From positions 1 to 64,000 of the forward strand of contig JAJPZJ010000059.1 in the NCBI GenBank assembly GCA_021204405.1: a stretch of 64,000 nt of DNA. The letters run 5' to 3'. A program made the translations under genes and the position numbers. The notes beneath the pieces were generated by a model. It was not told the DNA's origin and did not search any database. It was given only the letters and a program-made list of their open reading frames with translations. Every line of letters starts with the position of its first letter. Positions within the stretch are counted from its first letter, which is position 1. Shown piece after piece: positions 1 through 64,000 of this stretch. The stretch comes from Tannerellaceae bacterium (GTDB taxonomy: Bacteria; Bacteroidota; Bacteroidia; Bacteroidales; Tannerellaceae).

Positions 1-47
1 AAACATTCATATGATGTTCAATAAATCAACGGACATTATGCGGATAA

Positions 48-749
48 TCATATTATTTTTTACTTAAAAATGGAACCGGCGACCTTCCTACCGACAGCCG
101 TTTTAATACTTCCGACTTGTATAAAGTACTGGAAGGGGCAGCTTACCTGCTAAAGATGGAAAGAGATGCAGAGTTGGAAAAGCAGATCGATGAAATCGCG
201 GATATTATAGCCGGTGCACAAGAGGCTGATGGCTATCTGTATCCGGCCCATACAACCAGCTCTTTCCGTATGGCTCCGCATTGGGGTGGGGCAGGCATGG
301 GAGATAAACCCTATTCGTGGATAGTACATAGCCATGAGCTTTATAATGTAGGCCATCTGTACGAAGCAGCTGTAGCCTATTACCAGGCAACCGGAAAGAC
401 GAACCTGCTGGATATCGCGACAAAGAGTGCGCAGCGTATAAATAAAGTATTTTTTGAAGGTGATCCCCGGTACAATGAAGGCAAACCTGTTAACCAGGCA
501 CCGGGCCATCAGGAAATAGAACTGGCACTGGTAAAGCTATACCAGGTAACCAGTGACCCGTTGTATCTGGAAATGGCAAAGAAGTTCCTGGATATACGCG
601 GGGTGACCTATGTACCGGAGGGCGAGGGAACCATGTCGCCCGAATATGCCCAGCAACATGCACCGGTGCGCTGCCAGCACGAAGCGGTAGGCCATGCAGT
701 ACGTGCGATGTACCTGTATGCTGCCATGTCGGACGTAGGCTCGTATTAG
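48..749 (+). pseudogene. GH127 (DUF1680) beta-L-arabinofuranosidase-like fragment, truncated at both ends
   Basis: The reading frame is open from about position 48 with no credible start codon. It carries typical DUF1680/GH127 features of an alpha/alpha-barrel arabinofuranosidase: SDLYKVLEGAAY near the start, the HSHELYNVGHLYEAA helix, GHQEIELALVKLY, and CQHEAVGHAVRAMYLYAAM near the end. Family members are usually 600-800 residues, so only about a third is present. The frame runs into TAG at 747-749, exactly where an opposite-strand GH3 fragment begins, so the C-terminal half is lost by rearrangement or misjoin rather than by the stop alone. The N-terminus is also missing. If intact, it would release L-arabinofuranose from plant glycans or glycoproteins in the periplasm. 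Family assignment is good; the exact substrate is unknown. Confidence 0.75.
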
Positions 750-1342
750 ACGAAAAAGAGTTATCTTTTCCCTGATAGCCACGGATCATAGCCTGTGCGA
801 TCTTTCCACCCAGGAAAGGATCTTCACCGCTTCCTTCGGAGATACGCCCCCAACGCGGATCGCGTGAGATATCTACCATCGGGCTGAATGTCCAGTTAAT
901 TCCATCCGCACCTGCCTCGACAGCACCGATACGGGCCGACTCTTCAATAGTTTCCATATCCCAGGTACAGGCCAACCCTAACGGAATAGGGAAAACGGTT
1001 TCGTATCCGTGGATCACATCCATACCAAATAACATAGGGATTTTCATCCGGCTTTCTTCTACGGCGATACGTTGTATTTCGCGGATCTTATCTACTCCCT
1101 TGATATTGAACATACCGCCGACAAGACCTTTTTTTAATCTTTTCGGCAATATCACTGTTCTCGGCCAGACCGGTAATAATATCACCATCGCTGGGCAGGT
1201 TCATCTGTCCGATCTTCTCTTCCAGTGTCATCTGCCCCATCAGGCGGTCGATAAAGGTATCCATCGCAGGATCTTTTGTTTGTTGTGCATGCAGTGTAAG
1301 TGAAACTGCACAAACAGAAATAGCTGTCAGTAACTTTTTCAT
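750..1342 (-). pseudogene. GH3 beta-glucosidase-like N-terminal fragment, frameshifted and 3'-truncated
   Basis: This minus-strand gene starts at ATG 1340-1342 with a signal peptide (MKKLLTAISVCAVSLTLHAQQ) and continues DPAMDTFIDRLMGQMTLEEK, the standard GH3 N-terminal opening. About 70 codons in, the frame breaks in an A7 run (plus-strand T run near 1129-1135); six A would restore it. The resumed frame reads MLFGMDVIHGYETVFPIPLG, then NWTFSPMVDISRDPRWGR and EGSGEDPFLGG, hallmark GH3 barrel motifs. Homology fades after YQGKD near position 765-770 and the gene ends at the junction with the GH127 fragment. The nucleophile Asp and the C-terminal domains are absent, so the product would be inactive. 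A periplasmic exo-beta-glucosidase or xylosidase is the likely ancestor. Confidence 0.8.
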
Positions 1343-1599
1343 GGTATTATAATATAATTTAAATATATTCAAATCTTACAATATCCCCCATAAATCCTCC
1401 AGATAGGAACGGCTAACAGGTTAACCCTATTTTTCAACATTTGGGGATACTTTTCCTATGTGCTTATTACAAAGCCAAGGAAATAAGCTACTCACCGGAA
1501 TTTAGATATAAAAAAGTAGTAACTTAAACAAAAAAAGAATTGATTATAAATCAGATAATCATTATGAGATAAGAAAAAAAAGTAGTAAAACTGGAAAAA

Positions 1600-3249
1600 T
1601 CAGTCATTTCTAAAGGCAGTATTCCCTATTCTCATCACCCTCTTCTCGAATTCGTCACGTGACACGCCAGCTTTACTTCTTGCCCTGGTACGGTAATTAT
1701 AGATAGTACTTAAGGAGTAACGCAGGAATGAAGCAATTTTTACACTATCCGTAATGCCCAGGCGTACGAGAGCAAAGATACGAAGTTCAGTAGTTAGCAA
1801 CTCACTCGGCTTTAATACAATCTGTTCGTCACTGGCCAGTAAGGAATTAAATTCTTTTACAAAGTCGGGGTACAAGTTAAGGAATATGGTATCAAAATTA
1901 GCATATAGTTCTTCCAGCTCATTCTCTACCAGGGTGGTGGAACGAAGCATTTTAAATAACTCTTCTGTTTGTTTGGAGGAGGCCTTCTTATACAGGGATT
2001 TCCGGTAGTCTTCCAACTTGTTGATATAGGCAGAGCAGAGATCGAAGAAATAGGCGATATATTCTTCTTTAATATGGTTTGATTCTGAAAGTTGAGCATT
2101 ACGCTCATTTAATTGTTCATTTTTCTATACAATGTCATTGTTAAGTTCTACCAGCTTCCAGTTCATTCCTGCCAATTCCTCTTTAATACGGGATACTTTC
2201 TGCATTTGCCTGGATACATACATAACAGCCAATATCAGAAAGAAAGATAGGAGACTGATCATTGCCAGATAAAAAAGCAACTCATTACGCCGTTCAGCTT
2301 CCTTTTCACGATAAGCTGCATTGACAATCGTATAGAACTGGGAAAGGTATACCGTACGGAAATATACATTACAGAAAATTGCATCTTCTATAGCCGAACC
2401 GGCATAGAGATAGGCGCGGTCTATATCCTCCTGCTCATAGCGCATAGCTGCCAGGTGTTGCATGGAAGCATTGTCTTTTATTGCTTGTTCAATATCTGAA
2501 ATTGAGGAAAGGGCATAATAAGTTTCAGCCAATTCCGGTTGCTGCTTCATCCTATAGATTGTACCTAACAGATAAGTAACCATAGGATAATTAAGGTTAT
2601 CTTCAGGCGTATCGGTTAATAAAGCCAATAGTTCTGCTTCGGCTTTATCCGGATATCCTTTATGGATGTTTTGTTGTAACTCATTCATACGATACCGGAA
2701 AGAGCCGGGAGAAAGAACGGATAATAAAGAGTCACGGTAAAGTGCCACTTCAGCCATATAATCCACGTCAGGATTATTACCCTAGTAATAATCAAAAAAA
2801 ACGGATGTAGGCCTCATAGTATTCAGCTAGTAACTCTTCGGATAAAAGAGCCTGATTGATTTGAGAAAGTAGATGCTCCGCCTCCCGGAAACGACCGGAA
2901 GCAGTATAAAAAACCACCAGATCCACTTGAACCGCATCCATTAAGGAGTGTTGCTGGCTGTTAGTAGCGATTGCCAGGTTTTGCCTGGCATAGCTGATGG
3001 CCGAATCGAGGCTGAACTTATAGTATTCTTTGTAAAGAGCCCTGTTAAGTTGATAACGCTGTAAAGGTGAATGTTGGTCGGCCAGTAGCCGTTTAATCCC
3101 GGCAATCTGTTCCTCTTTCTGTTCTACATAGCGTTGTTTATCAATAATTACTCTATCCAGTTCATTAAGTACCTGCGACAAGCTACCGGAAGCAGCATAC
3201 ACCGTATGGCTTAACAGAAAAATAATAAACAGAACAGGGGATTCCTCAT
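1600..3249 (-). pseudogene. DUF6377-type TPR/transmembrane/HTH regulator, interrupted
   Basis: The pieces fit one ~550-residue protein on the minus strand. They are a signal peptide starting near 3249 (MRNPLFC..., which needs a frame correction to reach LSHTVYAASG), a helical TPR-like sensor region, one transmembrane segment (FYLAMISLLSFFLILAVMY), a coiled coil, and a C-terminal LuxR-like HTH (TTELRIFALVRLGITDS...STIYNYRTRAR). This architecture is that of Bacteroidetes DUF6377 proteins, thought to be membrane-tethered regulators of nearby carbohydrate genes. Lesions are a frameshift in a T8 run (2794-2801), an in-frame TAG at 2782-2784, an in-frame TAG at 2125-2127 (context IV*KNEQLNERN), and a probable frameshift near 3210. 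Both TAGs are explained by CAG to TAG. It probably once controlled the adjoining glycosidase genes. Confidence 0.75.
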
Positions 3250-3374
3250 AACAATTATATCCGGGCATATTATAACAGTCCGGGCAAAGATAATAAACTC
3301 CGGCTAAAGAACAATGTAGCAATTTATAATTTCATAATACAAAAACTTCTATTCCCGATAAAAAGGAGAAAGTA

Positions 3375-3959
3375 CTATTTAGCATATTTATCCCGATCAG
3401 CTTCTGTAATCGGCCGCAATACGCGGCAAGGATTCCCTACTGCCAGCATACCGGCGGGAATATCTTTTGTTACTACACTACCGGCTCCAATTACACAACC
3501 ATCCCCAATCGTAACTCCGGGTAATACCACTACATGGCCTCCAATCCATACATTATTACCAACGGTGATCGGGAAAGCATATTCAAGGCCTTTGTTGCGT
3601 TGTTCTATATCCAACGGATGGCCGGCGGTATAGAAACCACAATTAGGTGCAATAAACATATTGTCCCCGAAAGTGATTTTGGCTCCATCCAGCATGATAC
3701 AATTATGGTTGGTAAAAAAGTTCTCGCCAATTTCGATATTGTAGCCATAATCGCAAGCAAAAGGAGGTTCTATAGTAAAGGTTTTGCCGGTTTTATGAAA
3801 TAACTTCCGGATCAGTGCACCACGTTCTCCGGTTGCTGCAGGATGTGTTTTGTTGTATTCGCAACAAAGACTTTTACATTCCATCCGTTCCCGAATGAGA
3901 TCCGGATCATAATTGGTATCATATAATAAGCCTTTGGCGGCTTTTTCTTTTTCAGTCAT
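3375..3959 (-). CDS. Sugar O-acetyltransferase, Maa/LacA family (left-handed beta-helix)
   Basis: The 194-residue protein matches maltose/galactoside O-acetyltransferases in length and layout. It has an N-terminal helical Maa domain (TEKEKAAKGLLYDTN...LIRERMECK), then hexapeptide repeats forming the left-handed beta-helix (IEIGENFFTNHNC, ITFGDNMFIAPN, ITVGNNVWIGGH, VTIGDGCVIGAGSVV). The catalytic His lies in FYTAGHPLD. It would transfer acetyl from acetyl-CoA to a sugar hydroxyl in the cytoplasm, usually as detoxification of non-metabolised sugars. It is intact and is followed on the same strand by the broken DUF6377 gene. The small gene at 3976-4158 lies 16 bp upstream and is probably co-transcribed. 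The family is secure; the sugar substrate cannot be told. Confidence 0.9.
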   Translation of the reverse strand: MTEKEKAAKGLLYDTNYDPDLIRERMECKSLCCEYNKTHPAATGERGALIRKLFHKTGKTFTIEPPFACDYGYNIEIGENFFTNHNCIMLDGAKITFGDNMFIAPNCGFYTAGHPLDIEQRNKGLEYAFPITVGNNVWIGGHVVVLPGVTIGDGCVIGAGSVVTKDIPAGMLAVGNPCRVLRPITEADRDKYAK

Positions 3960-3975
3960 ATACTGTTTACTTTAT

Positions 3976-4158
3976 TTATTCCACATTTTTCTCCAACCAT
4001 TCTAACCGGCGCTGATCCGGCAAATGCTTTACTTTAAAATATTCAAATGTTGCATTAAAGCTTTTGCCATCCGGCGAAGCAGATAATACCTCCATTAATT
4101 CCAGTGCTTTGGCAAGCATAGATTGATTATTTCTGGTTTCTTCTTTCCCGTTTTGCAT
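3976..4158 (-). CDS. Small hypothetical protein (60 aa)
   Basis: This is a short frame starting at ATG 4156-4158 (MQNGKEETRNNQSM...), helical and charged, ending WLEKNVE. It shows no signal peptide, membrane segment or motif that I recognise. It lies 16 bp upstream of the acetyltransferase on the same strand, which supports it being a real first gene of a two-gene unit. A spurious frame cannot be excluded. Confidence 0.45.
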   Translation of the reverse strand: MQNGKEETRNNQSMLAKALELMEVLSASPDGKSFNATFEYFKVKHLPDQRRLEWLEKNVE

Positions 4159-4418
4159 TCCTATTTATAAATAGATTCACAACCCGTTCATCTATATAAA
4201 CCATATTCATATATACATAACAAACATACATTTTCTTTTGGAAACCAAAAAAATAATGAAAAATCTTTCTTTTTCATCTCCCCTTCTTTTTATCAAAAAG
4301 TAAACAAATTCAATAAATCAGAAACAGATGATCCGCTTATCGGTCAAATCACTAACTATTCATGCAAAGAAACCCTTCAAGTTAGCTAATATACTGCTTA
4401 TATCATCTTATATTATTT

Positions 4419-4546
4419 CCAGCTTCTACAAGGCAAAGTTCCGGATTGTAGAAACCAAACTCCAGGCTTTTATAAGCAGAGGTCTCAAGGTGTAAAAGCC
4501 GGAAGTTTACCTTGTAGAAGCCGTGACTTTGCCTTGTAGAAGCTGG
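4419..4546. repeat. Inverted repeat with 21-bp perfect arms and internal copies
   Basis: The arms CCAGCTTCTACAAGGCAAAGT (4419-4439) and its exact complement (4526-4546) enclose about 86 bp. The loop contains further versions of the core (TTGTAGAAACC near 4446 and CCTTGTAGAAGCC near 4510), so CTTCTACAAGG occurs four times in alternating orientation. No coding potential is visible. A mobile-repeat remnant or a structured RNA are both possible. Confidence 0.6.
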
Positions 4547-5059
4547 GAAAAGTGAGAATTAAATTAAAAAACCAAGTCAGTTTATACGAAGAAAACAGCT
4601 TTTTTCTCCTAATTCAGCTTTTACCACAGACCTTTTTCAAGTTTCACTTTATCCGTATTCCCAAACTTTTTTATAACAGAAGAAAAAATAATTTTCCTTA
4701 TTTCTACAATCTTAAAACCTTACAGAAAGCAAACCTCCTGTTTCTCTTACATTTCGAAAAACGTAAACTTCACGAGAGTAACTTATTTGAAAATATTTAC
4801 AGAGGACACAGGGCAGTTACAACAGATTTATAGCAAGATAAAATAACAAAATGTCAAAATGTAACTTTACAAAAAGGAAATTTTCTTTTCCTATCTCTTT
4901 ATATTTACTGACTAGGAATATCTTAATACGGCTACTGCTTTTGCAGGGAATAAAGTCCAGAAAGTGAACTATACGTTTATCTCCTGTCAGGCTTCCCGAC
5001 ATAATCCTGGGGCAATCTATACTTACTGCCAGTAACTTCCTCCTAAAAAAACATTAAAT

Positions 5060-5122
5060 ATCGCAAGCGATATAAATTTATGCTTATATTTGCATCGCAT
5101 CAGATTATGACGCTTGCGATGT
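5060..5122 (+). promoter_or_regulatory. Promoter and two palindromic operators of the peroxidase/MarR operon
   Basis: A Bacteroidetes -7 box (TATATTTG, 5085-5092) is flanked by two related palindromes. One is ATCGCAAGCGAT at 5060-5071. The other is an inverted repeat CATCGCA...TGCGATG, roughly 5093-5122. Both share the half-site ATCGCA. The layout suits repression by the MarR-family protein encoded second in the operon. The promoter match is direct; assigning the regulator is inference. Confidence 0.6.
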
Positions 5123-5156
5123 AAATAAAAAATATTTTATAAAAAGATTGTTTAGG

Positions 5157-5636
5157 ATGGAAACAACATTTTATTCATTTTCGGCAAAGAGTTTGCAGGG
5201 GAAAGAGATAGGGATGGATATCTATAAAGGAAAAGTGGTATTAGTGGTAAATACAGCCAGTAAATGTGGTTTTACTCCCCAGTTAAAAGGGCTGGAGGCA
5301 CTTTATGAAAAGTATAAAGAACCAGGGCTGGTAATCCTGGGATTTCCCTGTAACCAGTTTGGAAACCAGGAGCCGGGTGATGAACATTCGATTGCAAAAG
5401 GCTGTGTACTTAATTATGGGGTTACATTCCAGATGTTTTCAAAAGTAAATGTAAACGGTGAATCCGCTCATCCGTTATTTACCTACCTGAAAAGTGAATT
5501 GAAAGGGACATTGGGGGATGCTGTGAAATGGAATTTCACCAAGTTTTTGCTCGACCGCAACGGTAAACCGGTTAAACGCTTCGCCCCAATCACTCCGGCA
5601 GCTAAAATTGAACCATATATTAAAGAATTATTGTAA
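5157..5636 (+). CDS. Glutathione peroxidase family protein (thiol peroxidase)
   Basis: The 159-residue product has all GPx family blocks. These are VVNTASKCGFTPQ with the peroxidatic Cys (not selenocysteine), ILGFPCNQFGNQEPG with the conserved Gln region, and VKWNFTKFLLDRNG with the Trp/Asn of the catalytic tetrad. It reduces peroxides, in bacteria typically with thioredoxin as donor. I chose ATG 5157 over the upstream TTG 5148 because it gives the usual GPx N-terminus. It is followed after 7 bp by a MarR-family regulator, and the operon promoter carries palindromes suited to that regulator. This suggests a redox-responsive unit. The gene is intact. Confidence 0.92.
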   Translation: METTFYSFSAKSLQGKEIGMDIYKGKVVLVVNTASKCGFTPQLKGLEALYEKYKEPGLVILGFPCNQFGNQEPGDEHSIAKGCVLNYGVTFQMFSKVNVNGESAHPLFTYLKSELKGTLGDAVKWNFTKFLLDRNGKPVKRFAPITPAAKIEPYIKELL

Positions 5637-5643
5637 TTGGAAG

Positions 5644-6098
5644 ATGGCTTACGAACAGTTAAAACTGGATAACCAATTGTGTTTTCCGCTCTATGCCCTT
5701 TCGCGGTTGGTGACACGGGAGTATCAACCCTACCTCGATGAACTGCATATTACTTACCCGCAATATCTGGTCTTGCTGGTATTATGGGAGGCAGAAGAAA
5801 AGGTAAGTGTCAATACGATCACTAAAAAATTATTACTAAACACCAATACTGTCCTCCTCTGCTTAAACGGATGGAGAAAGAAGGATATATTATCCGCCAA
5901 CGCTCTGAAACAGACGAGCGAAAAGTAATCCTCCGGCTTACCGAGACAGGAGTGGCATTGAAAGAACAGGCTGCTTCTATCCCTCAAAAGCTGGCTGCCA
6001 GCCTATTAGCCGGCCCATTATCTACCACAGAAGTGGCGGAGCTGAAAAGACAGTTATGCCAATTGATAAAATATTTATCAGAGGAAGAAGGGAAATAA
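5644..6098 (+). pseudogene. MarR/OhrR-family transcriptional regulator, one frameshift
   Basis: The first part (MAYEQLKLDNQLCFPLYALSRLVTREYQ...) and the resumed part (MEKEGYIIRQRSETDERKVI...) together give a ~150-residue winged-helix MarR protein of the organic-peroxide sensor (OhrR) type. The N-terminal LDNQLCFPLYA carries the Cys typical of OhrR. The recognition helix and the DERKV wing are present. One base is missing near 5856 (an expected Val-Thr-Pro-Leu-Leu-Lys-Arg reading GTCACTCCT appears as GTCCTCCT), which truncates the protein. It is second in the peroxidase operon and likely autoregulates through the palindromes at 5060-5122. A single indel means sequencing error is a serious alternative. 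Confidence 0.8.
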
Positions 6099-6114
6099 GG
6101 TTGTAAGTAAATAA

Positions 6115-6142
6115 AATGTTCCCTGCTTTCGCAGGGAACATT
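6115..6142. terminator. Hairpin between convergent MarR and thioredoxin genes
   Basis: AATGTTCCCTGC (6115-6126) pairs with GCAGGGAACATT (6131-6142) around a four-base loop, lying between two convergent genes. The core GTTCCC...GGGAAC resembles the ends of the dispersed repeat family found at 35108, 40357, 48912, 57738 and 59348, so it may be a solo end of that element acting as a bidirectional terminator. Confidence 0.55.
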
Positions 6143-6174
6143 CAATGATTTTCTATATTTCTATTAATCTATTT

Positions 6175-6473
6175 TTACTTTATCAGTTTTTCTGCTTCTT
6201 CCAACAATACACTTTTATTTACTATTCCTGACTTACGCCAGACAGCTTCTCCCTTATCAAACAATATAAAAGTAGGTACCGACTGAACCCGGTATTGTTC
6301 CGCCAATTCCTCATACTGATCGACATCTATTTTTAAAATATATACCTGGGTAGCTAATTCTTTACTCAACTCTTCTACAACAGGGGTCATTGCCCTGCAC
6401 GGACCACACCAGGTTGCGAAAAATCTATCAAAACCGGTTTATCTCCGGCTAATATTTCTTTTAATGATTCCAT
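6175..6473 (-). pseudogene. Thioredoxin, frameshifted before the active site
   Basis: The minus-strand gene starts at ATG near 6471-6473 (MESLKEILAGDKPVLIDF) and, after a one-base correction in a short T run near 6420, reads FFATWCGPCRAM with the canonical WCGPC active site. It continues VVEELSKELATQVYILKIDVDQYEELAEQYRVQSVPTF with the cis-Pro loop VPT. Length (~99 residues) and order are those of a cytoplasmic thioredoxin, the plausible reductant of the neighbouring GPx. As sequenced, the frame is broken upstream of the active-site cysteines, so no functional protein would result. Confidence 0.85.
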
Positions 6474-6798
6474 ATCTTTTACCTCCAATTAAATTAAACC
6501 TATCTGATTCTTATTTTTATGCAAGATATGAACTTCTGTCCAGAACCACCTCTTTTTTATGATTCTTAATATTTATGGGTAAATCAATTCTATCTATTAT
6601 ACAAACTCCGGTTCCATCATAATATTACATCGATCATAAACAGCCTGCCACCTCTAAGCTGTATAAAAGACTTTTTCAAATGTACAAAAAAGTATAAAAC
6701 AGTTGTACCTTTTTAATTTATTAAGTACCAATCATCATACAGATTACTCAAAATATATTTCTGTGCTGATTTTAAATACTCTATTCTTCTTCAGAAAT
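6474..6798. other. Intergenic region, no gene seen
   Basis: About 325 bp of AT-rich sequence lies between the thioredoxin start and the hydrolase stop. I see no open frame, hairpin or repeat worth naming. It presumably contains the thioredoxin promoter. Confidence 0.5.
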
Positions 6799-7864
6799 TT
6801 ACTTTAAATATTTTTCAAAGAAGGATGCTATTTTGTCGAATGGTATAATATCCATACGATCATATAAATCTACATGGTTGGCACCGGGGATGATCAGCAG
6901 TTCTTTGTTATCACCTGTAAGCATTTTATATGCATCTTCGCCGAAATAACGGGAATGGGCATTTTCTCCGTGAATGATTAGTACGGCGTTACGGATTTCT
7001 CCGGCGTAAGTTAATTGCGGCATGTTGATGAAAGAGAGAGATGAGGTCACATTCCAGCCATTGTTGGAATTAAGCGAACGGGGATGATAGCCGCGCTTTG
7101 TCTTGTAATAGCTGTAATAGTCTTTTACAAACCAGGGGGCATCCTCTGGCAACTGGTCAGGTACTCCGCCACCCAGTGTGTAAGTGTCATTTTTGCATCG
7201 ATTGTACGCTGGGCATTGAGTTGCTGGCGGAGTGTATAACGTTCATCTGCGTCCACAGAATCAAAATAACCGTTAGCATTCACACGGCTCATATCATACA
7301 TAGTGGAGGCTACGGTAGCTTTAATACGGGTATCCATCGCTGCTGCATTAATGGCCAGACCACCCCAGCCACAGATACTGATAATCCCAATGTGCTCCGG
7401 GTCTACATTATCCAACGTAGTAAGGAAATCTACGGCTGCACTAAAGTCTTCTGTATTAATATCCGGCGAGGCTACGTAACGGGGTTGTCCTCCGCTTTCT
7501 CCGGTATAAGAAGGGTCAAAGGCAATGGTCAGGAAACCACGCTCGGCCATTACTTGTGCATAGAGCCCGGATGACTGTTCTTTGATCGCTCCAAAAGGTC
7601 CGGCCACAACGATAGCCGGCAACTTTCCACTGGCATTCTTCGGTACATACATATCGGCAGCCAGTGTGATACCATACCGGTTGCGGAAAGTTATTTTGCT
7701 ATGATTGACTTTATCACTTTGAGGGAATACTTTATCCCACTGCTGTGTTAATTCCAATGTTTCCATCTTGTTCTCTTTTAGTTGATTATTATCACTCATT
7801 TTGTTCGTTGCTCCTGATGTGGTTGTTATAACCACGAACAGAACCATACATATTATTTCTTCAT
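6799..7864 (-). pseudogene. Secreted alpha/beta hydrolase (dienelactone-hydrolase-like), frameshifted
   Basis: The body reads as a ~350-residue alpha/beta hydrolase. It has KLPAIVVAGPFGAIKEQSSGLYAQ, then IAFDPSYTGESGGQPR, then the nucleophile-elbow region IGIISICGWGGLAINAAAMD with Cys in the nucleophile position (G-I-C-G-W-G type), and a C-terminal IHGENAHSRYF...IIPGANHVDLYD supplying the His. A frameshift near 7190 (AAAAATG where AAAAAATG restores DAKNDTYTLGGG) splits it. A second probable slip near 7857 separates MKK from a signal peptide (IICMVLFVVITTTSGA). It lies 9 bp downstream of the acetyltransferase at 7874-8458. Substrate unknown. Confidence 0.75.
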
Positions 7865-7873
7865 TTTATATTC

Positions 7874-8458
7874 TTATTTATTGTTTACCTTCATACCAGG
7901 TATGTTTTTAATGACTCGGGCAGGTATACCGCCTGCAACCACATTATCAGGAACATCTTTGTTAACAACTGCACCTGCAGCTATAATAGTATTTACGCCA
8001 ATAGTTACTCCTTGCAGGATGGTAGCGCCTGCGCCAATCCAGGCATTCTTTTTGATATGAATAGGAGCAGGTATAAGTGAATGGCGATTTTCAGGGGAGA
8101 CGGGATGCCCTTCGGTCAGCAGGCTGACGTTGGGACCTATCAATACATTGTCTTCGATAGTGATACCGCCCATATCCAAAAATGTACAATTGAAATTGAT
8201 GAATACGTTTTTACCGATTTTGGTATGCTTTCCGTAGTTGATGTACAAAGGAGTAAACACAGCTACACTTTCATCGATTGTGCTGGCTGTAATCCGGCTT
8301 AATAAATCCCGTATTTCTGCCGGATCTTCTGCATTGTTCATCTGTATCAGCCACGCTTTGGTTTGGTAAGCAGCTTCTCTCATTTTATATCCCTCAGGAT
8401 CATTGGCCGGAATGGTTTCTTCGTTTCTCAGCCGTTCGAATATATCTGATTTCTCCAT
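7874..8458 (-). CDS. Acyltransferase with left-handed beta-helix (Maa/CAT-like)
   Basis: The 194-residue product has an N-terminal helical region (EKSDIFERLRNEETIPANDPEGYKM) and hexapeptide repeats (TKIGKNVFINFNC, ITIEDNVLIGPN, HIKKNAWIGAGATILQGVTIG, NTIIAAGAVVNKDV). The catalytic His is in LLTEGHPVSPENR. It is a paralogue of the acetyltransferase at 3375-3959 but clearly diverged. It sits between an AraC regulator upstream and a secreted hydrolase downstream, all on the minus strand. The likely activity is acetyl-CoA-dependent O-acetylation of a sugar or small molecule. Intact. Confidence 0.88.
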   Translation of the reverse strand: MEKSDIFERLRNEETIPANDPEGYKMREAAYQTKAWLIQMNNAEDPAEIRDLLSRITASTIDESVAVFTPLYINYGKHTKIGKNVFINFNCTFLDMGGITIEDNVLIGPNVSLLTEGHPVSPENRHSLIPAPIHIKKNAWIGAGATILQGVTIGVNTIIAAGAVVNKDVPDNVVAGGIPARVIKNIPGMKVNNK

Positions 8459-8535
8459 CTTTTTGTTTTTAAATACAAAGATGGGGATTTATCATCCTTA
8501 CAGGTTAATGATATTCAAACCAATCCTTAAAATAT

Positions 8536-9409
8536 TCAAACCACTTCTTCCCGCAGAGACCGGGGATTGGTTCCTGTATGTTTTTTGAAGAAGTTATTAA
8601 AGTAGGTGGGATAATCAAAACCAAGGGCGTAGGCTACTTCCGATACATTCCAGTCGGTATGTAGTAGTAAGGCTTTGGCCTCTGCAATAATTCGTTCCGT
8701 AATATGGGCTGTGGTTGATTTACCTGTAATTTCTTTTACTGCACGGTTTAAATAGTTGGTATGTACATTCAGGTACCGGGCATAATCCTGGGCTGTCCTC
8801 AATGGTAACGGATACCCGGGAGTCTCGATTGGAAATTGTCTTTCCAACAATTCGAGAAAGACAGAGGTAACCCGTGCAGTAGCTTTTTTAGTCTGATGGT
8901 AATGCTCTGACAGGTGCATTTTTAATGCTTCGTGAATGATAAGGCTGATATAGTTACGGATTAGTTCATCTTTAAATGTATAGTCGCTTTCCTGTTCTTC
9001 AATCATTTTTTTGGAAAAGGGAATTGAGGAATAACTGCTGCTCTTCTGATATTTCTAAAACAGGTGTTCCGCTAATTTTGAAAAAGGGAGATTGCAGCAG
9101 GCTTTCAGAACGTTCGGAGTGTTTTAGGAATTCTTCTGAAAAAAGACAGGTATAACCTATGTACGTAGTTGAGATTGTCTCCCAGGAATAAGGAATATGA
9201 GGATTACCAAAGAACAGGATGGTACCCTCCTGCTCAAAACTTCTGTCGGCATAGTGAATAATGCTTTTGCCGGTAGTCAGGCAAATCTTATAGAACTCCT
9301 TATGGCTATAGGTGCGGGTCACGCTACTATCGTCATCAATCTGGAATGCCTTAAAACCTTTTAGCTTAAGTTCATTATTAAATTCTGAAATGATGCGTTT
9401 TGCCTTCAT
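8536..9409 (-). pseudogene. AraC-family transcriptional regulator, one frameshift
   Basis: The N-terminal part (MKAKRIISEFNNELKLKGFKAFQIDDD...) is a cupin-like sensor with the AraC-typical ILFFGNPHIPYSWE. The C-terminal part has the two-helix AraC DNA-binding domain (YARYLNVHTNYLNRAVKEITGKS, then WNVSEVAYALGFDYPTYFNNFFKKHTGTNPRSLR). The halves are separated by a slip in an A run near 9005 (CAAAAAAATG, where one A fewer joins FQK to MIEEQES). Total length would be ~290 residues. It lies upstream of the acetyltransferase and hydrolase genes on the same strand, its probable targets. Confidence 0.82.
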
Positions 9410-9514
9410 AGTACAAATATAAGAAATTCAAACCAGACCCTAAAAGATTCCTATTAACTGTATATTTATTTATTAAACAAATTTGAAATGAAAGGAAATA
9501 GCTCGCATATAAGA

Positions 9515-11710
9515 CTACCATTTTAGCTGTACCCGGATACCATCAGGGTGATTATCAAACTGCAATCGGTAAGTTTTACTAACAGGATCCCATTCAGTGG
9601 CCACGCGCTCAACTTTACGACCGGCAGTCTCTTTCACTTTTATTTTCTTTGGTAAGGCAGGTAGTAATACACGCATTACATTTGTTGTACCCGCAGGGCT
9701 TTTTACAATAAATGAATAACTGTTTTTCCCCACTTTTTCCTGATAGACACGTGCAGCAGTGGCCAATACCTGAGGAATATCGGGCTCAGTAATCCGTTCT
9801 AAGTTATAGAGAAAAGCCTGGTTACCGGGAGTAATCTCTTTTTCTGTAATTACCGGAAGCTCCGGGTCAAACAGATCGATATATAATCCTTTTATTTTAT
9901 TAGATTCCAGACTTACACTTTCATCCATTACAGCCACTATGTCAAAAGGCCCTCTTTCCAGCCGGAAGTTATTTTTAAATTCCAGTTGGCCATTACCTGC
10001 ATACTCTTCATATAATTTCCGGACCTGCGCCACATATATTTTATCATTCCCCTGTTCCAGCATAAATTCTTTCGGGTCTTTACGAATGATACACACCATT
10101 CCTTTTCCAGAAGAATAAGAACCATCTTTCGGATAAGCATTTAATCCCAGTTGGCGGAACAAATGCCCAGAAGGAGTCCTGTAAGAAAGTCCATCCTGAT
10201 TCCACCACTCTGTTACTGTCTGGAAAGGATCACTGTCACGTCCGCAATAAACCAGTATTCCCCCATTCTTAACCCAGGCAGCGATCCCTGCGTGTACCTC
10301 AGCAGACATAGGCCTCATATTTGCATAGGAAAGTATCAGGACTTTTGTGTCTTTCCAGGCTTCCGGGTAGGAAATATTTTCCATATGTATAACTTTCACC
10401 GGTATCCCTCTTTTCAGAAAAGGAAGTGTCTGTCCAAAAAAGTTGGAGAGTTGCGGATCTGTGTACCCCCGGTGTTCAGGGTAACCCTGGAACATCATTG
10501 AGTTAGCAACCATTACGCTTATACCTGCCGAACCGGATATTTTGTTGTCCGATAAAGGCATCTGGTTCAGTGCATTGATCATTACCTGTATCTGGGTTGA
10601 ATAGGAATGGGGAATAGTTTCCTTCTCTCGGGTTTCCGGCATCTCATAAAGTCCTTCGTAAATACGCTCCGGCCAGGGCATTACTTCATAATCGGCAATC
10701 TGCGGATAGAGAAGTTGAGCAGTAAAGGTTGCTTCATAATTCTTTTTAAAATCGTCCCAATCCCGGGGACGGTCTTCAATAGGATCAGTCAGGAAATACA
10801 TTTTTCTTCCGGTCGGAGCAGTCATCGATTCCATAGATCCATATTCCAGAAAGGCCGTTTCAAATACACGTTCCTTCATCACGCCCTGATAATAATTAGG
10901 TACACGCGAAGTGCCGGTCCACACCTGAGCAATATATCCATCCACACAATCCAGTGAAGCAAGGCTTGCTTCCGGACTTACGATCTGCCATTGCGAGTAA
11001 TTGATCAACGAATGAGTCGGCACAAAACAGCGGATATCCCTGCCCAATTGTTTCCCATACGCTTTGGCATAACTGAAAAGTTCGTCCAGTGCATGATAAT
11101 ATAAATGATATTTCAGTTTATTGGAAAGATAAGTGTTCTCAGGAGATTCATGTTGTGGCCTCCAGTCAAAACCATAATATTTCTTCCATTCCTCCTTAAA
11201 AGCCTCACTATATCCCGCATGGGTCCAGAATCCGGGCTCTTCCAGATAAATCACATCAATACCGGCGTCAATTACCCGTTTGATATGCTTCTCTTTCATA
11301 TAAGAAATAAAAGAAGATGTAGGAACAAGATAGGGAACGGTAGCTCCATGCCAGATCGTGTCGCCGTCTACCGACATCTGCCCTTCCATAAAATGTTCTT
11401 TCCCGTCCCATTTCCCCATAAAATAGTCCTGATATTCTCCCCAGGCAACTCCTGTTATAAAATGCGTATAGTATCCCCGTTGTTGCCATGATCGAAGCCG
11501 TTCTTCAAAAGACATTTCCGGATGATCGTGCGTACCATATATGACTGCTACATCAGCACGGATATCCATAACCGCTTTCCACGGAGCAGCCGTCTGAAAA
11601 ATTGTCTTTTCAGTTTCGACGTGAGGTATTTCTTTATTGGATGTACAAGCTATACCACCGGCAATGAGAAACATTCCGGCACATAGTATCCGCCACTCTG
11701 TTGCATTCAT
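9515..11710 (-). CDS. Large lipoprotein with glycoside-hydrolase-like barrel and GATase-like domain
   Basis: This is an intact 731-residue lipoprotein. The signal peptide ends in a lipobox (LIAGGIAC, Cys at about residue 22). Residues ~45-360 resemble a clan-A TIM barrel, with GIDVIYLEEPGFWTHAGYSEAFKEEW near the expected acid/base strand and CVDGYIAQVWTGTSR further on. Residues ~395-560 resemble the glutamine-amidotransferase-like/trimerisation domain of GH42-like enzymes (VKVIHMENISYPEAWKDTKVLILSYANMRPM, GGILVYCGRDSDPF). The C-terminus is beta-rich. I cannot place it in a named GH family. It is monocistronic, flanked by non-coding gaps, and likely a surface or periplasmic glycan-degrading enzyme. 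Confidence 0.7.
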   Translation of the reverse strand: MNATEWRILCAGMFLIAGGIACTSNKEIPHVETEKTIFQTAAPWKAVMDIRADVAVIYGTHDHPEMSFEERLRSWQQRGYYTHFITGVAWGEYQDYFMGKWDGKEHFMEGQMSVDGDTIWHGATVPYLVPTSSFISYMKEKHIKRVIDAGIDVIYLEEPGFWTHAGYSEAFKEEWKKYYGFDWRPQHESPENTYLSNKLKYHLYYHALDELFSYAKAYGKQLGRDIRCFVPTHSLINYSQWQIVSPEASLASLDCVDGYIAQVWTGTSRVPNYYQGVMKERVFETAFLEYGSMESMTAPTGRKMYFLTDPIEDRPRDWDDFKKNYEATFTAQLLYPQIADYEVMPWPERIYEGLYEMPETREKETIPHSYSTQIQVMINALNQMPLSDNKISGSAGISVMVANSMMFQGYPEHRGYTDPQLSNFFGQTLPFLKRGIPVKVIHMENISYPEAWKDTKVLILSYANMRPMSAEVHAGIAAWVKNGGILVYCGRDSDPFQTVTEWWNQDGLSYRTPSGHLFRQLGLNAYPKDGSYSSGKGMVCIIRKDPKEFMLEQGNDKIYVAQVRKLYEEYAGNGQLEFKNNFRLERGPFDIVAVMDESVSLESNKIKGLYIDLFDPELPVITEKEITPGNQAFLYNLERITEPDIPQVLATAARVYQEKVGKNSYSFIVKSPAGTTNVMRVLLPALPKKIKVKETAGRKVERVATEWDPVSKTYRLQFDNHPDGIRVQLKW

Positions 11711-11987
11711 GTCATATTAATTTACACTTCCGGTTAAATCTGCCGGAAGTTCGTTCCTACCTAAGGCTAAAGCGTCTAAATTTTGCAAATAAAAATAGGT
11801 AACCCTGAGCAAATGTCAAAATACTTTATCAGAATTAATAGATGATTAAGAAATATTTGTATTTGAACAAAAAAGAAAAGACACTCTCCTTTAACGATAG
11901 TATCTTTTCCTTCTTATACTTTCCAATTGTAAAGATGTTAAATTCATTGGTTACAACCAGCACGTTACATACCGGATAAGAGCAGCA

Positions 11988-12263
11988 TCAGATCTTATCG
12001 CCAAGCCGCCTGGTAATAAACGATCCGACCAACAGGAAAACAGCAGCCCCAAGAAGTGCAGAAACAATAAGTCCCTTTGTTGTATCCACCTCAAGTTTAA
12101 GAACTTCAAAAATCCATCCCCCTAATAACGCTCCTATCAGGGCAATAAATAAATTGATTGCAAGTGTGTAAGATCGGCCCTCGAAAAACTTCCCTGCCAT
12201 AAATCCAATAAAGATACCGACAAAAATAGTCCCGATGATGCCTAAGCCCATGTATAAGTCCAT
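11988..12263 (-). CDS. GlsB/YeaQ/YmgE-type (transglycosylase-associated) small membrane protein
   Basis: The 91-residue product consists of three hydrophobic segments (LGIIGTIFVGIFIGFMAGKF, TLAINLFIALIGALLGGWIF, GLIVSALLGAAVFLLVGSFI), with the glycine-rich GALLGGW typical of this family. These inner-membrane proteins are associated with envelope stress, though the name 'transglycosylase-associated' has little biochemical support. It stands alone on the minus strand. Intact. Confidence 0.85.
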   Translation of the reverse strand: MDLYMGLGIIGTIFVGIFIGFMAGKFFEGRSYTLAINLFIALIGALLGGWIFEVLKLEVDTTKGLIVSALLGAAVFLLVGSFITRRLGDKI

Positions 12264-12631
12264 TTAATTTCATTATTTAAATTAATAATTACATAAACAA
12301 CATTGTTATGCTACTTTTTGTTCACTAATAGTTAAGATTTAATTTTTATACATTTTAATACATGATTTACAGCATATTAAAATGACTAAAAACGGACCGA
12401 TTATCTCGCCACCAACAAATGGACCTCCTTTATTTCACGGGTTAAATTTAATCCGTACAGTTAAATTTAATCCGTACAAATATACTCTTTTCTCGTTAAA
12501 ACAAAATTAAAGCACAAAATTAAAAATATATCATAAATATCGTATTTTTGATCAATTATATTTCTTATATACTCGTCATAATTCAAATAAAAAGTATAAT
12601 TTGCATCACTATTATATGAACTTAAATTGAC
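12264..12631. other. Intergenic promoter region upstream of ino1
   Basis: About 370 bp of AT-rich sequence lies between divergent genes. It contains a 19-bp tandem duplication (12441-12478). A near-match to the Bacteroidetes -7 box occurs in TATAATTTG at about 12596-12604, roughly 30 bp before the ino1 start. I see no small gene. Confidence 0.5.
12441..12478. repeat. 19-bp direct tandem repeat, two copies
   Basis: The unit GTTAAATTTAATCCGTACA occurs at 12441-12459 and again immediately at 12460-12478 with no mismatch. It lies about 150 bp upstream of ino1 and could be a pair of regulator-binding sites or a replication-slippage duplication. Confidence 0.7.
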
Positions 12632-13933
12632 ATGGAAAAAATTGAAGTAAAAGAAGCCAACGGTAAACTTGGCGTTCTGGTTGTAGGAGTAGGAGGTGCG
12701 GTATCCTCTACTTTTATTGCAGGTTCACTTGCTGTGAGAAAAGGTTTAACCACTCCTATAGGTTCCCTTACGCAATTAGCGATAATGCGTTTGGGAAAAT
12801 GTAATGAAAACTGCTTCCCTAAAATTAAAGATGTTGTACCATTGGCCGATATAAACGATATGGTATTCGGCGGATGGGATATTTTTGCTGAAGATATATA
12901 TGAAGCATCTCTTCATGCGGAGGTATTGAAAAAAGAAGACCTTGAAGGGGTAAAAGATGAACTGGCGGCAATCAAACCAATGCCGGCCGTATTCGACCAG
13001 AATTTTGTAAAACGCCTGCATGGTACACATGTGAAAAGCGGTGCTACCCGCTGGGATTTAATGGAACAGATACGTGAAGACATCCGTAATTTTAAAGCCG
13101 CCAACGGTTGCGACCGCGCCGTAGTGATGTGGGTTGCCAGTACGGAAGTCTATATTCCGCTAAGCAAAGAACATGAAAGCCTCGCTGCTTTTGAACAAGC
13201 TATGAAAGAGAACAATACAGAGGTTATTTCACCCAGTATGTGTTATGCATATGCTTCCATTGCAGAAGGTTGTCCTTTTATTATGGGGGCTCCTAACCTG
13301 TGTGTGGATATACCAGCTATGTGGGAATTTGCCGACAAGAACAAAGTTGCCATCAGTGGGAAAGATTATAAAACCGGCCAGACAATGCTTAAAACTGTAT
13401 TGGCTCCTATGCTTAAAACCCGTATGTTAGGCCTGGAAGGATGGTTCTCTACCAATATCCTGGGTAATCGCGACGGTGAAGTACTGGACGATCCGGGTTC
13501 ATTCAAAACAAAAGAGGTAAGTAAGTTGTCCGTAATTGATACGATCCTTCAACCGGAAGTATATCCTGAGTTGTACGGAAATGTTTATCATAAGGTACGT
13601 ATCAATTATTACCCTCCGCGCAAAGATAATAAAGAAGGATGGGATAATATCGATTTAATCGGCTGGATGGGTTATCCAATGCAGCTAAAGGTCAACTTCC
13701 TGTGCCGCGACTCTATCCTCGCTGCTCCTTTATGCCTTGATCTTGTACTGTTCTCAGACCTTGCACAACGTTGCGGATTCTATGGCATCCAGAGCTGGTT
13801 ATCTTTCTATTTCAAGAGTCCGATGCATGCACCCGACCAGGTGCCGGAGCACGACTTGTTTATCCAGCATACAATCCTGAAGAATACACTTCGTAAGATC
13901 ATAGGTGAGCCTACTATAGACTACCTGGATTAA
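12632..13933 (+). CDS. ino1: Inositol-3-phosphate synthase
   Basis: The 433-residue product is a complete Ino1-type myo-inositol-phosphate synthase, converting glucose 6-phosphate to inositol 3-phosphate with NAD. The N-terminal Rossmann motif is GKLGVLVVGVGGAVSSTF. Diagnostic blocks include FGGWDIFAEDIYEAS, AVVMWVASTEVYIP, NLCVDIPAMWEFADKN, VAISGKDYKTGQTMLKT and GWFSTNILGNRDG. It opens the inositol-lipid cluster and is separated from the next gene by a strong hairpin terminator, so it may be expressed in part independently. In Bacteroides thetaiotaomicron a homologous cluster makes inositol phospho- and sphingolipids. Intact, high confidence. Confidence 0.95.
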   Translation: MEKIEVKEANGKLGVLVVGVGGAVSSTFIAGSLAVRKGLTTPIGSLTQLAIMRLGKCNENCFPKIKDVVPLADINDMVFGGWDIFAEDIYEASLHAEVLKKEDLEGVKDELAAIKPMPAVFDQNFVKRLHGTHVKSGATRWDLMEQIREDIRNFKAANGCDRAVVMWVASTEVYIPLSKEHESLAAFEQAMKENNTEVISPSMCYAYASIAEGCPFIMGAPNLCVDIPAMWEFADKNKVAISGKDYKTGQTMLKTVLAPMLKTRMLGLEGWFSTNILGNRDGEVLDDPGSFKTKEVSKLSVIDTILQPEVYPELYGNVYHKVRINYYPPRKDNKEGWDNIDLIGWMGYPMQLKVNFLCRDSILAAPLCLDLVLFSDLAQRCGFYGIQSWLSFYFKSPMHAPDQVPEHDLFIQHTILKNTLRKIIGEPTIDYLD

Positions 13934-13983
13934 TACGGAATTTCTTTTGTAAAATATATTATAGTAGATAAGGTATCTCCTGA

Positions 13984-14016
13984 AAAGGAGGTGTTATTAG
14001 TAACACCTCCTTTTTT
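13984..14016 (+). terminator. Intrinsic terminator after ino1
   Basis: A 13-bp perfect stem, AAAGGAGGTGTTA (13984-13996) against TAACACCTCCTTT (14001-14013), with a TTAG loop and a continuing T tract to 14016. It lies 50 bp after the ino1 stop and 34 bp before the next start, so it may attenuate rather than end transcription. Confidence 0.8.
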
Positions 14017-14049
14017 AAGGGATCCCTTAATTTTTTAATACGGGAGTAT

Positions 14050-14745
14050 ATGAATTATGCGATCATTGCGGCAGGTGAAGGATCACGGCTGGCGCAGGAA
14101 GGTGTGAAATGGCCTAAGCCATTAGTAAAACTAAACGGGATCTCTTTAATAGACAGATTGATCAATGTTTTCCTGAAAAATAATGCCTCTTCAATCAGTA
14201 TTATTGTGAATGAAGAGATGAAAGAGGTACAAACACATCTGCAAAACCTCAAACTACCTGTACCTTTCTATCTACTGGTTAAATCAACCCCCAGCTCCAT
14301 GCACAGTTTTTATGAACTCAGCCGTTATCTGGATGGCGAAAGTATTTGCCTTACCACCGTGGATACTATTTTCAGGGAAGAGGAATTCAGCAAATACATC
14401 CTGGCTTTCCAGCAGGAAAAAGAGCTGGACGGGATGATGGCAGTTACCGATTATATCGATGACGAAAAGCCTTTATATGTAAATACGGACCAGGAGATGT
14501 TTATCAACGGCTTTTTAGACCCGCCCGCCAACTGTAAATATATTTCAGGCGGCATTTATTGCCTCAGACGTAAAGGGCTTACTGTGTTGAATAATGCGCT
14601 GAACCAGGGCGTTTCAAGAATGCGGAATTATCAACGCCAGCTGATACAGGAAGGATTGCGGCTGAAAGCTTACCCTTTCAGTAAGATCATAGATGTAGAT
14701 CATGCGGAGGATATTGAAAAGGCCGAATTATTTTTAAAGTCATAA
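14050..14745 (+). CDS. Sugar/alditol-type nucleotidyltransferase of the inositol-lipid cluster
   Basis: The 231-residue product has the nucleotidyltransferase signature AIIAAGEGSRLAQEGVKWPKPLVKL at its N-terminus (G-x-G-S-R-L...K-P-L). The metal/substrate loop is ICLTTVDTIFREEEF, and a late IIDVDHAEDIEKAE closes the fold. It resembles proteins that activate a phosphorylated alcohol as an NDP derivative. In the cluster it may prepare a head group or sugar for the inositol lipid, but its substrate is not shown by sequence. It ends 9 bp before the ATP-grasp gene and is probably in one operon with the next three genes. Intact. Confidence 0.8.
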   Translation: MNYAIIAAGEGSRLAQEGVKWPKPLVKLNGISLIDRLINVFLKNNASSISIIVNEEMKEVQTHLQNLKLPVPFYLLVKSTPSSMHSFYELSRYLDGESICLTTVDTIFREEEFSKYILAFQQEKELDGMMAVTDYIDDEKPLYVNTDQEMFINGFLDPPANCKYISGGIYCLRRKGLTVLNNALNQGVSRMRNYQRQLIQEGLRLKAYPFSKIIDVDHAEDIEKAELFLKS

Positions 14746-14754
14746 CACTGCATA

Positions 14755-15615
14755 ATGAGTCAGATAATAATTGCAGGTATTAAACGAGGAAGCAGGTTTT
14801 CCCCCAACCATATAGGCAACGATGCTGCCATATTCGACCTGACAGCCCGCTATTTACGGGAAATAGGCTGCACCGTTAACGAATATACGGAAACCGACCT
14901 GGAAGAAAAAGGCGTGGAAGAAAAATATATCTTCAATATGGTACGCGACTGGCAGGCTATCCGCCGGTTACAACAATTGGAGCGTGCAGGCCATGTGGTA
15001 GTAAACTCAGGATACGGGATCGAGAATTGTACCCGCGAAAAGATGACCCGTATCTTGCTGGAAAACCAGATAGACCATCCGGAAAGCCTTTTCCTTCCCA
15101 CCAGTATAGATCCGGAACAGGAACTTGAGCGGGCTGGTTTCCATCACTGCTGGATTAAACGCGGCGACTTCCATGCGATCCACCGCGAAGATGTTACCTA
15201 TGTACGTAACCGCGAAGAAGCGAAAAGTATCCTCAAGGAGTATGCTTTACGAGGGATTTTCAATGCTGTGATCAACGAGCATCTGGTGGGCGACCTGGTC
15301 AAGTTTTACGGTGTTGCAGGTACCGGCTTCTTCCACTGGTTTTATTCTTCCAACCAACACCATAGTAAATTCGGACTGGAAAAGATCAACGGAACTGCCC
15401 AGGGATTCACATTCGACATCCCCTACCTGCAATCTTTATGTAATAAAGCTGCCGGCGTATTAAATATCCATATATACGGAGGCGACTGTATTGTATCGGA
15501 AGAGGGTACCATCAAAATCATTGATTTCAACGACTGGCCCAGTTTTGCACCCTGCCGTGACGAAGCTGCTCCACATATTGCCCAATGTATTTTCAATCTG
15601 TTCAATAAAAGATGA
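14755..15615 (+). CDS. ATP-grasp-fold protein of the inositol-lipid cluster
   Basis: The 286-residue product shows ATP-grasp features. It has VVNSGYGIENCTREKMTRILLENQI in the pre-ATP-grasp region, HCWIKRGDFHAIHREDV as a nucleotide-binding strand, and the metal-binding end VSEEGTIKIIDFNDWPSFAPC (Asp-x-Asn). Such enzymes form amide or ester-like bonds with an acyl-phosphate intermediate. Its stop overlaps the start of the CDP-alcohol phosphatidyltransferase by 4 nt (ATGA), implying translational coupling. Its role in inositol lipid formation is unknown to me; decorating the lipid with an amino acid or acid group is one guess. Intact. Confidence 0.75.
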   Translation: MSQIIIAGIKRGSRFSPNHIGNDAAIFDLTARYLREIGCTVNEYTETDLEEKGVEEKYIFNMVRDWQAIRRLQQLERAGHVVVNSGYGIENCTREKMTRILLENQIDHPESLFLPTSIDPEQELERAGFHHCWIKRGDFHAIHREDVTYVRNREEAKSILKEYALRGIFNAVINEHLVGDLVKFYGVAGTGFFHWFYSSNQHHSKFGLEKINGTAQGFTFDIPYLQSLCNKAAGVLNIHIYGGDCIVSEEGTIKIIDFNDWPSFAPCRDEAAPHIAQCIFNLFNKR

Positions 15616-16529
15616 TAAAAAAGAAATTGAAACCGGAAATAGAATCGACTCTTAAATCGATGGATACCGAAGAGTTTATTGATATCCATTTTTATCGTCC
15701 GGTTGGTTACCGGTGGGCGGTCTTCTTCCATAAACTGGGAGTTACTCCCAATATGATCACCATCGCTGCGATATTCATCGGGATCGCAGCCGGTATTTGT
15801 TATTATTTCCAGAGTCTTGCTGTCAATATACTGGGAATGCTGTTACTGGTATGGGCCAACTCCTACGATAGTGCCGACGGGCAATTAGCCCGGATGACAG
15901 GACAAAAGTCGCCTTTAGGCCGTATACTGGATGGTTTCTGCGGCGACCTTTGGTTTATTGCCATCTACGCTGCCATCTGTTTACGCCTTACCCCTGAATG
16001 GGGGATCTGGATCTGGGTACTGGAAGCCATTACCGGCTTTTTTCATAGCAAGCAGGCAGCCATGGCCGATTATTACCGGAATGTACACCTGCTGTTCCTG
16101 AAAGGCAAATCAGGAAGTGAGCTTTCGCATTCAGCCACCTTAAAAGAAAACTATAAAAAGCTTAGCTGGAAGCATGATTTCATATATAAACTATTCGAGA
16201 CCTTTTATATCAATTACACAGCCGGACAGGAAGCACTTTCACCCAACTTCCAACAGATGATGGAGGTAATCCGGACGAAGTACCACGATGAAGCACCCAA
16301 CTGGTTCAGGGCCGCTTTCCGTGCAAAAAGCTTCCCCTTAATGAAGTACACCAATATGTTATCATTCAATACACGGGTATTATTTCTCTTTTTCACTCTT
16401 TTTATCCATATGCCCTGGTTATACTTCGTTTTTGAACTAACCGTATTGAATGCTATGCTGGTATATATGATCGTTACACACGAACGTTTCTGCAAAGAAT
16501 TTACACAAGAATTAATTAATCAGCCATAA
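15612..16529 (+). CDS. CDP-alcohol phosphatidyltransferase, probable phosphatidylinositol-phosphate synthase
   Basis: The 305-residue membrane protein carries the CDP-alcohol phosphatidyltransferase motif at residues 86-112: D86-S-A-D89-G90-Q-L-A93-R94 ... G103 ... D107 ... D112. It would join CDP-diacylglycerol (or a CDP-ceramide-like donor) to inositol phosphate. The consensus ends D-x3-D, whereas here the last Asp is at D-x4-D (DGFCGD). Hydrophobic segments include ITIAAIFIGIAAGICYYF and LFFTLFIHMPWLYFVF. Its start overlaps the ATP-grasp gene, and a HAD phosphatase follows after 13 bp, matching a two-step route through phosphatidylinositol phosphate. Intact. Confidence 0.85.
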   Translation: MIKKKLKPEIESTLKSMDTEEFIDIHFYRPVGYRWAVFFHKLGVTPNMITIAAIFIGIAAGICYYFQSLAVNILGMLLLVWANSYDSADGQLARMTGQKSPLGRILDGFCGDLWFIAIYAAICLRLTPEWGIWIWVLEAITGFFHSKQAAMADYYRNVHLLFLKGKSGSELSHSATLKENYKKLSWKHDFIYKLFETFYINYTAGQEALSPNFQQMMEVIRTKYHDEAPNWFRAAFRAKSFPLMKYTNMLSFNTRVLFLFFTLFIHMPWLYFVFELTVLNAMLVYMIVTHERFCKEFTQELINQP

Positions 16530-16542
16530 TAACAAACACTAT

Positions 16543-17265
16543 ATGATCTGCATAGAACAGGTAAAAGGGATTATTTTCGATTACGGGGGCACACTCGACA
16601 GCAATGGAATGCATTGGGCAGAGGTTATCTGGATGGCTTATGAAGCTGCCGGAGTACCGGTAAGTAAAGCTAACTTCCGCGATGCATACGTACACGGAGA
16701 ACGTACATTGGGTAAAAACCGGATCGTCCTGCCCCATCATACGTTCGGAGATATGTTACGCATCAAAGCCGGCTTGCAGATCGAATGGTTAAAAGAGCAT
16801 CATTTTCTGGATACAGCCTGTACAACTCCGGAAGTAAAAGAGCAGATTGCTGCCTGGTGCTACACCTATGCTGCCAACGCTATTGGAAAAGCTACCCCCA
16901 TTGTTGAATCACTTGCCCGGCAATATCCGCTGGTACTGGTTTCCAACTTCTATGGCAACATAGAGGCGGTACTGAAAGATTTCGGACTGGAAAAATATTT
17001 CCAATCTATCGTTGAATCGGCTGTAGTAGGCATCCGCAAACCCGATCCGGCAATTTTCGAGTTAGGATTGAAACAGATACAGTTACCAGCCGGTGAAGTG
17101 GTTGTTATAGGCGATTCGCATGATAAAGACATTGTTCCGGCTACCAGGCTCGGCTGCCAGACCATCTGGCTAAAAAGTATCAGATGGAGTGCCTATCAGG
17201 GGGATGAAACAGCTGGTACGATTATCGAAGATTTCAGCGAACTGAAAAGGATTTTCAATTTATAA
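16543..17265 (+). CDS. HAD-family hydrolase, probable phosphatidylinositol-phosphate phosphatase
   Basis: The 240-residue HAD protein has motif I GIIFDYGGTLDS (nucleophile D13), motif II LVLVSNFYGN, motif III Lys in VGIRKPDPAIFE and motif IV VVIGDSHDKDI. The usual second Asp of motif I (DxD) is replaced by Gly15, which removes the standard general acid/base of HAD phosphatases. Position next to the phosphatidyltransferase suggests it dephosphorylates the phosphatidylinositol-phosphate intermediate. The Gly substitution makes another activity, such as a dehalogenase-like reaction, formally possible. Last gene of the cluster; intact. Confidence 0.8.
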   Translation: MICIEQVKGIIFDYGGTLDSNGMHWAEVIWMAYEAAGVPVSKANFRDAYVHGERTLGKNRIVLPHHTFGDMLRIKAGLQIEWLKEHHFLDTACTTPEVKEQIAAWCYTYAANAIGKATPIVESLARQYPLVLVSNFYGNIEAVLKDFGLEKYFQSIVESAVVGIRKPDPAIFELGLKQIQLPAGEVVVIGDSHDKDIVPATRLGCQTIWLKSIRWSAYQGDETAGTIIEDFSELKRIFNL

Positions 17266-17275
17266 AACCACTTTT

Positions 17276-18157
17276 TTATAAAGCAAGCATTTTCTTCTCT
17301 TTTACCAGGTCAGACGCATCCATCTGCAAAGATGGAACCGTACACATTTTAATAAAATCGCCCGGTTGGCAGGTATAATCATAATAAGCCTGCTGCTCCT
17401 CTGTTAATGCGCCGGGTGCAATTAAATCACTCTCCATTTGGGTGAATTCAGTTACATCCGTATCATTACTTTGCTTCACGAACAAAATACGCCGGGCTAC
17501 CGGATTATGATTATAGTCCAGCCCGATATATAATCCCCGCAACTGCCGCGGCCGGTCAAACATAGGTAACTGGAGGTATACAGTTACTAATGTAAGCTTA
17601 GGTTCACTATGTTCACTGAACATACCATACACACTCTGGTGATTTCCGGCCAGTGCCACTCCCCATTGGATCTCATGGCATGCACTCAACCGGCCTATCC
17701 GGAGATGGTCTTTCCGCTCGTTCATACAAATAATATAAGGTTCCACCTTCAAGGAAGCCGACGATGAAGAAAGGCTGTAGTTGATATAGGTCCCTTCTAT
17801 TTCGGGTATTCTTCCGGCTGATTGCCGGAGATCTTGTTGGAGGCGGTCAATAAAAGTCTGTTCCTTCGGTATATCCAACTCATCGGGTTCCAGTTGGTGT
17901 AAGCGGCTAATCATTACCGGTGTATTATTCACCAGTTTTCTTTTCGAAATATTATTAACTAATAATAAAGCATTATCCAACGCCTCTTCAGGCGGAAAAG
18001 TCTTTAATCCTTTAAAATAGGCAGGTAATACCGTAGTATATAAAGAGGATACCACACTCGGAGCCATATCTGCCCAATCTGCAATTTCTTTCATCTTTAC
18101 CCCCTGGCTGCGCAAATATTCAATTCGTTGATAAAGCTGGCGTAATTGTTCTTCCAT
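17276..18157 (-). CDS. Hypothetical protein with N-terminal HTH-like segment
   Basis: The 293-residue protein begins EEQLRQLYQRIEYLRSQGVKMKEIADWADMAPSVVSSLYTT, which looks like a helix-turn-helix of the Cro/MerR kind. The remainder (SASLKVEPYIICMNERKDHLRIGRLS..., YLQLPMFDRPRQLRGLYIGLDYN) is mixed alpha/beta and unrecognised. It shows no signal peptide or membrane segment. It converges on the inositol-lipid cluster with 11 bp between stops, and could be a cytoplasmic regulator of it, by position only. Intact. Confidence 0.6.
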   Translation of the reverse strand: MEEQLRQLYQRIEYLRSQGVKMKEIADWADMAPSVVSSLYTTVLPAYFKGLKTFPPEEALDNALLLVNNISKRKLVNNTPVMISRLHQLEPDELDIPKEQTFIDRLQQDLRQSAGRIPEIEGTYINYSLSSSSASLKVEPYIICMNERKDHLRIGRLSACHEIQWGVALAGNHQSVYGMFSEHSEPKLTLVTVYLQLPMFDRPRQLRGLYIGLDYNHNPVARRILFVKQSNDTDVTEFTQMESDLIAPGALTEEQQAYYDYTCQPGDFIKMCTVPSLQMDASDLVKEKKMLAL

Positions 18158-18280
18158 GTAATAGGTTTCTGAGTTTTAAGGAACAAATAAAAGAAATCCC
18201 TATCTCAATTCCATTACATATATATTACATACATGTTAACTAAGAAAAAAGTTAAACCAACTCTTTTCAACAAAGGATCC

Positions 18281-19744
18281 TTACTCCACATATTTCACCT
18301 GTTGTGCCTGCCCTTTCCGGGCAACCGTACTCCATTCTGATCCTTTTACCTTTACTTTGCCCGTTACAAACTCCGGTATATTATACGATTTCATAAACCG
18401 GTCGTAAAAGTGCAGGTCTTTCTGTGGTACAAGGAAAGGCTTGCGTGGTTCTCCGTTCTCGTCGATATAGCCGACAAACGGTCGGGTATACAATCCGTTC
18501 ATCCGCCGGCTGCTGAACACGACCCAACGGCTGTTACTACTCCAGGAATGATAACTCTCAGTATCCCTGCTGTTAAAACGGTTCAGGGAGATATGGTAGT
18601 TACAACTCAGGTCGATGAGGTATAGGTCGGCCTCTTTATGCCAAATAGAAAAGTTACCGTAGTCAGACAAAGAATACATCAGGAACCTACCATCCGGCGA
18701 AACCCTTGGATAAGAGACACTCCCTCCTCTTTGGGCAGCGTTGTAAAGCGTATCTACTTCCGCTCTGAATGTACGGTTTTCCGGATCAAAAGCGATAGCA
18801 CACAAACTATATTTTACTTCATCATAGGCTACCGGCAACTCTTTTGCTTTGGCGGAGCAGAAATAAAGACGCTTTCCGTCCGGCGAAAAAGTAGGGAATG
18901 TTTCGAAGGCATTCGGTGAAAAAAGGGAGGGAGCTGTAACAATCTCCTGCTTCTCTACGTCATATACTACCACATCGGAGGCTTTATCAAACACCTCTAT
19001 CCGGTTGGGATCATTTGTATGGAAAGCCTGTTGTGTCTGGTTAACCGAAAAGGCCACATATTTACCCGATGGATGCCACGAAGGATATACCAGGTGCCCA
19101 CCGGTTTGCTCCGTATACGTATCCAGTTTCTCGACCTTACCTTCCCTCAACAGATAAGTAGCCGCATGGGTATCACGCATATGAAATAGCATCCGTTCTG
19201 GATGCTGCATACAGAAAGAATGGCAATTCATGCAATTGCCATCCGTCATTTTATTTTCGACAATAGCCGTTTCCCGGTAACTCTCCAGGTTACGCTGGTA
19301 AATCCCCATCCGGTTCCACAATTCATACCCTGGCTCAATAAGGCGGTATACCAGGTAAGGATCAACCGGTTCAGGTGCGACATGCATTTTAAAGGGATAG
19401 AAAGAGAGCCATTCCCCTTTCTCTTCAATAACTACCGTTACAGTAACTGAACGGCCGGCTGCCTGCTTCAACAATTTCTTCCATTTACTAACCGGAATAA
19501 TGATCTCTCCTTTTTTATCACTTACCTGGAAAGAATATCCCACAGTACGAAACAAAGCTCCTGCTTTCTTACTTCCATCACCCACCCGGAAATTAAGTGG
19601 AGCAATATTCGGAGGTATGGTTACATTCAGGTAGTTAGGCCAGATATCCGGATCGTCGGAAAAAGTGTGCTGTGTATCAATCGGGGCTTCCGAACAGCCG
19701 GTAAAAAAGAGTAACAGGATAAAGTAGTTGAAAATCGTTCTCAT
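18281..19744 (-). CDS. TolB-like beta-propeller lipoprotein with a CxxCH haem motif
   Basis: The 487-residue lipoprotein has a lipobox FFTGC (Cys17). An N-terminal beta domain leads to a single c-type haem motif CMNCH at residues 171-175. PD40/TolB-type propeller blades follow (GGHLVYPSWHPSGKYVAFSVN, FETFPTFSPDGKRLYFCS, SVSYPRVSPDGRFLMYSL, ESYHSWSSNSRWVVFSSRR). It is the last gene of a three-gene minus-strand operon with the DUF6057 protein (13 bp upstream) and a double ABC ATPase. The haem attachment is predicted from the motif only. If real, the protein would be a periplasmic or surface electron carrier or sensor. Intact. Confidence 0.75.
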   Translation of the reverse strand: MRTIFNYFILLLFFTGCSEAPIDTQHTFSDDPDIWPNYLNVTIPPNIAPLNFRVGDGSKKAGALFRTVGYSFQVSDKKGEIIIPVSKWKKLLKQAAGRSVTVTVVIEEKGEWLSFYPFKMHVAPEPVDPYLVYRLIEPGYELWNRMGIYQRNLESYRETAIVENKMTDGNCMNCHSFCMQHPERMLFHMRDTHAATYLLREGKVEKLDTYTEQTGGHLVYPSWHPSGKYVAFSVNQTQQAFHTNDPNRIEVFDKASDVVVYDVEKQEIVTAPSLFSPNAFETFPTFSPDGKRLYFCSAKAKELPVAYDEVKYSLCAIAFDPENRTFRAEVDTLYNAAQRGGSVSYPRVSPDGRFLMYSLSDYGNFSIWHKEADLYLIDLSCNYHISLNRFNSRDTESYHSWSSNSRWVVFSSRRMNGLYTRPFVGYIDENGEPRKPFLVPQKDLHFYDRFMKSYNIPEFVTGKVKVKGSEWSTVARKGQAQQVKYVE

Positions 19745-19757
19745 ATCTTACGCGTTT

Positions 19758-21515
19758 TCATTTGAACATAAAGTAATACCAGTATGTATTACCATATGAA
19801 TTCCGTAATAAACCAGGGAGTGCGGCCTGGTTGCCGGCATGGGCCAGCACCTGCTTTTTGTATTCGGCAAAACGGCGCACAGTAGTTTCCGGTATCCGGT
19901 AGTTCCTCCACGCCTCCGGATCTTTTTCATTCAGGATAATGATGGCTTCCTGAAAACTGGCCAGTAGCACAGGTAATGCTTCTGTACCCCAATAGCGGTC
20001 AACCATCTCACCAAAAGCAGGCAAATTCTTATTCAGCAGGTAGAAAGCTCCCAGATATTCCAACGGCGTACGGTTTGCCGGATTACTTGCAATTAAATCT
20101 TTTAAATCAACAAACAGCCCTCCTACCAGCGACAGGTGATTATCTTCCGATTGCGGTAAAGAAGCCTTCAATCTACCCAATACCGGATCGGCTGCCACTG
20201 CCTTATCATTGTAAAGGAAATGCCGGTGCCCGGCTGCCCATTCGTGGTAGAACCGGGTATTTTCCAAAAGGGCAATATATTTCTCAGCAACCGGATAAGA
20301 TCCTTGTACCAGGTTCGTTTACACCAACCGTTTCAACATCCTGGGATTACCTTCACCCAATGCACTTACATAGGCTTCGAACGCCATATTCTGGGCAGTA
20401 GTAGTATATCCCATCACAAATGCGATATTACTTAATAACATAGAAACATGTACGGATTTATTCCAGGCGACAGCGAGCCCTGAAACATTGGCCTGGTTGT
20501 AATGGAACATGCGCTCAGCCAGTTCACCCCTGGCAGCCAGCGCCACATTAAGGTAACACAGGTAAAGGTAATTATCTTCCAGTTTACCGGCATATTCAAT
20601 TACCTTATCCCATTGTTCCCGGCGGGCATAGTAGTCTATTGTTTTCAGGTTGTACGAACGCCCGTCACCATATCGGTGATATCCTGTATATAACAAAACA
20701 GCTAGTACGGCAACCTGCAACAAACCGGAACCCACAGGTTGTATCCTGCCGGAAGGAAACTGCCGTTTCCGTAACAACAGCGCCCCGCAGCACAAAAGAG
20801 GAAGGCACAGCCAGGCAAAATAAAGAACCGGTTTCGGATCTATTCCCGGCTGATAATAGCTATCCGGAAGAAATGCCAGGCAGTAGTTCCCCACAAATCC
20901 CCTATAGAAAAAGGCTATTCCGATACATACTACCTCCACACAAGCCAGTAACGAGAGCCACCCTCTAGGCGTCCGGTTTAATAACTCATACATACTCCAG
21001 CAAACCGCATACAGCAAGGCTACCGGACCAGCCAGCCAAAAAAGTACAGGAGTAACAACCAACCCTGTGATTAAACGGATGCCTTCGTGCTCTATCACGC
21101 ATGTACCCCACAAAGCAATTAACATCAAAATATAGGCAACAGTACCTTGTGCCAGGTAATTAAAATTAAAATGCAGGAACAATAAAAACACGCCGGGCAG
21201 CAGGTAGCAGGCCGGGCACACTATGCCGGGTGCAATTCGTTTCAGGATAGCACGGGTAAATATTCCGGTAGCCGTTAATAATCCAGCAACAATAGCAGGT
21301 CCCGCCAAAGGCACTGCAAATATTGAACCAGCCATTCGGATAACCACAAAGCCAATCCTCCCGGCAACGATACTTTCTCTACCAGATAAGCCTGCGTTAA
21401 CTGGAACAACTGGAACTGTTCCACAAAAAAAGAAATGGTATGCCCTGGCCCATTCAAGGAAGGCCGCCAATACAATAAATAGAAATATCCAGCATAAGGT
21501 TAGTTTGAGTTTCAT
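19758..21515 (-). pseudogene. DUF6057-like polytopic membrane protein with one in-frame TAA
   Basis: One frame of ~585 codons is interrupted only by TAA at 20319-20321 (context KRLV*TNLVQGSYPVAEKY), most simply CAA (Gln) to TAA. The N-terminal ~250 residues carry about eight transmembrane segments (for example LCWIFLFIVLAAFLEWA, GIVCPACYLLPGVFLLFL, YFAWLCLPLLCCGALLL). The C-terminal part is a TPR-like periplasmic domain (YYARREQWDKVIEYAGKLE..., YHEWAAGHRHFLYNDKAVAADP). It overlaps no neighbour but sits 17 bp from the ATPase gene and 13 bp from the lipoprotein gene, clearly one operon. Function unknown; co-occurrence suggests a shared envelope process. Confidence 0.75.
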
Positions 21516-21532
21516 CTTTCGTTTAATTCAGA

Positions 21533-22990
21533 TCAGGTTTGTTTTACCAACGTATAATGCCGGTCTATACAGGGCGGTAGCTCATGTACATAATGGGTTA
21601 CATAAATAAGTGTTTTTCCCGGCAATAAACAGAACTGTTCTATAATAGCGGCCACTTTATTTTTATTACTGATATCCAGGCCATGTAAAGGTTCATCGAG
21701 GATCAGGAGGTCAGGGTCTTTCACAAAAGCACGTGCCAACAATACCAGCCGCTGTTCTCTGGAAGAAAGAGTGAGGAACAGGCGCTCTTTCAGATGACCG
21801 ATACCGAATACTTCCATCCATTGCAAAGCAACTACCTGCTGTTCCGCATTGCATTTCCGGTGTAACCCCACGGAATCAAAGAAACCTGAACCCACAATTT
21901 CCATAGCCGGCACATTCTCCATATAATACAGATGCATCTCAGGAGAGACATAGCCGATCCGTTTCTTTATATCCCATATACTTTCACCTGTGCCACGTTT
22001 CCGGTCAAACAGATACAATGTATTAGCATAGGACTGTGGATTATCCGCATACAACAAACTTAACAACGTGGATTTACCCGAACCATTCGGCCCCGACAAC
22101 GACCACTTTTCACCATTCCGTACCTCCCAGTCCAGTTCCCGCAGGATCGTACGCTCCCCATACCGGATAGAGACCTTTTCCATACGGAAAGTTACTTCAT
22201 GGGTGACATTCTCTTTTCCGGCTACAGGCAACTGTATGTTATTTTCCACCGAAGGAAATAACCGCCATTGTACGTCCGTGTCTGCCAGAAATTCCTCCCG
22301 GGTACAAACCGGGTAACACCTACGCTCCTGCACAGGCAACACATGCGTCACCACATCCGGAATATCTGCCGGATTGGAAAGCAACAGGATTAACTGCAGA
22401 CCTTTCAGTTGGGTAATCCGCCGGAACATTTCTGCCAATAAACTACGTGAAGCAGCATCTAACCCGATAAACGGGTTATCCAATATCAATATATGTGGAC
22501 GGGTAAGCAGCATACGGACAATCAGGAATTTCCGCAACTCACCGCTTGAAAGGAAGATCAATCGTTTAGGTAGCAAGTCTTCTATACCGAACAGGATCAG
22601 CAACTGCTGTAACTCCGGTGTACCGGTATGCCCGCTGAAAAACTCCTCCACAGTTGGTATATCATCCGTCTCAGTTGAGTGCCAGCGTTGCTGGTAATAA
22701 GAGTTGCGGCAGTCGGTAAGCGAATAGATGTCTTTGAAAGCCATACTTTTGATCAGGTTACCGGCCGGCCTTTCAAAGCCATAAGTCACACAGCCTTCTT
22801 TCAAAGCTATTTTGCGTTGCAGCATATCGGTAAGCAAGGATTTGCCGGCTCCGTTGGGGCCAATAACTGCCCACTGTTGGCCCGCTTCTATCTGCCAGTT
22901 TACCGGCGAAGCAAAACGTAATTCCGGCAAGCGGGGTACTGCATCCTGGATCAGTACCGGCATATCAGGGTTTTCCATCTGTTTTTCCAT
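21533..22990 (-). CDS. ATPase with two ABC domains, ModF-like
   Basis: The 485-residue soluble protein has two nucleotide-binding domains. Domain 1 has Walker A GPNGAGKS and a signature-like FLSSGELRKFLI followed by Walker B ILILDNPF. Domain 2 has Walker A GPNGSGKS, LSSREQRLVLLARAF and Walker B LLILDEPLHGLD. There are no membrane segments. This tandem layout matches E. coli ModF-type proteins, whose function is uncertain. It is the first gene of the operon with the DUF6057 and haem-motif proteins. The Phe in place of Glu after Walker B in domain 1 (DNPF) suggests that site does not hydrolyse ATP. Intact. Confidence 0.85.
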   Translation of the reverse strand: MEKQMENPDMPVLIQDAVPRLPELRFASPVNWQIEAGQQWAVIGPNGAGKSLLTDMLQRKIALKEGCVTYGFERPAGNLIKSMAFKDIYSLTDCRNSYYQQRWHSTETDDIPTVEEFFSGHTGTPELQQLLILFGIEDLLPKRLIFLSSGELRKFLIVRMLLTRPHILILDNPFIGLDAASRSLLAEMFRRITQLKGLQLILLLSNPADIPDVVTHVLPVQERRCYPVCTREEFLADTDVQWRLFPSVENNIQLPVAGKENVTHEVTFRMEKVSIRYGERTILRELDWEVRNGEKWSLSGPNGSGKSTLLSLLYADNPQSYANTLYLFDRKRGTGESIWDIKKRIGYVSPEMHLYYMENVPAMEIVGSGFFDSVGLHRKCNAEQQVVALQWMEVFGIGHLKERLFLTLSSREQRLVLLARAFVKDPDLLILDEPLHGLDISNKNKVAAIIEQFCLLPGKTLIYVTHYVHELPPCIDRHYTLVKQT

Positions 22991-23114
22991 ACTATAGTGT
23001 ATAGCAAAGGTAATAGGAATTTAAATAGGAAATGCAGGAGGAGGAAGAAATTAGGGTAATAAATAGTGGTAACCGGAAGATTTAGTAAGAAGTATACTAG
23101 TTTGTAAAATACCT

Positions 23115-23136
23115 GTTCCCCGCCTGCGCGGGGAAC
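23115..23136. repeat. Solo hairpin end of dispersed repeat family A
   Basis: The 22-bp hairpin GTTCCCCGC-CTGC-GCGGGGAAC is identical to the end of the family A elements listed below. It lies between the divergent ATPase and GH30 genes. No second arm is nearby. Confidence 0.65.
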
Positions 23137-23258
23137 AATGTCTTCCCGGGGTTGAATACATGCTACTTACCGGAAAAGCAGTTAAAAAAGAAATACACAT
23201 ATGTTTATTTAATCACATTTTTAATTAAATTTATCCCTCAAATCAAATATTAGACCAC

Positions 23259-24707
23259 ATGCAAAAAAACAATACTTCTTTTATCCTCCATCCTTTTCTG
23301 CTGCGCATGCAGCAAACAACAAACGGTTGATGTGTACACAACTACTGCCGATAAGGCAAAAACTATGTATCATACCTCTGCTGTCCTGGAAAACAACCGG
23401 GAGGTAGCAGATAACAAAAATATAATCCGGTTAAACCCGGCCGTAAAATACCAGGAGATGGATGGCTTTGGTGCCGCGATAACCGGTTCAAGCTGTTATA
23501 ACCTGTTGCAAATGGCACCGGAAGACCGGGCAGCGTTATTAAGGGAAACGTTTGATCCGGAAACCGGCTATGGTTACAGCTTTATACGGGTATCGATAGG
23601 TGCGTCCGATTTCTCTCTCGACGAATATACCTATTGCGACGAGCCCGGTATAGAGAACTTTGCCATGCACGAATACGACGAACGCGACCTCTACCCTATC
23701 TTACGGGAAATCCTGGCAATCAACCCGGATGTAAAGATCCTGGCCTCTCCCTGGACCTGCCCGCAATGGATGAAGGTAGATAACCTGAAGGATTTAAATC
23801 CTTTTCCCTCCTGGACCAGCGGCCAGCTCAATCCGGCATACTACCCCGATTATGCCACTTATTTTGTAAAATACCTGCAAGCTATGGAGGCGGAAGGATT
23901 CAATATACACAGCATCACCATCCAGAACGAACCCCTGAACCGGGGCAACTCGGTATCCCTCTATATGACCTGGCAGGAACAGCGTGACTTTATAAAGAAC
24001 GCCTTAGGCCCTGCACTTAAAAAGGCGGGTATCACTACGAAAATTATCGTTTATGACCATAACTACGATTACGATATCCATAAACCGGAAAACTACGACC
24101 AGGCGCAATATTCCGTAAAAATTTACCAGGATGCCGAAGCAGCCAGATATATCGACGGGGCAGCCTATCACGCTTACGGAGGAGAGGTGGAGGAACTGGA
24201 CACCATACACGCAGCATTTCCCGATAAAATTTATATTTTACGGAAATGTCTATCGGCCTGTGGGGAGACGGTTATACCTTCGGCGGTGACCTCCTATGGA
24301 ATATGCGGGAGGTATGTATTAAGTCTATCAACAACTTTAATAAAGCGGTGATTATGTGGAATTATATGCTCGACAACAACCATGGCCCGTGGAGGCCGGG
24401 CGGCTGTAATATCTGCCTGGGTGCGATCGATATTGATTCGAAAGATTACCGTACCATGACTAAAAACAGCCACTACTATGCCATGGCGCACCTATCCAAA
24501 GTCATCCAACCGGGCAGCCACAGGATAGCCAGCGCAGATAATGTACAGGAGGGTATTTACTATTCGGCATTCGAAAATCCCGACGGCTCGTATGCAATTG
24601 TATTATTAAATGAAAACCGGGAAAGCCAGCCGGTGGTTGTGGTAGCGGGAGATAAGCGCTTTATCTACCTGTCAGAGCCTCAATCGGTAAGTTCTTTCCG
24701 CTGGTAG
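23259..24707 (+). pseudogene. GH30 glycoside hydrolase (glucosylceramidase-like), two frameshifts
   Basis: After correcting an A7 run just past ATG 23259 (six A restores the frame), the gene begins with a lipoprotein signal (ILLLSSILFCCACSKQQ). The catalytic barrel follows with GH30 blocks YQEMDGFGAAITGSSCYNLL, RVSIGASDFSLDEYTY, ILASPWTCPQWMK and SITIQNEPLNRG (acid/base Glu). A second slip near 24223 (missing A; DKNLYFTEMSIG when restored) precedes the nucleophile Glu in TEMSIGLWGDGY. The C-terminal beta-sandwich ends AIVLLNENRESQPVVV. Family members act on beta-1,6-glucans, glucosylceramide or similar beta-glucosides. It converges on the sigma factor gene and is probably part of PUL 1. Confidence 0.85.
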
Positions 24708-24718
24708 GGCGGCAATTA

Positions 24719-25255
24719 TTATAAAAACAGGAACAACCAGGCAGGTAACAGCCCTAACTGTTTCAAACGGTTCCTGACCTCACCTAATGCCTTGGTCATT
24801 TGCTTTTCGACTGCTTTCTCGCTGATACCGAGTAAAGCGGCAATTTCTTTATTCTTTAAATGTTGCTCCCGGCTCAGTAAGAAAACCTTTTTACACTGCG
24901 GGGGCAATCCGTTGATAGCGATTTCAATCTCGCGGGCTGTCTCTTTTGCCAGCAGGGTATCATATTGGTTGGATTCCATGATAATCCGGTTAATTATCCC
25001 GTCGGTCGATTCCATGCCGGCACGGGTCTGGTTGTAGGTGGAGGAAATATGGTTCATTGCCCTGTTGTATACTGCCTTATACAGGTAAGGTTTAATCGGT
25101 TCGGTAAAGTCCACATTTTCCCGCTTCGTCCATAAAGCCATAAAAACTTCCTGGACAATGTCTTCTAATATCTCCCAGTTATTTACATAGCGATATGCGT
25201 AGGTGACAAGAAACTCATAGTATTTCTGAAAGAACTGTCTGAAAAGGGAATACAT
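24719..25255 (-). CDS. ECF RNA polymerase sigma factor
   Basis: The 178-residue protein has sigma region 2 (FFQKYYEFLVTYAYRYVNNWEILEDIVQEVFMALW) and region 4 (INGLPPQCKKVFLLSREQHLKNKEIAALLGISEKAVEKQM), typical of the Bacteroidetes FecI-like ECF group. It is transcribed divergently from the FecR anti-sigma gene, with about 120 bp between the starts. The usual arrangement is co-directional. It should switch on PUL 1 when the STN-type SusC senses its glycan and FecR releases it. Intact. Confidence 0.92.
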   Translation of the reverse strand: MYSLFRQFFQKYYEFLVTYAYRYVNNWEILEDIVQEVFMALWTKRENVDFTEPIKPYLYKAVYNRAMNHISSTYNQTRAGMESTDGIINRIIMESNQYDTLLAKETAREIEIAINGLPPQCKKVFLLSREQHLKNKEIAALLGISEKAVEKQMTKALGEVRNRLKQLGLLPAWLFLFL

Positions 25256-25374
25256 GGGTTAACAACAAATAAGCTCCTTACAAAGTTACTCTTTTTTTAC
25301 CAAATGCTATTTTTTTCACTTTCCGGGGTAGGGATAAGCAGAAGTTGCCTGTGATAGGTATAAAGCACACACTT

Positions 25375-26362
25375 ATGATGGAAGAGATCATACTAAAATA
25401 CCTGCGGGAGGAAGCCACAGAAATTGAAAAAGCCCAACTGGCGGAATGGCTCCGGCAGCAGGAAGCAAACAGGCAGCAATTTATGCAGCTACGGGATCTT
25501 TGGTTAGCTGCTACCCCTATCCCACATGCAGGCCCGGATTATGCGGAACAGGCTTTTCAGCGGTTTATGCAGGCAACGAAAAAGCTGGAAAGCAAAGGAT
25601 TAAAAAACGCCTCCTCCGGTTTATACAGGTAGCGGCAGCCGTTATTTTAGGACTGGTATGCCTCGGAGGTGGTTACTGGCTAGGCAACACTCCATGAAAA
25701 AAACAGAGGATGTACTGGTCATGAACCATTTTATTATGGGAAAAGAGAGTAAAGGAGCGATTACCCTCCCCGACGGTTCGGTCGTATGGCTGCATGCGGA
25801 AAGTGAGTTAACCTATCCGGAACAGTTCCCTTCCTCCGAACGGAAAGTACAACTCAGAGGAGAAGGTTATTTTGAAGTGAAAGAAGATAAGGAAAAACCT
25901 TTCCGGGTGGAAACCGGTGAGCTGACGGTGCAGGTATTGGGTACCCGCTTTGATATTAAAAACTATCAGTCTGCAAATACAACGGAAACCACCCTCCTGG
26001 ACGGAAGTGTTGCCATCCATACGCCTGCCGGCAACCGGCAAATCCTGCTTAAACCCAACGAAAAGTTCGTCTGGAACAAAGAAACCCATACCGGCCAGGT
26101 AAGCCGGGTAACAGCCTCCGACTATATCCTCTGGACCAACGACAGGCTGGTAATGACAAACGAACCACTGGCCGCCATCCTGTTCAAACTCGGGTGCTAG
26201 TACAATATAGAGATAACCTATGAGGGGGATATTCCCGCTGATACACGGCTTTCGCTTACCGTACGCCGGGAATCCAAAGAAGAGATTTTTAAACTACTGG
26301 AACTGATAGCTCCGGTGACCTGTACACTCACCGGCCGCACGGTAAGTATCGGGAACAAGTAA
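25375..26362 (+). pseudogene. FecR-family anti-sigma factor, two frameshifts and one stop
   Basis: Joined, the pieces form a ~330-residue FecR protein. The cytoplasmic anti-sigma helix region is MEEIILKYLREEATEIEKAQLAEWL, the transmembrane segment is VAAAVILGLVCLGGGYWLG, and the periplasmic FecR domain has ITLPDGSVVWLHAESELTYPE and VQVLGTRFDIKNY. The secretin-like tail is YNIEITYEGDIPADTRLSL. Lesions are an A-run slip near 25583, a C-run slip near 25694, and TAG at 26198-26200, where family members have Trp (LA-R-W-Y-N), so TGG to TAG. It would transmit the SusC signal to the divergent sigma factor. ATG 25375 is preferred over the upstream GTG/ATG options because it gives the usual N-terminal helix. 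Confidence 0.8.
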
Positions 26363-26522
26363 AATGTATAACCTTAAAACGAAATGCGTATGAGCTGAAA
26401 ACAAGAGTATGTTAACCAAACAGGCGAATGCTGGTAACATCCGCCTGCGGTGATCAAAATTCGATTGCTCCCAAAAGTAAGGGGTTGAGAGCAAAATGTC
26501 TAACTTAAATCAATACAAATGT

Positions 26523-29500
26523 ATGAAAAATAATTTCATCAAAGGAGGCACACCTTCCTTTCTAACCTTTATTACCTATAGAAAAATGAAACTGATAGTC
26601 TTTTTCGCTGTCATTTCTTTCTTCCAGTTAATTGCAGCGACTGCCTACGCCCAGCAAACCAACCTCACGTTGAAACTAACAGGAGTTACGCTGGAGCAGG
26701 CCATACAAGCCATTGAGGAACAGACCCCATATGTTTTTTCCTTAATAATACGGAAGTAAACCTGCAGCAGCGGGTAAACCTGGATGTGGCAGATGGCGAT
26801 ATAAATGATGTATTGAAACAGCTATTGAAAGACCAGCCTTACCGGATTGAAAACAATAAAATCGTATTGCCGGCCCGGAATAGCACACAACAAAACCGGA
26901 AAATAACCGGCCAGGTGACCGACGGAAACGGAGAACCGGTTATCGGGGCAAATGTAATTGTAAAGGGTACTACCAACGGCACCATAACAGATATAGAGGG
27001 TAACTTCTCTTTGGAGATCGCAGCCGGCGACCAGTTACAGGTTTCCTATATTGGTTATCATGCCAAAGATATACCATTGACAAACAACACTTTTTACCGG
27101 ATTATACTGGCGGAAGATACGCAGGTGCTGGATGAAGTGGTTATCGTAGGTTATGGTGTACAGAAAAAAGTAAATATAATAGGTTCTATTGCAACTGTAG
27201 ATGGCAAACAGTTGGAAAACCGTGCACAATCTTCTGTTGTATCGGCACTGACCGGACAGATGCCTGGCGTAACCGTTAACCAGGCCGGCGGACAACAGGG
27301 CGTACAAACCGGCACGATCCGGGTACGGGGTGTAGGGTCGTTCGGGGCTAAGCCGGATGCCTTAATCCTGATCGACGGGATTCCCGGTAACCTGACCGAT
27401 ATCAATCCCAACGACATTGCAAATATCTCTATCCTGAAAGATGCTGCCACAGCCGCCATTTACGGGGCCCGGGCTGCCAACGGGGTAGTATTGGTAACCA
27501 CTAAAAACGGACAGGAAGGCAAAATATCCATCAACTACAACGGGTATGTGGGGTTCAACCGGGCAACTGCTTTACCAGAGTATGTAAATAGCTGGGAATA
27601 TGCGGAAGTATTAAACCGGGTGGATGGCGTAAGCCGTTTTACGGCCGATGAGATCCGGGCCATGAAAGAGGGTACCCGGCCGGACGAATTTACCAATGAA
27701 AACTTTGTAAAAGACCTGTTCAGCGGAAACGGCCTGCAAACCGGCCACGACCTCTCTTTAATGGGTGGTTCGGAAAGAAGCCAGTACCGGGTATCTATCG
27801 GTTACCTCAGCCAGAATGGTATTATTCCGAACAATAATTATACCCGTTATACGGCACGGGTTAACCTGACCTCGCAGTTAAGTGATAAAATTAAAATGAC
27901 TGTCCGGCTACGGGGAGACAATGCGAAGGTGGAAGAACCGAACCTGGCCGACTCGGTAGATGGCACTACCGACGATCCGCCCCTGACCATGATCCAGCAA
28001 TCCCTGCGTTTTCCGGGATACAAACCGTCTGTATTATCAGACGGATGTGGGGCCGGGTGTAAAGAACATGGGTACCCCGAAAGCGTGGTTAAACTCCGGT
28101 TCGTTTATGGAAAAGCCTACCCTGCGTTTTAACCCGGCGATTCAGTTTGATTATCAACCGATCCAAAACCTTACGATCAGCACAACCGGTGCTTATAATT
28201 ATACGAATGCAAAAGACCGGCGGTTCAGGGCTACGCTTCCGGTCAAAATTGAAGAGACGATCAATGTGTTAGGCCCTTCCCGGCTGGATGAAGAGTGGAA
28301 AACCACGGAATATAAGTCGTTCCAGGCAACCGTTAATTATTTTACTACGATCAATAAGGCTCATAATATCGATATACTGGCCGGTTATTCCTGGGAAGAG
28401 GAATCGGAACGCCAGATCAAAGCCAGCCGTGACAACTTTCCCAGCAACACGTTACCACACCTGACAGCCGGTTCACCCGACAACCAGTTAAATAGTAGCG
28501 ACGGATATGATTGGGTGATCCAATCTTTCTTCGGACGCCTACAATATAACTATAAGGAACGTTACCTGATGGAAGTGACCATGCGGTATGATGGCTCTTC
28601 GCACTTTCCGGTAAACGAGCGCTATGGCTTCTTCCCGTCTGCCGCCCTGGGCTGGCGGTTATCCGAAGAGGGCTTTATCCGGGATAATGAGAATCTCGGG
28701 TTTATCAATAACTTAAAACTGAAAGCATCTATCGGTATCCTGGGGAATAATAATATTGGCAATTACGCTTACCAATCCGTATACAACCTGGGAGAGGCCT
28801 ATAATTACCCGGTAGGTTCCAATATGTCGCAGGGAGCCCGGTTGAAAACCTACGCCGATCCTAACCTGAAATGGGAAACAACCCGGACGGTAGACGGTGG
28901 TTTCGAGGGGGTCTTCTGGGATGGAATATTATCTGCCGGTGCAACCTATTTCTACCGGAATACCTACGATGTGCTTTATAAACCCGTTTCCAGTGTATCC
29001 GCTATCTTCGGCCTCGAACTGAGTGAGGTGAATACCGGCGAGCTGATTAACCGGGGTTGGGAGTTCGAACTCGGACACCAACATACGATTGGCGCATTCC
29101 GGTATGGCATCAACGCCAACTTCTCTATCATTAAAAACAAGGTAAAATCACTGGGACTGGGCAATGTAGAACAGGCAAACGGCCTGACCGGGAACGGGAC
29201 CGACCTCTTTATCGGTTATCCCATGGATATGTATTACGGCTATAAAACGGATGGAGTATTCCTCGACCAGGCTGATATCGATGCCTGGTTTGCCCATACC
29301 GACCAATCGGCTATGAGAGCTACCTATGAAAACACCAAACCGGGTGATATAAGGTATATAGATATCGACGGGGATGGTGTGGTAGATCCGACCCACGATA
29401 GGGTATACCTGGGCACACGGATTCCGAAATATACCTTCGGTATGTCGCTCAATGCAGCCTACAAAGGGTTCGACCTGAATATCTTTTTACAGGGAGTAGC

Positions 29501-29908
29501 GAGCGTAAAAGGACAGCTTAACAATTTTGCAGGCTTTGCTTTATATTCGGAAGGCAATATCCAACGGTGGCAACTGGACGGAGAGTTCGACCCCAACAAT
29601 CCGGAACGCTATCCAGTTTATCCGCGGATTACCAATATAGGCGGCCCTACCGGTATAAACAACCAGGTATCCGACTTCTGGATCAGGAATGCCTCTTACC
29701 TGCGCCTGAAAATATCCAGTTAGGCTATACGCTGCCTGCCGGCTTATTTTCCAATACATTTATCTCGGACATCCGTGTGTATGCCACCGCCGAAAATGCA
29801 TTGACATGGAACAAATATCCGAAGGGATGGGACCCTGAAACCAACACGGGTGGGAATTACTATCCCTTCCTGGCTACCTATACATTCGGAGTAAACATTA
29901 AATTCTAA
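26523..29908 (+). pseudogene. SusC-type TonB-dependent transporter with STN domain, three frameshifts
   Basis: Reassembled, this is a ~1130-residue outer-membrane transporter. It has a signal peptide (KLIVFFAVISFFQLIAATAYAQQ), an STN signalling domain (NLTLKLTGVTLEQAIQAIEEQ), a carboxypeptidase-like beta-sandwich (ITGQVTDGNGEPVIGANVIVKG), a TonB box region (DEVVIVGYGVQKK), a plug (IRVRGVGSFGAKPDALILIDG) and the SusC barrel. Slips occur near 26735 (T run), 28030 (one extra T in CCGTCTG) and 29716 (A run). The STN domain fits control by the adjacent FecR/ECF pair. It imports the PUL 1 glycan together with the following SusD. Substrate unknown; the sulfatases downstream suggest a sulfated glycan. 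Confidence 0.85.
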
Positions 29909-29914
29909 CGCGCT

Positions 29915-31536
29915 ATGAAAACATGGATTAATAAAACAGGTTCTATTTTGATGGTACTCGTCCTGCTGGCTTCCTGCTCGATGGACCGGTATCCGTTGAC
30001 CGACTTTGGCGAAGATGAATTCTTTACCAGCAAAGAAAATGCCCGGCTGGCTGTTATGGGCTTGTACCGGGGAGATATGAAATTCAACGACCCGGAATAT
30101 ACCCCCGAGGATTGGTAGGGCTACGGAGCCAACGTATTACTGGATGGCGTAACCGATATCGGCTACGACCGCAGAGGGTTTACCAACCCTATCGGCCAGC
30201 TCACCTCCGGTGGTATCTTATCCGACAATAATAATGTGAGTGCCCTTTATAAAAGGCCTTACAACCGTATCAGTGCCTGCAGCCGGTTTATAGAAAATAT
30301 AGACCGGCTGGGTGCTTCCCGGGAGGTAATCTGGATGAAAGCTGAAGCCCGTTTTATCCATGCCTGCTCCTATTTCTACCTGGCCTCTTATTTTCATGAT
30401 GTGCCGCTGGTAAAAACAGTACTGACGGCAGAAGAGAGTAACAACGTTAAAAAGGCAGCACGGGCAGAAGTCATCCAATACATCGTAGACGAACTGACTG
30501 AAATAAGTACGCAACTCCCCCGGCATAAAGAGCTGCCGGCTACTGAGCTGGAACGTGCCACTTCGCAGGCGGCACTCGTATTCCTGGCACGTACCCACCT
30601 GCTGAATAAAGAATATAAAAAGGCTGCTGAAGTATGTAATACGATTATCACCTGGGGCGACAACCAACTGCATGATAACTACCAGACCCTCTTTTATCCG
30701 GCTGGGAAAAGCAGTCCGGAGCATATCTTTGCCATCCACCTGGTCGATAACCTGGCCGGGCATGCCCTGCCCCAACATGCCTATCCGGTAAAAGATGCCG
30801 GTTGGTGCCTGGTAAACGGGTCCTCCCACCTGTATGAGGCGTATGAGTTTCTTGATGGATCCCCCTTCAGTTACGAAGACCCGCGTTTCAATCCGGATAA
30901 TTTAGGAGAGAACCGCGACCCGCGCCTGGACTATACCCTGATCTACAACAGGGCTACGTTCAGGGGAACAACCTATACCTGTCATCCAGAAAGCGGTTCG
31001 GTAGATAAAATAGGTGCCGGACAGGCGTCGCAAACGGGCTACCTGCTCCGCAAGTATTTCGATGAAACCTAGACGGGCGATTTAAACCGCTATGGAGGGA
31101 TCACCCCGGTAGCCCGTTATGCGGAAGTATTACTGATGTATCTCGAAGCAGAGCTCGAAGCAGGTACCCCCCCATTACCCAATCGCTGCTCGACCAGACG
31201 ATTAACCCCATAAGAAGCCGCGCCGGCATGCCCCCGGTGACCGAAACCAACCCGACCAGGCTACGGGAGATCATCCGCAAAGAACGCATGGTTGAACTGG
31301 CATTTGAAGGACACCGCTTGTGGGACCTTTTCCGCTGGGGTATAGCCGTAGAAAAACTAAACGAACCGGTGTACGGCTCTCCGTTCCGGGTAGAAGATGA
31401 AAGCGTCTTAAGCAAAAAGAACGGCGAAACCGATCCTTACAACCGCTGGTATGTAAATACACGTGCATTCCGCGCCGGACAGGAAGTATGGCCTATTCCT
31501 CAGGACGAACAAAATATCAACCCTAACCTTAGATAA
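29915..31536 (+). pseudogene. SusD-type surface glycan-binding lipoprotein, two stops and a frameshift
   Basis: The gene follows SusC by 6 bp. It begins with a lipoprotein signal (LMVLVLLASC), then SusD features: FFTSKENARLAVMGLYRG, the TPR-like EARFIHACSYFYLASYF, and the C-terminal RLREIIRKERMVELAFEGHRLWDLFRWG. In-frame TAGs occur at 30116-30118 (DW*GYG) and 31070-31072 (ET*TGD); both sit where Trp codons would read naturally. The second is within CCTAG and would be CCTGG. A C-run indel near 31172 shifts the frame before ITQSLLDQTINPIRSRAG. About 540 residues if restored. Confidence 0.82.
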
Positions 31537-31608
31537 GTAAATACTAACTCAGATACGTTACAGCGAAGCTGACCCAAAGTAGGATTGCAGTAAAATAAAA
31601 AGCAAATA

Positions 31609-31687
31609 GTTCCCCGCGCAGGCGGGGACCGCAAAAGAACTACCGGTTTCATCTACAAAAAGAAAGTAAAAAGGCTGTTTTAATGCG
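31609..31687. repeat. Family A repeat, left arm and spacer, merged with family B
   Basis: The left arm GTTCCCCGCGCAGGCGGGGA and a spacer like that of the other family A copies are present. The right arm (ATGCGATCCCCGGCTTGACC) is diverged and runs directly into the family B element that follows. Part of a 490-bp gene-free gap (31537-32026). Confidence 0.6.
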
Positions 31688-31970
31688 ATCCCCGGCTTGA
31701 CCGCAGGGCTGTTAAATTCTCTCTCCTTAGTCCTGTAAGGACGATATATCCTAGCCCAGGGCACCAGCCCTGGGTAGTTAGGAATATAATGGTGTGGGAG
31801 TGCTGTAAGCACGACATAATAAAAATTTGATCTTAGGTATATTTTATGCCGTGCTTACAGCACTCAAAAAAGATCCATATCAACTACCCGGCACTGCGTA
31901 CCGGGCTAGGATAGGCCGTCCTTGCAGGACTAAGGGAGAGAATTTAACAGCCCTGCGGTCAAGCCGGGGA
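31688..31970. repeat. Long inverted-repeat element, family B copy 1
   Basis: About 125-bp arms face each other. The left arm starts ATCCCCGGCTTGACCGCAGG and the right arm ends with its complement at about 31970. Inside are nested palindromes: TAGTCCTGTAAGGACG, AGCCCAGGG...CCCTGGGT and GAGTGCTGTAAGCACGAC, matched on the other side by GTGCTTACAGCACTC, TACCCGGCACTGCGTACCGG and CCGTCCTTGCAGGACTA. No open frame of note lies inside. It looks like a non-autonomous mobile or REP-like element. A second copy is at 55183-55372. Confidence 0.7.
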
Positions 31971-32026
31971 AACTCATCATACTTTTCGGTCACTTCCGCT
32001 GTAAGTGTCCTTTATTTGATTACAAG

Positions 32027-33532
32027 ATGAAAAAAAGTATTATAAATTACATAGCTTGCACCGGGCTACTCCTACCCGCTGTTCCTTTATGGGCAACCGA
32101 CAGGCCCAACATCCTGATCATCCAGACAGATGAACAGAGTTTCCGAACCCTGGGTTGTTACCGGCAACTCCTGCCGGAAGCACAGCAATACCCATGGGGG
32201 AAGGGCAACCAGATGGAAACTCCCCATATCGACTATCTGGCCGGGCGGGGGATACTGTTTTGAAACTGCTACGCCACCACCCCGGTCAGCTCCCCCAGCC
32301 GGGCCTCTTTCCTGACAGGTTTATACCCTCAGCATACAGGCATCTATATGAACGATATGCTCCTCAGAAAGGAAGCGGTTACTTTTGCAGAGATCCTTCG
32401 CTCTAATGGTTACAATACCGGCTATATAGGTAAACTACATGTAAATGGAAAAGAAAGGCCCGGATGGAACCCGGAGAGAGATTTTGGTTTCACAGATAAC
32501 CGCTATATGTACAACCGTAGGCACTGGAAAGTAATAACAGCAACGCCGGAAGGGGCCCAATTTAAAAGGGAAGCAACTATCCGGGAAGCCGGCTCTATCC
32601 ATTTCACCACTGATTTCCTGACTAACCAAACAATAGATTTCATACGCCACCAGCCAGATATCCCTTTCTGTTGTATGCTAAGCCTTCCCGACCCGCACGG
32701 CCCAAACCAGGTCCGTGCTCCTTATGATACACTCTGTTCCCACCTCTCCTTCCAACAACCGGCAACCGCCCTGAAAGATACCACCGACCTCCCCTGCTGG
32801 AGCTACGGAGGGAATCTTCCGGATGACCAGATGGAAGATATGGCTGCCTATTTTGGCATGATTAAATGTATTGACGATAATGTAGGAAAAATACTCGCAG
32901 TCTTGTGGGAAACCAACCTGCTGGAGAAAACTATTATTATCTTTACATCCGACCATGGCGATATGTGCGGAGAGCATGGATTGATTAACAAAGGAGTGCC
33001 CCTGGAAGCATCGGCCAAAGTTCCTTTTATTATCAGCTTTCCCGCCGGAGGGATACACAACAGCCATACGGACCATGTCATGTCTTTGGTAGATTTTACC
33101 CCTTCTCTCCTGGGTTATTGCGGAATCCGTACGGAGCAGGCTTTCGACGGACGGGATTTATCCGCCTTGTGGAAAGGGGAACAGCCGGAAGGCAACTATA
33201 AGGATATTATTTTTATGCGTTCTACCACTCCGTTGATGGAAAGCGACTGGGATGAATCGGCTACTGCCGGAAGGTACCGGTGGTTATCGGTGGTTACCCC
33301 GCAATACAAACTAACCTATTCCGAAAATGAGGAAGATGTCCCCTGGCTGACCGATCTTGCAAAAGATTCCGGTGAACTGGTTAATTGTTATGGTATGCCC
33401 GGATACCATGCCATTGTAAAAGAGTTAGCCTCCGAACTGGTCAATTATGGTAAATCATACAACGATATACGGATTTACTATCCGCATCTCCGGAAGGAAC
33501 TGGAGAGAGTAACAGGTTGTAAAGTATTATAA
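32027..33532 (+). pseudogene. Serine-type sulfatase (S1 family) with one in-frame TGA
   Basis: A signal peptide (CTGLLLPAVPLWA) leads to RPNILIIQTDEQSFRTLGCY and a ~500-residue S1 sulfatase. The activation motif S88-S-P-S-R92 (TPVSSPSRASFLTG) has Ser as the residue converted to formylglycine, so anaerobic maturation by an anSME radical-SAM enzyme is expected. Further blocks are TGYIGKLHVNG, SLPDPHGPNQV and FTSDHGDMCGEHGLINKG. TGA at 32261-32263 (GILF*NCYA) interrupts the frame nine residues before the motif; CGA to TGA or TGG to TGA would explain it. It removes sulfate from a glycan in the periplasm. The second sulfatase follows after 18 bp. Confidence 0.85.
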
Positions 33533-33550
33533 ATTTAAAAGAAAACAAAT

Positions 33551-35083
33551 ATGAATGTTAAATATATCACCGGACTAGGTGTATCATTCTTACTACCCCA
33601 TATAGCCGGTTGTACCGGATAACAAGCAGCCGTGCAGGAAAAACCCAACGTAATTATTATCCTGGCCGATGATATCGGGTATGGCGACCTGGGTTGTAAC
33701 GGGGAGCAAACGATCCGGACACCGCATGTAGACCGGCTTGCCCATACCGGGCTGCGGTTTACGGATGCACATGCGGTAGCAGCAACCAGTACCCCTTCGC
33801 GCTATTCGCTACTAACCGACCAATATGCCTGGCGGCGGAATGATACCAGTATTGCCACAGGCGATGCGGGTATGATCATACGCCCGGGACAGGCTACCTT
33901 AGCCACCTTGTTTAAGGAACACGGCTACACTACCGGGGCAGTGGGTAAATGGCATCTCGGACTAGGCGACACAGCCGGTTCACAGGACTGGAACGGATGG
34001 ATTACACCCGGACCCTCAGCCATCGGTTTCGATTATTCCTATATCATGGCTGCCACAGGCGACCGCGTACCCTGTGTATATGTAGAAAACCAACGGGTAG
34101 TCAACCTTGATCCCGCCGACCCGATTGCGGTTAGTTACACGACGCCTTTTCCCGGAGAGCCATTAGGTAAAGACCATCCGGAATTGCCCACCGTATTAAA
34201 ACCCAGTCCCGACCATGGCCATGCCGATGCAATCGTAAACGGTGTTTCGCGCATTGGTTATATGAAAGGAGGAAAACAGGCGTTATGGCAAGACGAGAAT
34301 ATTGCAGATAGCATTACGACAAAGGCAGTACAGTTTATCGAACAACATGCAGGCAGCCCTTTCTTCCTCTATTTTGCAACCAATGATATTCATGTTCCCC
34401 GCGTGCCGCATCTCCGTTTTAAAGGAGCCACCACCATGGGTGCACGCGGCGATGCAATTATCGAGTTCGACTGGAGTATCGGACAGATCGTAGAAACACT
34501 CGAACGGTTAGGCATAGCCGGCAATACGCTAATTATCGTTACCAGCGATAACGGCCCGGTGGTTGATGACGGGTATGCCGACCAGGCGGTGGAACTACTG
34601 GGAGCTCATCGTCCGTGGGGAGATTTCCGGGGTGGAAAGTACAGCATTTTCGAAGCCGGCACGCGCGTTCCTTTTATCGTTACCTGGCCGGAAAAAATAA
34701 AGGCTGGTGTATCGGATGCGCTCTTCTCGCAAATAGACCTGTACGCCTCACTGGCCTGTTTACTCAACACGCAACCGGCTACAGGAGCGGCTCCCGATAG
34801 CCGCAACCACTTACCAGCCTTACTGGGCAACGACCGGAAAGGGCGTGACTATGTGATTGAACAGGCTACCGGCTTATCGGTATCGGACGGCGAATGGAAA
34901 TATATTGCCCCGAATCATGGTGCAGCCTATAATAGCCTTACTAATACAGAATTAGGCAACAGCCCCGTTGACTAGTTGTATCATATTAAAGTAGACAAAG
35001 GGGAGAAAAAGAATCTGGCCAGTCAGTTTCCTGAAAAGGTGGAAGCGCTGAAAGCGATATTGGAGTATGAGTTACAACGGTAA
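33551..35083 (+). pseudogene. Serine-type sulfatase (arylsulfatase-like, S1) with TAA and TAG interruptions
   Basis: ATG 33551 starts a lipoprotein signal (LLPHIAGC). TAA at 33620-33622 (CTG*QAAVQEKPN, explained by CAA to TAA) precedes the sulfatase core NVIIILADDIGYGDLGCNG with its metal-binding Asp pair. The motif S80-T-P-S-R (ATSTPSRYSLLTDQYAWR) is serine-type and ends TD rather than the usual TG. Later blocks are TGAVGKWHLGLGD, ATNDIHVPR, IVTSDNGPVVDDGYAD and FRGGKYSIFEAGTRVP. TAG at 34973-34975 (NSPVD*LYHI) lies before the last ~35 residues (KVDKGEKKNLASQFPEKVEAL). Works with the preceding sulfatase in PUL 1. Confidence 0.85.
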
Positions 35084-35107
35084 GGTAGCCAAACATACAC
35101 CTCCTCT

Positions 35108-35203
35108 GTTCCCGGCGCAGGCGGGGATCGCAAAATAGCTGGCCGTTTCACCTATAAAAAGTATCCTGCCTGTTCCAGTGCGGTCCCCGCCTGCGCCGGG
35201 AAC
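35108..35203. repeat. Family A ~100-bp inverted-end repeat
   Basis: Ends GTTCCCGGCGCAGGCGGGGA and TCCCCGCCTGCGCCGGGAAC enclose a ~55-bp spacer. It lies between convergent sulfatase and reactivation-domain genes, where it could serve as a bidirectional terminator. Confidence 0.75.
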
Positions 35204-35247
35204 TTGTTTATTTTGTATTAAGATCTCCAGGCAACGCCTGGGATTAT

Positions 35248-35948
35248 CTACCGTTTTCTTTTATAGCAATCTTTCATATTACATTGTGAGCAACCGTAAG
35301 GAACTCTTTGTATCTGCTCTCCTACTCCAACTATGGCGCTGACCGATTTAATGGGTAGCATCAGGCTGGAACCGGTAAGGGTGATACCGCAAAACCCGGC
35401 AGGCAGAAAAGAGAAAAGTGTATGCTGGTCGGATACCGGCCAGCTGCAATATCCCGGACTATACGGGTTGGTTAGTGAATAGCCAACCTGTTTGTTTTCT
35501 TCTTCCAGCAAGTTTAATGCATAGGCCATGATTGATTCGGTGAGTGCCGAACCGATTGCGTCGGCAACAAAAGATTCTACCAGGTCGCCACAGGCCTGTT
35601 TTTCTTTTAGCCAACCGTCTGCCCCGGCACCAACCGTGGCAACCAGGAGGATAAAGTAGCAGCTTTTTTTAGTTGGTTATGGATGATAGCTCCTACGTTA
35701 CATCTGCGGCCTTCCAGTACAAGGTACCGGTTATCCTCTAGTTTGCCGGTAAGATACCGGTAACCAAAGCAGCAACCTTTTAACTGCTTTACCTCCTCCA
35801 GTTGCCTGTTGATTACCTGCTGTACAAAAGGAGGAGTTTGTGCCGGTGTAGTTTCGAGGCAGGCATAGATTTCGTCTGTAAGGATTGCCGTGCCGGCAGG
35901 GTCAACCGTCACCCGGCGACAGGCCCGGCGGATGATAAAAGTATTCAT
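35248..35948 (-). pseudogene. B12-dependent methionine-synthase activation-domain-like protein, one frameshift
   Basis: The joined frame (~233 residues) resembles the stand-alone AdoMet-binding activation domain of MetH. It has RRACRRVTVDPAGTAILTDEIYACLE, EGRRCNVGAIIHNQL, then (after the slip near 35650) YFILLVATVGAGADGWLKEK, GDLVESFVADAIGSALTESIMAYALN, and the AdoMet/cobalamin-facing YSLTNPYSPGYCSWPVSDQHTLFSFLP. The end CGYGCSQC-like NMKDCYKRKR is Cys-rich. Such domains re-methylate oxidised cob(II)alamin using AdoMet and an electron. Last gene of the methyl-transfer module; its start overlaps the cupin stop by 4 nt. The slip lies near GCTGCTAC. Confidence 0.78.
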
Positions 35949-36353
35949 GTGGCCGGGTGTAATATAAGTTGATCCAATAATTGTTGTTGTTCGCCGGTAA
36001 GCGAATAATATTCACAATCCCGCAGGTGTGTTCCTGTATTTTCGAAGATAAAGACTATTGCCTCCTTTTCTAAGGCGATGTTATGCCACACGCCTTCAGG
36101 TATATTGTAGATAATTTCTTTTTCCATCGGGATAGTATCGAACCGGATGCCCTCTTTACCGAAAGTGGCTTCTATCAACAAGGCTTTGCCCGATAATAAT
36201 ATAAACACCTCGTCGGTAAGCAGATGTCTTTCTACCCGATCCATCCTGTCAAATGCCTGTCCGGGAATGTAATTGAGGATACCACCCCTGCCAGTTTTCC
36301 CGGATCAGGCAGGGGTGGTATCCTTCTCCTGTATAGTTATATTGTTCAATCAT
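35945..36353 (-). pseudogene. Small cupin protein of the methyl-transfer module, one frameshift
   Basis: ATG 36351-36353 overlaps the stop of the upstream methyltransferase (ATGA). The N-terminus MIEQYNYTGEGYHPCLIREN runs into a G4 run near 36285 (three G restores QGGILNYIPGQAFDRMDRVERH). The remainder is a single-domain cupin: VFILLSGKALLIEATFG, YNIPEGVWHNIALEKEAIVFIFENTGTHL, with a His in the second cupin motif. It could bind a metal and a small ligand such as a sugar; I cannot assign a reaction. Tight overlaps on both sides show it belongs to the corrinoid operon. Confidence 0.75.
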
Positions 36354-37363
36354 ACGTCGAGTCTTTTATTATAATTATGTAAAGCGTTATAAAACGCCTC
36401 TATATTTTCCATTGGAATATGCGGAGGGGTGTCGCAACCGGAAGAAAGGATAAAGTTGTTATATCCGGCGGTTGCCTCTAAGAGATCGGTTGTAGCTTTA
36501 TACATCTCTTCCGCCGTAGCCTGTTTAAAGAGAGCCACAGGGTCGAGGTTTCCCATAACCAGGCAATCGGCAGGGCAACCGTTGAGCGCCTCTTTCATAT
36601 CTATCTTATTCCCGAAATGGTAACCGGCCGCTCCGGTATCGACCATGGCAGCGGTACAATTGCCCGTATTCCCGCAATTATGCAGGAACACAAGGAAAGA
36701 GTCATCTTGCACAGCCTCTACGATCTGTTTAATATATACCGACGAGAACTCCCGGCAGGCATCGCCGGATAATAACCCGGCGGCAGGCTCGGCGATGAGA
36801 ACACCTTGTGTTCCCTCCTCTTTTAATGCTTTGCAGTAGGCGATAATAAGTCCGGTACATTTCGAAAGGAGCAGCCGGGAGTTTTCCGGGTCAATGTAAA
36901 TCGCCATCATCATTTCCGACATATCATACAACCGGCCGGCCAGTGAGAAAGAGCCGATGCAACCGGAGATAACAGGTTTATCTATCGTTTCGGCGGCCAG
37001 GCGATTGGCTAATAGGTATTCGGGAATACGGCCTGCATCCAGTCCGGGTACTTTTAACTGCTGAATGCCTGCTTCGTCTGAAAGCAACCGACCTACCACA
37101 GTGGGTACTTCATTTTCGGGGAAATGAACGGTTGCTCCGAAGGCTTCCGCTTCTACCGTCAGGTCCATAATTACCGAGCAGGCAGCCGATGGGTAGGTAT
37201 CACTCAGTATCTTAACGGCTTCGTAGTGGGTACGGCCATCTGTTACGGCATCTACTACCCGTTTGCCAATCATTTCAATGCCCGAATGGGTCATGATGGG
37301 GATGGTTACCCGTTGTTTATTTTCAATAATGGAGCGCATCCATTTTGTCATATTCATCTTCAT
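36350..37363 (-). CDS. MtaA/UroD-family corrinoid methyltransferase (1)
   Basis: The 337-residue protein belongs to the uroporphyrinogen-decarboxylase-fold methyltransferases (MtaA/CmuA type). The zinc-site pattern His-x-Cys...Cys is present: H228-N-C230 in FLHNCGNTG and C310 in LSSGCDTPPHIPMENIEAF. These bind and activate a thiol, methyl donor or acceptor for transfer to or from a corrinoid protein. It differs strongly from the second copy at 38023-39096, suggesting that one takes methyl from the substrate and the other passes it to an acceptor. Lies 11 bp downstream of the corrinoid protein gene. Intact. Confidence 0.85.
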   Translation of the reverse strand: MKMNMTKWMRSIIENKQRVTIPIMTHSGIEMIGKRVVDAVTDGRTHYEAVKILSDTYPSAACSVIMDLTVEAEAFGATVHFPENEVPTVVGRLLSDEAGIQQLKVPGLDAGRIPEYLLANRLAAETIDKPVISGCIGSFSLAGRLYDMSEMMMAIYIDPENSRLLLSKCTGLIIAYCKALKEEGTQGVLIAEPAAGLLSGDACREFSSVYIKQIVEAVQDDSFLVFLHNCGNTGNCTAAMVDTGAAGYHFGNKIDMKEALNGCPADCLVMGNLDPVALFKQATAEEMYKATTDLLEATAGYNNFILSSGCDTPPHIPMENIEAFYNALHNYNKRLDV

Positions 37364-37374
37364 AAGGGTATGTA

Positions 37375-38016
37375 TTAAAGTCCGATTAATTCTTTTGCTT
37401 TGGTTACGGCCGAGTTGGCGTTTGTACTGTATCCGTCGGCTCCGATCTGCCTGGCAAACTTTTCATTTACGGGGGCACCTCCTACCATTACCTTTACCTG
37501 GTTGCGTATTCCCTCCTGTTCCAGCGCCTCTATTACCTCCTGCATATAGGTCATGGTGGTGGTTAGCAGGGCCGACATACATAGGATATTGGGCTTCTCT
37601 TCTTTGATGGCAAGGATGAATTTCTCTGCCGGGATGTCTACACCGAGGTTTACCACATCAAAGCCGCAACCTTCCAGCATAGAGGCTACGAGGTTTTTGC
37701 CAATATCATGCAGGTCGCCTTTGACGGTACCGATCAGCACCTTTCCGATGGTGGCCGATTGATCGCCTTTCAGCAAAGGTTTGAGCAGTTCCAAAGCTCC
37801 TTTCATGGCACGTCCGGCCATCAGTAGCTCCGGAACAAATGCTTTTCCATCCTGGAAGCGTTGCCCCACTTCTTCCATCGCTTTGATCATATAATCGTTG
37901 ATGATCAGTTGGGGAGCTACTCCCTCATCAATCGCAACTTTTGTTACTTCTACGGCCGGCTCGAGTTTGCCGGCAACGATCGAGTTGTATAAAATATTCA
38001 GTTCAGCCATGTTCAT
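37375..38016 (-). CDS. Corrinoid (B12-binding) methyl-carrier protein
   Basis: The 213-residue protein has the two-domain layout of MtaC/MttC/MtmC carriers: a four-helix cap (residues ~1-85) and a Rossmann-like cobalamin domain. The diagnostic D101-L-H103-D-I-G106 supplies the His that replaces the lower axial ligand. SALLTTTM and VMVGGAPVN complete the nucleotide-loop pocket. It shuttles a methyl group between two methyltransferases, which here are encoded immediately on either side (6 and 11 bp). Intact, high confidence in family. Confidence 0.93.
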   Translation of the reverse strand: MNMAELNILYNSIVAGKLEPAVEVTKVAIDEGVAPQLIINDYMIKAMEEVGQRFQDGKAFVPELLMAGRAMKGALELLKPLLKGDQSATIGKVLIGTVKGDLHDIGKNLVASMLEGCGFDVVNLGVDIPAEKFILAIKEEKPNILCMSALLTTTMTYMQEVIEALEQEGIRNQVKVMVGGAPVNEKFARQIGADGYSTNANSAVTKAKELIGL

Positions 38017-38022
38017 TCCGGT

Positions 38023-39096
38023 TTAAGGGTTAGTACTATTGAGTTTCATCAATTGTTCGTACGAGCCGTATTTACGTCCGGCTTCAATAAAGGCTTTGAA
38101 GTTTTCCGGAGGGGTATTCCTACCCATGGCACAGCCCGAGCTCAGGAAGTGGCTTCGTCCTTTGGTGGCACAGATCAGTTGCTTTACGGCGGTGTCTATT
38201 TCCTGGGGTGTACCTAATACCAGCGGGTAGCTGGGGTCGATATTTCCCATCAGTATGGTCGACATGGATACGATATTGCGGGCTTTTTCCATGTCGAGTT
38301 GCCAGTCTATTTCGATAATACGTGCACCGGTGGTTCCCATATCTTCTATAATGCCGTTGGTGTTGCCGCAGATATGGAGGGAGAAAGGGATTCCGTAGGC
38401 CTGCACCTCCTCTATTAGTTTTTTCTCCGGTTCGAGGGCAAACTCACGGTACATACCGGGTGAGATCAGGTTGGGGCCGGCCAGTGCGTCACCTATGGAG
38501 GTGGCATGGGCGCCGGCGTCTTTCTGTGCTTTGGCAAACAGGGCACTTGCCCGGCGGCAATAGTCGAGTACGTCGGCTATCAGTTGTTTATCTTCGGTAA
38601 GCAGGTCCATCATAAACCGGGTGGTGCCCCGCAGCAGGCAGGCAATGCTGAAAGGGCCCTGGTCTGCCCGACCCATGATAAATACCCGGTCGCCAATCTC
38701 GTTTACGAGTGTAGCCGTTGCTTCGAGCCATTCCGACAGGCGTCCGGCTTTTAAGGGGTCGGGTAGTTCAAGGTCGTATACATCGTGCAGGTCTTTCAGT
38801 ACCAGTTCATCTTCATTGACGGTGGCCGGTTCGTCTTCCCTGAAAATCACTTTGGCTCCGATCGCTTCGGCTATGGAGGCATCGTCGAAGTCGATCACAC
38901 AGCCATCATATCCGTATTTCTCCTGCGAGATTACATGTGCCTGTGCCATCCGTTTACCATTATTATTGACCTGTCCGATTTTCATGCCGGCTGTTTCGAC
39001 AGCGTACATAAAGCTTTGGGGGACGATCGGTAAGGTATCGGGCATCTCTCCGTTCAAAACGGCTAAACACCTTTCGAGTGAAGTCATCTGTTTCAT
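38023..39096 (-). CDS. MtaA/UroD-family corrinoid methyltransferase (2)
   Basis: The 357-residue protein has the UroD/MtaA fold with H241-I-C243 in SLHICGNTNG and C322 in FLSSGCAMGRNTPPENFKAF, the expected zinc triad. Other family blocks are YGYDGCVIDFDDASIAEAIGA and DALAGPNLISPGMYREF. The closer resemblance to MtaA-like proteins suggests it could be either the methylcorrinoid:acceptor or the substrate:corrinoid enzyme; sequence alone does not decide. It is the first of the methyl-transfer genes, 11 bp after the transporter. Intact. Confidence 0.87.
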   Translation of the reverse strand: MKQMTSLERCLAVLNGEMPDTLPIVPQSFMYAVETAGMKIGQVNNNGKRMAQAHVISQEKYGYDGCVIDFDDASIAEAIGAKVIFREDEPATVNEDELVLKDLHDVYDLELPDPLKAGRLSEWLEATATLVNEIGDRVFIMGRADQGPFSIACLLRGTTRFMMDLLTEDKQLIADVLDYCRRASALFAKAQKDAGAHATSIGDALAGPNLISPGMYREFALEPEKKLIEEVQAYGIPFSLHICGNTNGIIEDMGTTGARIIEIDWQLDMEKARNIVSMSTILMGNIDPSYPLVLGTPQEIDTAVKQLICATKGRSHFLSSGCAMGRNTPPENFKAFIEAGRKYGSYEQLMKLNSTNP

Positions 39097-39107
39097 ATCG
39101 TTATCAT

Positions 39108-40257
39108 TTATTTTTTAAGTACATAAAAAGCTGTTATCAATATATATTGTAAGGTAAACAGTAAGATAAAGAGGCTTGTCCATTGGGTGGTTGCGTCGGC
39201 CAGTATACCCATTACGGGAGGGATCAGGGCGCCACCGGCTACCCCCATAATCATCAGGGCGGATATCTCGTTGGTAGATGAGGGGCCGGTACGTAAGGCG
39301 GCTCCGAAAACAATGGCAAATACGTTTGCACAGGTTAGTCCTACAAGGAAGAGGGCCACCATCCATACGGTTACATGGCCGGTTCCCATCAGTACGCCGA
39401 AAGCCAGTATGGCTACCACCAGTGTATTAATAAAAAAGGAACGGGGCGATAGTTTCAGTAGCAGGAAAGAGCCGGCAAACGTACCCAGGGTACGGGCTGC
39501 GTAATAGAGGCTACAGGCAAAACCGCCTTTATCCAGCGGCAGGGAATACCGTTCGGTTAGATATTTAGGTACTGCCGTCATCAATCCTATTTCAAAACCA
39601 ACGATCAGTACGATAATGGAGAAAAGGAGCAGCAGTTGTTTGTTTTTGAGTAAACTGATAATCTTCGCTCCGGTTTGTTGTTTGTCGTCATGCACCACCT
39701 CTTTTACGGGGGGTGAACTGCAACCAGAGAAATGATAAAAGGGTGGCAGCTGCATATACCGGGAAAACCAGTCTCCAGTTACCCCATGTTCCGGTTGCTA
39801 CTCCTGCAAGTATAGGCCCCAGGAAGGAGGAGATTGCTTTTATAAACTGGCCCAGGGTAAGCATACTGGTGACTTTCTTTTCGGCTACGATATCGGTTAG
39901 TAAGGGGTTGAGCGATACTTGTAAGATGGTATTGCCAATTCCAAGCAACGCAAAGGCTGTAAGAACAGCCGGGAATGAGTACCGGAACAGGGAAATAAGC
40001 ATGGCCAATGTAGTTATCCCGGCACTGAGCAGTACAGTTCGCTTCCTCCCGATTTTTCCCATCAGTATACCGGTAGGCAGTGAGCAGATGGCAAACCAAA
40101 GGAATACCAGCATGGGCAGGAGGTTGGCCAGTTTATCGTTCAGCCCGAAATCCTGTTTTACGTAGCTGGTGGCAATACCCACTACGTCGACGAATCCCAT
40201 AATAAAGAATCCGAAGAGGACAGGAAGGAGTTGGATGAGGTGTTTGTTGTTTTTTCA
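39108..40257 (-). pseudogene. MFS transporter, probable sugar importer, two frameshifts
   Basis: Reassembled it is a ~383-residue, 12-helix major facilitator. An A6 run just after ATG 40255-40257 (five A gives KNNKHLIQLLPVLFGFFIMGFVDVVG) and a C6 run near 39715 (five C joins FTP to VKEVVHDDKQQ) break the frame. MFS motifs include LPTGILMGKIGRKRTVLL between helices 2 and 3 and the second-half VPKYLTERYSLPLDKGGF. The FMGFVDVVG opening and length recall the FHS fucose/glucose symporter group common in PULs. It lies between the GH38 genes and the methyltransferases and would import the released monosaccharide or methyl sugar. Confidence 0.8.
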
Positions 40258-40356
40258 TATGTTTTATTTTGAGTTGCAGATGAAATACAGTTATGAGTTG
40301 TAAGTTGGTAGTTTTAGAGTTTGCAGAGGATTCCCTCCAATGATAAAACAGGCCCA

Positions 40357-40456
40357 GTTCCCCGCGAAGGCGGGGACCGCACTAGCACAGACATAAATCA
40401 TCTTTTTTGTATTTGAAACAGACATTTCTTTTGCGGTCCCCGCCTTCGCGGGGAAC
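40357..40456. repeat. Family A 100-bp inverted-end repeat
   Basis: Ends GTTCCCCGCGAAGGCGGGGA and TCCCCGCCTTCGCGGGGAAC. The spacer TCATCTTTTTTGTATTTGAA is nearly the reverse complement of the spacer at 48912-49011, so the two copies lie in opposite orientation. The arms carry a compensating change (GAAGG/CCTTC instead of GCAGG/CCTGC), keeping the pairing. Confidence 0.85.
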
Positions 40457-40548
40457 TTAGACTATTATTTGCATTTAAACTCTTCTGACCAGGACCAACT
40501 ACAATTTACAACTTTATCAAAGAACGATTGGGCTTTTGACACACCCTT

Positions 40549-40645
40549 ATGTTTTCCGGAAAAGGTAGGGAGCTTTTTCCAAAAAGGTAACTATGTTTTT
40601 CCGAAAAGGTAGTGACCCGTTTGGGAAAACGTAGGACTTTTTTCC
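40549..40645. repeat. Degenerate ~23-bp tandem repeat, about four units
   Basis: Variants of TTTTTCCGAAAAGGTAG follow each other: GTTTTCCGGAAAAGGTAG, CTTTTTCCAAAAAGGTAA, GTTTTTCCGAAAAGGTAG and TTTGGGAAAACGTAG. Each unit contains a small palindrome (TTTTCC/GGAAAA). Located directly downstream of the GH38-1 stop within a 394-bp gene-free gap (40258-40651). Confidence 0.6.
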
Positions 40646-40651
40646 GGGTTG

Positions 40652-43526
40652 TTACTGCCTGAAATTCAATTTAAAGGTTTCTATTGCGTGATGTCCGACC
40701 GGAAGTGTAACAGAGGTTCCCTGTCCGGGTACCGTGCCCTCTTCATCTTCGATCAGGTTTGTTTTTATAATTTGCTGCACCGGTGCAGCAAAATCGAGTT
40801 TTAGCTGCCGGTTTTTACCGGCTATTTCCGACAGGCGTATGATTACGTCGTTGCTGTTGTCGGCACGCTTTACGGTGGTTACGTTTACCAGGGATTCGGA
40901 GGTGGTGAGGAAGCTTAGTTGCTCCGGGAGTTGGTTGCCCGTGGTGGTTGTTTTACGAACTGCATGCAATGGGTGGTTTGCCTCTACGCCATAGCGGTAG
41001 CCGTGTTACCAGCCGGCTTCATGGGCTAAGAGTGAGAATGAATAGTGGTGACGGCCTTTCTGTTCGTACCAGTTACCCAGTCCGTGGCAACTCTTATGCG
41101 AGGAGAGTAAGATGGCCTGTAACACAGGATAAGCGACTGCTTCACGGGAGGGGTCTACCCAGTCGGCTACTGCTACACAGGAGGATAAGGTAAGTCCGAA
41201 TCCTTCGCCGTTAGCCGAGATCAGGTTCTGGATCTCACGGGGGTTGATCTCGGCCGGTTGCTGCCGGTAGGTACCTCCCCAGGCCCATCCGCCGGGAACG
41301 GTTTTCATCTCGTCTTTTCCTACTTCTACCATGCCCATGGGTACTTCGTAGTTGATGGTAAAGCGATCCATCTCTAAAGGTAGCGCCATTCTAAACTGCC
41401 GGTTGTGGATGCCGTCGAAGTTGGTGAGTGTAATATCCATATCAATCTTTTTGATAGTATGGTATATCCTGATCTGCTGGATAACTTCGGTATGTTGCAT
41501 GTGTTGACGGTTTTCGAACGTAGTGAACAGGGCGCCCGATTCAACAATTTGCCAGTGTGCTACCTGGCTGCTGATAGCCAGCAAGTCGCCCGGCGTTGGT
41601 GGGGTAACCTGCGTGAACTCGCCGGCACCGTTACCCTGATAGCCTCCGTTGATGATATCGCCTCCTTTGAATTTGGTTGTATTCAAGATCTCCCGGTTTA
41701 ATGTTTTATCGAAAAGGTTTTTGATACCTCCGTCGCTCAGGGTGATTCGGTAGAATTCGTTTTCGTAATAGTTGGTATGTTGCTTTACAGAGGCAGGGGC
41801 TGCCTGTGGTGACTTTCCATTACTGAGGTAAAAGGTTTTATACCCCAGCGATGGAACTTCGTTGGCTATAAATTGCAACTCATATCCGTTCTCTCCTTTT
41901 ACAAGTTGTGAGGCGATCGGTTTGCCGGTAGGGTCTTTTACAAGGGTGTTACGGGCAGTTTTTTCGTCGAGTTGTATAGTTACCGGATTAGTGCGCTGCC
42001 AGTTGAGGTCGTTAAAGACTACCACTGCATTTTTACGGGTTTCGATCTTTCCGGCTAGTGCATGGAGTGCATTGCCGAGCAATTCTTTTCCTTTATCACG
42101 TGCAAACTCTAATGTGTCGCGGAAGATACGGTCGGTAATATCGCCGTTCTTACCTCCCTAGCCGTGGTCAGGATAGATGGAAGCCATCCAGGCTTCGTTG
42201 AATGCCGCTTTTGGATAATCTCCGGGAGTCTTGTCGACCAGGTAGTTGAACGTGGTAAACATCTCGGCAGCGGGAAGTAGTATACCTGCTTTGCGTTTGG
42301 CTTTGATGGCCTGGTAATGGGCCGGACCATGAATGTACAGCCATAGGTCGGGACGTTCGCCCGATACTTTTTCAAGGTTTGCCTGTGGTACGTTAACGGT
42401 GGCGAAATAGGCTTCGGCCGTGGAGTGTTTGATGGTAGGTAACGGCACGTCGGCAAGGGCAACGATCCGGTTCCATTCGTCTACCAGTGTTTTGTAATTG
42501 GCCGGTTCTTCTGCGTCGTTGCTGATTACTACGGCATAGTGGGGCGGGATATTGTGCAAGCGGAAGTATTCACTCCATAGTTGCGAACGGTGGTGGAGGC
42601 GGCCAAAGCCGGTGATGGCATCTTCTTCCAGAAACTTCCAGATCATTACAGCCCAACCATAGTTGCCGGGGGTAAAGGTGAATATTTTGGAGCCGTCGGG
42701 GCTATACCAGTCGTATAATTCCTCACGCATACGGCTGATAAAAAGGTTCTTTATGCCGCTCTTTGCCAATATCTGGGGCATCTGGAGAGTGCGTCCGGGT
42801 ACATCAATATTATAGGCAGTGCGGTCGTCGCAACCGGGAATATGCTCCCGAATCCATTTACGGCCGAAATAGGTTTACCGTACCAGTTGTTCGCTCGATT
42901 CTAACCCTTCGTAAGGTTGATTGTAGGTGGCACCCCAGGCAAAACGTCCCTCTTTATAGCGGCGTATTACCTCTTCTTTCCTGTTGGGGAATTCATCGAG
43001 AAACTCCCTCAGGTTGAGGGTTTGTTCCATACCGAACGCAAAGTCCTGGTCGGTGTCCATCATTTGCATGGCCGGGTTGATGATGTCGTATATCCGTTCG
43101 TGCCTGCACGAGTCGGGCGTGTTCATCCAGGCTATATCCTGATGGGAGGAAGAGATGATATGGATTGTTCCGTTCTGGAAGTAATCCCAGTTTGGCGGGA
43201 TCAGGGGGGGTATAGAGCTGTTCGGCAATCATTTTCTTTTGCTTGCCCGAGGCTATTTGCAAGAGCTTATCCTCTCCTATCAGTGGCAACCATACGGTAA
43301 GTTTATTGTCAGAGGCATTGGCTACCTCAACCGGCTTGCCGTCCAACCAGACCTGTGTGCCGGGAGGGTGGGTACCGGGCAGGTGTACGGTAGCTTGTAT
43401 CTGTAACTGTCCGTTCCGCTTTTCATACTGATAGGGCTTGCTATGCGTAACTTCCACCATAGCCGTTTGTCCATAGCCGCAGAGGCTTACCAGTAGGCAA
43501 AGGGTTGTGAATATAAATTGTTTCAT
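40652..43526 (-). pseudogene. GH38 alpha-mannosidase 1, one frameshift and three stops
   Basis: A signal peptide (KQFIFTTLCLLVSLCGYGQ) and an N-terminal beta domain precede the GH38 core. Zinc-binding SSSHQDIAWMN, the nucleophile region YNIDVPGRTLQMPQILAKSG and the zinc His in SIYPDHG*GG are all identifiable, as are C-terminal beta domains. Lesions are a C7 run near 43215, TAA at 42875 (LVR*TYFGRKW, Gln in the paralogues), TAG at 42158 (PDHG*GGKNG, Trp in both paralogues) and TAA at 41006 (AGW*HGYRYG). The intact protein (~957 residues) would cleave alpha-mannosides in the periplasm. Closest neighbours are GH38-2 (8 bp upstream) and the MFS gene. Confidence 0.88.
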
Positions 43527-43534
43527 AGGTTGGA

Positions 43535-46178
43535 TTATTTTGTTTGTAACTTAAATGTTTCAATGGCATGGTGTCCTACCGGATGGCTAAAGCCATGGGT
43601 TGACGAGTGGATCTTCCGTCCCTCTTCTTCGATAATATTGGTATGCTCTACGGTACCGATCTCTTTGAAGAGGTTGAAAGAGAGTTCTGTATTCTTGCCC
43701 TCTATGTCGTAGCAGTGTAGAATAACCGAATCGTCGTCGTCGCACTTTTTAAGGGTACTTACCACTATACCTTTACCTGTAGCCGAACCAAAGCCAAAAG
43801 TTTCAGGCAGGTAGCCGGTTTGTTCTTTCGGGTTGGTGATCACGACCTGCAAAGGTTGTTTGGTTTGTGTACCTGACCGGTATCCGTTTTTCCAGTCGCC
43901 TGCATGGCTGAATAGCGAAAAGATAAAACTATGGTTGCCGGGTTGCAGGTAATAATTACCCAACGAGTTACAGCTTTTGCGGCTGGCCAGCAGAATGGGT
44001 TGCAGTACCGGATAGTTTACCGGGTTATCGGTAGGGTCTATCCAATCGAATACGGCTACATCCGAACTGATGGTAATACAGGTCTTTCCATCCCAGGCGG
44101 CAAACCAGTCCTGTACTTCGCGTGGGTGTACGTCTTTACAGGAAGTGTCGTAAATCTGTTCGGATTTGGAAAATCCTGCTGCTCCGGCTATCTCGTCTTT
44201 GCCAACTTCTACAACACCCATGGGTACTTCATAGGCTACTTTCGCCTGCTTCATATTTACCGGGAAAGCCAGGCAGAACTCACGCCAGTTTTCACCGCTA
44301 AACTGATTCAGTTCTACTTCTATATCTATTCATTTGACTGTTTTATAGGCGATGATGCGGAGTACGCCGGTTGTTTCTTTCAGGGGTTGGATGGTTTGGA
44401 ATACATCACGCACCAGACCTGTTTCTACGCATTGCCAGTATTGGCGGTAATGGCTTAGTTTGTCGAAACCGCGCATATCAGGTTGTTGTATGTCGGTAAA
44501 TTCGCCGGCTCCGTTGCCTTCCGAGTGCATGGTAAAGAGTTCGGCAGCGGAGTATTTGCCGGTTTGGAAAACTTCTTTTTTCAATTGTTTACCGTACAGG
44601 CTTCGGATGCCTCCGTCGCCCAGTTCCATGCGGTAATAGCTGTTTTCGTATACCGGTAGCCACGATGGCATGGCGAAGGTTTTACGAGGGGTGCCCTCTA
44701 CCAGGTAATAGGTTTTGTAACCGAGGGCGGGAACATTTCCGGCAACGAATGTGATGGTTATTACTTCGTCGTGGTTACCTGCGTAGGAATGGTTGGAAGC
44801 CAGTTGGTAGTCTATTTCATTTCCCTTTTCATCTACCAGGCAGAAGCGGGTATGTTCGCGTCCTTCTACATCCAGTGTAAAGGTAACCGGATCGGTGCGT
44901 TCCCATGAGAGTGCATTAAATACTGTAATTGCATAAGGGTGTTTGGTATTGAAGTTGATTTTTTTAGCTATGGCCGTGGTGGCTCCCTGTACAATCTCTT
45001 TTCCCCTATCGCGGGCATATTCATATTTTTCACGGAAGAGGCGGTCGGTAATGTGTCCCTGGTTACCTCCCCAGCCATGGTCGGGGTAGATAGCCGATCC
45101 CATGCGTTGTTAAGCTGCTCAACCGGATAGTTACTGAAACTGTTTTCCAACAAGGAACGGATGGTCGAAAACTTTTCGGCGGCAGCTAACAGGCGGCTGG
45201 CGTCTCTTCCGGCCTTTACGGCCCGGCGGTGGGCAGGGCCGTGGATATAGAGCCATACGTTGGGACGCTCGCCGGTTAGTTTATCAAACCGGGTTTGCGG
45301 GTTGCGGCTTACAAAGTCGAGTGCCTGTGTGGCTGTTTCATACTGGATAAAGGGCAGGTGGCAGGTGTTATTACTGCGCACTTCGTTGTTCCACTCCTCA
45401 ATGTAATTGTCGTAGTTTAACGGGGTGGAAAAGTCGTATGAATAGAGATAGAGAAAGCCCGGTACAATATTCCGTTGTTTGAAATAGGGTTGCCATTCAC
45501 TCAACATAGTAGCCAATGTATCTGTTCGTGCAGCTTCTGTTTTTGCTGCGCGTAAGGGACGGCCAAAGCATTCATACTGCCCAGGTGTCCATCCGAGTAT
45601 ATAACTTCCGTCGGGACTATACCACTGGTAATAACCCAGCTGGTGACGGCTGAACATGTAATAGGGTATACCGGCTTTGGCCAGCATTTGCGGGTATTGT
45701 AAAGCCATACCCGGAACATCCTGGCTCCATGCGGTACGGAAGTCGCCTCCGGGCAGCAGCTTTTGCAGCCATTTGCGGCCAAAGTAGAGCTGGCAGATCA
45801 GGGCTTCGCCGTCGTACATAGAGAAGTAGGGTTGTTTGTAGGTTGCCCCCACTCCAACCGTCCTTCCAGGGTTCGTTGCAGGATCTCCTGATACCGTTCG
45901 GGGTGTCTTTCGAGGTATTCTTTGAGCGACAGGGCATCTTCTACCGAGAAGCAGAAGTCGGGACTTTCGGCCATACGTTTCAGGGCAGGTGTGAGCATCT
46001 GTTCGTTGCGGAACTGTATACATACTTCGGGGGCATCCATCCAGGCTATATCCTGGTGGCTGGAGTTGATTATATATAGTTTTCCTCTGTTGAACCAGGA
46101 ATGTTCCTGCGCATTTGTTACTACCGGCAGCACTAGCAAACCGGCAAGTAACAGGGTGTATTTCAGGATAGTATTCAT
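43535..46178 (-). pseudogene. GH38 alpha-mannosidase 2, two frameshifts and one stop
   Basis: The ~880-residue frame starts MNTILKYTLLLAGLLVLPVVTNAQ (signal peptide). GH38 blocks are NSSHQDIAWMDAPEVC, SQDVPGMALQYPQMLAKAG and IYPDHGWGGNQGHITDRLF. Breaks are a G run near 45850 (LEWGATYKQPYFSMYDG when restored), a G3 run near 45108 (four G gives AWGSAIYPDHG), and TGA at 44330-44332 (TVK*IDIEVEL), from TGG or CGA by one transition. The C-terminal part ends with VGHHAIETFKLQTK, shared with the paralogues. A mannosidase with likely different linkage preference from its neighbours. Confidence 0.88.
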
Positions 46179-46190
46179 ATTCAGTGGGGT

Positions 46191-48872
46191 TTAATAGATT
46201 AGCTTATATGTTTCAATTGCGTATTTACCCAGCACGATGTGTTCTACTTCGCCTATCTCCTCTTCTATCAGGTTAACGTGTACGATTTTGCGGGGTTTCC
46301 TAAAGAATTGCGGCATAACTATTTCCTGCCGGTCGCCTTGATTATAGAGGCGTATGATCAGGCTGTTATCGTCTTCGCATTTTTTAAAGGCTGATACCAC
46401 TACATTTTCGCTGGATAGGCTGATAAAGCTTTGTGTAAGCGGTAAGGTTGCATTCCGGTATGGTTGCGGATTATAAACGGCCTGTAGCCTGTCGTTTGCA
46501 GCCGTTCCGAATCGAACGCCCTCCACATCATCCGGCCGGTGAGAGGTAAGGGAGAAGTGGTAATAATGGTCTCCCGTCTGGTTATATTCATTACCCAGCC
46601 AGTGGCAGCTTTTGCGTGAGGCCAGGAGGATGGGTTGCAGGATCGTTTGCGCAACACCCGGTTGGGTGGGGTCTTTATAATCGGCTACGGCTACGGACGA
46701 ACTGAGTGTTACTCCGAACTGATCGCCCGAGCCTGCAATCCAATTGCCGATACCACGCGGACGTTGTTCTTTGTTTTCTACGTAATAGCGTTCACCTGCT
46801 GCTCCCGGCATTTCGTCTTTGCCTACTTCCAGTATGCCGTATGGTACTTCGTAGCGTACTGTTCCGTTGGTAAGGTTTAGTGGGAGCATCATGCGGAACT
46901 CGCGGTATAGTACACCTTCCCAGTTAAGGATGGCTATATCAAAGTCGATCTTTTTCAATTGGTGATATACCCGCATGGTTTGTTCAACTACTGCATGCCT
47001 GATTTTACTGCGATAGGTAAAGGAGGTGAATACCTCGCCTGTCTCCACTAGCTTCCATACTGGTGAATGGTTACTTATTCTATCAAAACCTTCCATCGTT
47101 GGTTGCTGTACGGCGTCGAACTCACCTGCGCCATTTCCTTCCGATTTCATGGTTATGATTTCGCCTCCCAGGAACCGGGATGTATCCAGCAGGCGGGTAT
47201 TCAACTCTTTATCTGTTATCTGGCTGATGCCGCCATTGGTTAGTTCGATGCGGTACCAGGGTGTTTCTATTTGTTTGCCGGGGGCGACTACACTGGTTTT
47301 GCCGGGGGCATTGGCCGGACTAAGGAAGTAGGTTTGGTAACCCATTGCCGGAACGGCGGTTGCCACAAAGTGAAGCGTAGCCGATTGGATGGTCTGGTCG
47401 TTATAGTAGGTAACATCGGTTAGCTGGCAGGGTAGGCGGCTTCCGTCGGCGGCTTTTACTGCGAGCGCCGAAGCATATCCCTCTTCCAGGCGTATGTCTA
47501 CGGTAACAGGGTCGTTACGTTGCCAGGATAGCGCATTGAATATAACTATAGGGCGGCCGGTTTGTTGTGCGGTGTTGACTTTCGAGGCCAGTGCTCCCAT
47601 TTCGGTTGCCAGCAGTGTGGTTGCTTCTGTTTCGGCATATTCGAACTTTTGCCGGAAGATGTTATCTGTTAGGATGCCTCCGTTGCCACCCCAACCGTGG
47701 TCGGGATAGCTTTTAGCTTCCCATGCGGCCTGCAATTGTTTTTCAGGATAGGCATTGAAGTTGCCTTCTGCCAGTGCCCGGAAAGAGGCTAGTTTTTCGG
47801 CAGCCGGAAGTAGTACATCACCTTTGCGGCTGGCAGTGAGTGCTCTTTCGTGGGATGGGCCGTGGATATACAGCCATACGTTAGGCCGTTCGCCTTTTAT
47901 GGTGGGCAACGATGCTGTGGAGCGGTTGAGTGTATGGAAAAACTCGTCGGCCATAGCGTAACGGAATGTAGGGAGACTTATTTTTGTTTTCTTACCTCCC
48001 GGTTTCTGTATATACCGGATACTATTCCATAAGTTCATAAAGGGTTCACAGTTTTCGACCGGTTGCTGATCCCATATAAATTCGTAGTTAAGCATAGCCG
48101 GCATAACGGTGGGTGCTTTGGCTACATTGTTGTATTGGGTATACCAGAGTACTGATTCTTTTGCCAGTTCGTTAATGGCTGTGTCATTCTCCATGCCCAG
48201 TACATTGTAGAAGTAGATATAATGTCCGGGGGTGTAGGTGCGTACTTTCGAGCCGTCAGGGGCTTCCCAGTTGAAGAGTCCGCATTCATGGCGGCTGATT
48301 ATCAGGTTGTCTATGCCTGCTTTCTGCATGATCTGTGGCATTTGCAGGGTTCTTCCCGGTACGTCTACGTTGAAATATGAGAGGGCTTTGTAACCGTCGA
48401 AATTCTTTTTCAGCCAGCAGTTACCCAGGTAAAACTGGCGGGCAAGTGATTCGCCCGAATACATCTCTTCGTAAGGTTGAATAAAGGTGCCACCTATACA
48501 AATCCGTCCCTCTTTCAGATGCTTGTTTATCACCTCTTTCTTTTCGGAGTGGCGATGGATATATTCCATCACGATTGAGGTCTGTTCAATATCCATTTTG
48601 AAGGATGGATCTTTCTGGAGCCTTTCGAGAAAAGGTGTGAGCCACATCGTATCGCGGTTAATGGTACAGACCTCAATATGGTCGAGCCATCTCAAATCCT
48701 GATGGGTGGTGGTGAAAAGGAATATTTCACCATTCTTCAACTGCGAATCTGAAAGTTTTTTTAATAAGGTGTACGTTTCGTCGTCGCATTGGTAGACTCC
48801 GTTGGCAAACTGTGCAGCTACCGGAAAGAGTCCGAGTAGTGATAGTAGTAGTGATAAGAGATACTTTTTCAT
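46191..48872 (-). CDS. GH38 alpha-mannosidase 3, intact
   Basis: The 893-residue protein is complete. It has a signal peptide (KKYLLSLLLSLLGLFPVAAQ), the zinc motif TTTHQDLRWLDHIEVC, the nucleophile region YFNVDVPGRTLQMPQIMQKAG, the zinc His in SYPDHGWGGNGGILTD, and beta domains to VLGKYAIETYKLIY. GH38 enzymes are retaining, zinc-dependent alpha-mannosidases. In PULs they act on N-glycan or other alpha-mannosides. The HQD is followed by LRW where the paralogues have IAW, a subfamily difference. It is first of three tandem GH38 genes, 12 bp before GH38-2, and is the only one without lesions. Confidence 0.93.
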   Translation of the reverse strand: MKKYLLSLLLSLLGLFPVAAQFANGVYQCDDETYTLLKKLSDSQLKNGEIFLFTTTHQDLRWLDHIEVCTINRDTMWLTPFLERLQKDPSFKMDIEQTSIVMEYIHRHSEKKEVINKHLKEGRICIGGTFIQPYEEMYSGESLARQFYLGNCWLKKNFDGYKALSYFNVDVPGRTLQMPQIMQKAGIDNLIISRHECGLFNWEAPDGSKVRTYTPGHYIYFYNVLGMENDTAINELAKESVLWYTQYNNVAKAPTVMPAMLNYEFIWDQQPVENCEPFMNLWNSIRYIQKPGGKKTKISLPTFRYAMADEFFHTLNRSTASLPTIKGERPNVWLYIHGPSHERALTASRKGDVLLPAAEKLASFRALAEGNFNAYPEKQLQAAWEAKSYPDHGWGGNGGILTDNIFRQKFEYAETEATTLLATEMGALASKVNTAQQTGRPIVIFNALSWQRNDPVTVDIRLEEGYASALAVKAADGSRLPCQLTDVTYYNDQTIQSATLHFVATAVPAMGYQTYFLSPANAPGKTSVVAPGKQIETPWYRIELTNGGISQITDKELNTRLLDTSRFLGGEIITMKSEGNGAGEFDAVQQPTMEGFDRISNHSPVWKLVETGEVFTSFTYRSKIRHAVVEQTMRVYHQLKKIDFDIAILNWEGVLYREFRMMLPLNLTNGTVRYEVPYGILEVGKDEMPGAAGERYYVENKEQRPRGIGNWIAGSGDQFGVTLSSSVAVADYKDPTQPGVAQTILQPILLASRKSCHWLGNEYNQTGDHYYHFSLTSHRPDDVEGVRFGTAANDRLQAVYNPQPYRNATLPLTQSFISLSSENVVVSAFKKCEDDNSLIIRLYNQGDRQEIVMPQFFRKPRKIVHVNLIEEEIGEVEHIVLGKYAIETYKLIY

Positions 48873-48911
48873 GTTGCATTATTTTTAGTTGTTCGTATTC
48901 GTATGGTGCTA

Positions 48912-49011
48912 GTTCCCCGCGCAGGCGGGGACCGCAAAAGATGTTACTGTTTCAAATACAAAAAAGATGATTTCTATCTGTTCCGGTGCGGTCCCCGCCT
49001 GCGCGGGGAAC
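48912..49011. repeat. Family A 100-bp inverted-end repeat
   Basis: Ends GTTCCCCGCGCAGGCGGGGA and TCCCCGCCTGCGCGGGGAAC are perfect complements. The spacer (TTTCAAATACAAAAAAGATG in its middle) is the reverse complement of that at 40357-40456. It lies between SusD-2 and the GH38 genes inside the putative operon, so it may act as an intergenic attenuator or mRNA stabiliser. Confidence 0.85.
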
Positions 49012-49065
49012 TGAACCTGTTTGTTTTCACTTCTTACAGTATTGGTAATCATATTTTATTCATAT

Positions 49066-50622
49066 TTAAAATCTTCCGACCATGATCGATCTCCTGCTCC
49101 CTCCTCCTTGATACCCCGGGTTTTGTGTGAGCTCGGAGTTGGTTTGCCGGTCTCTTAACGGGATGGGGAACAGGAATTGGGTTTCTGTGAATTTGAAGGC
49201 TCCGTTTCCGTAAGGGAGTACGTAGCCTTCAAAGTCGGCAAAGCGATTGGTTTTCAGGTCGAGTACTTTACGGGTGCGGGCCATGTCAAACCAGGTCTGG
49301 TTTTCGAAGCAAAGCTCCCAGTAACGTTCTTTCCATACGGCTTCGCGGAAAGCATTCTGCGAGGGGAAGTCGGCAAGCGCGGAGGGTTCAAGGCCGGCAC
49401 GTTGACGTACTTTATTATAGCAATCGAGTGCCTGACTGTTGGGTAAACCGTCTGCTTCGTTCTGTGCTTCGGCATAAACCAGTAACAGGTCGGCGTAACG
49501 CAGGTTGGAGTAGTTTTGTGCTCCCTGTAATGTCTCCATCGCATCGTCGTCGAAAAACTTATAGATGTGTGCTGTAAAGGTTACGATCTCTTCCGGGTTG
49601 TTCCAGTTTGGATAATTGGTAAAGAAGAATCCTTTTTCCTTTACACGCTCGTCGTCCGGGTCGAATGTCCGGATAAAAGAAGAATCAGGATAAAAACAGC
49701 CATATTCGTTGGCGTAATTGGAAATGCCCGAATAGCGGGGCAACAGCCATTGGTGGATGGCATGATCCTGGATACTGGCTTCATACTGGGTCTGGAAGAT
49801 ATGTTCCACGGTGTTATCTTTTTTCCGGTCGCGCAGGTCGTGAATCGTTGGGAAAAGGCTATACCAGTTATTGTCTATTATCTTTTTTGCCTTTTCGGCT
49901 GCACGGGCGTACATCTCGGTTTTACCCAGCGGATAGCCGGCCATTGTAAAATAGACCTTGGCAAGCATGGATTTTACCGCACCTTTGGTGATCTTTCCGG
50001 ATTGAGATGTATTGGGGAGCGAGCTTTTCTCGGCTTCCAATAGGTCGGCTACAATCTGGTCGTAGACAGTTGCTTTATCCGTTCTCGGAATATTTACACC
50101 CTCTATCGATTCGGTTGGTTCGGTATGTAACGGAATATCTCCATACATCTGAACCAGCATAAAATAATAGTAGGCACGCAGGAAGTGCACTTCCCCCAGG
50201 TAATGAGAGAGGTCGGCAGCACTTACATTCGGTGTACCAGGTAATTTGGTAATTGCCAGGTTACAGTTTTCGATGCCTTCGTAAAAAGACTGCCACCAGT
50301 CCCAGGCATACAGGTTGTCTTCACTGGCATTGGCTTCCCTGAATTCTGCGCTATAGGCGGCCTGCCCTACGGATGTATTACACACACCGGTAGCAAACTC
50401 AAGCATCATAAAAGGGCTTTCGCCATAGGTAGCGACTCCATGGTAAGGCCTGCGGAGCGGATCACAACAGGCAGTAACCGCCTGTTGTGCATGTTCGGGT
50501 TTGGAGTAGAACGTTTCGGTTGTGAAGAAAGTCTTCGGGTCTACATCCAGGTAGGAGTTACAGCCGGTTGCCAGGCAGAAAGCAAGCGCTGAACAGATTA
50601 TTTGGAATACATTGTTTTTCAT
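49066..50622 (-). CDS. SusD-type surface glycan-binding lipoprotein of PUL 2
   Basis: ATG 50620-50622 gives the lipoprotein signal KNNVFQIICSALAFCLATGC. SusD features follow: DVDPKTFFTTETFYSKPEHAQQAV, LGEVHFLRAYYYFMLVQMYGDIPL, the RagB-like LLVYAEAQNEADGLPN, and WKERYWELCFENQTWFDMARTRK near the end. 518 residues, intact. It lies 22 bp downstream of its SusC partner and upstream of the three mannosidases, so it should bind an alpha-mannose-rich glycan at the cell surface. Confidence 0.92.
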   Translation of the reverse strand: MKNNVFQIICSALAFCLATGCNSYLDVDPKTFFTTETFYSKPEHAQQAVTACCDPLRRPYHGVATYGESPFMMLEFATGVCNTSVGQAAYSAEFREANASEDNLYAWDWWQSFYEGIENCNLAITKLPGTPNVSAADLSHYLGEVHFLRAYYYFMLVQMYGDIPLHTEPTESIEGVNIPRTDKATVYDQIVADLLEAEKSSLPNTSQSGKITKGAVKSMLAKVYFTMAGYPLGKTEMYARAAEKAKKIIDNNWYSLFPTIHDLRDRKKDNTVEHIFQTQYEASIQDHAIHQWLLPRYSGISNYANEYGCFYPDSSFIRTFDPDDERVKEKGFFFTNYPNWNNPEEIVTFTAHIYKFFDDDAMETLQGAQNYSNLRYADLLLVYAEAQNEADGLPNSQALDCYNKVRQRAGLEPSALADFPSQNAFREAVWKERYWELCFENQTWFDMARTRKVLDLKTNRFADFEGYVLPYGNGAFKFTETQFLFPIPLRDRQTNSELTQNPGYQGGGSRRSIMVGRF

Positions 50623-50644
50623 AATTCCGTATGATTTAAAGTTA

Positions 50645-53600
50645 TCAGAATACAACATTTACTCCCAGGTTGAAAGAATGTGCTTTCGGGTAGTTAAAGA
50701 ATTCTACACCTTGGGCAAAGGTATCGGTATAGTTGGTTGTTTCCGGATCGTAGCCTTTGTATTTGGTGATCAGGAAAAAGTTCTGTGCATTCACATAGAA
50801 ACGTACTCTATCCAGTTTAACAGTGTTGACGATACGATAGGGTAAGGTATATCCAAACACGATATTGCTACCACGGATAAATGAACCATCTTCGATATAA
50901 TGGCTGTTCAGTTTCAGTTCTGAGCCATCCCCCTGTGAGTCTACGCGTACACTGGCAATAGGGGTGTTCTGGTTTTGTGGTGTCCAGGCATTTAATACGG
51001 TGGTAAGCGAGTTCGACAGGGTCTGGCGGTCTTCTACGGTTGCGTAGTCGAGCCTCATAATATCGTTGCCGTAGCGGAAAGAGAGATCGAAAGAGAAGTC
51101 AAACTGTTTGTAACGCATGGTTGAGCTCAGGTTACCTTCAAACTTGGGTAAGCCATTCCCGATAATGGTACGGTCGTTCGAGTCTACTTTACCATCGTTA
51201 TTTAGATCTGCAAATTTCAGGTCGCCCGGTTTCTTCCCATAGCGGGCAGCTTCGTCGGCTTCGTGAGTTCCCCCAGGTTCCTAATCTAACATATCCTACG
51301 TACGAGTTTACAGCCTCTCCTACCCGCAGGATGTTTGTTATATCCAGGAAGTAAGGCCCCATGTAAATATCTTCGTTTTCTTCTCCGAGTTTCAGGATTT
51401 TATTACGGTTAGCAGAGATAATAAAGTCGATGCCCCACGAGAAATCTTTGGTGCGGATTGCATCGGCATTCACTGCCAGTTCCCAGCCCCGGTTACGGAG
51501 GTTGCCGATATTTTTCATTACGGTTGTGTAGCCCGATGTTGCTGTAACAGGAGCATCCAACAATAGGTCTTCTGTTTTCTTGGAATAATAGTCTACCGAA
51601 ACATTCAGGCGGCTGTTGAAGAAGCCCATATCAAGCCCAACGTCAAACTGTCTGGTCTTTTCCCATTTCAGGTCGGGATTCGGAATGCGGCCGCGGCCGA
51701 TACCGTTGTAGCGGTTACCGTCGAAAATTCCTGTATAGCTTCCGGTGGCAGAGATAGAGCGGAAGTTAGGGATTGCATCATTACCGGTTAATCCGTAACT
51801 GGCGCGTAGCTTCATATTGGACAGAAAGGTAAGTGGTTTCATAAACGACTCTTCGGTAATACGCCACGCCAGTGCAGCCGATGGGAACGTAGCATACCGG
51901 TTGTTCTTACCAAAGCGCGACGATCCGTCGATACGGGTAGTAAGGGTTGCCAGATACCGGTTATTATAGGCATAGTTGACACGGGCAAAGTAAGAGTTCA
52001 TACGCCATTCATCCCAGTCGGATGATCCGGGGCGCGGGTTACTTCCGGCTCCGAGGTTGTGGTATTGATAAAAGTCGTCGGAAAATCCATGCGCTTCGGC
52101 CACTACCTTTTCCCAGTTGTTTTTGTTCCAGCTGGCTCCTGCCATTACGTTCAGGCTGTGTATTTCATTAAATACATTGGTGTAGGTAAGGTAGTTTTCA
52201 TTTTGCAGGTAAATGGTTCGTTCGGTAGTGATCTGTGCAACTCCCTGTTGGTCTTTTGCAATTGCACTCAATTCGCGGCCATTATACACATCATCTTTCA
52301 GCCAGATAAGTTGTGCGGAAAAAGAAGATTTTAATTCGAGACCTTTAGCCAACAGCAGGGTGATATTAAAATCGCCGAGCCCTTTGGTAGTAGTGTTCTT
52401 CCGGATCATATTCTTCAAAAGATTTACCGGGTTTTCACCGTTTTCGGTACCTGCATGTTGTGCATTGGTTCCCCAGCTTCTGTCCGGATTGGTTACCGGG
52501 ATAATAGGCAGGGCTTCCAATAACATACGGGTAGAATTCAATCCGCCCGGCCCTTCGGATGGCCCTTGTCTTTCGGTATGCAAAACGGCCAGGTTCATAT
52601 CTGTTTTGAGCCAGCTATTTACCGTATACGAATTGGTTAGTTTAGCCGTATATTTAGTATAATAGGATTCAAGCAAAATACCCTGGTTATTATCGTAACC
52701 TAGTGATAAAGAAGAGGCCTGTTTGTCGGTACCTCCGGCAATAGACAGCGAATGATTGGTAGATACTGCTGTACGGGTAGCCTCTTTCTGCCAGTCGGTA
52801 TCGTATTTGGGTGTACCGTCGGCATTGAAAAGGTCGGGTTCAAGGGTGGCATAGTCGGGCATTTGGCGCCCTTCCACATAGCCCCATACCTGCCGTTCCA
52901 TTTCCATATACTGGGCAGAGTTTAATACATCTATTTTACGGTCGGACGGCAGGTAACCAATACCCACGCTTCCGTTGTAATTTACTTTGGTGGCTCCGGC
53001 TTTCCCTTTTTTAGTGGTTACAAGGATCACGCCGTTGGCTCCACGTGCTCCGTAGATTGCTGTAGAGGAGGCATCTTTCAGCACGTCTACCGATTCGATA
53101 TCAGCGGTGTTGAGCATTCCGAAGTCAACCCCGATCACACCGTCTACTACAAATAGCGGGTCGTTGGTTGCATTGATAGAGTTATATCCGCGGATATTTA
53201 CTTTGAATATACCTCCGGGCAGCCCGCTATTATTATTGATATTGAAACCGGCTACTTTTCCCTGTAGTGCACCCAATGGGTTGGCCGAGGTTTTAGCCAG
53301 GATCTTTTCACTGGATATATTGGCTACAGAGCCTGTGAGGTCTGACTTCTTAATGGAACCGTACCCGATTACCACTACTTCATCCAGTACCTGTAGGTAT
53401 TCTCTCATGGTGATATGCATGAAAGAGTTGGTAGCCTAGTATTCCTGTTGCTGGTATCCTATGTATGAGAATACCAGTACGGCATTCCCGTTTGTTACTC
53501 TCAAGCTGAAATTACCATCGATATCAGTAATTGTACCGATTGTTGTTCCTTTCACCCCGGCATTTACTCCGATCAACGGATTATCCTGTTCGTCGACCAC

Positions 53601-53717
53601 CTGGCCGCTAACCTCTATGCCACCGGCCTGTTGTGGCGCAGGTGCAGCCTGTTCTGCCCTGAGCAGAGGTAGGCACAGCATACAGCATATGATATAAATT
53701 ATAGATTTGGTTTTCAT
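50645..53717 (-). pseudogene. SusC-type TonB-dependent transporter of PUL 2, one stop and one frameshift
   Basis: A signal peptide (KSIIYIICCMLCLPLLRAEQ), a carboxypeptidase-like domain (VSGQVVDEQDNPLIGVNAGVKG), TonB-box region LQVLDEVVVIGYGSIKKSDL, plug (NIRGYNSINATNDPLFVVDG) and SusC barrel make ~1020 residues. There is no STN domain, which fits control by a LacI repressor instead of sigma/anti-sigma. TAG at 53436-53438 (QQQEY*ATNSF) is explained by CAG to TAG within CCAGG. A G5 run near 51270-51274 (four G gives GTHEADEAARYGKK) breaks the C-terminal part. Imports the oligosaccharide bound by SusD. Confidence 0.86.
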
Positions 53718-53889
53718 ATAAATGCTTATTAGACTGGTATGTAACTTACAATAGGTTTAAATCTATTGCTTCATAGTAATAAGATAATTAAGATTAATAC
53801 ACATGAGTTCGTTTGGTATACAGCAATACATTTTTTTCTTACTCTCAATTCATAGGCAATAAATTATTGTTTTTAACTAAATAAACATA

Positions 53890-53905
53890 GGTTAATCGAT
53901 TAAGT
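53890..53905. promoter_or_regulatory. Putative LacI-family operator 1
   Basis: GGTTAATCGATTAAGT is a CG-centred palindrome containing the perfect core TTAATCGATTAA, typical of LacI-family operators. It lies in the 298-bp gap between the regulator and the SusC gene it probably controls. Confidence 0.6.
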
Positions 53906-53956
53906 AAATTTATAAAGAGATCTTTATAAAGGCACCTCCTTTTCTATTATGCCTCT

Positions 53957-53972
53957 ACTTTAACGATTAAGT
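53957..53972. promoter_or_regulatory. Putative LacI-family operator 2
   Basis: ACTTTAACGATTAAGT shares its right half GATTAAGT exactly with operator 1 and is an imperfect CG-centred palindrome. It sits about 240 bp upstream of the SusC start and 44 bp from the regulator stop. Confidence 0.55.
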
Positions 53973-54015
53973 AAATTAAGATTTTACTAAAAAGGCTACT
54001 AACCGGATTAGTTAA

Positions 54016-55020
54016 CTAATTCAATTCTAATTGGGTTGACAAAACTACCTGGGTTTTACCGGTAACGGTATCGGGTTTTTCTAATTCACGCAAAAGGATA
54101 TGAACAGCCTGTCTTCCTATCTCCTTAATCGGTTGATGGGCTATATTCATATTAGGAGCCAATATCTCAAAACTTGGCATGGTATGGAAACATGCCAGGC
54201 TTATTTTATGCTGTATATCAATCTTATTCTTATAGAAATAGCGTAGGGCTTCCATACCCAGGTAGTGGGTGGTAAAGTAGAAGCCGTCTAAATCGGGCAC
54301 TTCTTCAAAAAGACGGTCGAATATGGTTATCAGGTCTTCTTCGTATGCGTCTCTTTTTACTTCCCGGTATAACGCCGGATCATAGGGCAAACCGGCATCG
54401 ACGAGTGCGGCTTTATATCCATCGTGCCGCAGGTTCATCACTAACAGATGGGTGTCGGTAGTAATAAAGGCGATTTTTTTCTTCCCTTGCCCTATTAATG
54501 AGCGTACCAGTTGATAACTACCTTCTTTATTGTCAACAATTACATAGTTGGTATTGAGCTCGGGAAAGAAACGGTCGATAAGTACAAAAGGGATCTTCTC
54601 TTCCATCAGTAATTCCAACTCTTTCCTGGAGTGTTTGGTGGGTGCAATGATCAGTCCGTCTACTCCTTTTGATTTGAGCATACGGATAATTTTGCTTTCC
54701 CGCTTGGAGTCGGCCTCCGAACTACAGAAAGTGAGTGAATAATTATGTTTATCGGCTTCGAGTTCTATCTCGCGGGCAATTTGAGCATAAAATTCATCGC
54801 CAATGGAGGGAATGACTAATCCTAACGTATGGCTACTTCCACTGATCAGGCTTTTGGCTAACAGGTTGGGATGGTAATTTACTTTTCGGGCATAGGCCAG
54901 AACCTTCTCCTGCGTGGCCATACTGATCTTACGCTCATCTCCCTTTCCTGACAGTACCCACGACACGGTGGTAGTAGATATATTAAGGGCATTTGCAATA
55001 TCTTTGAGAGATGCGTTCAT
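54016..55020 (-). CDS. LacI-family transcriptional regulator of PUL 2
   Basis: The 334-residue protein has the LacI HTH and hinge (SLKDIANALNISTTTVSWVLSGKGDERKISMATQEKVLAYARKVNYHPNLLAKSL, split here across helix-turn-helix and hinge helix). A periplasmic-binding-protein-like effector domain follows (TLGLVIPSIGDEFYAQIAREIE, GVDGLIIAPTKHS, IPFVLIDRFF, KKIAFITT). It is directly upstream of the SusC gene on the same strand. Three similar CG-centred palindromes lie around it, one just upstream of its own start, which suggests autoregulation and control of the operon. The effector is presumably a sugar released by the PUL. Intact. Confidence 0.92.
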   Translation of the reverse strand: MNASLKDIANALNISTTTVSWVLSGKGDERKISMATQEKVLAYARKVNYHPNLLAKSLISGSSHTLGLVIPSIGDEFYAQIAREIELEADKHNYSLTFCSSEADSKRESKIIRMLKSKGVDGLIIAPTKHSRKELELLMEEKIPFVLIDRFFPELNTNYVIVDNKEGSYQLVRSLIGQGKKKIAFITTDTHLLVMNLRHDGYKAALVDAGLPYDPALYREVKRDAYEEDLITIFDRLFEEVPDLDGFYFTTHYLGMEALRYFYKNKIDIQHKISLACFHTMPSFEILAPNMNIAHQPIKEIGRQAVHILLRELEKPDTVTGKTQVVLSTQLELN

Positions 55021-55043
55021 AAATTATTGTTAGAATAGAATCA

Positions 55044-55059
55044 ACTTAAACGATAAAGT
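55044..55059. promoter_or_regulatory. Putative LacI-family operator 3 (autoregulatory)
   Basis: ACTTAAACGATAAAGT, CG-centred and matching the ACTTWAWC-GATWAAGT pattern of operators 1 and 2, lies 24-39 bp upstream of the LacI start codon. Confidence 0.55.
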
Positions 55060-55182
55060 TGTCAACAAATATAAAGATTTATTTTAAGTAGTACTATTAA
55101 ATGATATTATTTATATTTTATTAATAAAAAAGGTATTGAAGTTAGTCGTGGTCACCAGATCATAAATTAACTGATTCTGCAT

Positions 55183-55372
55183 GTTAAGTCCTGCAAGGAC
55201 AGTCTATCTTAGCCCGGTACGAAGTGCTAGGAAGTAAGAATGTAGTAAGACGGGAGTGCTGTAAGGAGCAGATTTCTCTTATGTCGTACTTACAGCACTC
55301 AAAAAATTCAATCTCAAACACCCCAGCACTGCGTACCGGGCTAAGATAGGCCGTCCTTGCAGGACTAAGGGA
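55183..55372. repeat. Inverted-repeat element, family B copy 2
   Basis: The arms AGTCCTGCAAGGACAGTCTA... and ...TAGGCCGTCCTTGCAGGACT enclose the same nested modules as the copy at 31688: AGCCCGGTACG/CGTACCGGGCT and GAGTGCTGTAAG/CTTACAGCACTC. Together with operator 3 it fills the 400-bp gap between the regulator and the next gene. No gene seen. Confidence 0.7.
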
Positions 55373-55421
55373 GCTGTCCCTGGAAGTCTACCAGCCGTTG
55401 CCTGAAAGTCATTGTTCAGGA

Positions 55422-55955
55422 TTATTCCAGCACCTTTGTCTCTTCAACGGGCTTTTTCCTGCCATACCGCTCTATTAACCTCTGCAAAAAATCTGGGGTA
55501 TAATCGAAATAAGAGGGATTAAAATCGAGCCCTTCATCGATCACCCACTCCGGAAAATACTGTTGGGCCTCTTCGTAATATGGGATAGTAAGCCGGCGAG
55601 CAAAGTCGGTAAATTCGTAAAAGTTATCTACTTGGCAACTGTTGTAATGTTCTTCTTCTGAGAAACAACGGAAGTAGCCGGGATTGAGGAAATGCAATAT
55701 AAATGCATTAGCCACCGGCAGGATGTAGTCTAAGTGCAAATCACGATGGCCTATCTCTTTACCATACCGGTAACATCCCTCCCGCTCTACCTTTCTCCAA
55801 GGAGAAGCTCCTCCGTGGTGGACGATACGGAATCCGCCTACCCGCTCTCTGCCATCTTTTCCCGGATAGTTAAGCCATTCAACGAAGCCCTCTTCGGGAG
55901 AACTTATTATTAATCCGCATTCATCGCAAATAAATTGTTGTAATACTTTCATCAT
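55422..55955 (-). CDS. Hypothetical protein with N-terminal Cys pair
   Basis: The 177-residue soluble protein starts MMKVLQQFICDECGLIISSPEEGFVEWL, with a CxxC (CDEC) that could be half of a zinc ribbon. It then has a His-rich stretch (FRIVHHGGASPW, IGHRDLHLDY) and an acidic, aromatic C-terminus (YYEEAQQYFPEWVIDEGLDF). No signal peptide or membrane segment. It stands alone between the family B repeat and a divergent promoter. I do not recognise the family. Intact. Confidence 0.65.
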   Translation of the reverse strand: MMKVLQQFICDECGLIISSPEEGFVEWLNYPGKDGRERVGGFRIVHHGGASPWRKVEREGCYRYGKEIGHRDLHLDYILPVANAFILHFLNPGYFRCFSEEEHYNSCQVDNFYEFTDFARRLTIPYYEEAQQYFPEWVIDEGLDFNPSYFDYTPDFLQRLIERYGRKKPVEETKVLE

Positions 55956-56206
55956 AGCTCTGTTCTTTTAAGGTTTGTTTGCTTTAAAGGTAGTTATTAC
56001 CTGCATTAACAGCGATGTAAAAAGCAGGTATTATGCGTAAAAACGGTGTAGTGGTTTTCTGTATTTGGTTTTGCTCCTTGCAGAAATAAGCAGAAAAAGG
56101 TAAAAGGGAGTAAAATCATTGGTTTATTTTGATTAAAGCATACCATATAAACCAAATAGAAAAACTTTTTGGACTAAATAGAACATTCACTAATCAATAT
56201 CTTATC

Positions 56207-56214
56207 TACTTTTG
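56207..56214 (+). promoter_or_regulatory. Bacteroidetes -7 box upstream of the flavodoxin-like gene
   Basis: TACTTTTG fits the TAnnTTTG consensus and lies 25 bp before ATG 56239. A -33 element at the expected spacing is not clear. Confidence 0.45.
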
Positions 56215-56238
56215 CATAAAACAAAAAACAGTCCAAAA

Positions 56239-56853
56239 ATGAAAGTGTTACTTATTAATGGTAGCCCTAAAAGTAAAGGGAATACCTATCTGGCTTTATC
56301 GGAAGTGGCTTCGGCTTTAATGGCGAATGGGGTGGAAACAGAAATTATATCGATTGGAGCAAAAGCAGTGCAGGGTTGTATTGCCTGCAATAAATGTTAC
56401 GAACTGGGACGATGCGTTTTCCAGGATGAGCTATATAATAGGGTAAGGGAGAAATTACAAAGTGCCGACGGAATAATTATCGGGACACCAGTTTATTATG
56501 CCGGGCCTAATGGTTCACTGTGCGCATTACTCGACCGTATGTTTTATTCTGCCAGTGAATTGCTGGAGTATAAGCCGGCCGCATCCGTGGCTGTGTGCCG
56601 CCGGGGTGGTGCAAACGCGACATTTGACCGGTTGAACAAATATTTTACCATTTCCAATATGCCTGTTGTCTCTTCTCAATACTGGAATAGTGTGCATAGC
56701 TGTACTCCCGGAGAAGCAGCAATGGATGCAGAAGGTTTACAAACAATGCGTACCCTCGGGAAAAACATGGCCTGGATGCTGAAGAATCTGCATACCGGAA
56801 AAGAAGCGATCCCGGTAGCGGAAGAACCTCAAATAACCAGTTTCATACGATAA
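56239..56853 (+). CDS. Flavodoxin-like NAD(P)H-dependent FMN reductase (iron-sulfur flavoprotein type)
   Basis: ATG 56239 opens MKVLLINGSPKSKGNTYLAL, the FMN-phosphate loop of the flavodoxin fold. CIACNKCYELGRCVFQDEL carries a Cys cluster (C-x2-C-x2-C-x5-C-like), as in iron-sulfur flavoproteins of anaerobes. DGIIIGTPVYYAGPNGSLCALLDRM is the second flavin loop. 204 residues. It probably reduces quinones or other electrophiles in the cytoplasm. The AraC gene starts 3 bp after its stop, so the two form an operon. Intact. I prefer this ATG to one nine codons upstream because it starts at the first beta strand. Confidence 0.88.
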   Translation: MKVLLINGSPKSKGNTYLALSEVASALMANGVETEIISIGAKAVQGCIACNKCYELGRCVFQDELYNRVREKLQSADGIIIGTPVYYAGPNGSLCALLDRMFYSASELLEYKPAASVAVCRRGGANATFDRLNKYFTISNMPVVSSQYWNSVHSCTPGEAAMDAEGLQTMRTLGKNMAWMLKNLHTGKEAIPVAEEPQITSFIR

Positions 56854-56855
56854 CC

Positions 56856-57718
56856 ATGAAAAAGTTCGTAAAAGTACCTACCAATCTCGTGTCGGGAACC
56901 GGCTGCCAGCACTCCCTGAAGTTAGATGGCTGCTCGGTGATCGATTCATGTGTACATAGTACGAAAGGATCCGGGAGTATGTTTCTGGAAGAACATCTGC
57001 TGCTTTTTGTATTAGCAGGTAAAATAACATTTTATCATGGAAAACAGGTCTACACACTTGGGCGGAACAAAATGATATTATTTAGAAAGCAACCTACGTC
57101 AAATATGAAAAGGAGGGTGAGCCGGAAAATGATCATATTTACGAAAGCCTGATGTTTTGCCTGACGGATGATTTGATAAAAGAGTTCTTAACTCTTTCCA
57201 ATGTCAAAGTGCCCCAACTGGATGAAAAGGTAAAAACAGCGGTATACCCGATGAGTGAGTGCCTGGTGGCGTTTGCCCACTCACTCTCCCCCTACTTCCA
57301 GAATCCTTCGTCGGTGAATCCCGGACTTTTGCGGCTCAAGATTATGGAATTGCTTTATGATGTATCCGAATATAGTAAGAATGTGTTCCGCCAGCTTTTG
57401 CAACTCCGCCGTCCGGTTCGCGTGGATATCCGCCAGGTAGTGGAACAGTATTATGCCACTCCGGTAACCTTGCCGGAACTGGCTTTTCTTTCGGGACGCA
57501 GCCTTTCCAGTTTCAAACGGGATTTCCAACAAACATACAATGAACCTCCTGCCCAATGGATATGAACAAAACGGCTGGAGAAAGCGAAAGAAATGTTACA
57601 GAAAACCCAGCTTCCGGTTAATGAAATATGTTATTCCATAGGGTTTGAAAACGTATCGCATTTCTCCCGTATTTTTAAAGATCAGTACGGGTTTGCCCCG
57701 ACACAGGTCAGGCAGTAA
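56856..57718 (+). pseudogene. AraC-family regulator, one frameshift and one stop
   Basis: The N-terminal cupin-like part (SVIDSCVHSTKGSGSMFLEEHLLLFVLAGKITFYHGKQ) shifts frame near 57095, where one T is missing (RKQPYVKYEKEGEPENDHIYESLM when restored). The DNA-binding domain (LPELAFLSGRSLSSFKRDFQ, then NEICYSIGFENVSHFSRIFKDQYGFAPTQVRQ) is cut by TGA at 57563-57565 (PAQWI*TKRLEKA), where family members usually carry Arg or Leu, so CGA to TGA is likely. About 287 residues if whole. It should regulate the flavoprotein gene with which it is co-transcribed. Confidence 0.8.
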
Positions 57719-57737
57719 TCCATTAAAATCATTCCCA

Positions 57738-57836
57738 GTTCCCCGCGCAGGCGGGGACCGCATCAAAGCAGACAGAAAACATCTTCTTATATTTGAAACG
57801 GTCGGTTGCTTTGCGATCCCCGATCAAGCCGGGAAC
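57738..57836. repeat. Family A 99-bp inverted-end repeat
   Basis: Left end GTTCCCCGCGCAGGCGGGGA, right end diverged to ATCCCCGATCAAGCCGGGAAC. The spacer has TATATTTGAAACGG, in the same orientation as the copy at 40357. Located between convergent genes. Confidence 0.75.
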
Positions 57837-57848
57837 AATTACAAACAA

Positions 57849-59265
57849 TCAATTCTTCTTTTGTGTATCGAAAAAACGGATTAGGTGGTAAACCTGGTCG
57901 TTTACGTTGCGGGTGTGGTTAAGGAGGCCAGTCCACGGACGATAATCGCGGTCTACCACTCCCTTATTCGAGTCGCGGTTAGACGGATCAGTGGAAAGAT
58001 CTTCTGGGTCATTATCCTGGTAACGGAACCAATGCCATCCTACACTATAGGGGCTTTGCAACAGCCCAAGAGTGAAATTTTCATAGAAAAGTCCCCGGTC
58101 GTTCTGGGTTTCTACGTTCCAGCCGGCACCTGTAGCGTTAGGTAGCCCCGAATCTTCTCCTTTAGTATACCATTCGGTAATCAGGAAAGGTTTACCCGAC
58201 CATTGTCCCCACGCTTCGAGTTGCTGCTGGTCGGGTTCCCATTTGCGGTAATGGTTGATAGAGATGATATCCATGTATTTACCAGCTACGCGGAAGATGG
58301 CCGGGTTGGTCAGTTCCTGTCTGGGCTCCTGGTTGAAGCGGCAGCCCAGGTACATATGATTCGGGTCTATCCGGCGCAATACGGAAGTGACCTTTTGCAT
58401 ATAAGTTTCAAAGAAGAATGCAGAGAATTCTAGGCGGTCGTCTGCTGTAATATCTGCCAGGGTAGCGTTTTCCCCTTTCCGTTCGTCCAGCCATTTACGA
58501 GCTGCCAGATACCCGGGTTCATCTTTTGCAAGATAAAGTAAATGGCAGTCCAGCGCATCTGTATACCAGGGTAATTCATTATCGGTAAAGTAACCCAGCA
58601 GATAAGGATCCTCTTTATATTTAGCCAACGGGGCAAGCGACTTTTCCACATAGTGCTCAAACTCCTTATCAAATACCATAGGAAGATCAAAACGATAGCC
58701 CTGCCAGCCGGCAACCAGATACGAGCCGCCGTATTTCTTTCTCTGGTCACGGTTATAATTTCCCATCGGACTAACAATGATTGTATAGACCAGTGGAGAT
58801 TCGGTGTTGCGCATATCTTCTACAGCCGACCAGGCGCCTGCTCCGTTAAAGCCATATGACCGTAACATCTTTGTTTCGGCTTCCAGCCAGCCAGCACGTG
58901 TTCCGAATTTCTCTTTTAAAGCCTGCTGTTGTTTCTCTGAGCGGCCGGGTTCGTAAGCTACGACAGCCCGGTGGTGGAAGGGATAGCCTTCGGGGTCGAT
59001 AATCCACCAGCGGCCATCGATCTGTTGGGTACGGAAAAAGCCGGTTGCTTCCTGTTGGTTTACTTTATAACCGCCGTATGCAGATAAGGCTGGTGATTTC
59101 TTTTTTTGTAACCTTTCAGGTTCTCTACGATGAGGGCCTGGTAAGTTTCCCAGTTTTCTACGGTACTGTTTTCACGTGCCCGTACGGAAATGGTTTTACT
59201 ACCGGATTGTGCAAGCAGGCAGGTGCCTGTGAAAAGCCATAAAAAAGCGTTGTTGTTATTTTCAT
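57849..59265 (-). pseudogene. Agarase-like (GH50-related, clan A) glycoside hydrolase, two frameshifts
   Basis: The C-terminal ~340 residues are continuous from MLRSYGFNGAGAW and include GYFTDNELPWYTDAL (acid/base Asn-Glu), SINHYRKWEPDQQQ and KPFLITEWYTKGEDSG (nucleophile Glu), then GWHWFRYQDNDPEDLSTD. The reading continues upstream through WWIIDPEGYPFHHRAVVAYEP to a signal peptide once two slips are repaired: A7 near 59105 (eight A) and T6 near 59247 (seven T; LFLWLFTGTCLLAQ). Length ~470 residues. It resembles beta-agarase-type enzymes, but substrate cannot be assumed. Downstream of the PUL 3 SusD, same strand. Confidence 0.7.
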
Positions 59266-59347
59266 ATGAAAGCGTTTCTAAGTAAAAAATGTTGGATATC
59301 CTGTTGGGAATATCAGGTAAATGACCGTAAGAGGTATGTGCTAGTCA

Positions 59348-59416
59348 GTTCCCCGCTCAGGCGGGGATCGCAAAGGAAAGGCCGGTTCTCATGCGGTCCC
59401 CGCCTACGCAGGGAAC
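59348..59416. repeat. Family A repeat, shortened copy (69 bp)
   Basis: Ends GTTCCCCGCTCAGGCGGGGA and TCCCCGCCTACGCAGGGAAC with a spacer of only ~29 bp. It lies between SusD-3 and the agarase-like gene, an intra-operon position parallel to that at 48912. Confidence 0.75.
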
Positions 59417-59502
59417 TGGGTGTGTTTATTCTTATTTTAGATGAAGGAGGTCAAAAGATCTCCTTCATCTGATTTTCCTGTTGGAGAGGATATATTTAGT
59501 TT

Positions 59503-61053
59503 TTAATACCCCGGATTCTGTGGGAATGTACCCATGGCGTCGATCTGTGCCTGTGGGATGGGCCAGCGGACCATGTGCTCCTGCATGGTGGTAGGTTCGA
59601 TGCTGTTGAGGGTACTACCGAAACGGTGGTATTTGTTTACCTGTTCAACCAGTTTGCCTATCCGTTTGAGGAAGAACCAGCGTTTGCCTTCGAAACACAG
59701 TTCGCGTGCATGTTCGTCCATAATCGTTTGTAAGTCGATGGAAGTCACACCTTCCAGACCGGCACGTTCACGAACGGCGTTGAGGTATTCGATTGCTTTC
59801 GCAGTGTTACCGTTCCGCCAGTGGGCTTCGGCACCCAGGATATAGGTTTCGGCCAGACGGTAAGCCATAAATGGTTTGTATGAAAGGGCACGTTTGGGTG
59901 GCTTATCGAGGTCGCGGTATTTCATCAGACTCCAGGTATATTCACGTAATTGGGTAGAGTATGGAGGGTCGCCCGGTAGTTTCTTTTCGTAGTATTCGGA
60001 AGCAGGATTGTTACCGTACAGCGTATCCGGATAGAAATAATATTGCATACGTTTATCGTTCTCTTCGTCATACAACGAGCGCAAATATTCATTCGGGTAG
60101 GTCCATCCATACGAGTTACCACCATACGAGGCTTCTTCGAGGATCGGGGCAACCGGATCGCCCACAATACTGATCTCATAGAAACGCGCCTGGAAGCAGG
60201 CACCCAACACATGGCCATCACTACCGGCCAGGCTGGCATCGTCGCCACCGCTTAACTCATTGAACTGCCAGGCCAGCAGGCTCTCTTTATGATTGATATC
60301 ATTTCCGAATACTTCGCTGATATTTACTAATCCATATTCGCCGCTGTTAATAATGGCATCTGCATGGGTTGCTGCTGTTGCGTAATCTTCTTCGAGCATG
60401 GCCGATTCAGCACGTAGCTGGCGAGCCAATCCCTGTCCGATAATTCCCGGATCTACTTTATAGGAAAGGTGTTGAATAGCATAATCCAGATCCCGGTTAA
60501 TAAAGTTAAGTACTTCCTGCCGTTCGGCCGGTTTGTACTCTCTTTCATCAAATACATTGCCGGGAGTAGTAGGTATGCTGTCCAATAGGATGTTATCGTA
60601 AGTGGTAAGTAGCCGGATATACGACCAGGCACGGATCACACGGACTTCCGAGGTAATGCGCCGGCGGGTATCTTCCTGCATTTCAATTTCAGGGGCAGAT
60701 GTTATAATGGCCGAAGCACGGTCGATCATCTGGTACGGGCGGCTCCACACCTCGCCCGGCATCGCATTGGCACGCATATTTGAGCGGTACATTTCTGCTT
60801 CATTCCAGGTACGCACCATAGCCAAGTCAGTAGCACAATAGAACCAGTAACTACCCCGTACGTCACTATCCCTGAAACGGAAAAAACGACGGGTTAAACC
60901 ATACAGGCCATTCAGGCCAATCTCCAGTCCCTCTTCACTTTCATAGAGTGTCGAACTGTTAATCTTGTCGAACTGGTTCTCTTCCAGCCATGATTCGCAG
61001 GAGGTATTGAATACCAGCAATCCGACGATAAAAAATATGATATATCTTTTCAT
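59503..61053 (-). CDS. SusD-type surface glycan-binding lipoprotein of PUL 3
   Basis: The 516-residue protein starts KRYIIFFIVGLLVFNTSC (lipobox Cys). SusD blocks are YESEEGLEIGLNGLYGLTRRFF, RRITSEVRVIRAWSYIRLLTTYDN, the RagB-type MAYRLAETYILGAEAHWRNGNTAKAIEYLNAVRERAG, and ELCFEGKRWFFLKRIGKL. Intact. It lies 148 bp downstream of its SusC partner. Confidence 0.92.
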   Translation of the reverse strand: MKRYIIFFIVGLLVFNTSCESWLEENQFDKINSSTLYESEEGLEIGLNGLYGLTRRFFRFRDSDVRGSYWFYCATDLAMVRTWNEAEMYRSNMRANAMPGEVWSRPYQMIDRASAIITSAPEIEMQEDTRRRITSEVRVIRAWSYIRLLTTYDNILLDSIPTTPGNVFDEREYKPAERQEVLNFINRDLDYAIQHLSYKVDPGIIGQGLARQLRAESAMLEEDYATAATHADAIINSGEYGLVNISEVFGNDINHKESLLAWQFNELSGGDDASLAGSDGHVLGACFQARFYEISIVGDPVAPILEEASYGGNSYGWTYPNEYLRSLYDEENDKRMQYYFYPDTLYGNNPASEYYEKKLPGDPPYSTQLREYTWSLMKYRDLDKPPKRALSYKPFMAYRLAETYILGAEAHWRNGNTAKAIEYLNAVRERAGLEGVTSIDLQTIMDEHARELCFEGKRWFFLKRIGKLVEQVNKYHRFGSTLNSIEPTTMQEHMVRWPIPQAQIDAMGTFPQNPGY

Positions 61054-61201
61054 ACGATAAATTGATTTTAATAATAGATATGGAATTCAGCAGTCTGTTT
61101 TGTCGTCGCCTTTGGCGTAGACAGTATTTACATGCTTCATTTCATATGTTCCTGTATTTCTTAAAATATTAGATATAAAAATTAAGCTGTATCAAGCCGG
61201 T

Positions 61202-64000
61202 TTAGAAACCAACCTGTAAACCAAATGTAATTGTACAGGCTTCCGGATATTGGTCGGCAGCCAACTCAGGGCTATACGACTGGAAGTCGGTAAATATTAG
61301 CAGGTTCTGTCCGGTAAAGTAGATCCGGAGGTTGCTCAGGCGCGCTTTGGATGTCCATCTGGTTGGCAAGGTGTAACCGATTGTCAGGTTTTGCAAACGG
61401 ATATATGAAGCATCTTCATAGGCGATATGTCCCATTTCAAGTGCACCGTTGGTTGTCGGGCGCGGAAAGTTACCGGTTGGGTTTTCCGGTGTCCAGTAAT
61501 CCACTTTGATCCCATTGAATACGGCACGCATATTACCACCATAGTCGTACTCAGCCAGGAATGGGTTATATTTGGTAATCCCCTGTACGGTGTAGATATC
61601 CATAGAGAAGTCTACATTTCTATAGGTAGCCGAAATATTGAAAGAGCCGTTCCATTTCGGGAATTTGGAGACAAGAATCTTATCGTCGTCGTCCAGTTTG
61701 CCATCACCATTGCGGTCTACTATTTTGATATCACCCGGTTTGGTATTGGGTTGTGCCGACTCTGCAATCTGATCGACTTCGTTTTCCTGCCAGATACCGG
61801 CTGTTTCATATTTTTTATATACACTGATGGGCTGGCCGATAAACCAGTTGTTCAATGGATAGTCATCTTCCTTACCATCACCGTCGAGGTTGCCGAATAG
61901 TTTCAGGATCTTATTGCGGTTACGCGAAAAGGTCATTCCCAATTGTATATTCAGGTTGCGACTTTGTACCACAGTACCTTCCAGTTGTATTTCCAGCCCT
62001 TTATTCTGGATTTCACCGATATTATCTTTAATGGTGCTATATCCGGTTACCGAACTGATCGAACGGTCTACCAGCAGGTCTTTTGTATTGGTTTTATACC
62101 ATTCAACCGTTCCCGACAGGCGGTTATTAAAGAAACCGAAATCGACAGCTAAGTTTAAAGTGGTAGAAGTTTCCCATTTTAATTTAGGGTTAGAAAGAAC
62201 CGAGCCCGGCGTATATCCCGACAAACGGCCGGATGTATAATAATCCCATTGGTCGGCCGATGCGATACTGCCATAAGGGCTGATCGCTTCATTTCCTACG
62301 CTACCGTAACTGGCACGCAGTTTCAGATTGGTAAGCTGTTCTACACTTTCCATAAATTCTTCACGGTAGAGGTTCCATCCCAATGCCATGGCAGGGAAAA
62401 AGCCCCATTTGTTTTCAGCACCGAATACCGACGAGCCGTCGCGACGTCCGCTCAGGGTTACATAATACTTTGAGGCATAATCGTATTGCATACGTAAGGC
62501 AGTAGAGATGAGGCGGCGCTGGGAAGCATTTACAGTAGAGATCACCTTTTCTGCGGCTTCGATACCATAGATTCCCAGCAGGTCGTTGGGTATATAGGAA
62601 CCCGACATTTGATTGGTATGTTGATTACGTTCATTCCAGCTCTGGATCAATGTGCCCGATACATGGTGTTTGCCAAATAGATTGTCGTAGGAAAGAATAT
62701 TATCCAATGTCCATTCGTTTTCATTCTGATTTTTTATGGTTGCACTACCCATGCCGGTATAACTACCTGCTTTAGAGTTGGCTGTATTGTAAGTTTCTCC
62801 CTGTAAGTTCCAGCTACGGCGGCTGGCGTTTACACGGAAGCTCAATCCTTTGTAGATGGCAAAATCGAAGAAGATATTTACCAGGTCGTTGCGGTTTTTC
62901 TGTATGGAGGTTTTTTCCTGCAGGTCAACCAACGGATTCCAGTTTTCCTGTAAACCGGTCGGATGTAGGTTGAGGTTACCTTCGGCATCATATCATCATA
63001 TACCGAACCTAACGGCGAGCAGGTTACCGCATCCCGTAATAAGCCTGTTACACCGGGGTCGTTTTTAGTTGAAATACCCAGGCTGGTATTCAAACCCACT
63101 TTAAACCATGAAGTGATTTTCTGGTCGAGGTTAAAGCGTAGTTGGCCTTTGGTATAATCGGTAGTGGGTACTACACCGGTCTGGCGCATGAAATTAGTAC
63201 TTACGAATACTTTTGTTTTTTCGCTACCGGCACTGATGTTCAGGTCGTGGTTCTGGATTGTACCTGTACGCATCAGCTCTTTTTGTCAGTCGATAAACTG
63301 GCCGTTACGGATCGATTCGAGTTCCAGTTGGCTGAATACATCCGTATCCTCCCCATATTGGTTATTATTGGTCGTACGGTATGCTTCGCGTTTATACTGT
63401 ACAAATTCTTCCGGTGTGTATACATCGAAGTTGCGGTTTACATTCTGGATACCATAATATCCCTGATAGTTTACGCGAGCAGCACCGGTAGAACCACGTT
63501 TGGTTGTGATCAGGATTACCCCGTTTGCAGCACGTGCACCGTAGATAGCCTGTGCAGCCGCATCTTTTAATACTTCGACAGAGGCAATATCGTTGGGGTT
63601 CACATCGTTGATCGAGCCTACTACTACTCCGTCGGCAACCACGATCGGATCGGTACCTCCGGAAATAGAGTTGGTACCACGTATCTGGATGTTTGAACTA
63701 CCATCCGGGCCTGCATTGGCGATGGTGATCTGCAAACCGGCAGCCCGTCCACGGAGCATTTCACCCACATCCAATGTAGCCGCTTTAGTCATTTTGTCGG
63801 CTTTAATAGTAGTTACCGAACTGATCACATCGCTTTTACGCATCACACCATAACCAACTACTACAATGTCGTCGAGTGTATTGCTGTCTTCGGATAGTTG
63901 GATCTGAAAAACAGATTTACCGGCGATGGCGATTTCCTGCGCCTGGTAGCCGATATAAAAGATCTGCAGCGTTCCCTGTGCCGGAGCTTGCAAGGTAAAA
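61202..64000 (-). pseudogene. SusC-type TonB-dependent transporter of PUL 3, partial, one stop and a duplication
   Basis: The gene enters from beyond the right edge; its signal peptide and the start of its first domain are outside the window. Visible parts are the end of the carboxypeptidase-like domain (GTLQIFYIGYQAQEIAIAG), TonB-box region LDDIVVVGYGVMRKSDV, plug (IQIRGTNSISGGTDPIVVADG) and the barrel to the C-terminal ITFGLQVGF. TGA at 63286-63288 (FID*QKELMRTG) sits at the conserved Trp of the DWQ motif, so TGG to TGA. An apparent 8-bp duplication (TATGATGA) near 62990 shifts the frame before NLNLHPTGLQENW. Pairs with the SusD at 59503. Confidence 0.85.

Follow-up and report, generated by a model that had tools for sequence, protein, structure and literature searches.

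The minus strand of the 64,000-nucleotide stretch analysed here (the window, from a Tannerellaceae bacterium, an anaerobe of gut type) carries what is probably the decaying remnant of a PUL for an O-methylated alpha-mannoside, in which mannosidases were combined with corrinoid-dependent demethylation. Sugars bearing methyl groups occur widely: in algae, in pectin RG-II and xylan, and in some glycans of bacteria and invertebrates. To our knowledge, the enzymatic route known for taking the methyl ether off a sugar, a P450 reaction, requires oxygen, and we found no description of how anaerobic gut bacteria handle methylated sugars. A search of the open-access journal literature returned no published account of Bacteroidota that demethylate sugars by corrinoid chemistry. 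In the intact relatives of the locus, the pairing of mannose-releasing enzymes with B12-dependent methyl transfer probably lets anaerobes use methylated sugars; if this is true, B12 supply would be tied to glycan use in the gut.

Architecture of the locus

Pfam and similarity searches confirmed the genes and the gene order proposed by a sequence-only reading of the window: LacI, SusC, SusD, three GH38 enzymes, MFS, MtaA1, a corrinoid protein, MtaA2, a cupin-like gene, and a Met_synt_B12 gene. SusC and SusD are adjacent and accompanied by glycoside hydrolases and a regulator, as in a SusCD-type PUL. The features, with related loci denoted by L numbers, are as follows.

54016-55020, minus strand: LacI-family regulator, intact (Pfam LacI and Peripla_BP; 51% to the L003 LacI)
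50645-53717, minus strand: SusC-type TonB receptor, pseudogene with 1 stop and 1 frameshift (Pfam Plug and TonB barrel; breaks located by tblastn with relatives)
49066-50658, minus strand: SusD-type lipoprotein, intact (Pfam SusD_RagB and SusD-like_3)
48911-49022, no strand: REP-type inverted pair between SusD and GH38A (repeat pair)
46191-48872, minus strand: GH38 alpha-mannosidase A, 893 aa, intact (Pfam GH38N/C/C2; 61% to the L111 GH38)
43535-46178, minus strand: GH38 B, pseudogene with 2 frameshifts and 1 stop (Pfam; tblastn)
40652-43526, minus strand: GH38 C, pseudogene with 1 frameshift and 3 stops (Pfam; 56% to the intact L003 GH38, read through)
40346-40457, no strand: REP-type inverted pair between GH38C and MFS (repeat pair)
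39108-40258, minus strand: MFS sugar-type transporter, pseudogene with 2 frameshifts (Pfam MFS_1; 67/51% to the L003 MFS)
38023-39096, minus strand: MtaA1, UroD/MtaA-family methyltransferase, putative substrate-specific enzyme (MTI), intact (Pfam URO-D, 6e-67)
37375-38016, minus strand: corrinoid carrier protein, MtgC/MtbC-like, intact (Pfam B12-binding_2 and B12-binding; DxHxxG)
36350-37363, minus strand: MtaA2, UroD/MtaA-family methyltransferase, putative shared acceptor-side enzyme (MTII), intact (Pfam URO-D, 9e-54)
35945-36353, minus strand: small cupin-like protein, pseudogene with 1 frameshift (40-64% to the L111 and L003 homologues, in two frames)
35248-35948, minus strand: MetH-type activation-domain protein (corrinoid reactivator), pseudogene with 1 frameshift (Pfam Met_synt_B12)
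35106-35204, no strand: REP-type inverted pair beyond the final gene, the activator (repeat pair)

The cupin-like gene has no Pfam match, and its assignment comes from similarity to the L003 and L111 proteins. The L003 MFS resembles the gluP/NagP/FucP models. The three GH38 alpha-mannosidases described earlier are all identifiable, but one is intact and two are pseudogenes; they account for all of the GH38N matches in the whole genome. This confinement, together with the recurrence of the gene order in L003 (below), indicates that the grouping is not a chance one.

The locus had also been described as one continuous run, with gaps mostly under 25 bp or overlaps. Most gaps are indeed 12 bp or shorter, or overlaps, but the run is interrupted by three larger ones: 298 bp between LacI and SusC, 193 bp between SusD and GH38A, and 392-393 bp between GH38C and MFS, the last two each containing one REP-type inverted pair of about 110 nt. 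The standard Bacteroides promoter pattern was not found in the locus, and its matches elsewhere are at chance level only.

Proposed demethylation pathway

How would the intact locus process its substrate? First, the glycan would be taken up by SusCD, and the GH38 exo-mannosidases would release methyl-mannose, which the MFS transporter would carry into the cytoplasm. Second, MtaA1, as a zinc enzyme with the UroD fold, would transfer the methyl group to the Co(I) corrinoid protein. Finally, MtaA2 would take over the methyl group from the corrinoid and hand it to an acceptor, either a thiol or a folate, for which homocysteine and tetrahydrofolate are candidates, and the MetH-type activator would re-reduce the inactive Co(II). 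In this scheme, we infer the substrate, the direction of transfer, the MTI/MTII assignment, and the methyl acceptor. Terminal O-methyl mannose occurs in food-chain glycans, such as the N-glycans of Chlorella (PMC6344472).

MtaA1 remains with alpha-mannosidases in relatives

The close MtaA1 orthologues comprise those of four other genomes (74-79% identical) and the window itself (n = 5). An alpha-mannosidase lies within 10 kb of MtaA1 in all five, as compared to about 0.36 of five expected from the genome densities, although orthologues are non-independent draws. The mannosidase belongs to GH38 in L003, L111, L113, and the window, and to GH92 in L113 and L114. Since GH38 and GH92 share one activity although they belong to separate families, the conserved element is the sugar rather than the enzyme. 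As judged from these sequences, the conserved mannosidase link and the replacement of GH38 by GH92 support an O-methyl-mannoside substrate. In L003, the order LacI-GH38-MFS-MtaA1-corrinoid protein-MtaA2-cupin-activator recurs with gaps of 3-55 bp. In the MtaA1 sister clade (35-40%), GH38 is present in five loci, and a sugar transporter and an AGE epimerase in several; several other loci of this clade have no mannosidase nearby.

The methyl-transfer module might instead act on a non-sugar compound, such as a methoxylated aromatic, methanol, or methylamine, with the mannosidases adjacent by chance or through shared regulation only. In other systems, such substrates are handled by UroD/MtaA and corrinoid proteins of the kind found here, and in L098 MtaB and RACo lie beside a related corrinoid protein. 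However, no MtaB, MttB, or MtrH was found in the window locus or L003, the mannosidase count far exceeds its expectation, and the sugar-enzyme partners of other UroD clades are clade-specific. We therefore consider a non-sugar substrate unlikely, and return to the O-methyl-mannoside.

The two parts of the locus are more loosely joined than the “fused” mannosidase PUL and methyl module proposed earlier, as MtaA1 alone stays with the mannosidases. In two of the five genomes, G444 and G446, MtaA1 lies beside a mannosidase while MtaA2 is located elsewhere, and thus MtaA1 looks like the sugar-specific enzyme, and the corrinoid protein, MtaA2, and the activator like a shared module. Relatives of MtaA2 (57-68%) occur in 51 named loci, and of the seven genomes checked that have only the sister clade, five contain no close MtaA2. 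Separation of the methyltransferase block from the mannosidases had been named as evidence against the original proposal; it is observed for the shared corrinoid/MtaA2/activator part, but not for the putative substrate-specific MtaA1.

The methyltransferases, the corrinoid protein, and the activator

In sequence comparisons, both methyltransferases are nearest to MtaA/HemE. The nearest structure to MtaA1, both by sequence and by fold, is MtaA (4ay7), which is the top PDB match of the predicted model (pLDDT 87; TM 0.86). With TIGR01463 (MtaA/CmuA) scores of 163.4 for MtaA1 and 136.2 for MtaA2, as compared to the curated cut-off of 235.4, both are related to this subfamily but fall outside its defined bounds. 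Alignment with 4ay7 revealed that both retain the HxC...C zinc-ligand pattern (His-x-Cys...Cys), which is also kept in all close MtaA1 relatives and in the sampled MtaA2 relatives.

The zinc pattern bears on the roles of the two enzymes. The full MtaA-type motif of MtaA1 is also expected of a thiol (acceptor-side) enzyme, and so the MTI and MTII roles could be swapped, with MtaA1 on the acceptor side and MtaA2 on the donor side; alternatively, the two enzymes may act on S-methyl groups, such as those of methylthio sugars on mannans, in the manner of a methylthiol-methyltransferase. Both retain the pattern of the thiol-binding MtaA, the last cysteine of which is absent from the UroD partners of other clades. 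Nevertheless, the part common to loci with differing sugar enzymes is MtaA2 rather than MtaA1, which fits a common acceptor-side role for MtaA2 and makes these variants quite unlikely.

The corrinoid protein has the B12-binding_2 and B12-binding domains of a carrier, its DxHxxG motif reads GDLHDIGKN, and its TIGR02370 score of 198.8 bits is under the cut-off of 215.3. As the sequence-only reading had stated, this protein and the two methyltransferases are present; all three are intact. The complete anaerobic O-demethylase set (MTI, corrinoid protein, MTII, and activator) is encoded together in L003, where the activator is fused with a CobW-type GTPase; the broken activator of the window matches the C-terminal half of this fusion at 50%.

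Decay of the window locus

Only LacI, SusD, one GH38, MtaA1, MtaA2, and the corrinoid protein are intact; about 13 lesions (frameshifts or stops) are distributed over SusC, GH38B, GH38C, MFS, the cupin, and the activator, and the reading frames are thus not those of a working PUL. In the same genome, IleS, ValS, LeuS, MetG, and MetH, about 14.8 kb together, are free of breaks, although the rate of the locus predicts about 10 (P ~7e-5). As these five long essential genes are unbroken, the lesions reflect decay rather than sequencing error, and the locus is most likely a decaying relic that has lost its function as a unit. Breaks are also present in the related loci of G459 and G444. The cobalamin demethylation of a methylated mannoside proposed earlier is partly supported: in the relatives the mannosidase-corrinoid link is conserved, with GH92 replacing GH38, but here its pathway is a relic.

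Several frameshifts lie in homopolymer runs and the genome is a 184-contig assembly, as would be expected if the breaks were sequencing or assembly errors in an intact, working operon. This explanation is very doubtful, since the five essential genes are clean, the readable nonsense changes resemble C>T or G>A, breaks also affect GH92 genes at other places in the genome, and the coding density (0.66-0.94) is mostly below that of the comparison loci. An alternative genetic code or stop read-through was rejected as the cause, as all three stop codons (TAA, TAG, and TGA) are found, frameshifts accompany them, and the essential genes are clean.

Comparison with known systems

The MtaABC, MtgBC, and aryl O-demethylase systems of methanogens and acetogens share with this locus an MtaC/MtgC-type carrier, an MtaA-like UroD methyltransferase with the zinc pattern, and an activation protein. 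In contrast, they employ MtaB/MttB plus MtaA or MtrH, and RACo, while the present locus has two UroD-family enzymes and a MetH-type activation domain, is set in a glycan locus, and belongs to a host in which coenzyme M is not expected. In marine bacteria that degrade porphyran, a cytochrome P450 likewise takes a methyl ether off a monosaccharide, 6-O-methyl-galactose, released by hydrolases encoded nearby (PMC10033563), but it needs oxygen and makes formaldehyde, while the cobalamin chemistry proposed here would be oxygen-free and would keep the methyl group as a one-carbon unit. The Bacteroides alpha-mannan/N-glycan PULs have SusCD, GH38 or GH92, and a regulator in common with this locus, which differs by its extra methyl-transfer module and MFS carrier; within the library searched, no PUL with these additions was found. 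The core methionine synthases MesA-D (PMC7857596) have a related zinc barrel and take the methyl group from corrinoid proteins, while MtaA2 belongs to the UroD/MtaA branch, with homocysteine as a candidate acceptor.

The core module with other sugar enzymes

The core module recurs across Bacteroidota alongside different UroD partners and further sugar genes, including GH31 (15 loci), GH141 (14 loci), and an SSF transporter (17 loci). A conserved GH31-GH141-transporter operon accompanies the module in genomes that include Phocaeicola vulgatus ATCC 8482; together with the close relatives of the window locus, this operon makes the question directly testable. We consider it slightly favoured that oxygen-free O-methyl-sugar catabolism is widespread and modular in Bacteroidota, with a shared MtaA2/activator/corrinoid core and clade-specific UroD demethylases that travel with the releasing hydrolases. 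In such a scheme, GH38/GH92 would correspond to methyl-mannose, GH31 and GH141 probably to the 2-O-methyl-xylose/fucose branch of pectin RG-II, and the GalK-linked partners probably to methyl-galactose.

In P. vulgatus ATCC 8482, the putative UroD partner is fused to the corrinoid protein (NC_009614.1, about 3719948-3721750), and the predicted structure of the fusion matches PDB entries via the corrinoid half only. The other half matches the profile of standalone UroD homologues (hhalign probability 90%, E 1.6e-6), and its UroD nature is less certain. The iterated UroD profile drifted onto corrinoid proteins in later rounds, and the UroD calls rest on BLAST, Pfam, and hhalign. As the substrate of the clade to which the B. 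oleiciplenus UroD protein (L028) belongs, 4-O-methyl-glucuronate was dropped, because within the tested set GH115 lies beside L028 only, and other members adjoin GalK or GH2-like genes. In L154 and L155, a galactokinase, identified as GalK from its N-terminal motif, lies beside the core.

Gene content and decay of the locus

The combination of alpha-mannosidases with corrinoid methyl-transfer genes is real, is conserved in relatives, and points to a so far undescribed, modular route by which Bacteroidota would demethylate methyl sugars without oxygen. In the window, the gene set and positions claimed in the sequence-only reading were confirmed on the minus strand at 35248-55020, in the order LacI, SusC, SusD, GH38A, GH38B, GH38C (the three alpha-mannosidases), MFS, MtaA1, corrinoid protein, MtaA2, cupin-like, and MetH-type activation domain. 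However, half of the genes are broken, which that reading had missed and which alignment with the intact proteins of relatives revealed. SusC carries one stop and one frameshift, GH38B two frameshifts and one stop, GH38C three stops plus a frameshift, MFS two frameshifts, and the cupin and activation genes one frameshift each; the six intact genes encode LacI, SusD, GH38A, MtaA1, the corrinoid protein, and MtaA2. Where they can be read, the nonsense codons resemble W or Q codons altered by C>T or G>A. Several of the indels fall within homopolymers.

Are these lesions decay or sequencing errors? Elsewhere in this genome, five genes that are long and conserved (IleS, 1141 aa; ValS, 881; LeuS, 951; MetG, 727; MetH, 1234) contain no breaks, as compared to the ~10 expected at the locus rate (P about 7e-5). 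Further GH92 genes of the genome are likewise broken, and the coding density is generally low. Therefore, we concluded that the lesions in the assembled sequence are genuine and that the glycan genes are eroded genome-wide. The window locus is a decaying copy, and probably no longer works in this organism. The IleS of the organism shares 85% identity with its Parabacteroides goldsteinii counterpart and at most 78% with those of the other genomes tested; by this one gene, the organism is most likely a member of the Tannerellaceae.

The locus is also not the one continuous run first described, as gaps separate LacI from SusC (298 bp), SusD from GH38A (193 bp), and GH38C from MFS (about 393 bp). 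The latter two each contain a copy of a 110-nt inverted REP-type pair. Such REP/BIME-like pairs (GTTCCCCGC...GCGGGGACCGCA) give 22 pattern matches versus 3.4 expected, two of them in the operon gaps.

REP/BIME-like inverted pairs in the window
31607
35106-35204
40346-40457, in the GH38C-MFS gap
48911-49022, in the SusD-GH38A gap
57736-57837
59346-59412

In L003, a neighbourhood from Candidatus Gallibacteroides avistercoris (chicken gut), the order is LacI-GH38-MFS-MtaA1-Corr-MtaA2-cupin-activator (Corr, corrinoid carrier), with gaps of 3-55 bp or a 4-nt overlap. This spacing indicates that close linkage is ancestral and the window gaps secondary.

Rfam Acido-Lenti-1 (RF01687) matches at 31725-31938 and 55187-55373 of the window lie within a palindromic repeat of roughly 190-210 nt, found as 113 matching pieces at about 45 places (counted) in this genome, which suggests that the “RNA” here belongs to a mobile palindromic element.

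Alpha-mannosidases accompany MtaA1

We searched 125 genomes of the family, about 390 of the order, and about 390 of the phylum. Among them, close MtaA1 orthologues (74-79%) occur only in G446, G444, and G459, of the same family, and in G190, the L003 genome; their neighbourhoods were annotated.

Gene order around MtaA1 in the same family
L111 (G446): MtaA1-cupin-GH38
L113 (G444): LacI-GH38-MtaA1-GH38-GH92
L114 (G459): LacI-MFS-GH92-MtaA1-Corr-MtaA2-cupin-CobW/activator

An alpha-mannosidase lies within 10 kb of MtaA1 in 5/5 loci, window included, against 0.36 of five expected from the genome densities of GH38 and GH92, the five loci being orthologous and hence not independent. The annotated L114 neighbourhood has no GH38 near MtaA1 and GH92 instead; as the two families differ but share an activity, this argues for the mannose substrate as the constant element. 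Separation of the methyltransferase block from the mannosidases, which would have spoken against the sequence-only reading, was found for MtaA2, whose closest counterparts in G444 and G446 are elsewhere in the genome, away from MtaA1, but not for MtaA1. We therefore infer that MtaA1 is the substrate side and MtaA2 the common side.

In L114, the GH92, activator, and MFS genes are split, and a GH38 of L113 has a stop; the orthologous locus may have been lost repeatedly. Directly upstream of the MtaA1-cupin-GH38 block of G446 is another UroD-corrinoid-UroD set (L111:5006-7830), which comes with GH120 and two distant GH38 genes. A sister UroD clade (L090, L091, L094, L097) adjoins an AGE (GlcNAc 2-epimerase family) gene and a sugar MFS transporter (none detected in L091), with GH38 in 3/4 and no corrinoid gene in these neighbourhoods.

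Enzymes and candidate substrates

The solved structure nearest to MtaA1 is the methylcobalamin:CoM methyltransferase MtaA (4ay7), both by sequence (E 2e-29) and by fold (TM 0.86; model pLDDT 87), and it is also the nearest to MtaA2. Both proteins possess His-x-Cys and the late Cys, while UroD partners of other clades often keep HxC and lack the late Cys. MtaA1 and MtaA2 both score too low for the curated MtaA/CmuA threshold, and are thus relatives, not members, of the subfamily it defines. Among corrinoid proteins, the carrier most resembles the MtgC/MtbC type.

Corrinoid O-demethylases that act on aryl methyl ethers are known. In the open-licence papers searched, we found no description of sugars being demethylated by corrinoid chemistry, nor of PULs of this kind. 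The P450 demethylation of 6-O-methyl-galactose solves the same problem oxidatively, with oxygen (PMC10033563). The oligomannosidic N-glycans of Chlorella vulgaris carry 3-O-methyl and 3,6-di-O-methyl mannose at non-reducing ends, a methylation that the authors of the study proposed as possible protection against mannosidase trimming by competitors (PMC6344472), and in E. coli O8-type polymannan a mannose hydroxyl is directly methylated (PMC3482155); both are candidate methyl-mannose sources for these bacteria. We lean toward O-methyl-mannose as the ancestral substrate type, and hold the broader class, methylated sugars, with good confidence.

A wider MtaA2 module

MtaA2 relatives (57-68%) occur in 51 named, Bacteroidota-dominated loci, almost always alongside a MetH-type activator and often a corrinoid protein; the variable part is the UroD-like partner and the sugar genes. 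An SSF transporter, GH31, and GH141 surround MtaA2 in 14-17 of the 51, including L005 of Phocaeicola vulgatus ATCC 8482, where the corrinoid protein carries a fused UroD-like domain.

L005:9995-19661 (P. vulgatus ATCC 8482): conserved SSF - UroD-like/corrinoid - GH31 - GH141 block beside MtaA2 and activator

An RG-II fucosidase belongs to GH141 and alpha-xylosidases to GH31, and both 2-O-methyl-xylose and 2-O-methyl-fucose occur in RG-II, which fits this block as a candidate for RG-II methyl-sugar use. In another UroD clade (L154, L155), genes for a galactokinase-like protein, corrinoid protein, CobW GTPase, MetH-type activator, and RACo form one run. In a tree of 52 UroD partners, the sugar-gene context tracks the UroD clade, with many tips lacking an assigned partner, especially in the MtaA1 sister clade.

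A CobW/G3E GTPase accompanies the corrinoid activator, fused in L003 (L003:8274-9854) and separate in L145, L154, and L155; its role is perhaps metal or cofactor delivery.

Follow-up and report, generated by a model that had tools for sequence, protein, structure and literature searches.

A predicted corrinoid methyl-transfer cassette at the end of a SusCD/GH38 polysaccharide-utilization locus in a Tannerellaceae bacterium

Results

Organization of the locus

The window analyzed here is a stretch of 64,000 nucleotides from a Tannerellaceae bacterium, and all genes of the locus described below are located on its minus strand. They form a polysaccharide-utilization locus of approximately 20 kb, with a SusC/SusD pair, glycoside hydrolases and a regulator on one strand and a methyl-transfer cassette at its end. 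The locus starts with a LacI-family gene (54016..55020; Pfam LacI and Peripla_BP), the probable locus regulator, which is likewise the first gene in the related loci L034, L085 and L086. It is followed by a SusC-type TonB-dependent receptor that is probably incomplete or frameshifted (51198..53420; Pfam Plug and TonB barrel), by SusD (49066..50658; Pfam SusD_RagB), and by three GH38 alpha-mannosidases. The first of these is intact and encodes 893 aa (46191..48872; Pfam Glyco_hydro_38N/C/C2). The second (43535..46178) and the third (40652..43526) contain several frameshifts each and were recognized from frame pieces: Glyco_hydro38C2 was matched in 43535-44254 of the former, and the pieces of the latter cluster with the GH38 of L034, with 56% identity over 864 columns. 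Next to the cassette is a frameshifted sugar-type MFS transporter (GluP/FucP-like; 39108..40200; PF07690, and TIGR01272 on the second piece), an intact relative of which is found at L034:3977-5110.

Within the cassette, a UroD-family methyltransferase, MT1 (38023..39096; 357 aa; PF01208, URO-D, 6e-67), a corrinoid protein with a cap and a B12-binding domain (37375..38016; PF02607 and PF02310), and another UroD-family methyltransferase, MT2 (36350..37363; 337 aa; PF01208, 9e-54), are found in series; the profile matches agree with a preliminary description of this DNA, which placed the carrier between two such enzymes. The same description regarded the cassette as self-contained, and this is incorrect: it closes the SusCD/GH38 locus. 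A frameshifted WbuC-like cupin, traced on the DNA (35945..36353; TIGR04366, 2.6e-6, below cut-off), starts at 36353, overlapping the MT2 stop. The last gene, reconstructed from frames and alignment, encodes a MetH-type AdoMet activation protein that is frameshifted near 35,620 (35248..35948); ORF 35529-35248 is merely the C-terminal part of the full span 35948-35248.

Thus, frameshifts split both the cupin and the activation protein, and two GH38 genes and the MFS gene are broken as well. Because hemE of the same genome is also broken, the most likely source of the frameshifts in the window is erroneous indels in the assembly. The number of affected genes could also point to real frameshifts in a degenerate locus with a decaying cassette. 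However, hemE of this genome is broken in the same manner, the frames of MT1, the carrier and MT2 are open with their motifs retained, and the relative L034 has intact copies of MT1, carrier, MT2, cupin, MFS and activation protein; gene decay is therefore thought to be very improbable.

Two dissimilar zinc methyltransferases

In an alignment with M. mazei MtaA, H228/C230/C310 of MT2 and H241/C243/C322 of MT1 map onto the MtaA zinc ligands, exactly the positions that had been proposed, and the His-Cys-Cys triad is invariant in 52/52 relatives of MT2 and in 5/5 relatives of MT1. With a URO-D domain and an MtaA-aligned His-x-Cys...Cys zinc site, both enzymes belong to the UroD superfamily of corrinoid methyltransferases. 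The strong dissimilarity noted earlier is real: MT1 and MT2 share 32% identity, and in the tree MT1 forms its own clade (support 100/99), as does MT2 (support 100/100), so these are old separate lineages and a recent duplication of one enzyme can be discarded. As regards a grouping with acceptor enzymes of MtaA type, MT2 is not joined to MtaA in the tree.

The AlphaFold2 models (pLDDT 89 for MT1 and 92 for MT2) have MtaA as the best fold (4ay7, the best PDB match of MT1, with TM 0.85; TM 0.86 for MT2). The methylcobalamin:CoM methyltransferases MtaA and MtbA thus share the UroD fold and the zinc triad with the cassette enzymes and include their nearest solved structure; however, MT1 and MT2 are only 21-26% identical to them and score far below the NCBIfam family cut-offs for MtaA/MtbA of 400 / 600 bits (151 / 141 bits for MT1, 103 / 112 bits for MT2). 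On the basis of these curated cut-offs, coenzyme M is an unlikely acceptor, and it is not expected in this bacterium.

It should be noted that His-Cys-Cys ligands have been ascribed to S-methyltransferases, whereas O-demethylating UroD enzymes have at least one zinc Cys replaced (Kountz & Balskus, PMC10418091). This O-demethylase rule is followed by the enzymes that partner MT2 elsewhere, which have ligand sets of HCH, HDH, HDM and HDG types, but not by MT1 of the window (HCC). The substrate of MT1 may therefore be a thioether and not an O-methyl sugar.

Carrier and activation protein

The corrinoid protein contains the motifs DLHDIG at residue 101 and GGAP at residue 179; its best NCBIfam match is MtgC_2, and its best solved relatives are 1y80 and the TMA corrinoid protein 7xcn. 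The C-terminal part of the activation protein scores 27.6 bits against PF02965 (gathering cut-off 25) and carries YSPGYC, of which SPGYC aligns with T. maritima TM0269; this combination of profile score and SPGY-type motif identifies a MetH-type AdoMet activation protein. The residue before SPGY is Arg in most relatives and Asn/Pro in the window protein, the C-terminus carries CxxC-x5-C, and an intact relative was aligned to 1j6r. No RACo/RamA-type protein was found in the whole genome with the RACo_C_ter profile, and RamA-type reactivation was rejected for this genome. Judging from these sequence features, reactivation looks to be of the AdoMet type and not of the RamA/RACE type, as had been anticipated. 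Among relatives of the cassette, RACo adjoins three loci (L052, L069 and L078).

Modules in related loci

MT2 occurs together with the activation protein in 51 Bacteroidales loci, in which the partner methyltransferase varies, and the corrinoid protein recurs with them; together they are a module across more than 50 Bacteroidales loci. Where no carrier adjoins, a dedicated carrier is present elsewhere in 5/5 genomes checked, and in 4/5 it is a fusion of 604-613 aa with the partner enzyme. Because sugar-degrading genes abound in Bacteroidales, mere closeness to them is weak evidence, and only specific pairings count. Two pairings stand out: window-type MT1 is accompanied by GH38/GH92 in 5/5 loci versus 1/53 others, and loci with HxD-type partners contain an SSF sodium symporter (18/19 versus 0/39), GH31 (16/19 versus 0/39) and GH141 (13/19 versus 0/39); the loci in these counts are related, and P values are overstated. 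MT1 keeps company with alpha-mannosidases even when other cassette genes are not nearby. Relatives of the cupin are restricted to loci with window-type MT1 (4/5 versus 0/53 others), and the cupin therefore belongs to the substrate module; the solved relative of its L034 copy is 3d0j.

The GH141 of HxD-type loci matches BT_1002 over ~595 residues (E 5e-178); BT1002, the founding GH141 member, releases 2-O-methyl-D-xylose-alpha-1,3-L-fucose from RG-II (PMC10154630). In one instance, L059, the partner methyltransferase adjoins GH115. The neighbors in rumen loci are housekeeping genes, not sugar genes. The earlier interpretation is thus supported in part. The proposed division into a substrate-side and an acceptor-side enzyme is backed by the modularity, with MT1 following alpha-mannosidases and MT2 staying with the carrier and the activation protein while swapping partners. 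By the curated cut-offs, neither enzyme falls into the MtaA family.

Methyl acceptor and methionine genes

In two Prevotella genomes (G133 and G134), a single protein combines the partner methyltransferase, a MetH-type homocysteine methyltransferase (GGCC motif kept) and a corrinoid domain. MetA is present in both, and no MetF, MetE or pterin-type (canonical) MetH was found in them. Given the fusion, the capacity to make homocysteine and the lack of canonical MetH, MetE and MetF, homocysteine is the predicted methyl acceptor, or one of them, there. More generally, MetF is absent in 11/11 MT2 genomes without canonical MetH, which represent three lineages, and present in 12/12 with it; a homocysteine methyltransferase domain is found in 10/11 of the former. 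A MetH remnant of Alistipes has lost the cobalamin His motif and retained the homocysteine domain. The rumen and Alistipes genomes do not contain MetA and would thus only recycle homocysteine.

The genome of the window has intact MetH, MetF and MetA. The homocysteine subunit (PF02574), which is fused to the partner enzyme and carrier in the Prevotella relatives, is not in the window cassette. Pterin_bind has only two matches in this genome, one inside MetH and one in an ORF of 281 aa, the size of DHPS; likewise, 9/11 of the MetF-less MT2 genomes have no pterin-binding match beyond one protein of dihydropteroate-synthase size. Folate is disfavored as the acceptor for MT2, which is kept in 11 genomes without MetF, mostly without an extra pterin-binding protein. 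It should also be noted that MT2 is kept in the Prevotella genomes along with a homocysteine methyltransferase domain. MT2 is thus not necessarily the homocysteine enzyme, and it could even act as another enzyme on the donor side; the fusion weakens, but does not overturn, the view of MT2 as simply the homocysteine methyltransferase.

Discussion

Proposed pathway and alternative explanations

We lean slightly toward corrinoid-dependent demethylation of methylated glycan sugars, with MT1 on the substrate side, MT2 on the thiol side and AdoMet-type reactivation. We infer each of the reactions, as well as the methylated-mannose substrate, the acceptor and direction of MT2, and the electron donor. 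SusC/SusD and the GH38 mannosidases would import and trim a methyl-bearing, mannose-containing glycan, and the MFS transporter would carry the methylated sugar to the cytoplasm. MT1 would then use this sugar to methylate the Co(I) corrinoid of the carrier, after which the demethylated sugar could be catabolized. MT2, whose His-Cys-Cys zinc site is suited to a thiolate, would pass the methyl group from methyl-Co(III) to a thiol and regenerate Co(I). Candidate thiols are homocysteine and, as sinks, sulfide or some other thiol. Corrinoid oxidized from Co(I) to Co(II) would be restored by the stand-alone activation protein of MetH type, through reductive methylation with AdoMet. E. coli O8 polymannose is methylated without phosphorylation (PMC3482155), and we can only guess that it is a source of methyl-mannose.

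The zinc ligands allow a different interpretation, in which both enzymes are S-type: MT1 would demethylate a methylthio compound, be it a sugar derivative or a small thioether, and MT2 would methylate homocysteine, in a salvage of S/Se compounds like that of type 1 mlp clusters. Both triads are the S-type set of PMC10418091, and MtaA, to which both models are closest, is an S-methyltransferase. However, the cassette is flanked by no sulfur or selenium genes and closes a SusCD/GH38 locus, MT2, carrier and activation protein are elsewhere paired with O-type-ligand partners and sugar enzymes, and the Ram/RACE protein present in type 1 mlp clusters is missing from this genome; we consider the S-type pair unlikely. 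The gene content of relatives raises another alternative, that the main role of the conserved genes is methionine synthesis independent of folate: any donor could supply methyl groups, which the carrier would deliver to homocysteine, and sugar demethylation would be one donor among several. The Prevotella fusions, the joint absence of MetF and canonical MetH across three lineages, where 10/11 genomes have a homocysteine methyltransferase domain, and the Alistipes remnant are consistent with this. Nevertheless, methionine supply is not an obvious reason for the cassette in a genome with intact MetH, MetF and MetA, and homocysteine would only be recycled in the rumen and Alistipes genomes; as a primary role it appears quite unlikely. 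A donor-side MT2 acting on an S-methyl compound, with MetH or another homocysteine methyltransferase as the true acceptor in trans, would explain the retention of MT2 in genomes whose carrier is part of a fusion with a homocysteine methyltransferase. This is rather improbable, as no other carrier-specific acceptor is found near the cassette in MetH-containing genomes, and MT2 stays the same where the donor-side enzymes vary.

The preferred reading, demethylation of glycan sugars, can be extended, although we find the extension doubtful on balance: Bacteroidales may possess a modular anaerobic demethylation of plant, algal and microbial sugars by interchangeable UroD-type enzymes, with methyl transfer to homocysteine without folate, replacing methionine synthase in some Prevotella. 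The sugars included in this extension are 2-O-methyl-xylose, 4-O-methyl-glucuronate and methyl-mannose.

Comparison with known systems

In MtgBCDE glycine-betaine demethylation, or split methionine synthase, of R. pomeroyi and P. inhibens (PMC12478193, PMC5764234), a demethylating methyltransferase and a separate PF02574 homocysteine methyltransferase can be connected through a stand-alone corrinoid protein that is MtgC/MtbC-like; the carrier of the cassette, with MtgC_2 as its best match, may have a comparable role. The cassette differs in having a UroD-type rather than MttB-type donor enzyme, no pterin-binding partner, PF02965-type rather than RamA-like activation, and a sugar-degradation context; in Prevotella, moreover, a fusion joins the modules and there is no MetF. 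The ether-cleaving O-demethylases of acetogens (MT I, corrinoid protein, MT II and activating enzyme; PMC12915777) also combine a substrate-specific methyltransferase, a small corrinoid protein and a reactivase, and their substrate range is set by exchange of the first enzyme. However, genome-wide profile matches revealed no extra pterin-binding MT II and no RACo here, so that the cassette has neither the folate MT II nor the ATP-dependent Fe-S activating enzyme, and the predicted substrates are sugars, not aromatic methyl ethers, with a thiol as the predicted acceptor. Type 1 mlp clusters (PMC10418091) resemble the cassette in having several His-Cys-Cys UroD-type methyltransferases with a corrinoid protein and no folate methyltransferase. 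Most of them are from Firmicutes, and they include S/Se genes as well as Ram/RACE, whereas the cassette has two UroD genes and a carrier with a PF02965 protein and sugar genes, in a Bacteroidales genome with no RACo_C_ter match.

A similar task, methyl removal from an algal sugar within a polysaccharide locus, is performed in aerobic marine bacteria by P450 oxidative demethylation of 6-O-methyl-galactose (PMC12316285). The P450 needs oxygen, as opposed to the proposed anaerobic, corrinoid-based system; according to the same paper, demethylation in anaerobes "has not been elucidated yet", and the handling of O-methylated sugars by anaerobic gut bacteria is an acknowledged gap. We found nothing on corrinoid-dependent sugar demethylation in Bacteroides in the literature searched, the scope of which excluded most subscription journals. 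If the proposed pathway is correct, it would represent an additional use of vitamin B12 in gut Bacteroidales, and diet-derived methyl groups could reach methionine and AdoMet without folate; under the wider reading, methyl groups of dietary sugars would be converted to methionine in some Prevotella. Such loci are present in cultured Phocaeicola vulgatus ATCC 8482, Bacteroides salyersiae, B. oleiciplenus and Parabacteroides goldsteinii, which makes the question directly testable.

The cassette and its locus

The cassette appears to exemplify a modular system of the Bacteroidales that is linked to methylated sugars and, in part of the relatives, also to folate-independent methionine synthesis; this system is of wider interest than the single cassette, and all functions given here are read from sequence and genomic context. 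Its five genes are encoded on the minus strand, at the place given in the preliminary description: the UroD-family methyltransferase MT1 (39096-38023), the corrinoid protein, or carrier (38016-37375; cobalamin motif DLHDIG), a second UroD-family methyltransferase, MT2 (37363-36350), a frameshifted WbuC-like cupin (from 36353), and an activation protein (35948-35248), also frameshifted, which passes the PF02965 cut-off via its C-terminal part. The start and stop codons of MT2, cupin and activation protein overlap, which argues for co-translation of these three genes. The cassette itself had been recognized correctly; it is not self-contained, as it belongs to a larger locus with a LacI regulator, SusC, SusD, three GH38 alpha-mannosidases and an MFS gene of the GluP/FucP kind upstream on the same strand. 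Single frameshifts are present in the activation protein, cupin and MFS genes, and several in two GH38 genes; because hemE of the same genome is likewise broken by a frameshift, assembly errors are the likeliest cause.

The plus-strand neighbours (26786-34975) form a separate locus directed away from the cassette, with two sulfatases (32348-33532 and 33632-34975) and, by eye, probable SusC/SusD pieces. Two Acido-Lenti-1 RNA matches, 31729-31774 (-) and 55322-55366 (+), exceed the Rfam gathering score.

Conservation of the module

Searching species genomes for MT2 gave 51 loci (identity mostly 57-68%), 50 labelled Bacteroidota and one Clostridia; in a one-per-genus-style sample of the order, MT2 was found in 16 of 295 genomes. 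The activation protein adjoins MT2 in nearly all loci. The carrier is either adjacent to MT2 or, in five checked genomes where it is not, a dedicated carrier is encoded elsewhere, in four of the five as a 604-613 aa fusion with a partner methyltransferase. The varying component is this partner enzyme, of which MT1 is one kind. It should be noted that the cassette labelled Clostridia (L078) groups with Bacteroides oleiciplenus, possibly by mis-binning or transfer. At four other loci (L040, L041, L042, L053), MT2 lies directly 3' of a 426 aa ORF that is glyA-like by eye (serine hydroxymethyltransferase); the activation protein is beside MT2 in three of them, and carrier and partner are elsewhere in the genome where checked.

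Four groups form single clades with 100% support in the methyltransferase tree: MT2, window-type MT1 and two groups of other partners. A further group of partners is diverse. MT1 does not branch as the sister of MT2, in agreement with their description as dissimilar enzymes, and alignment with MtaA bore out the zinc triads claimed for both. The HCC ligands are kept in 52/52 MT2 and 5/5 window-type MT1 sequences; other partners have HCH, HDH, HDM/HDV or HDG sets. AlphaFold models of MT1 (pLDDT 89) and MT2 (pLDDT 92) match MtaA best (TM 0.85-0.87), followed by uroporphyrinogen decarboxylases, with MetE far behind. The proposed division into a substrate-side and an acceptor-side enzyme is plausible on sequence and context.

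Partner type and sugar enzymes

GH38 and/or GH92 alpha-mannosidases occur at all five window-type MT1 loci (L034, L085, L086, L087 and the window) versus 1/53 other loci; the loci in this and the following counts are related, so that P values are overstated, and the pairings are specific despite this kinship. At L086 and L087, MT1 accompanies GH38 with neither MT2 nor the activation protein nearby, and a cupin follows MT1 in 4/5 loci, which identifies MT1 together with the cupin as the substrate module. Another partner type (L059) neighbours GH127 and GH115; the GH115 family is known for liberating (4-O-methyl)glucuronate. The HxD-type partner co-occurs with a sodium symporter in 18/19 loci versus 0/39, with GH31 in 16/19 and with GH141 in 13/19, pairings that span at least five families. 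The GH141 enzymes strongly match BT_1002, which frees 2-O-methyl-xylose-alpha-1,3-fucose from RG-II (PMC10154630).

Methyl acceptor and the role of MT2

MetH, MetF and MetA are all intact in the window genome. In two Prevotella genomes (G133, G134), a single protein (L095:3379-6492, 1037 aa; L096:4007-7012, 1001 aa; both plus strand) combines an HxD-type, UroD-like partner with a homocysteine methyltransferase domain of the MetH type, in which GGCC is kept, and with a corrinoid domain; a pterin domain is absent from both proteins. The G134 gene lies between GH31 and the symporter. Both genomes have MetA, and no canonical MetH, MetE or MetF was found in them, so the fusion is the one way of making methionine from homocysteine that is visible in them. 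MetF is present in 12/12 MT2 genomes with canonical MetH and missing in 11/11 without it (G133, G134, G143, G161, G147-G152, G162); these 11 are mostly draft metagenome genomes, which weakens single absences, not the overall pattern. They represent three lineages (two Prevotella, two Alistipes, seven rumen-type Bacteroidales), and 10/11 encode a homocysteine methyltransferase domain, which stands alone in six of the seven rumen-type genomes. The 860 aa Alistipes MetH remnants (L097:6368-8950 and L098:5072-7657, minus strand) have an intact homocysteine domain, a degenerate pterin domain and a B12 domain without DxHxxG, and may use a stand-alone carrier in trans. One carrier serving both demethylation and methionine synthesis would resemble MtgBCDE, a precedent for such sharing (PMC12478193).

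Since a His-Cys-Cys zinc site predicts a sulfur ligand (PMC10418091), the best-fitting role of MT2 would be methyl transfer between the carrier and a thiol, with homocysteine the simplest choice. However, MT2 is kept in genomes whose carrier is already fused to a homocysteine domain, so it may instead pass the methyl group to a sink such as sulfide or a different thiol, or may have a second S-methyl donor role. A folate role is disfavoured, as MT2 occurs in genomes without MetF.

Reactivation

Those relatives of the activation protein that are intact can be aligned with TM0269 of T. maritima (1j6r) and have an SPGYC motif in common (PGYC in 40/44 sequences). A C-terminal CxxC-x4/5-C is present in 43/43 sequences, including the window (35248-35300), other than TM0269, whose compared segment ends before this position. 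The Arg that precedes SPGY in most relatives is missing from the window protein, so its use of AdoMet is a prediction. No RACo/RamA-type protein was found in the window genome; RACo is also present in three relatives. At L034 (8274-9854, plus strand) the activation protein is fused to a CobW-type G3E GTPase, and at L085 (7827-9401, plus strand) it is fused to, or directly follows, such a GTPase, possibly a metal or corrinoid chaperone.
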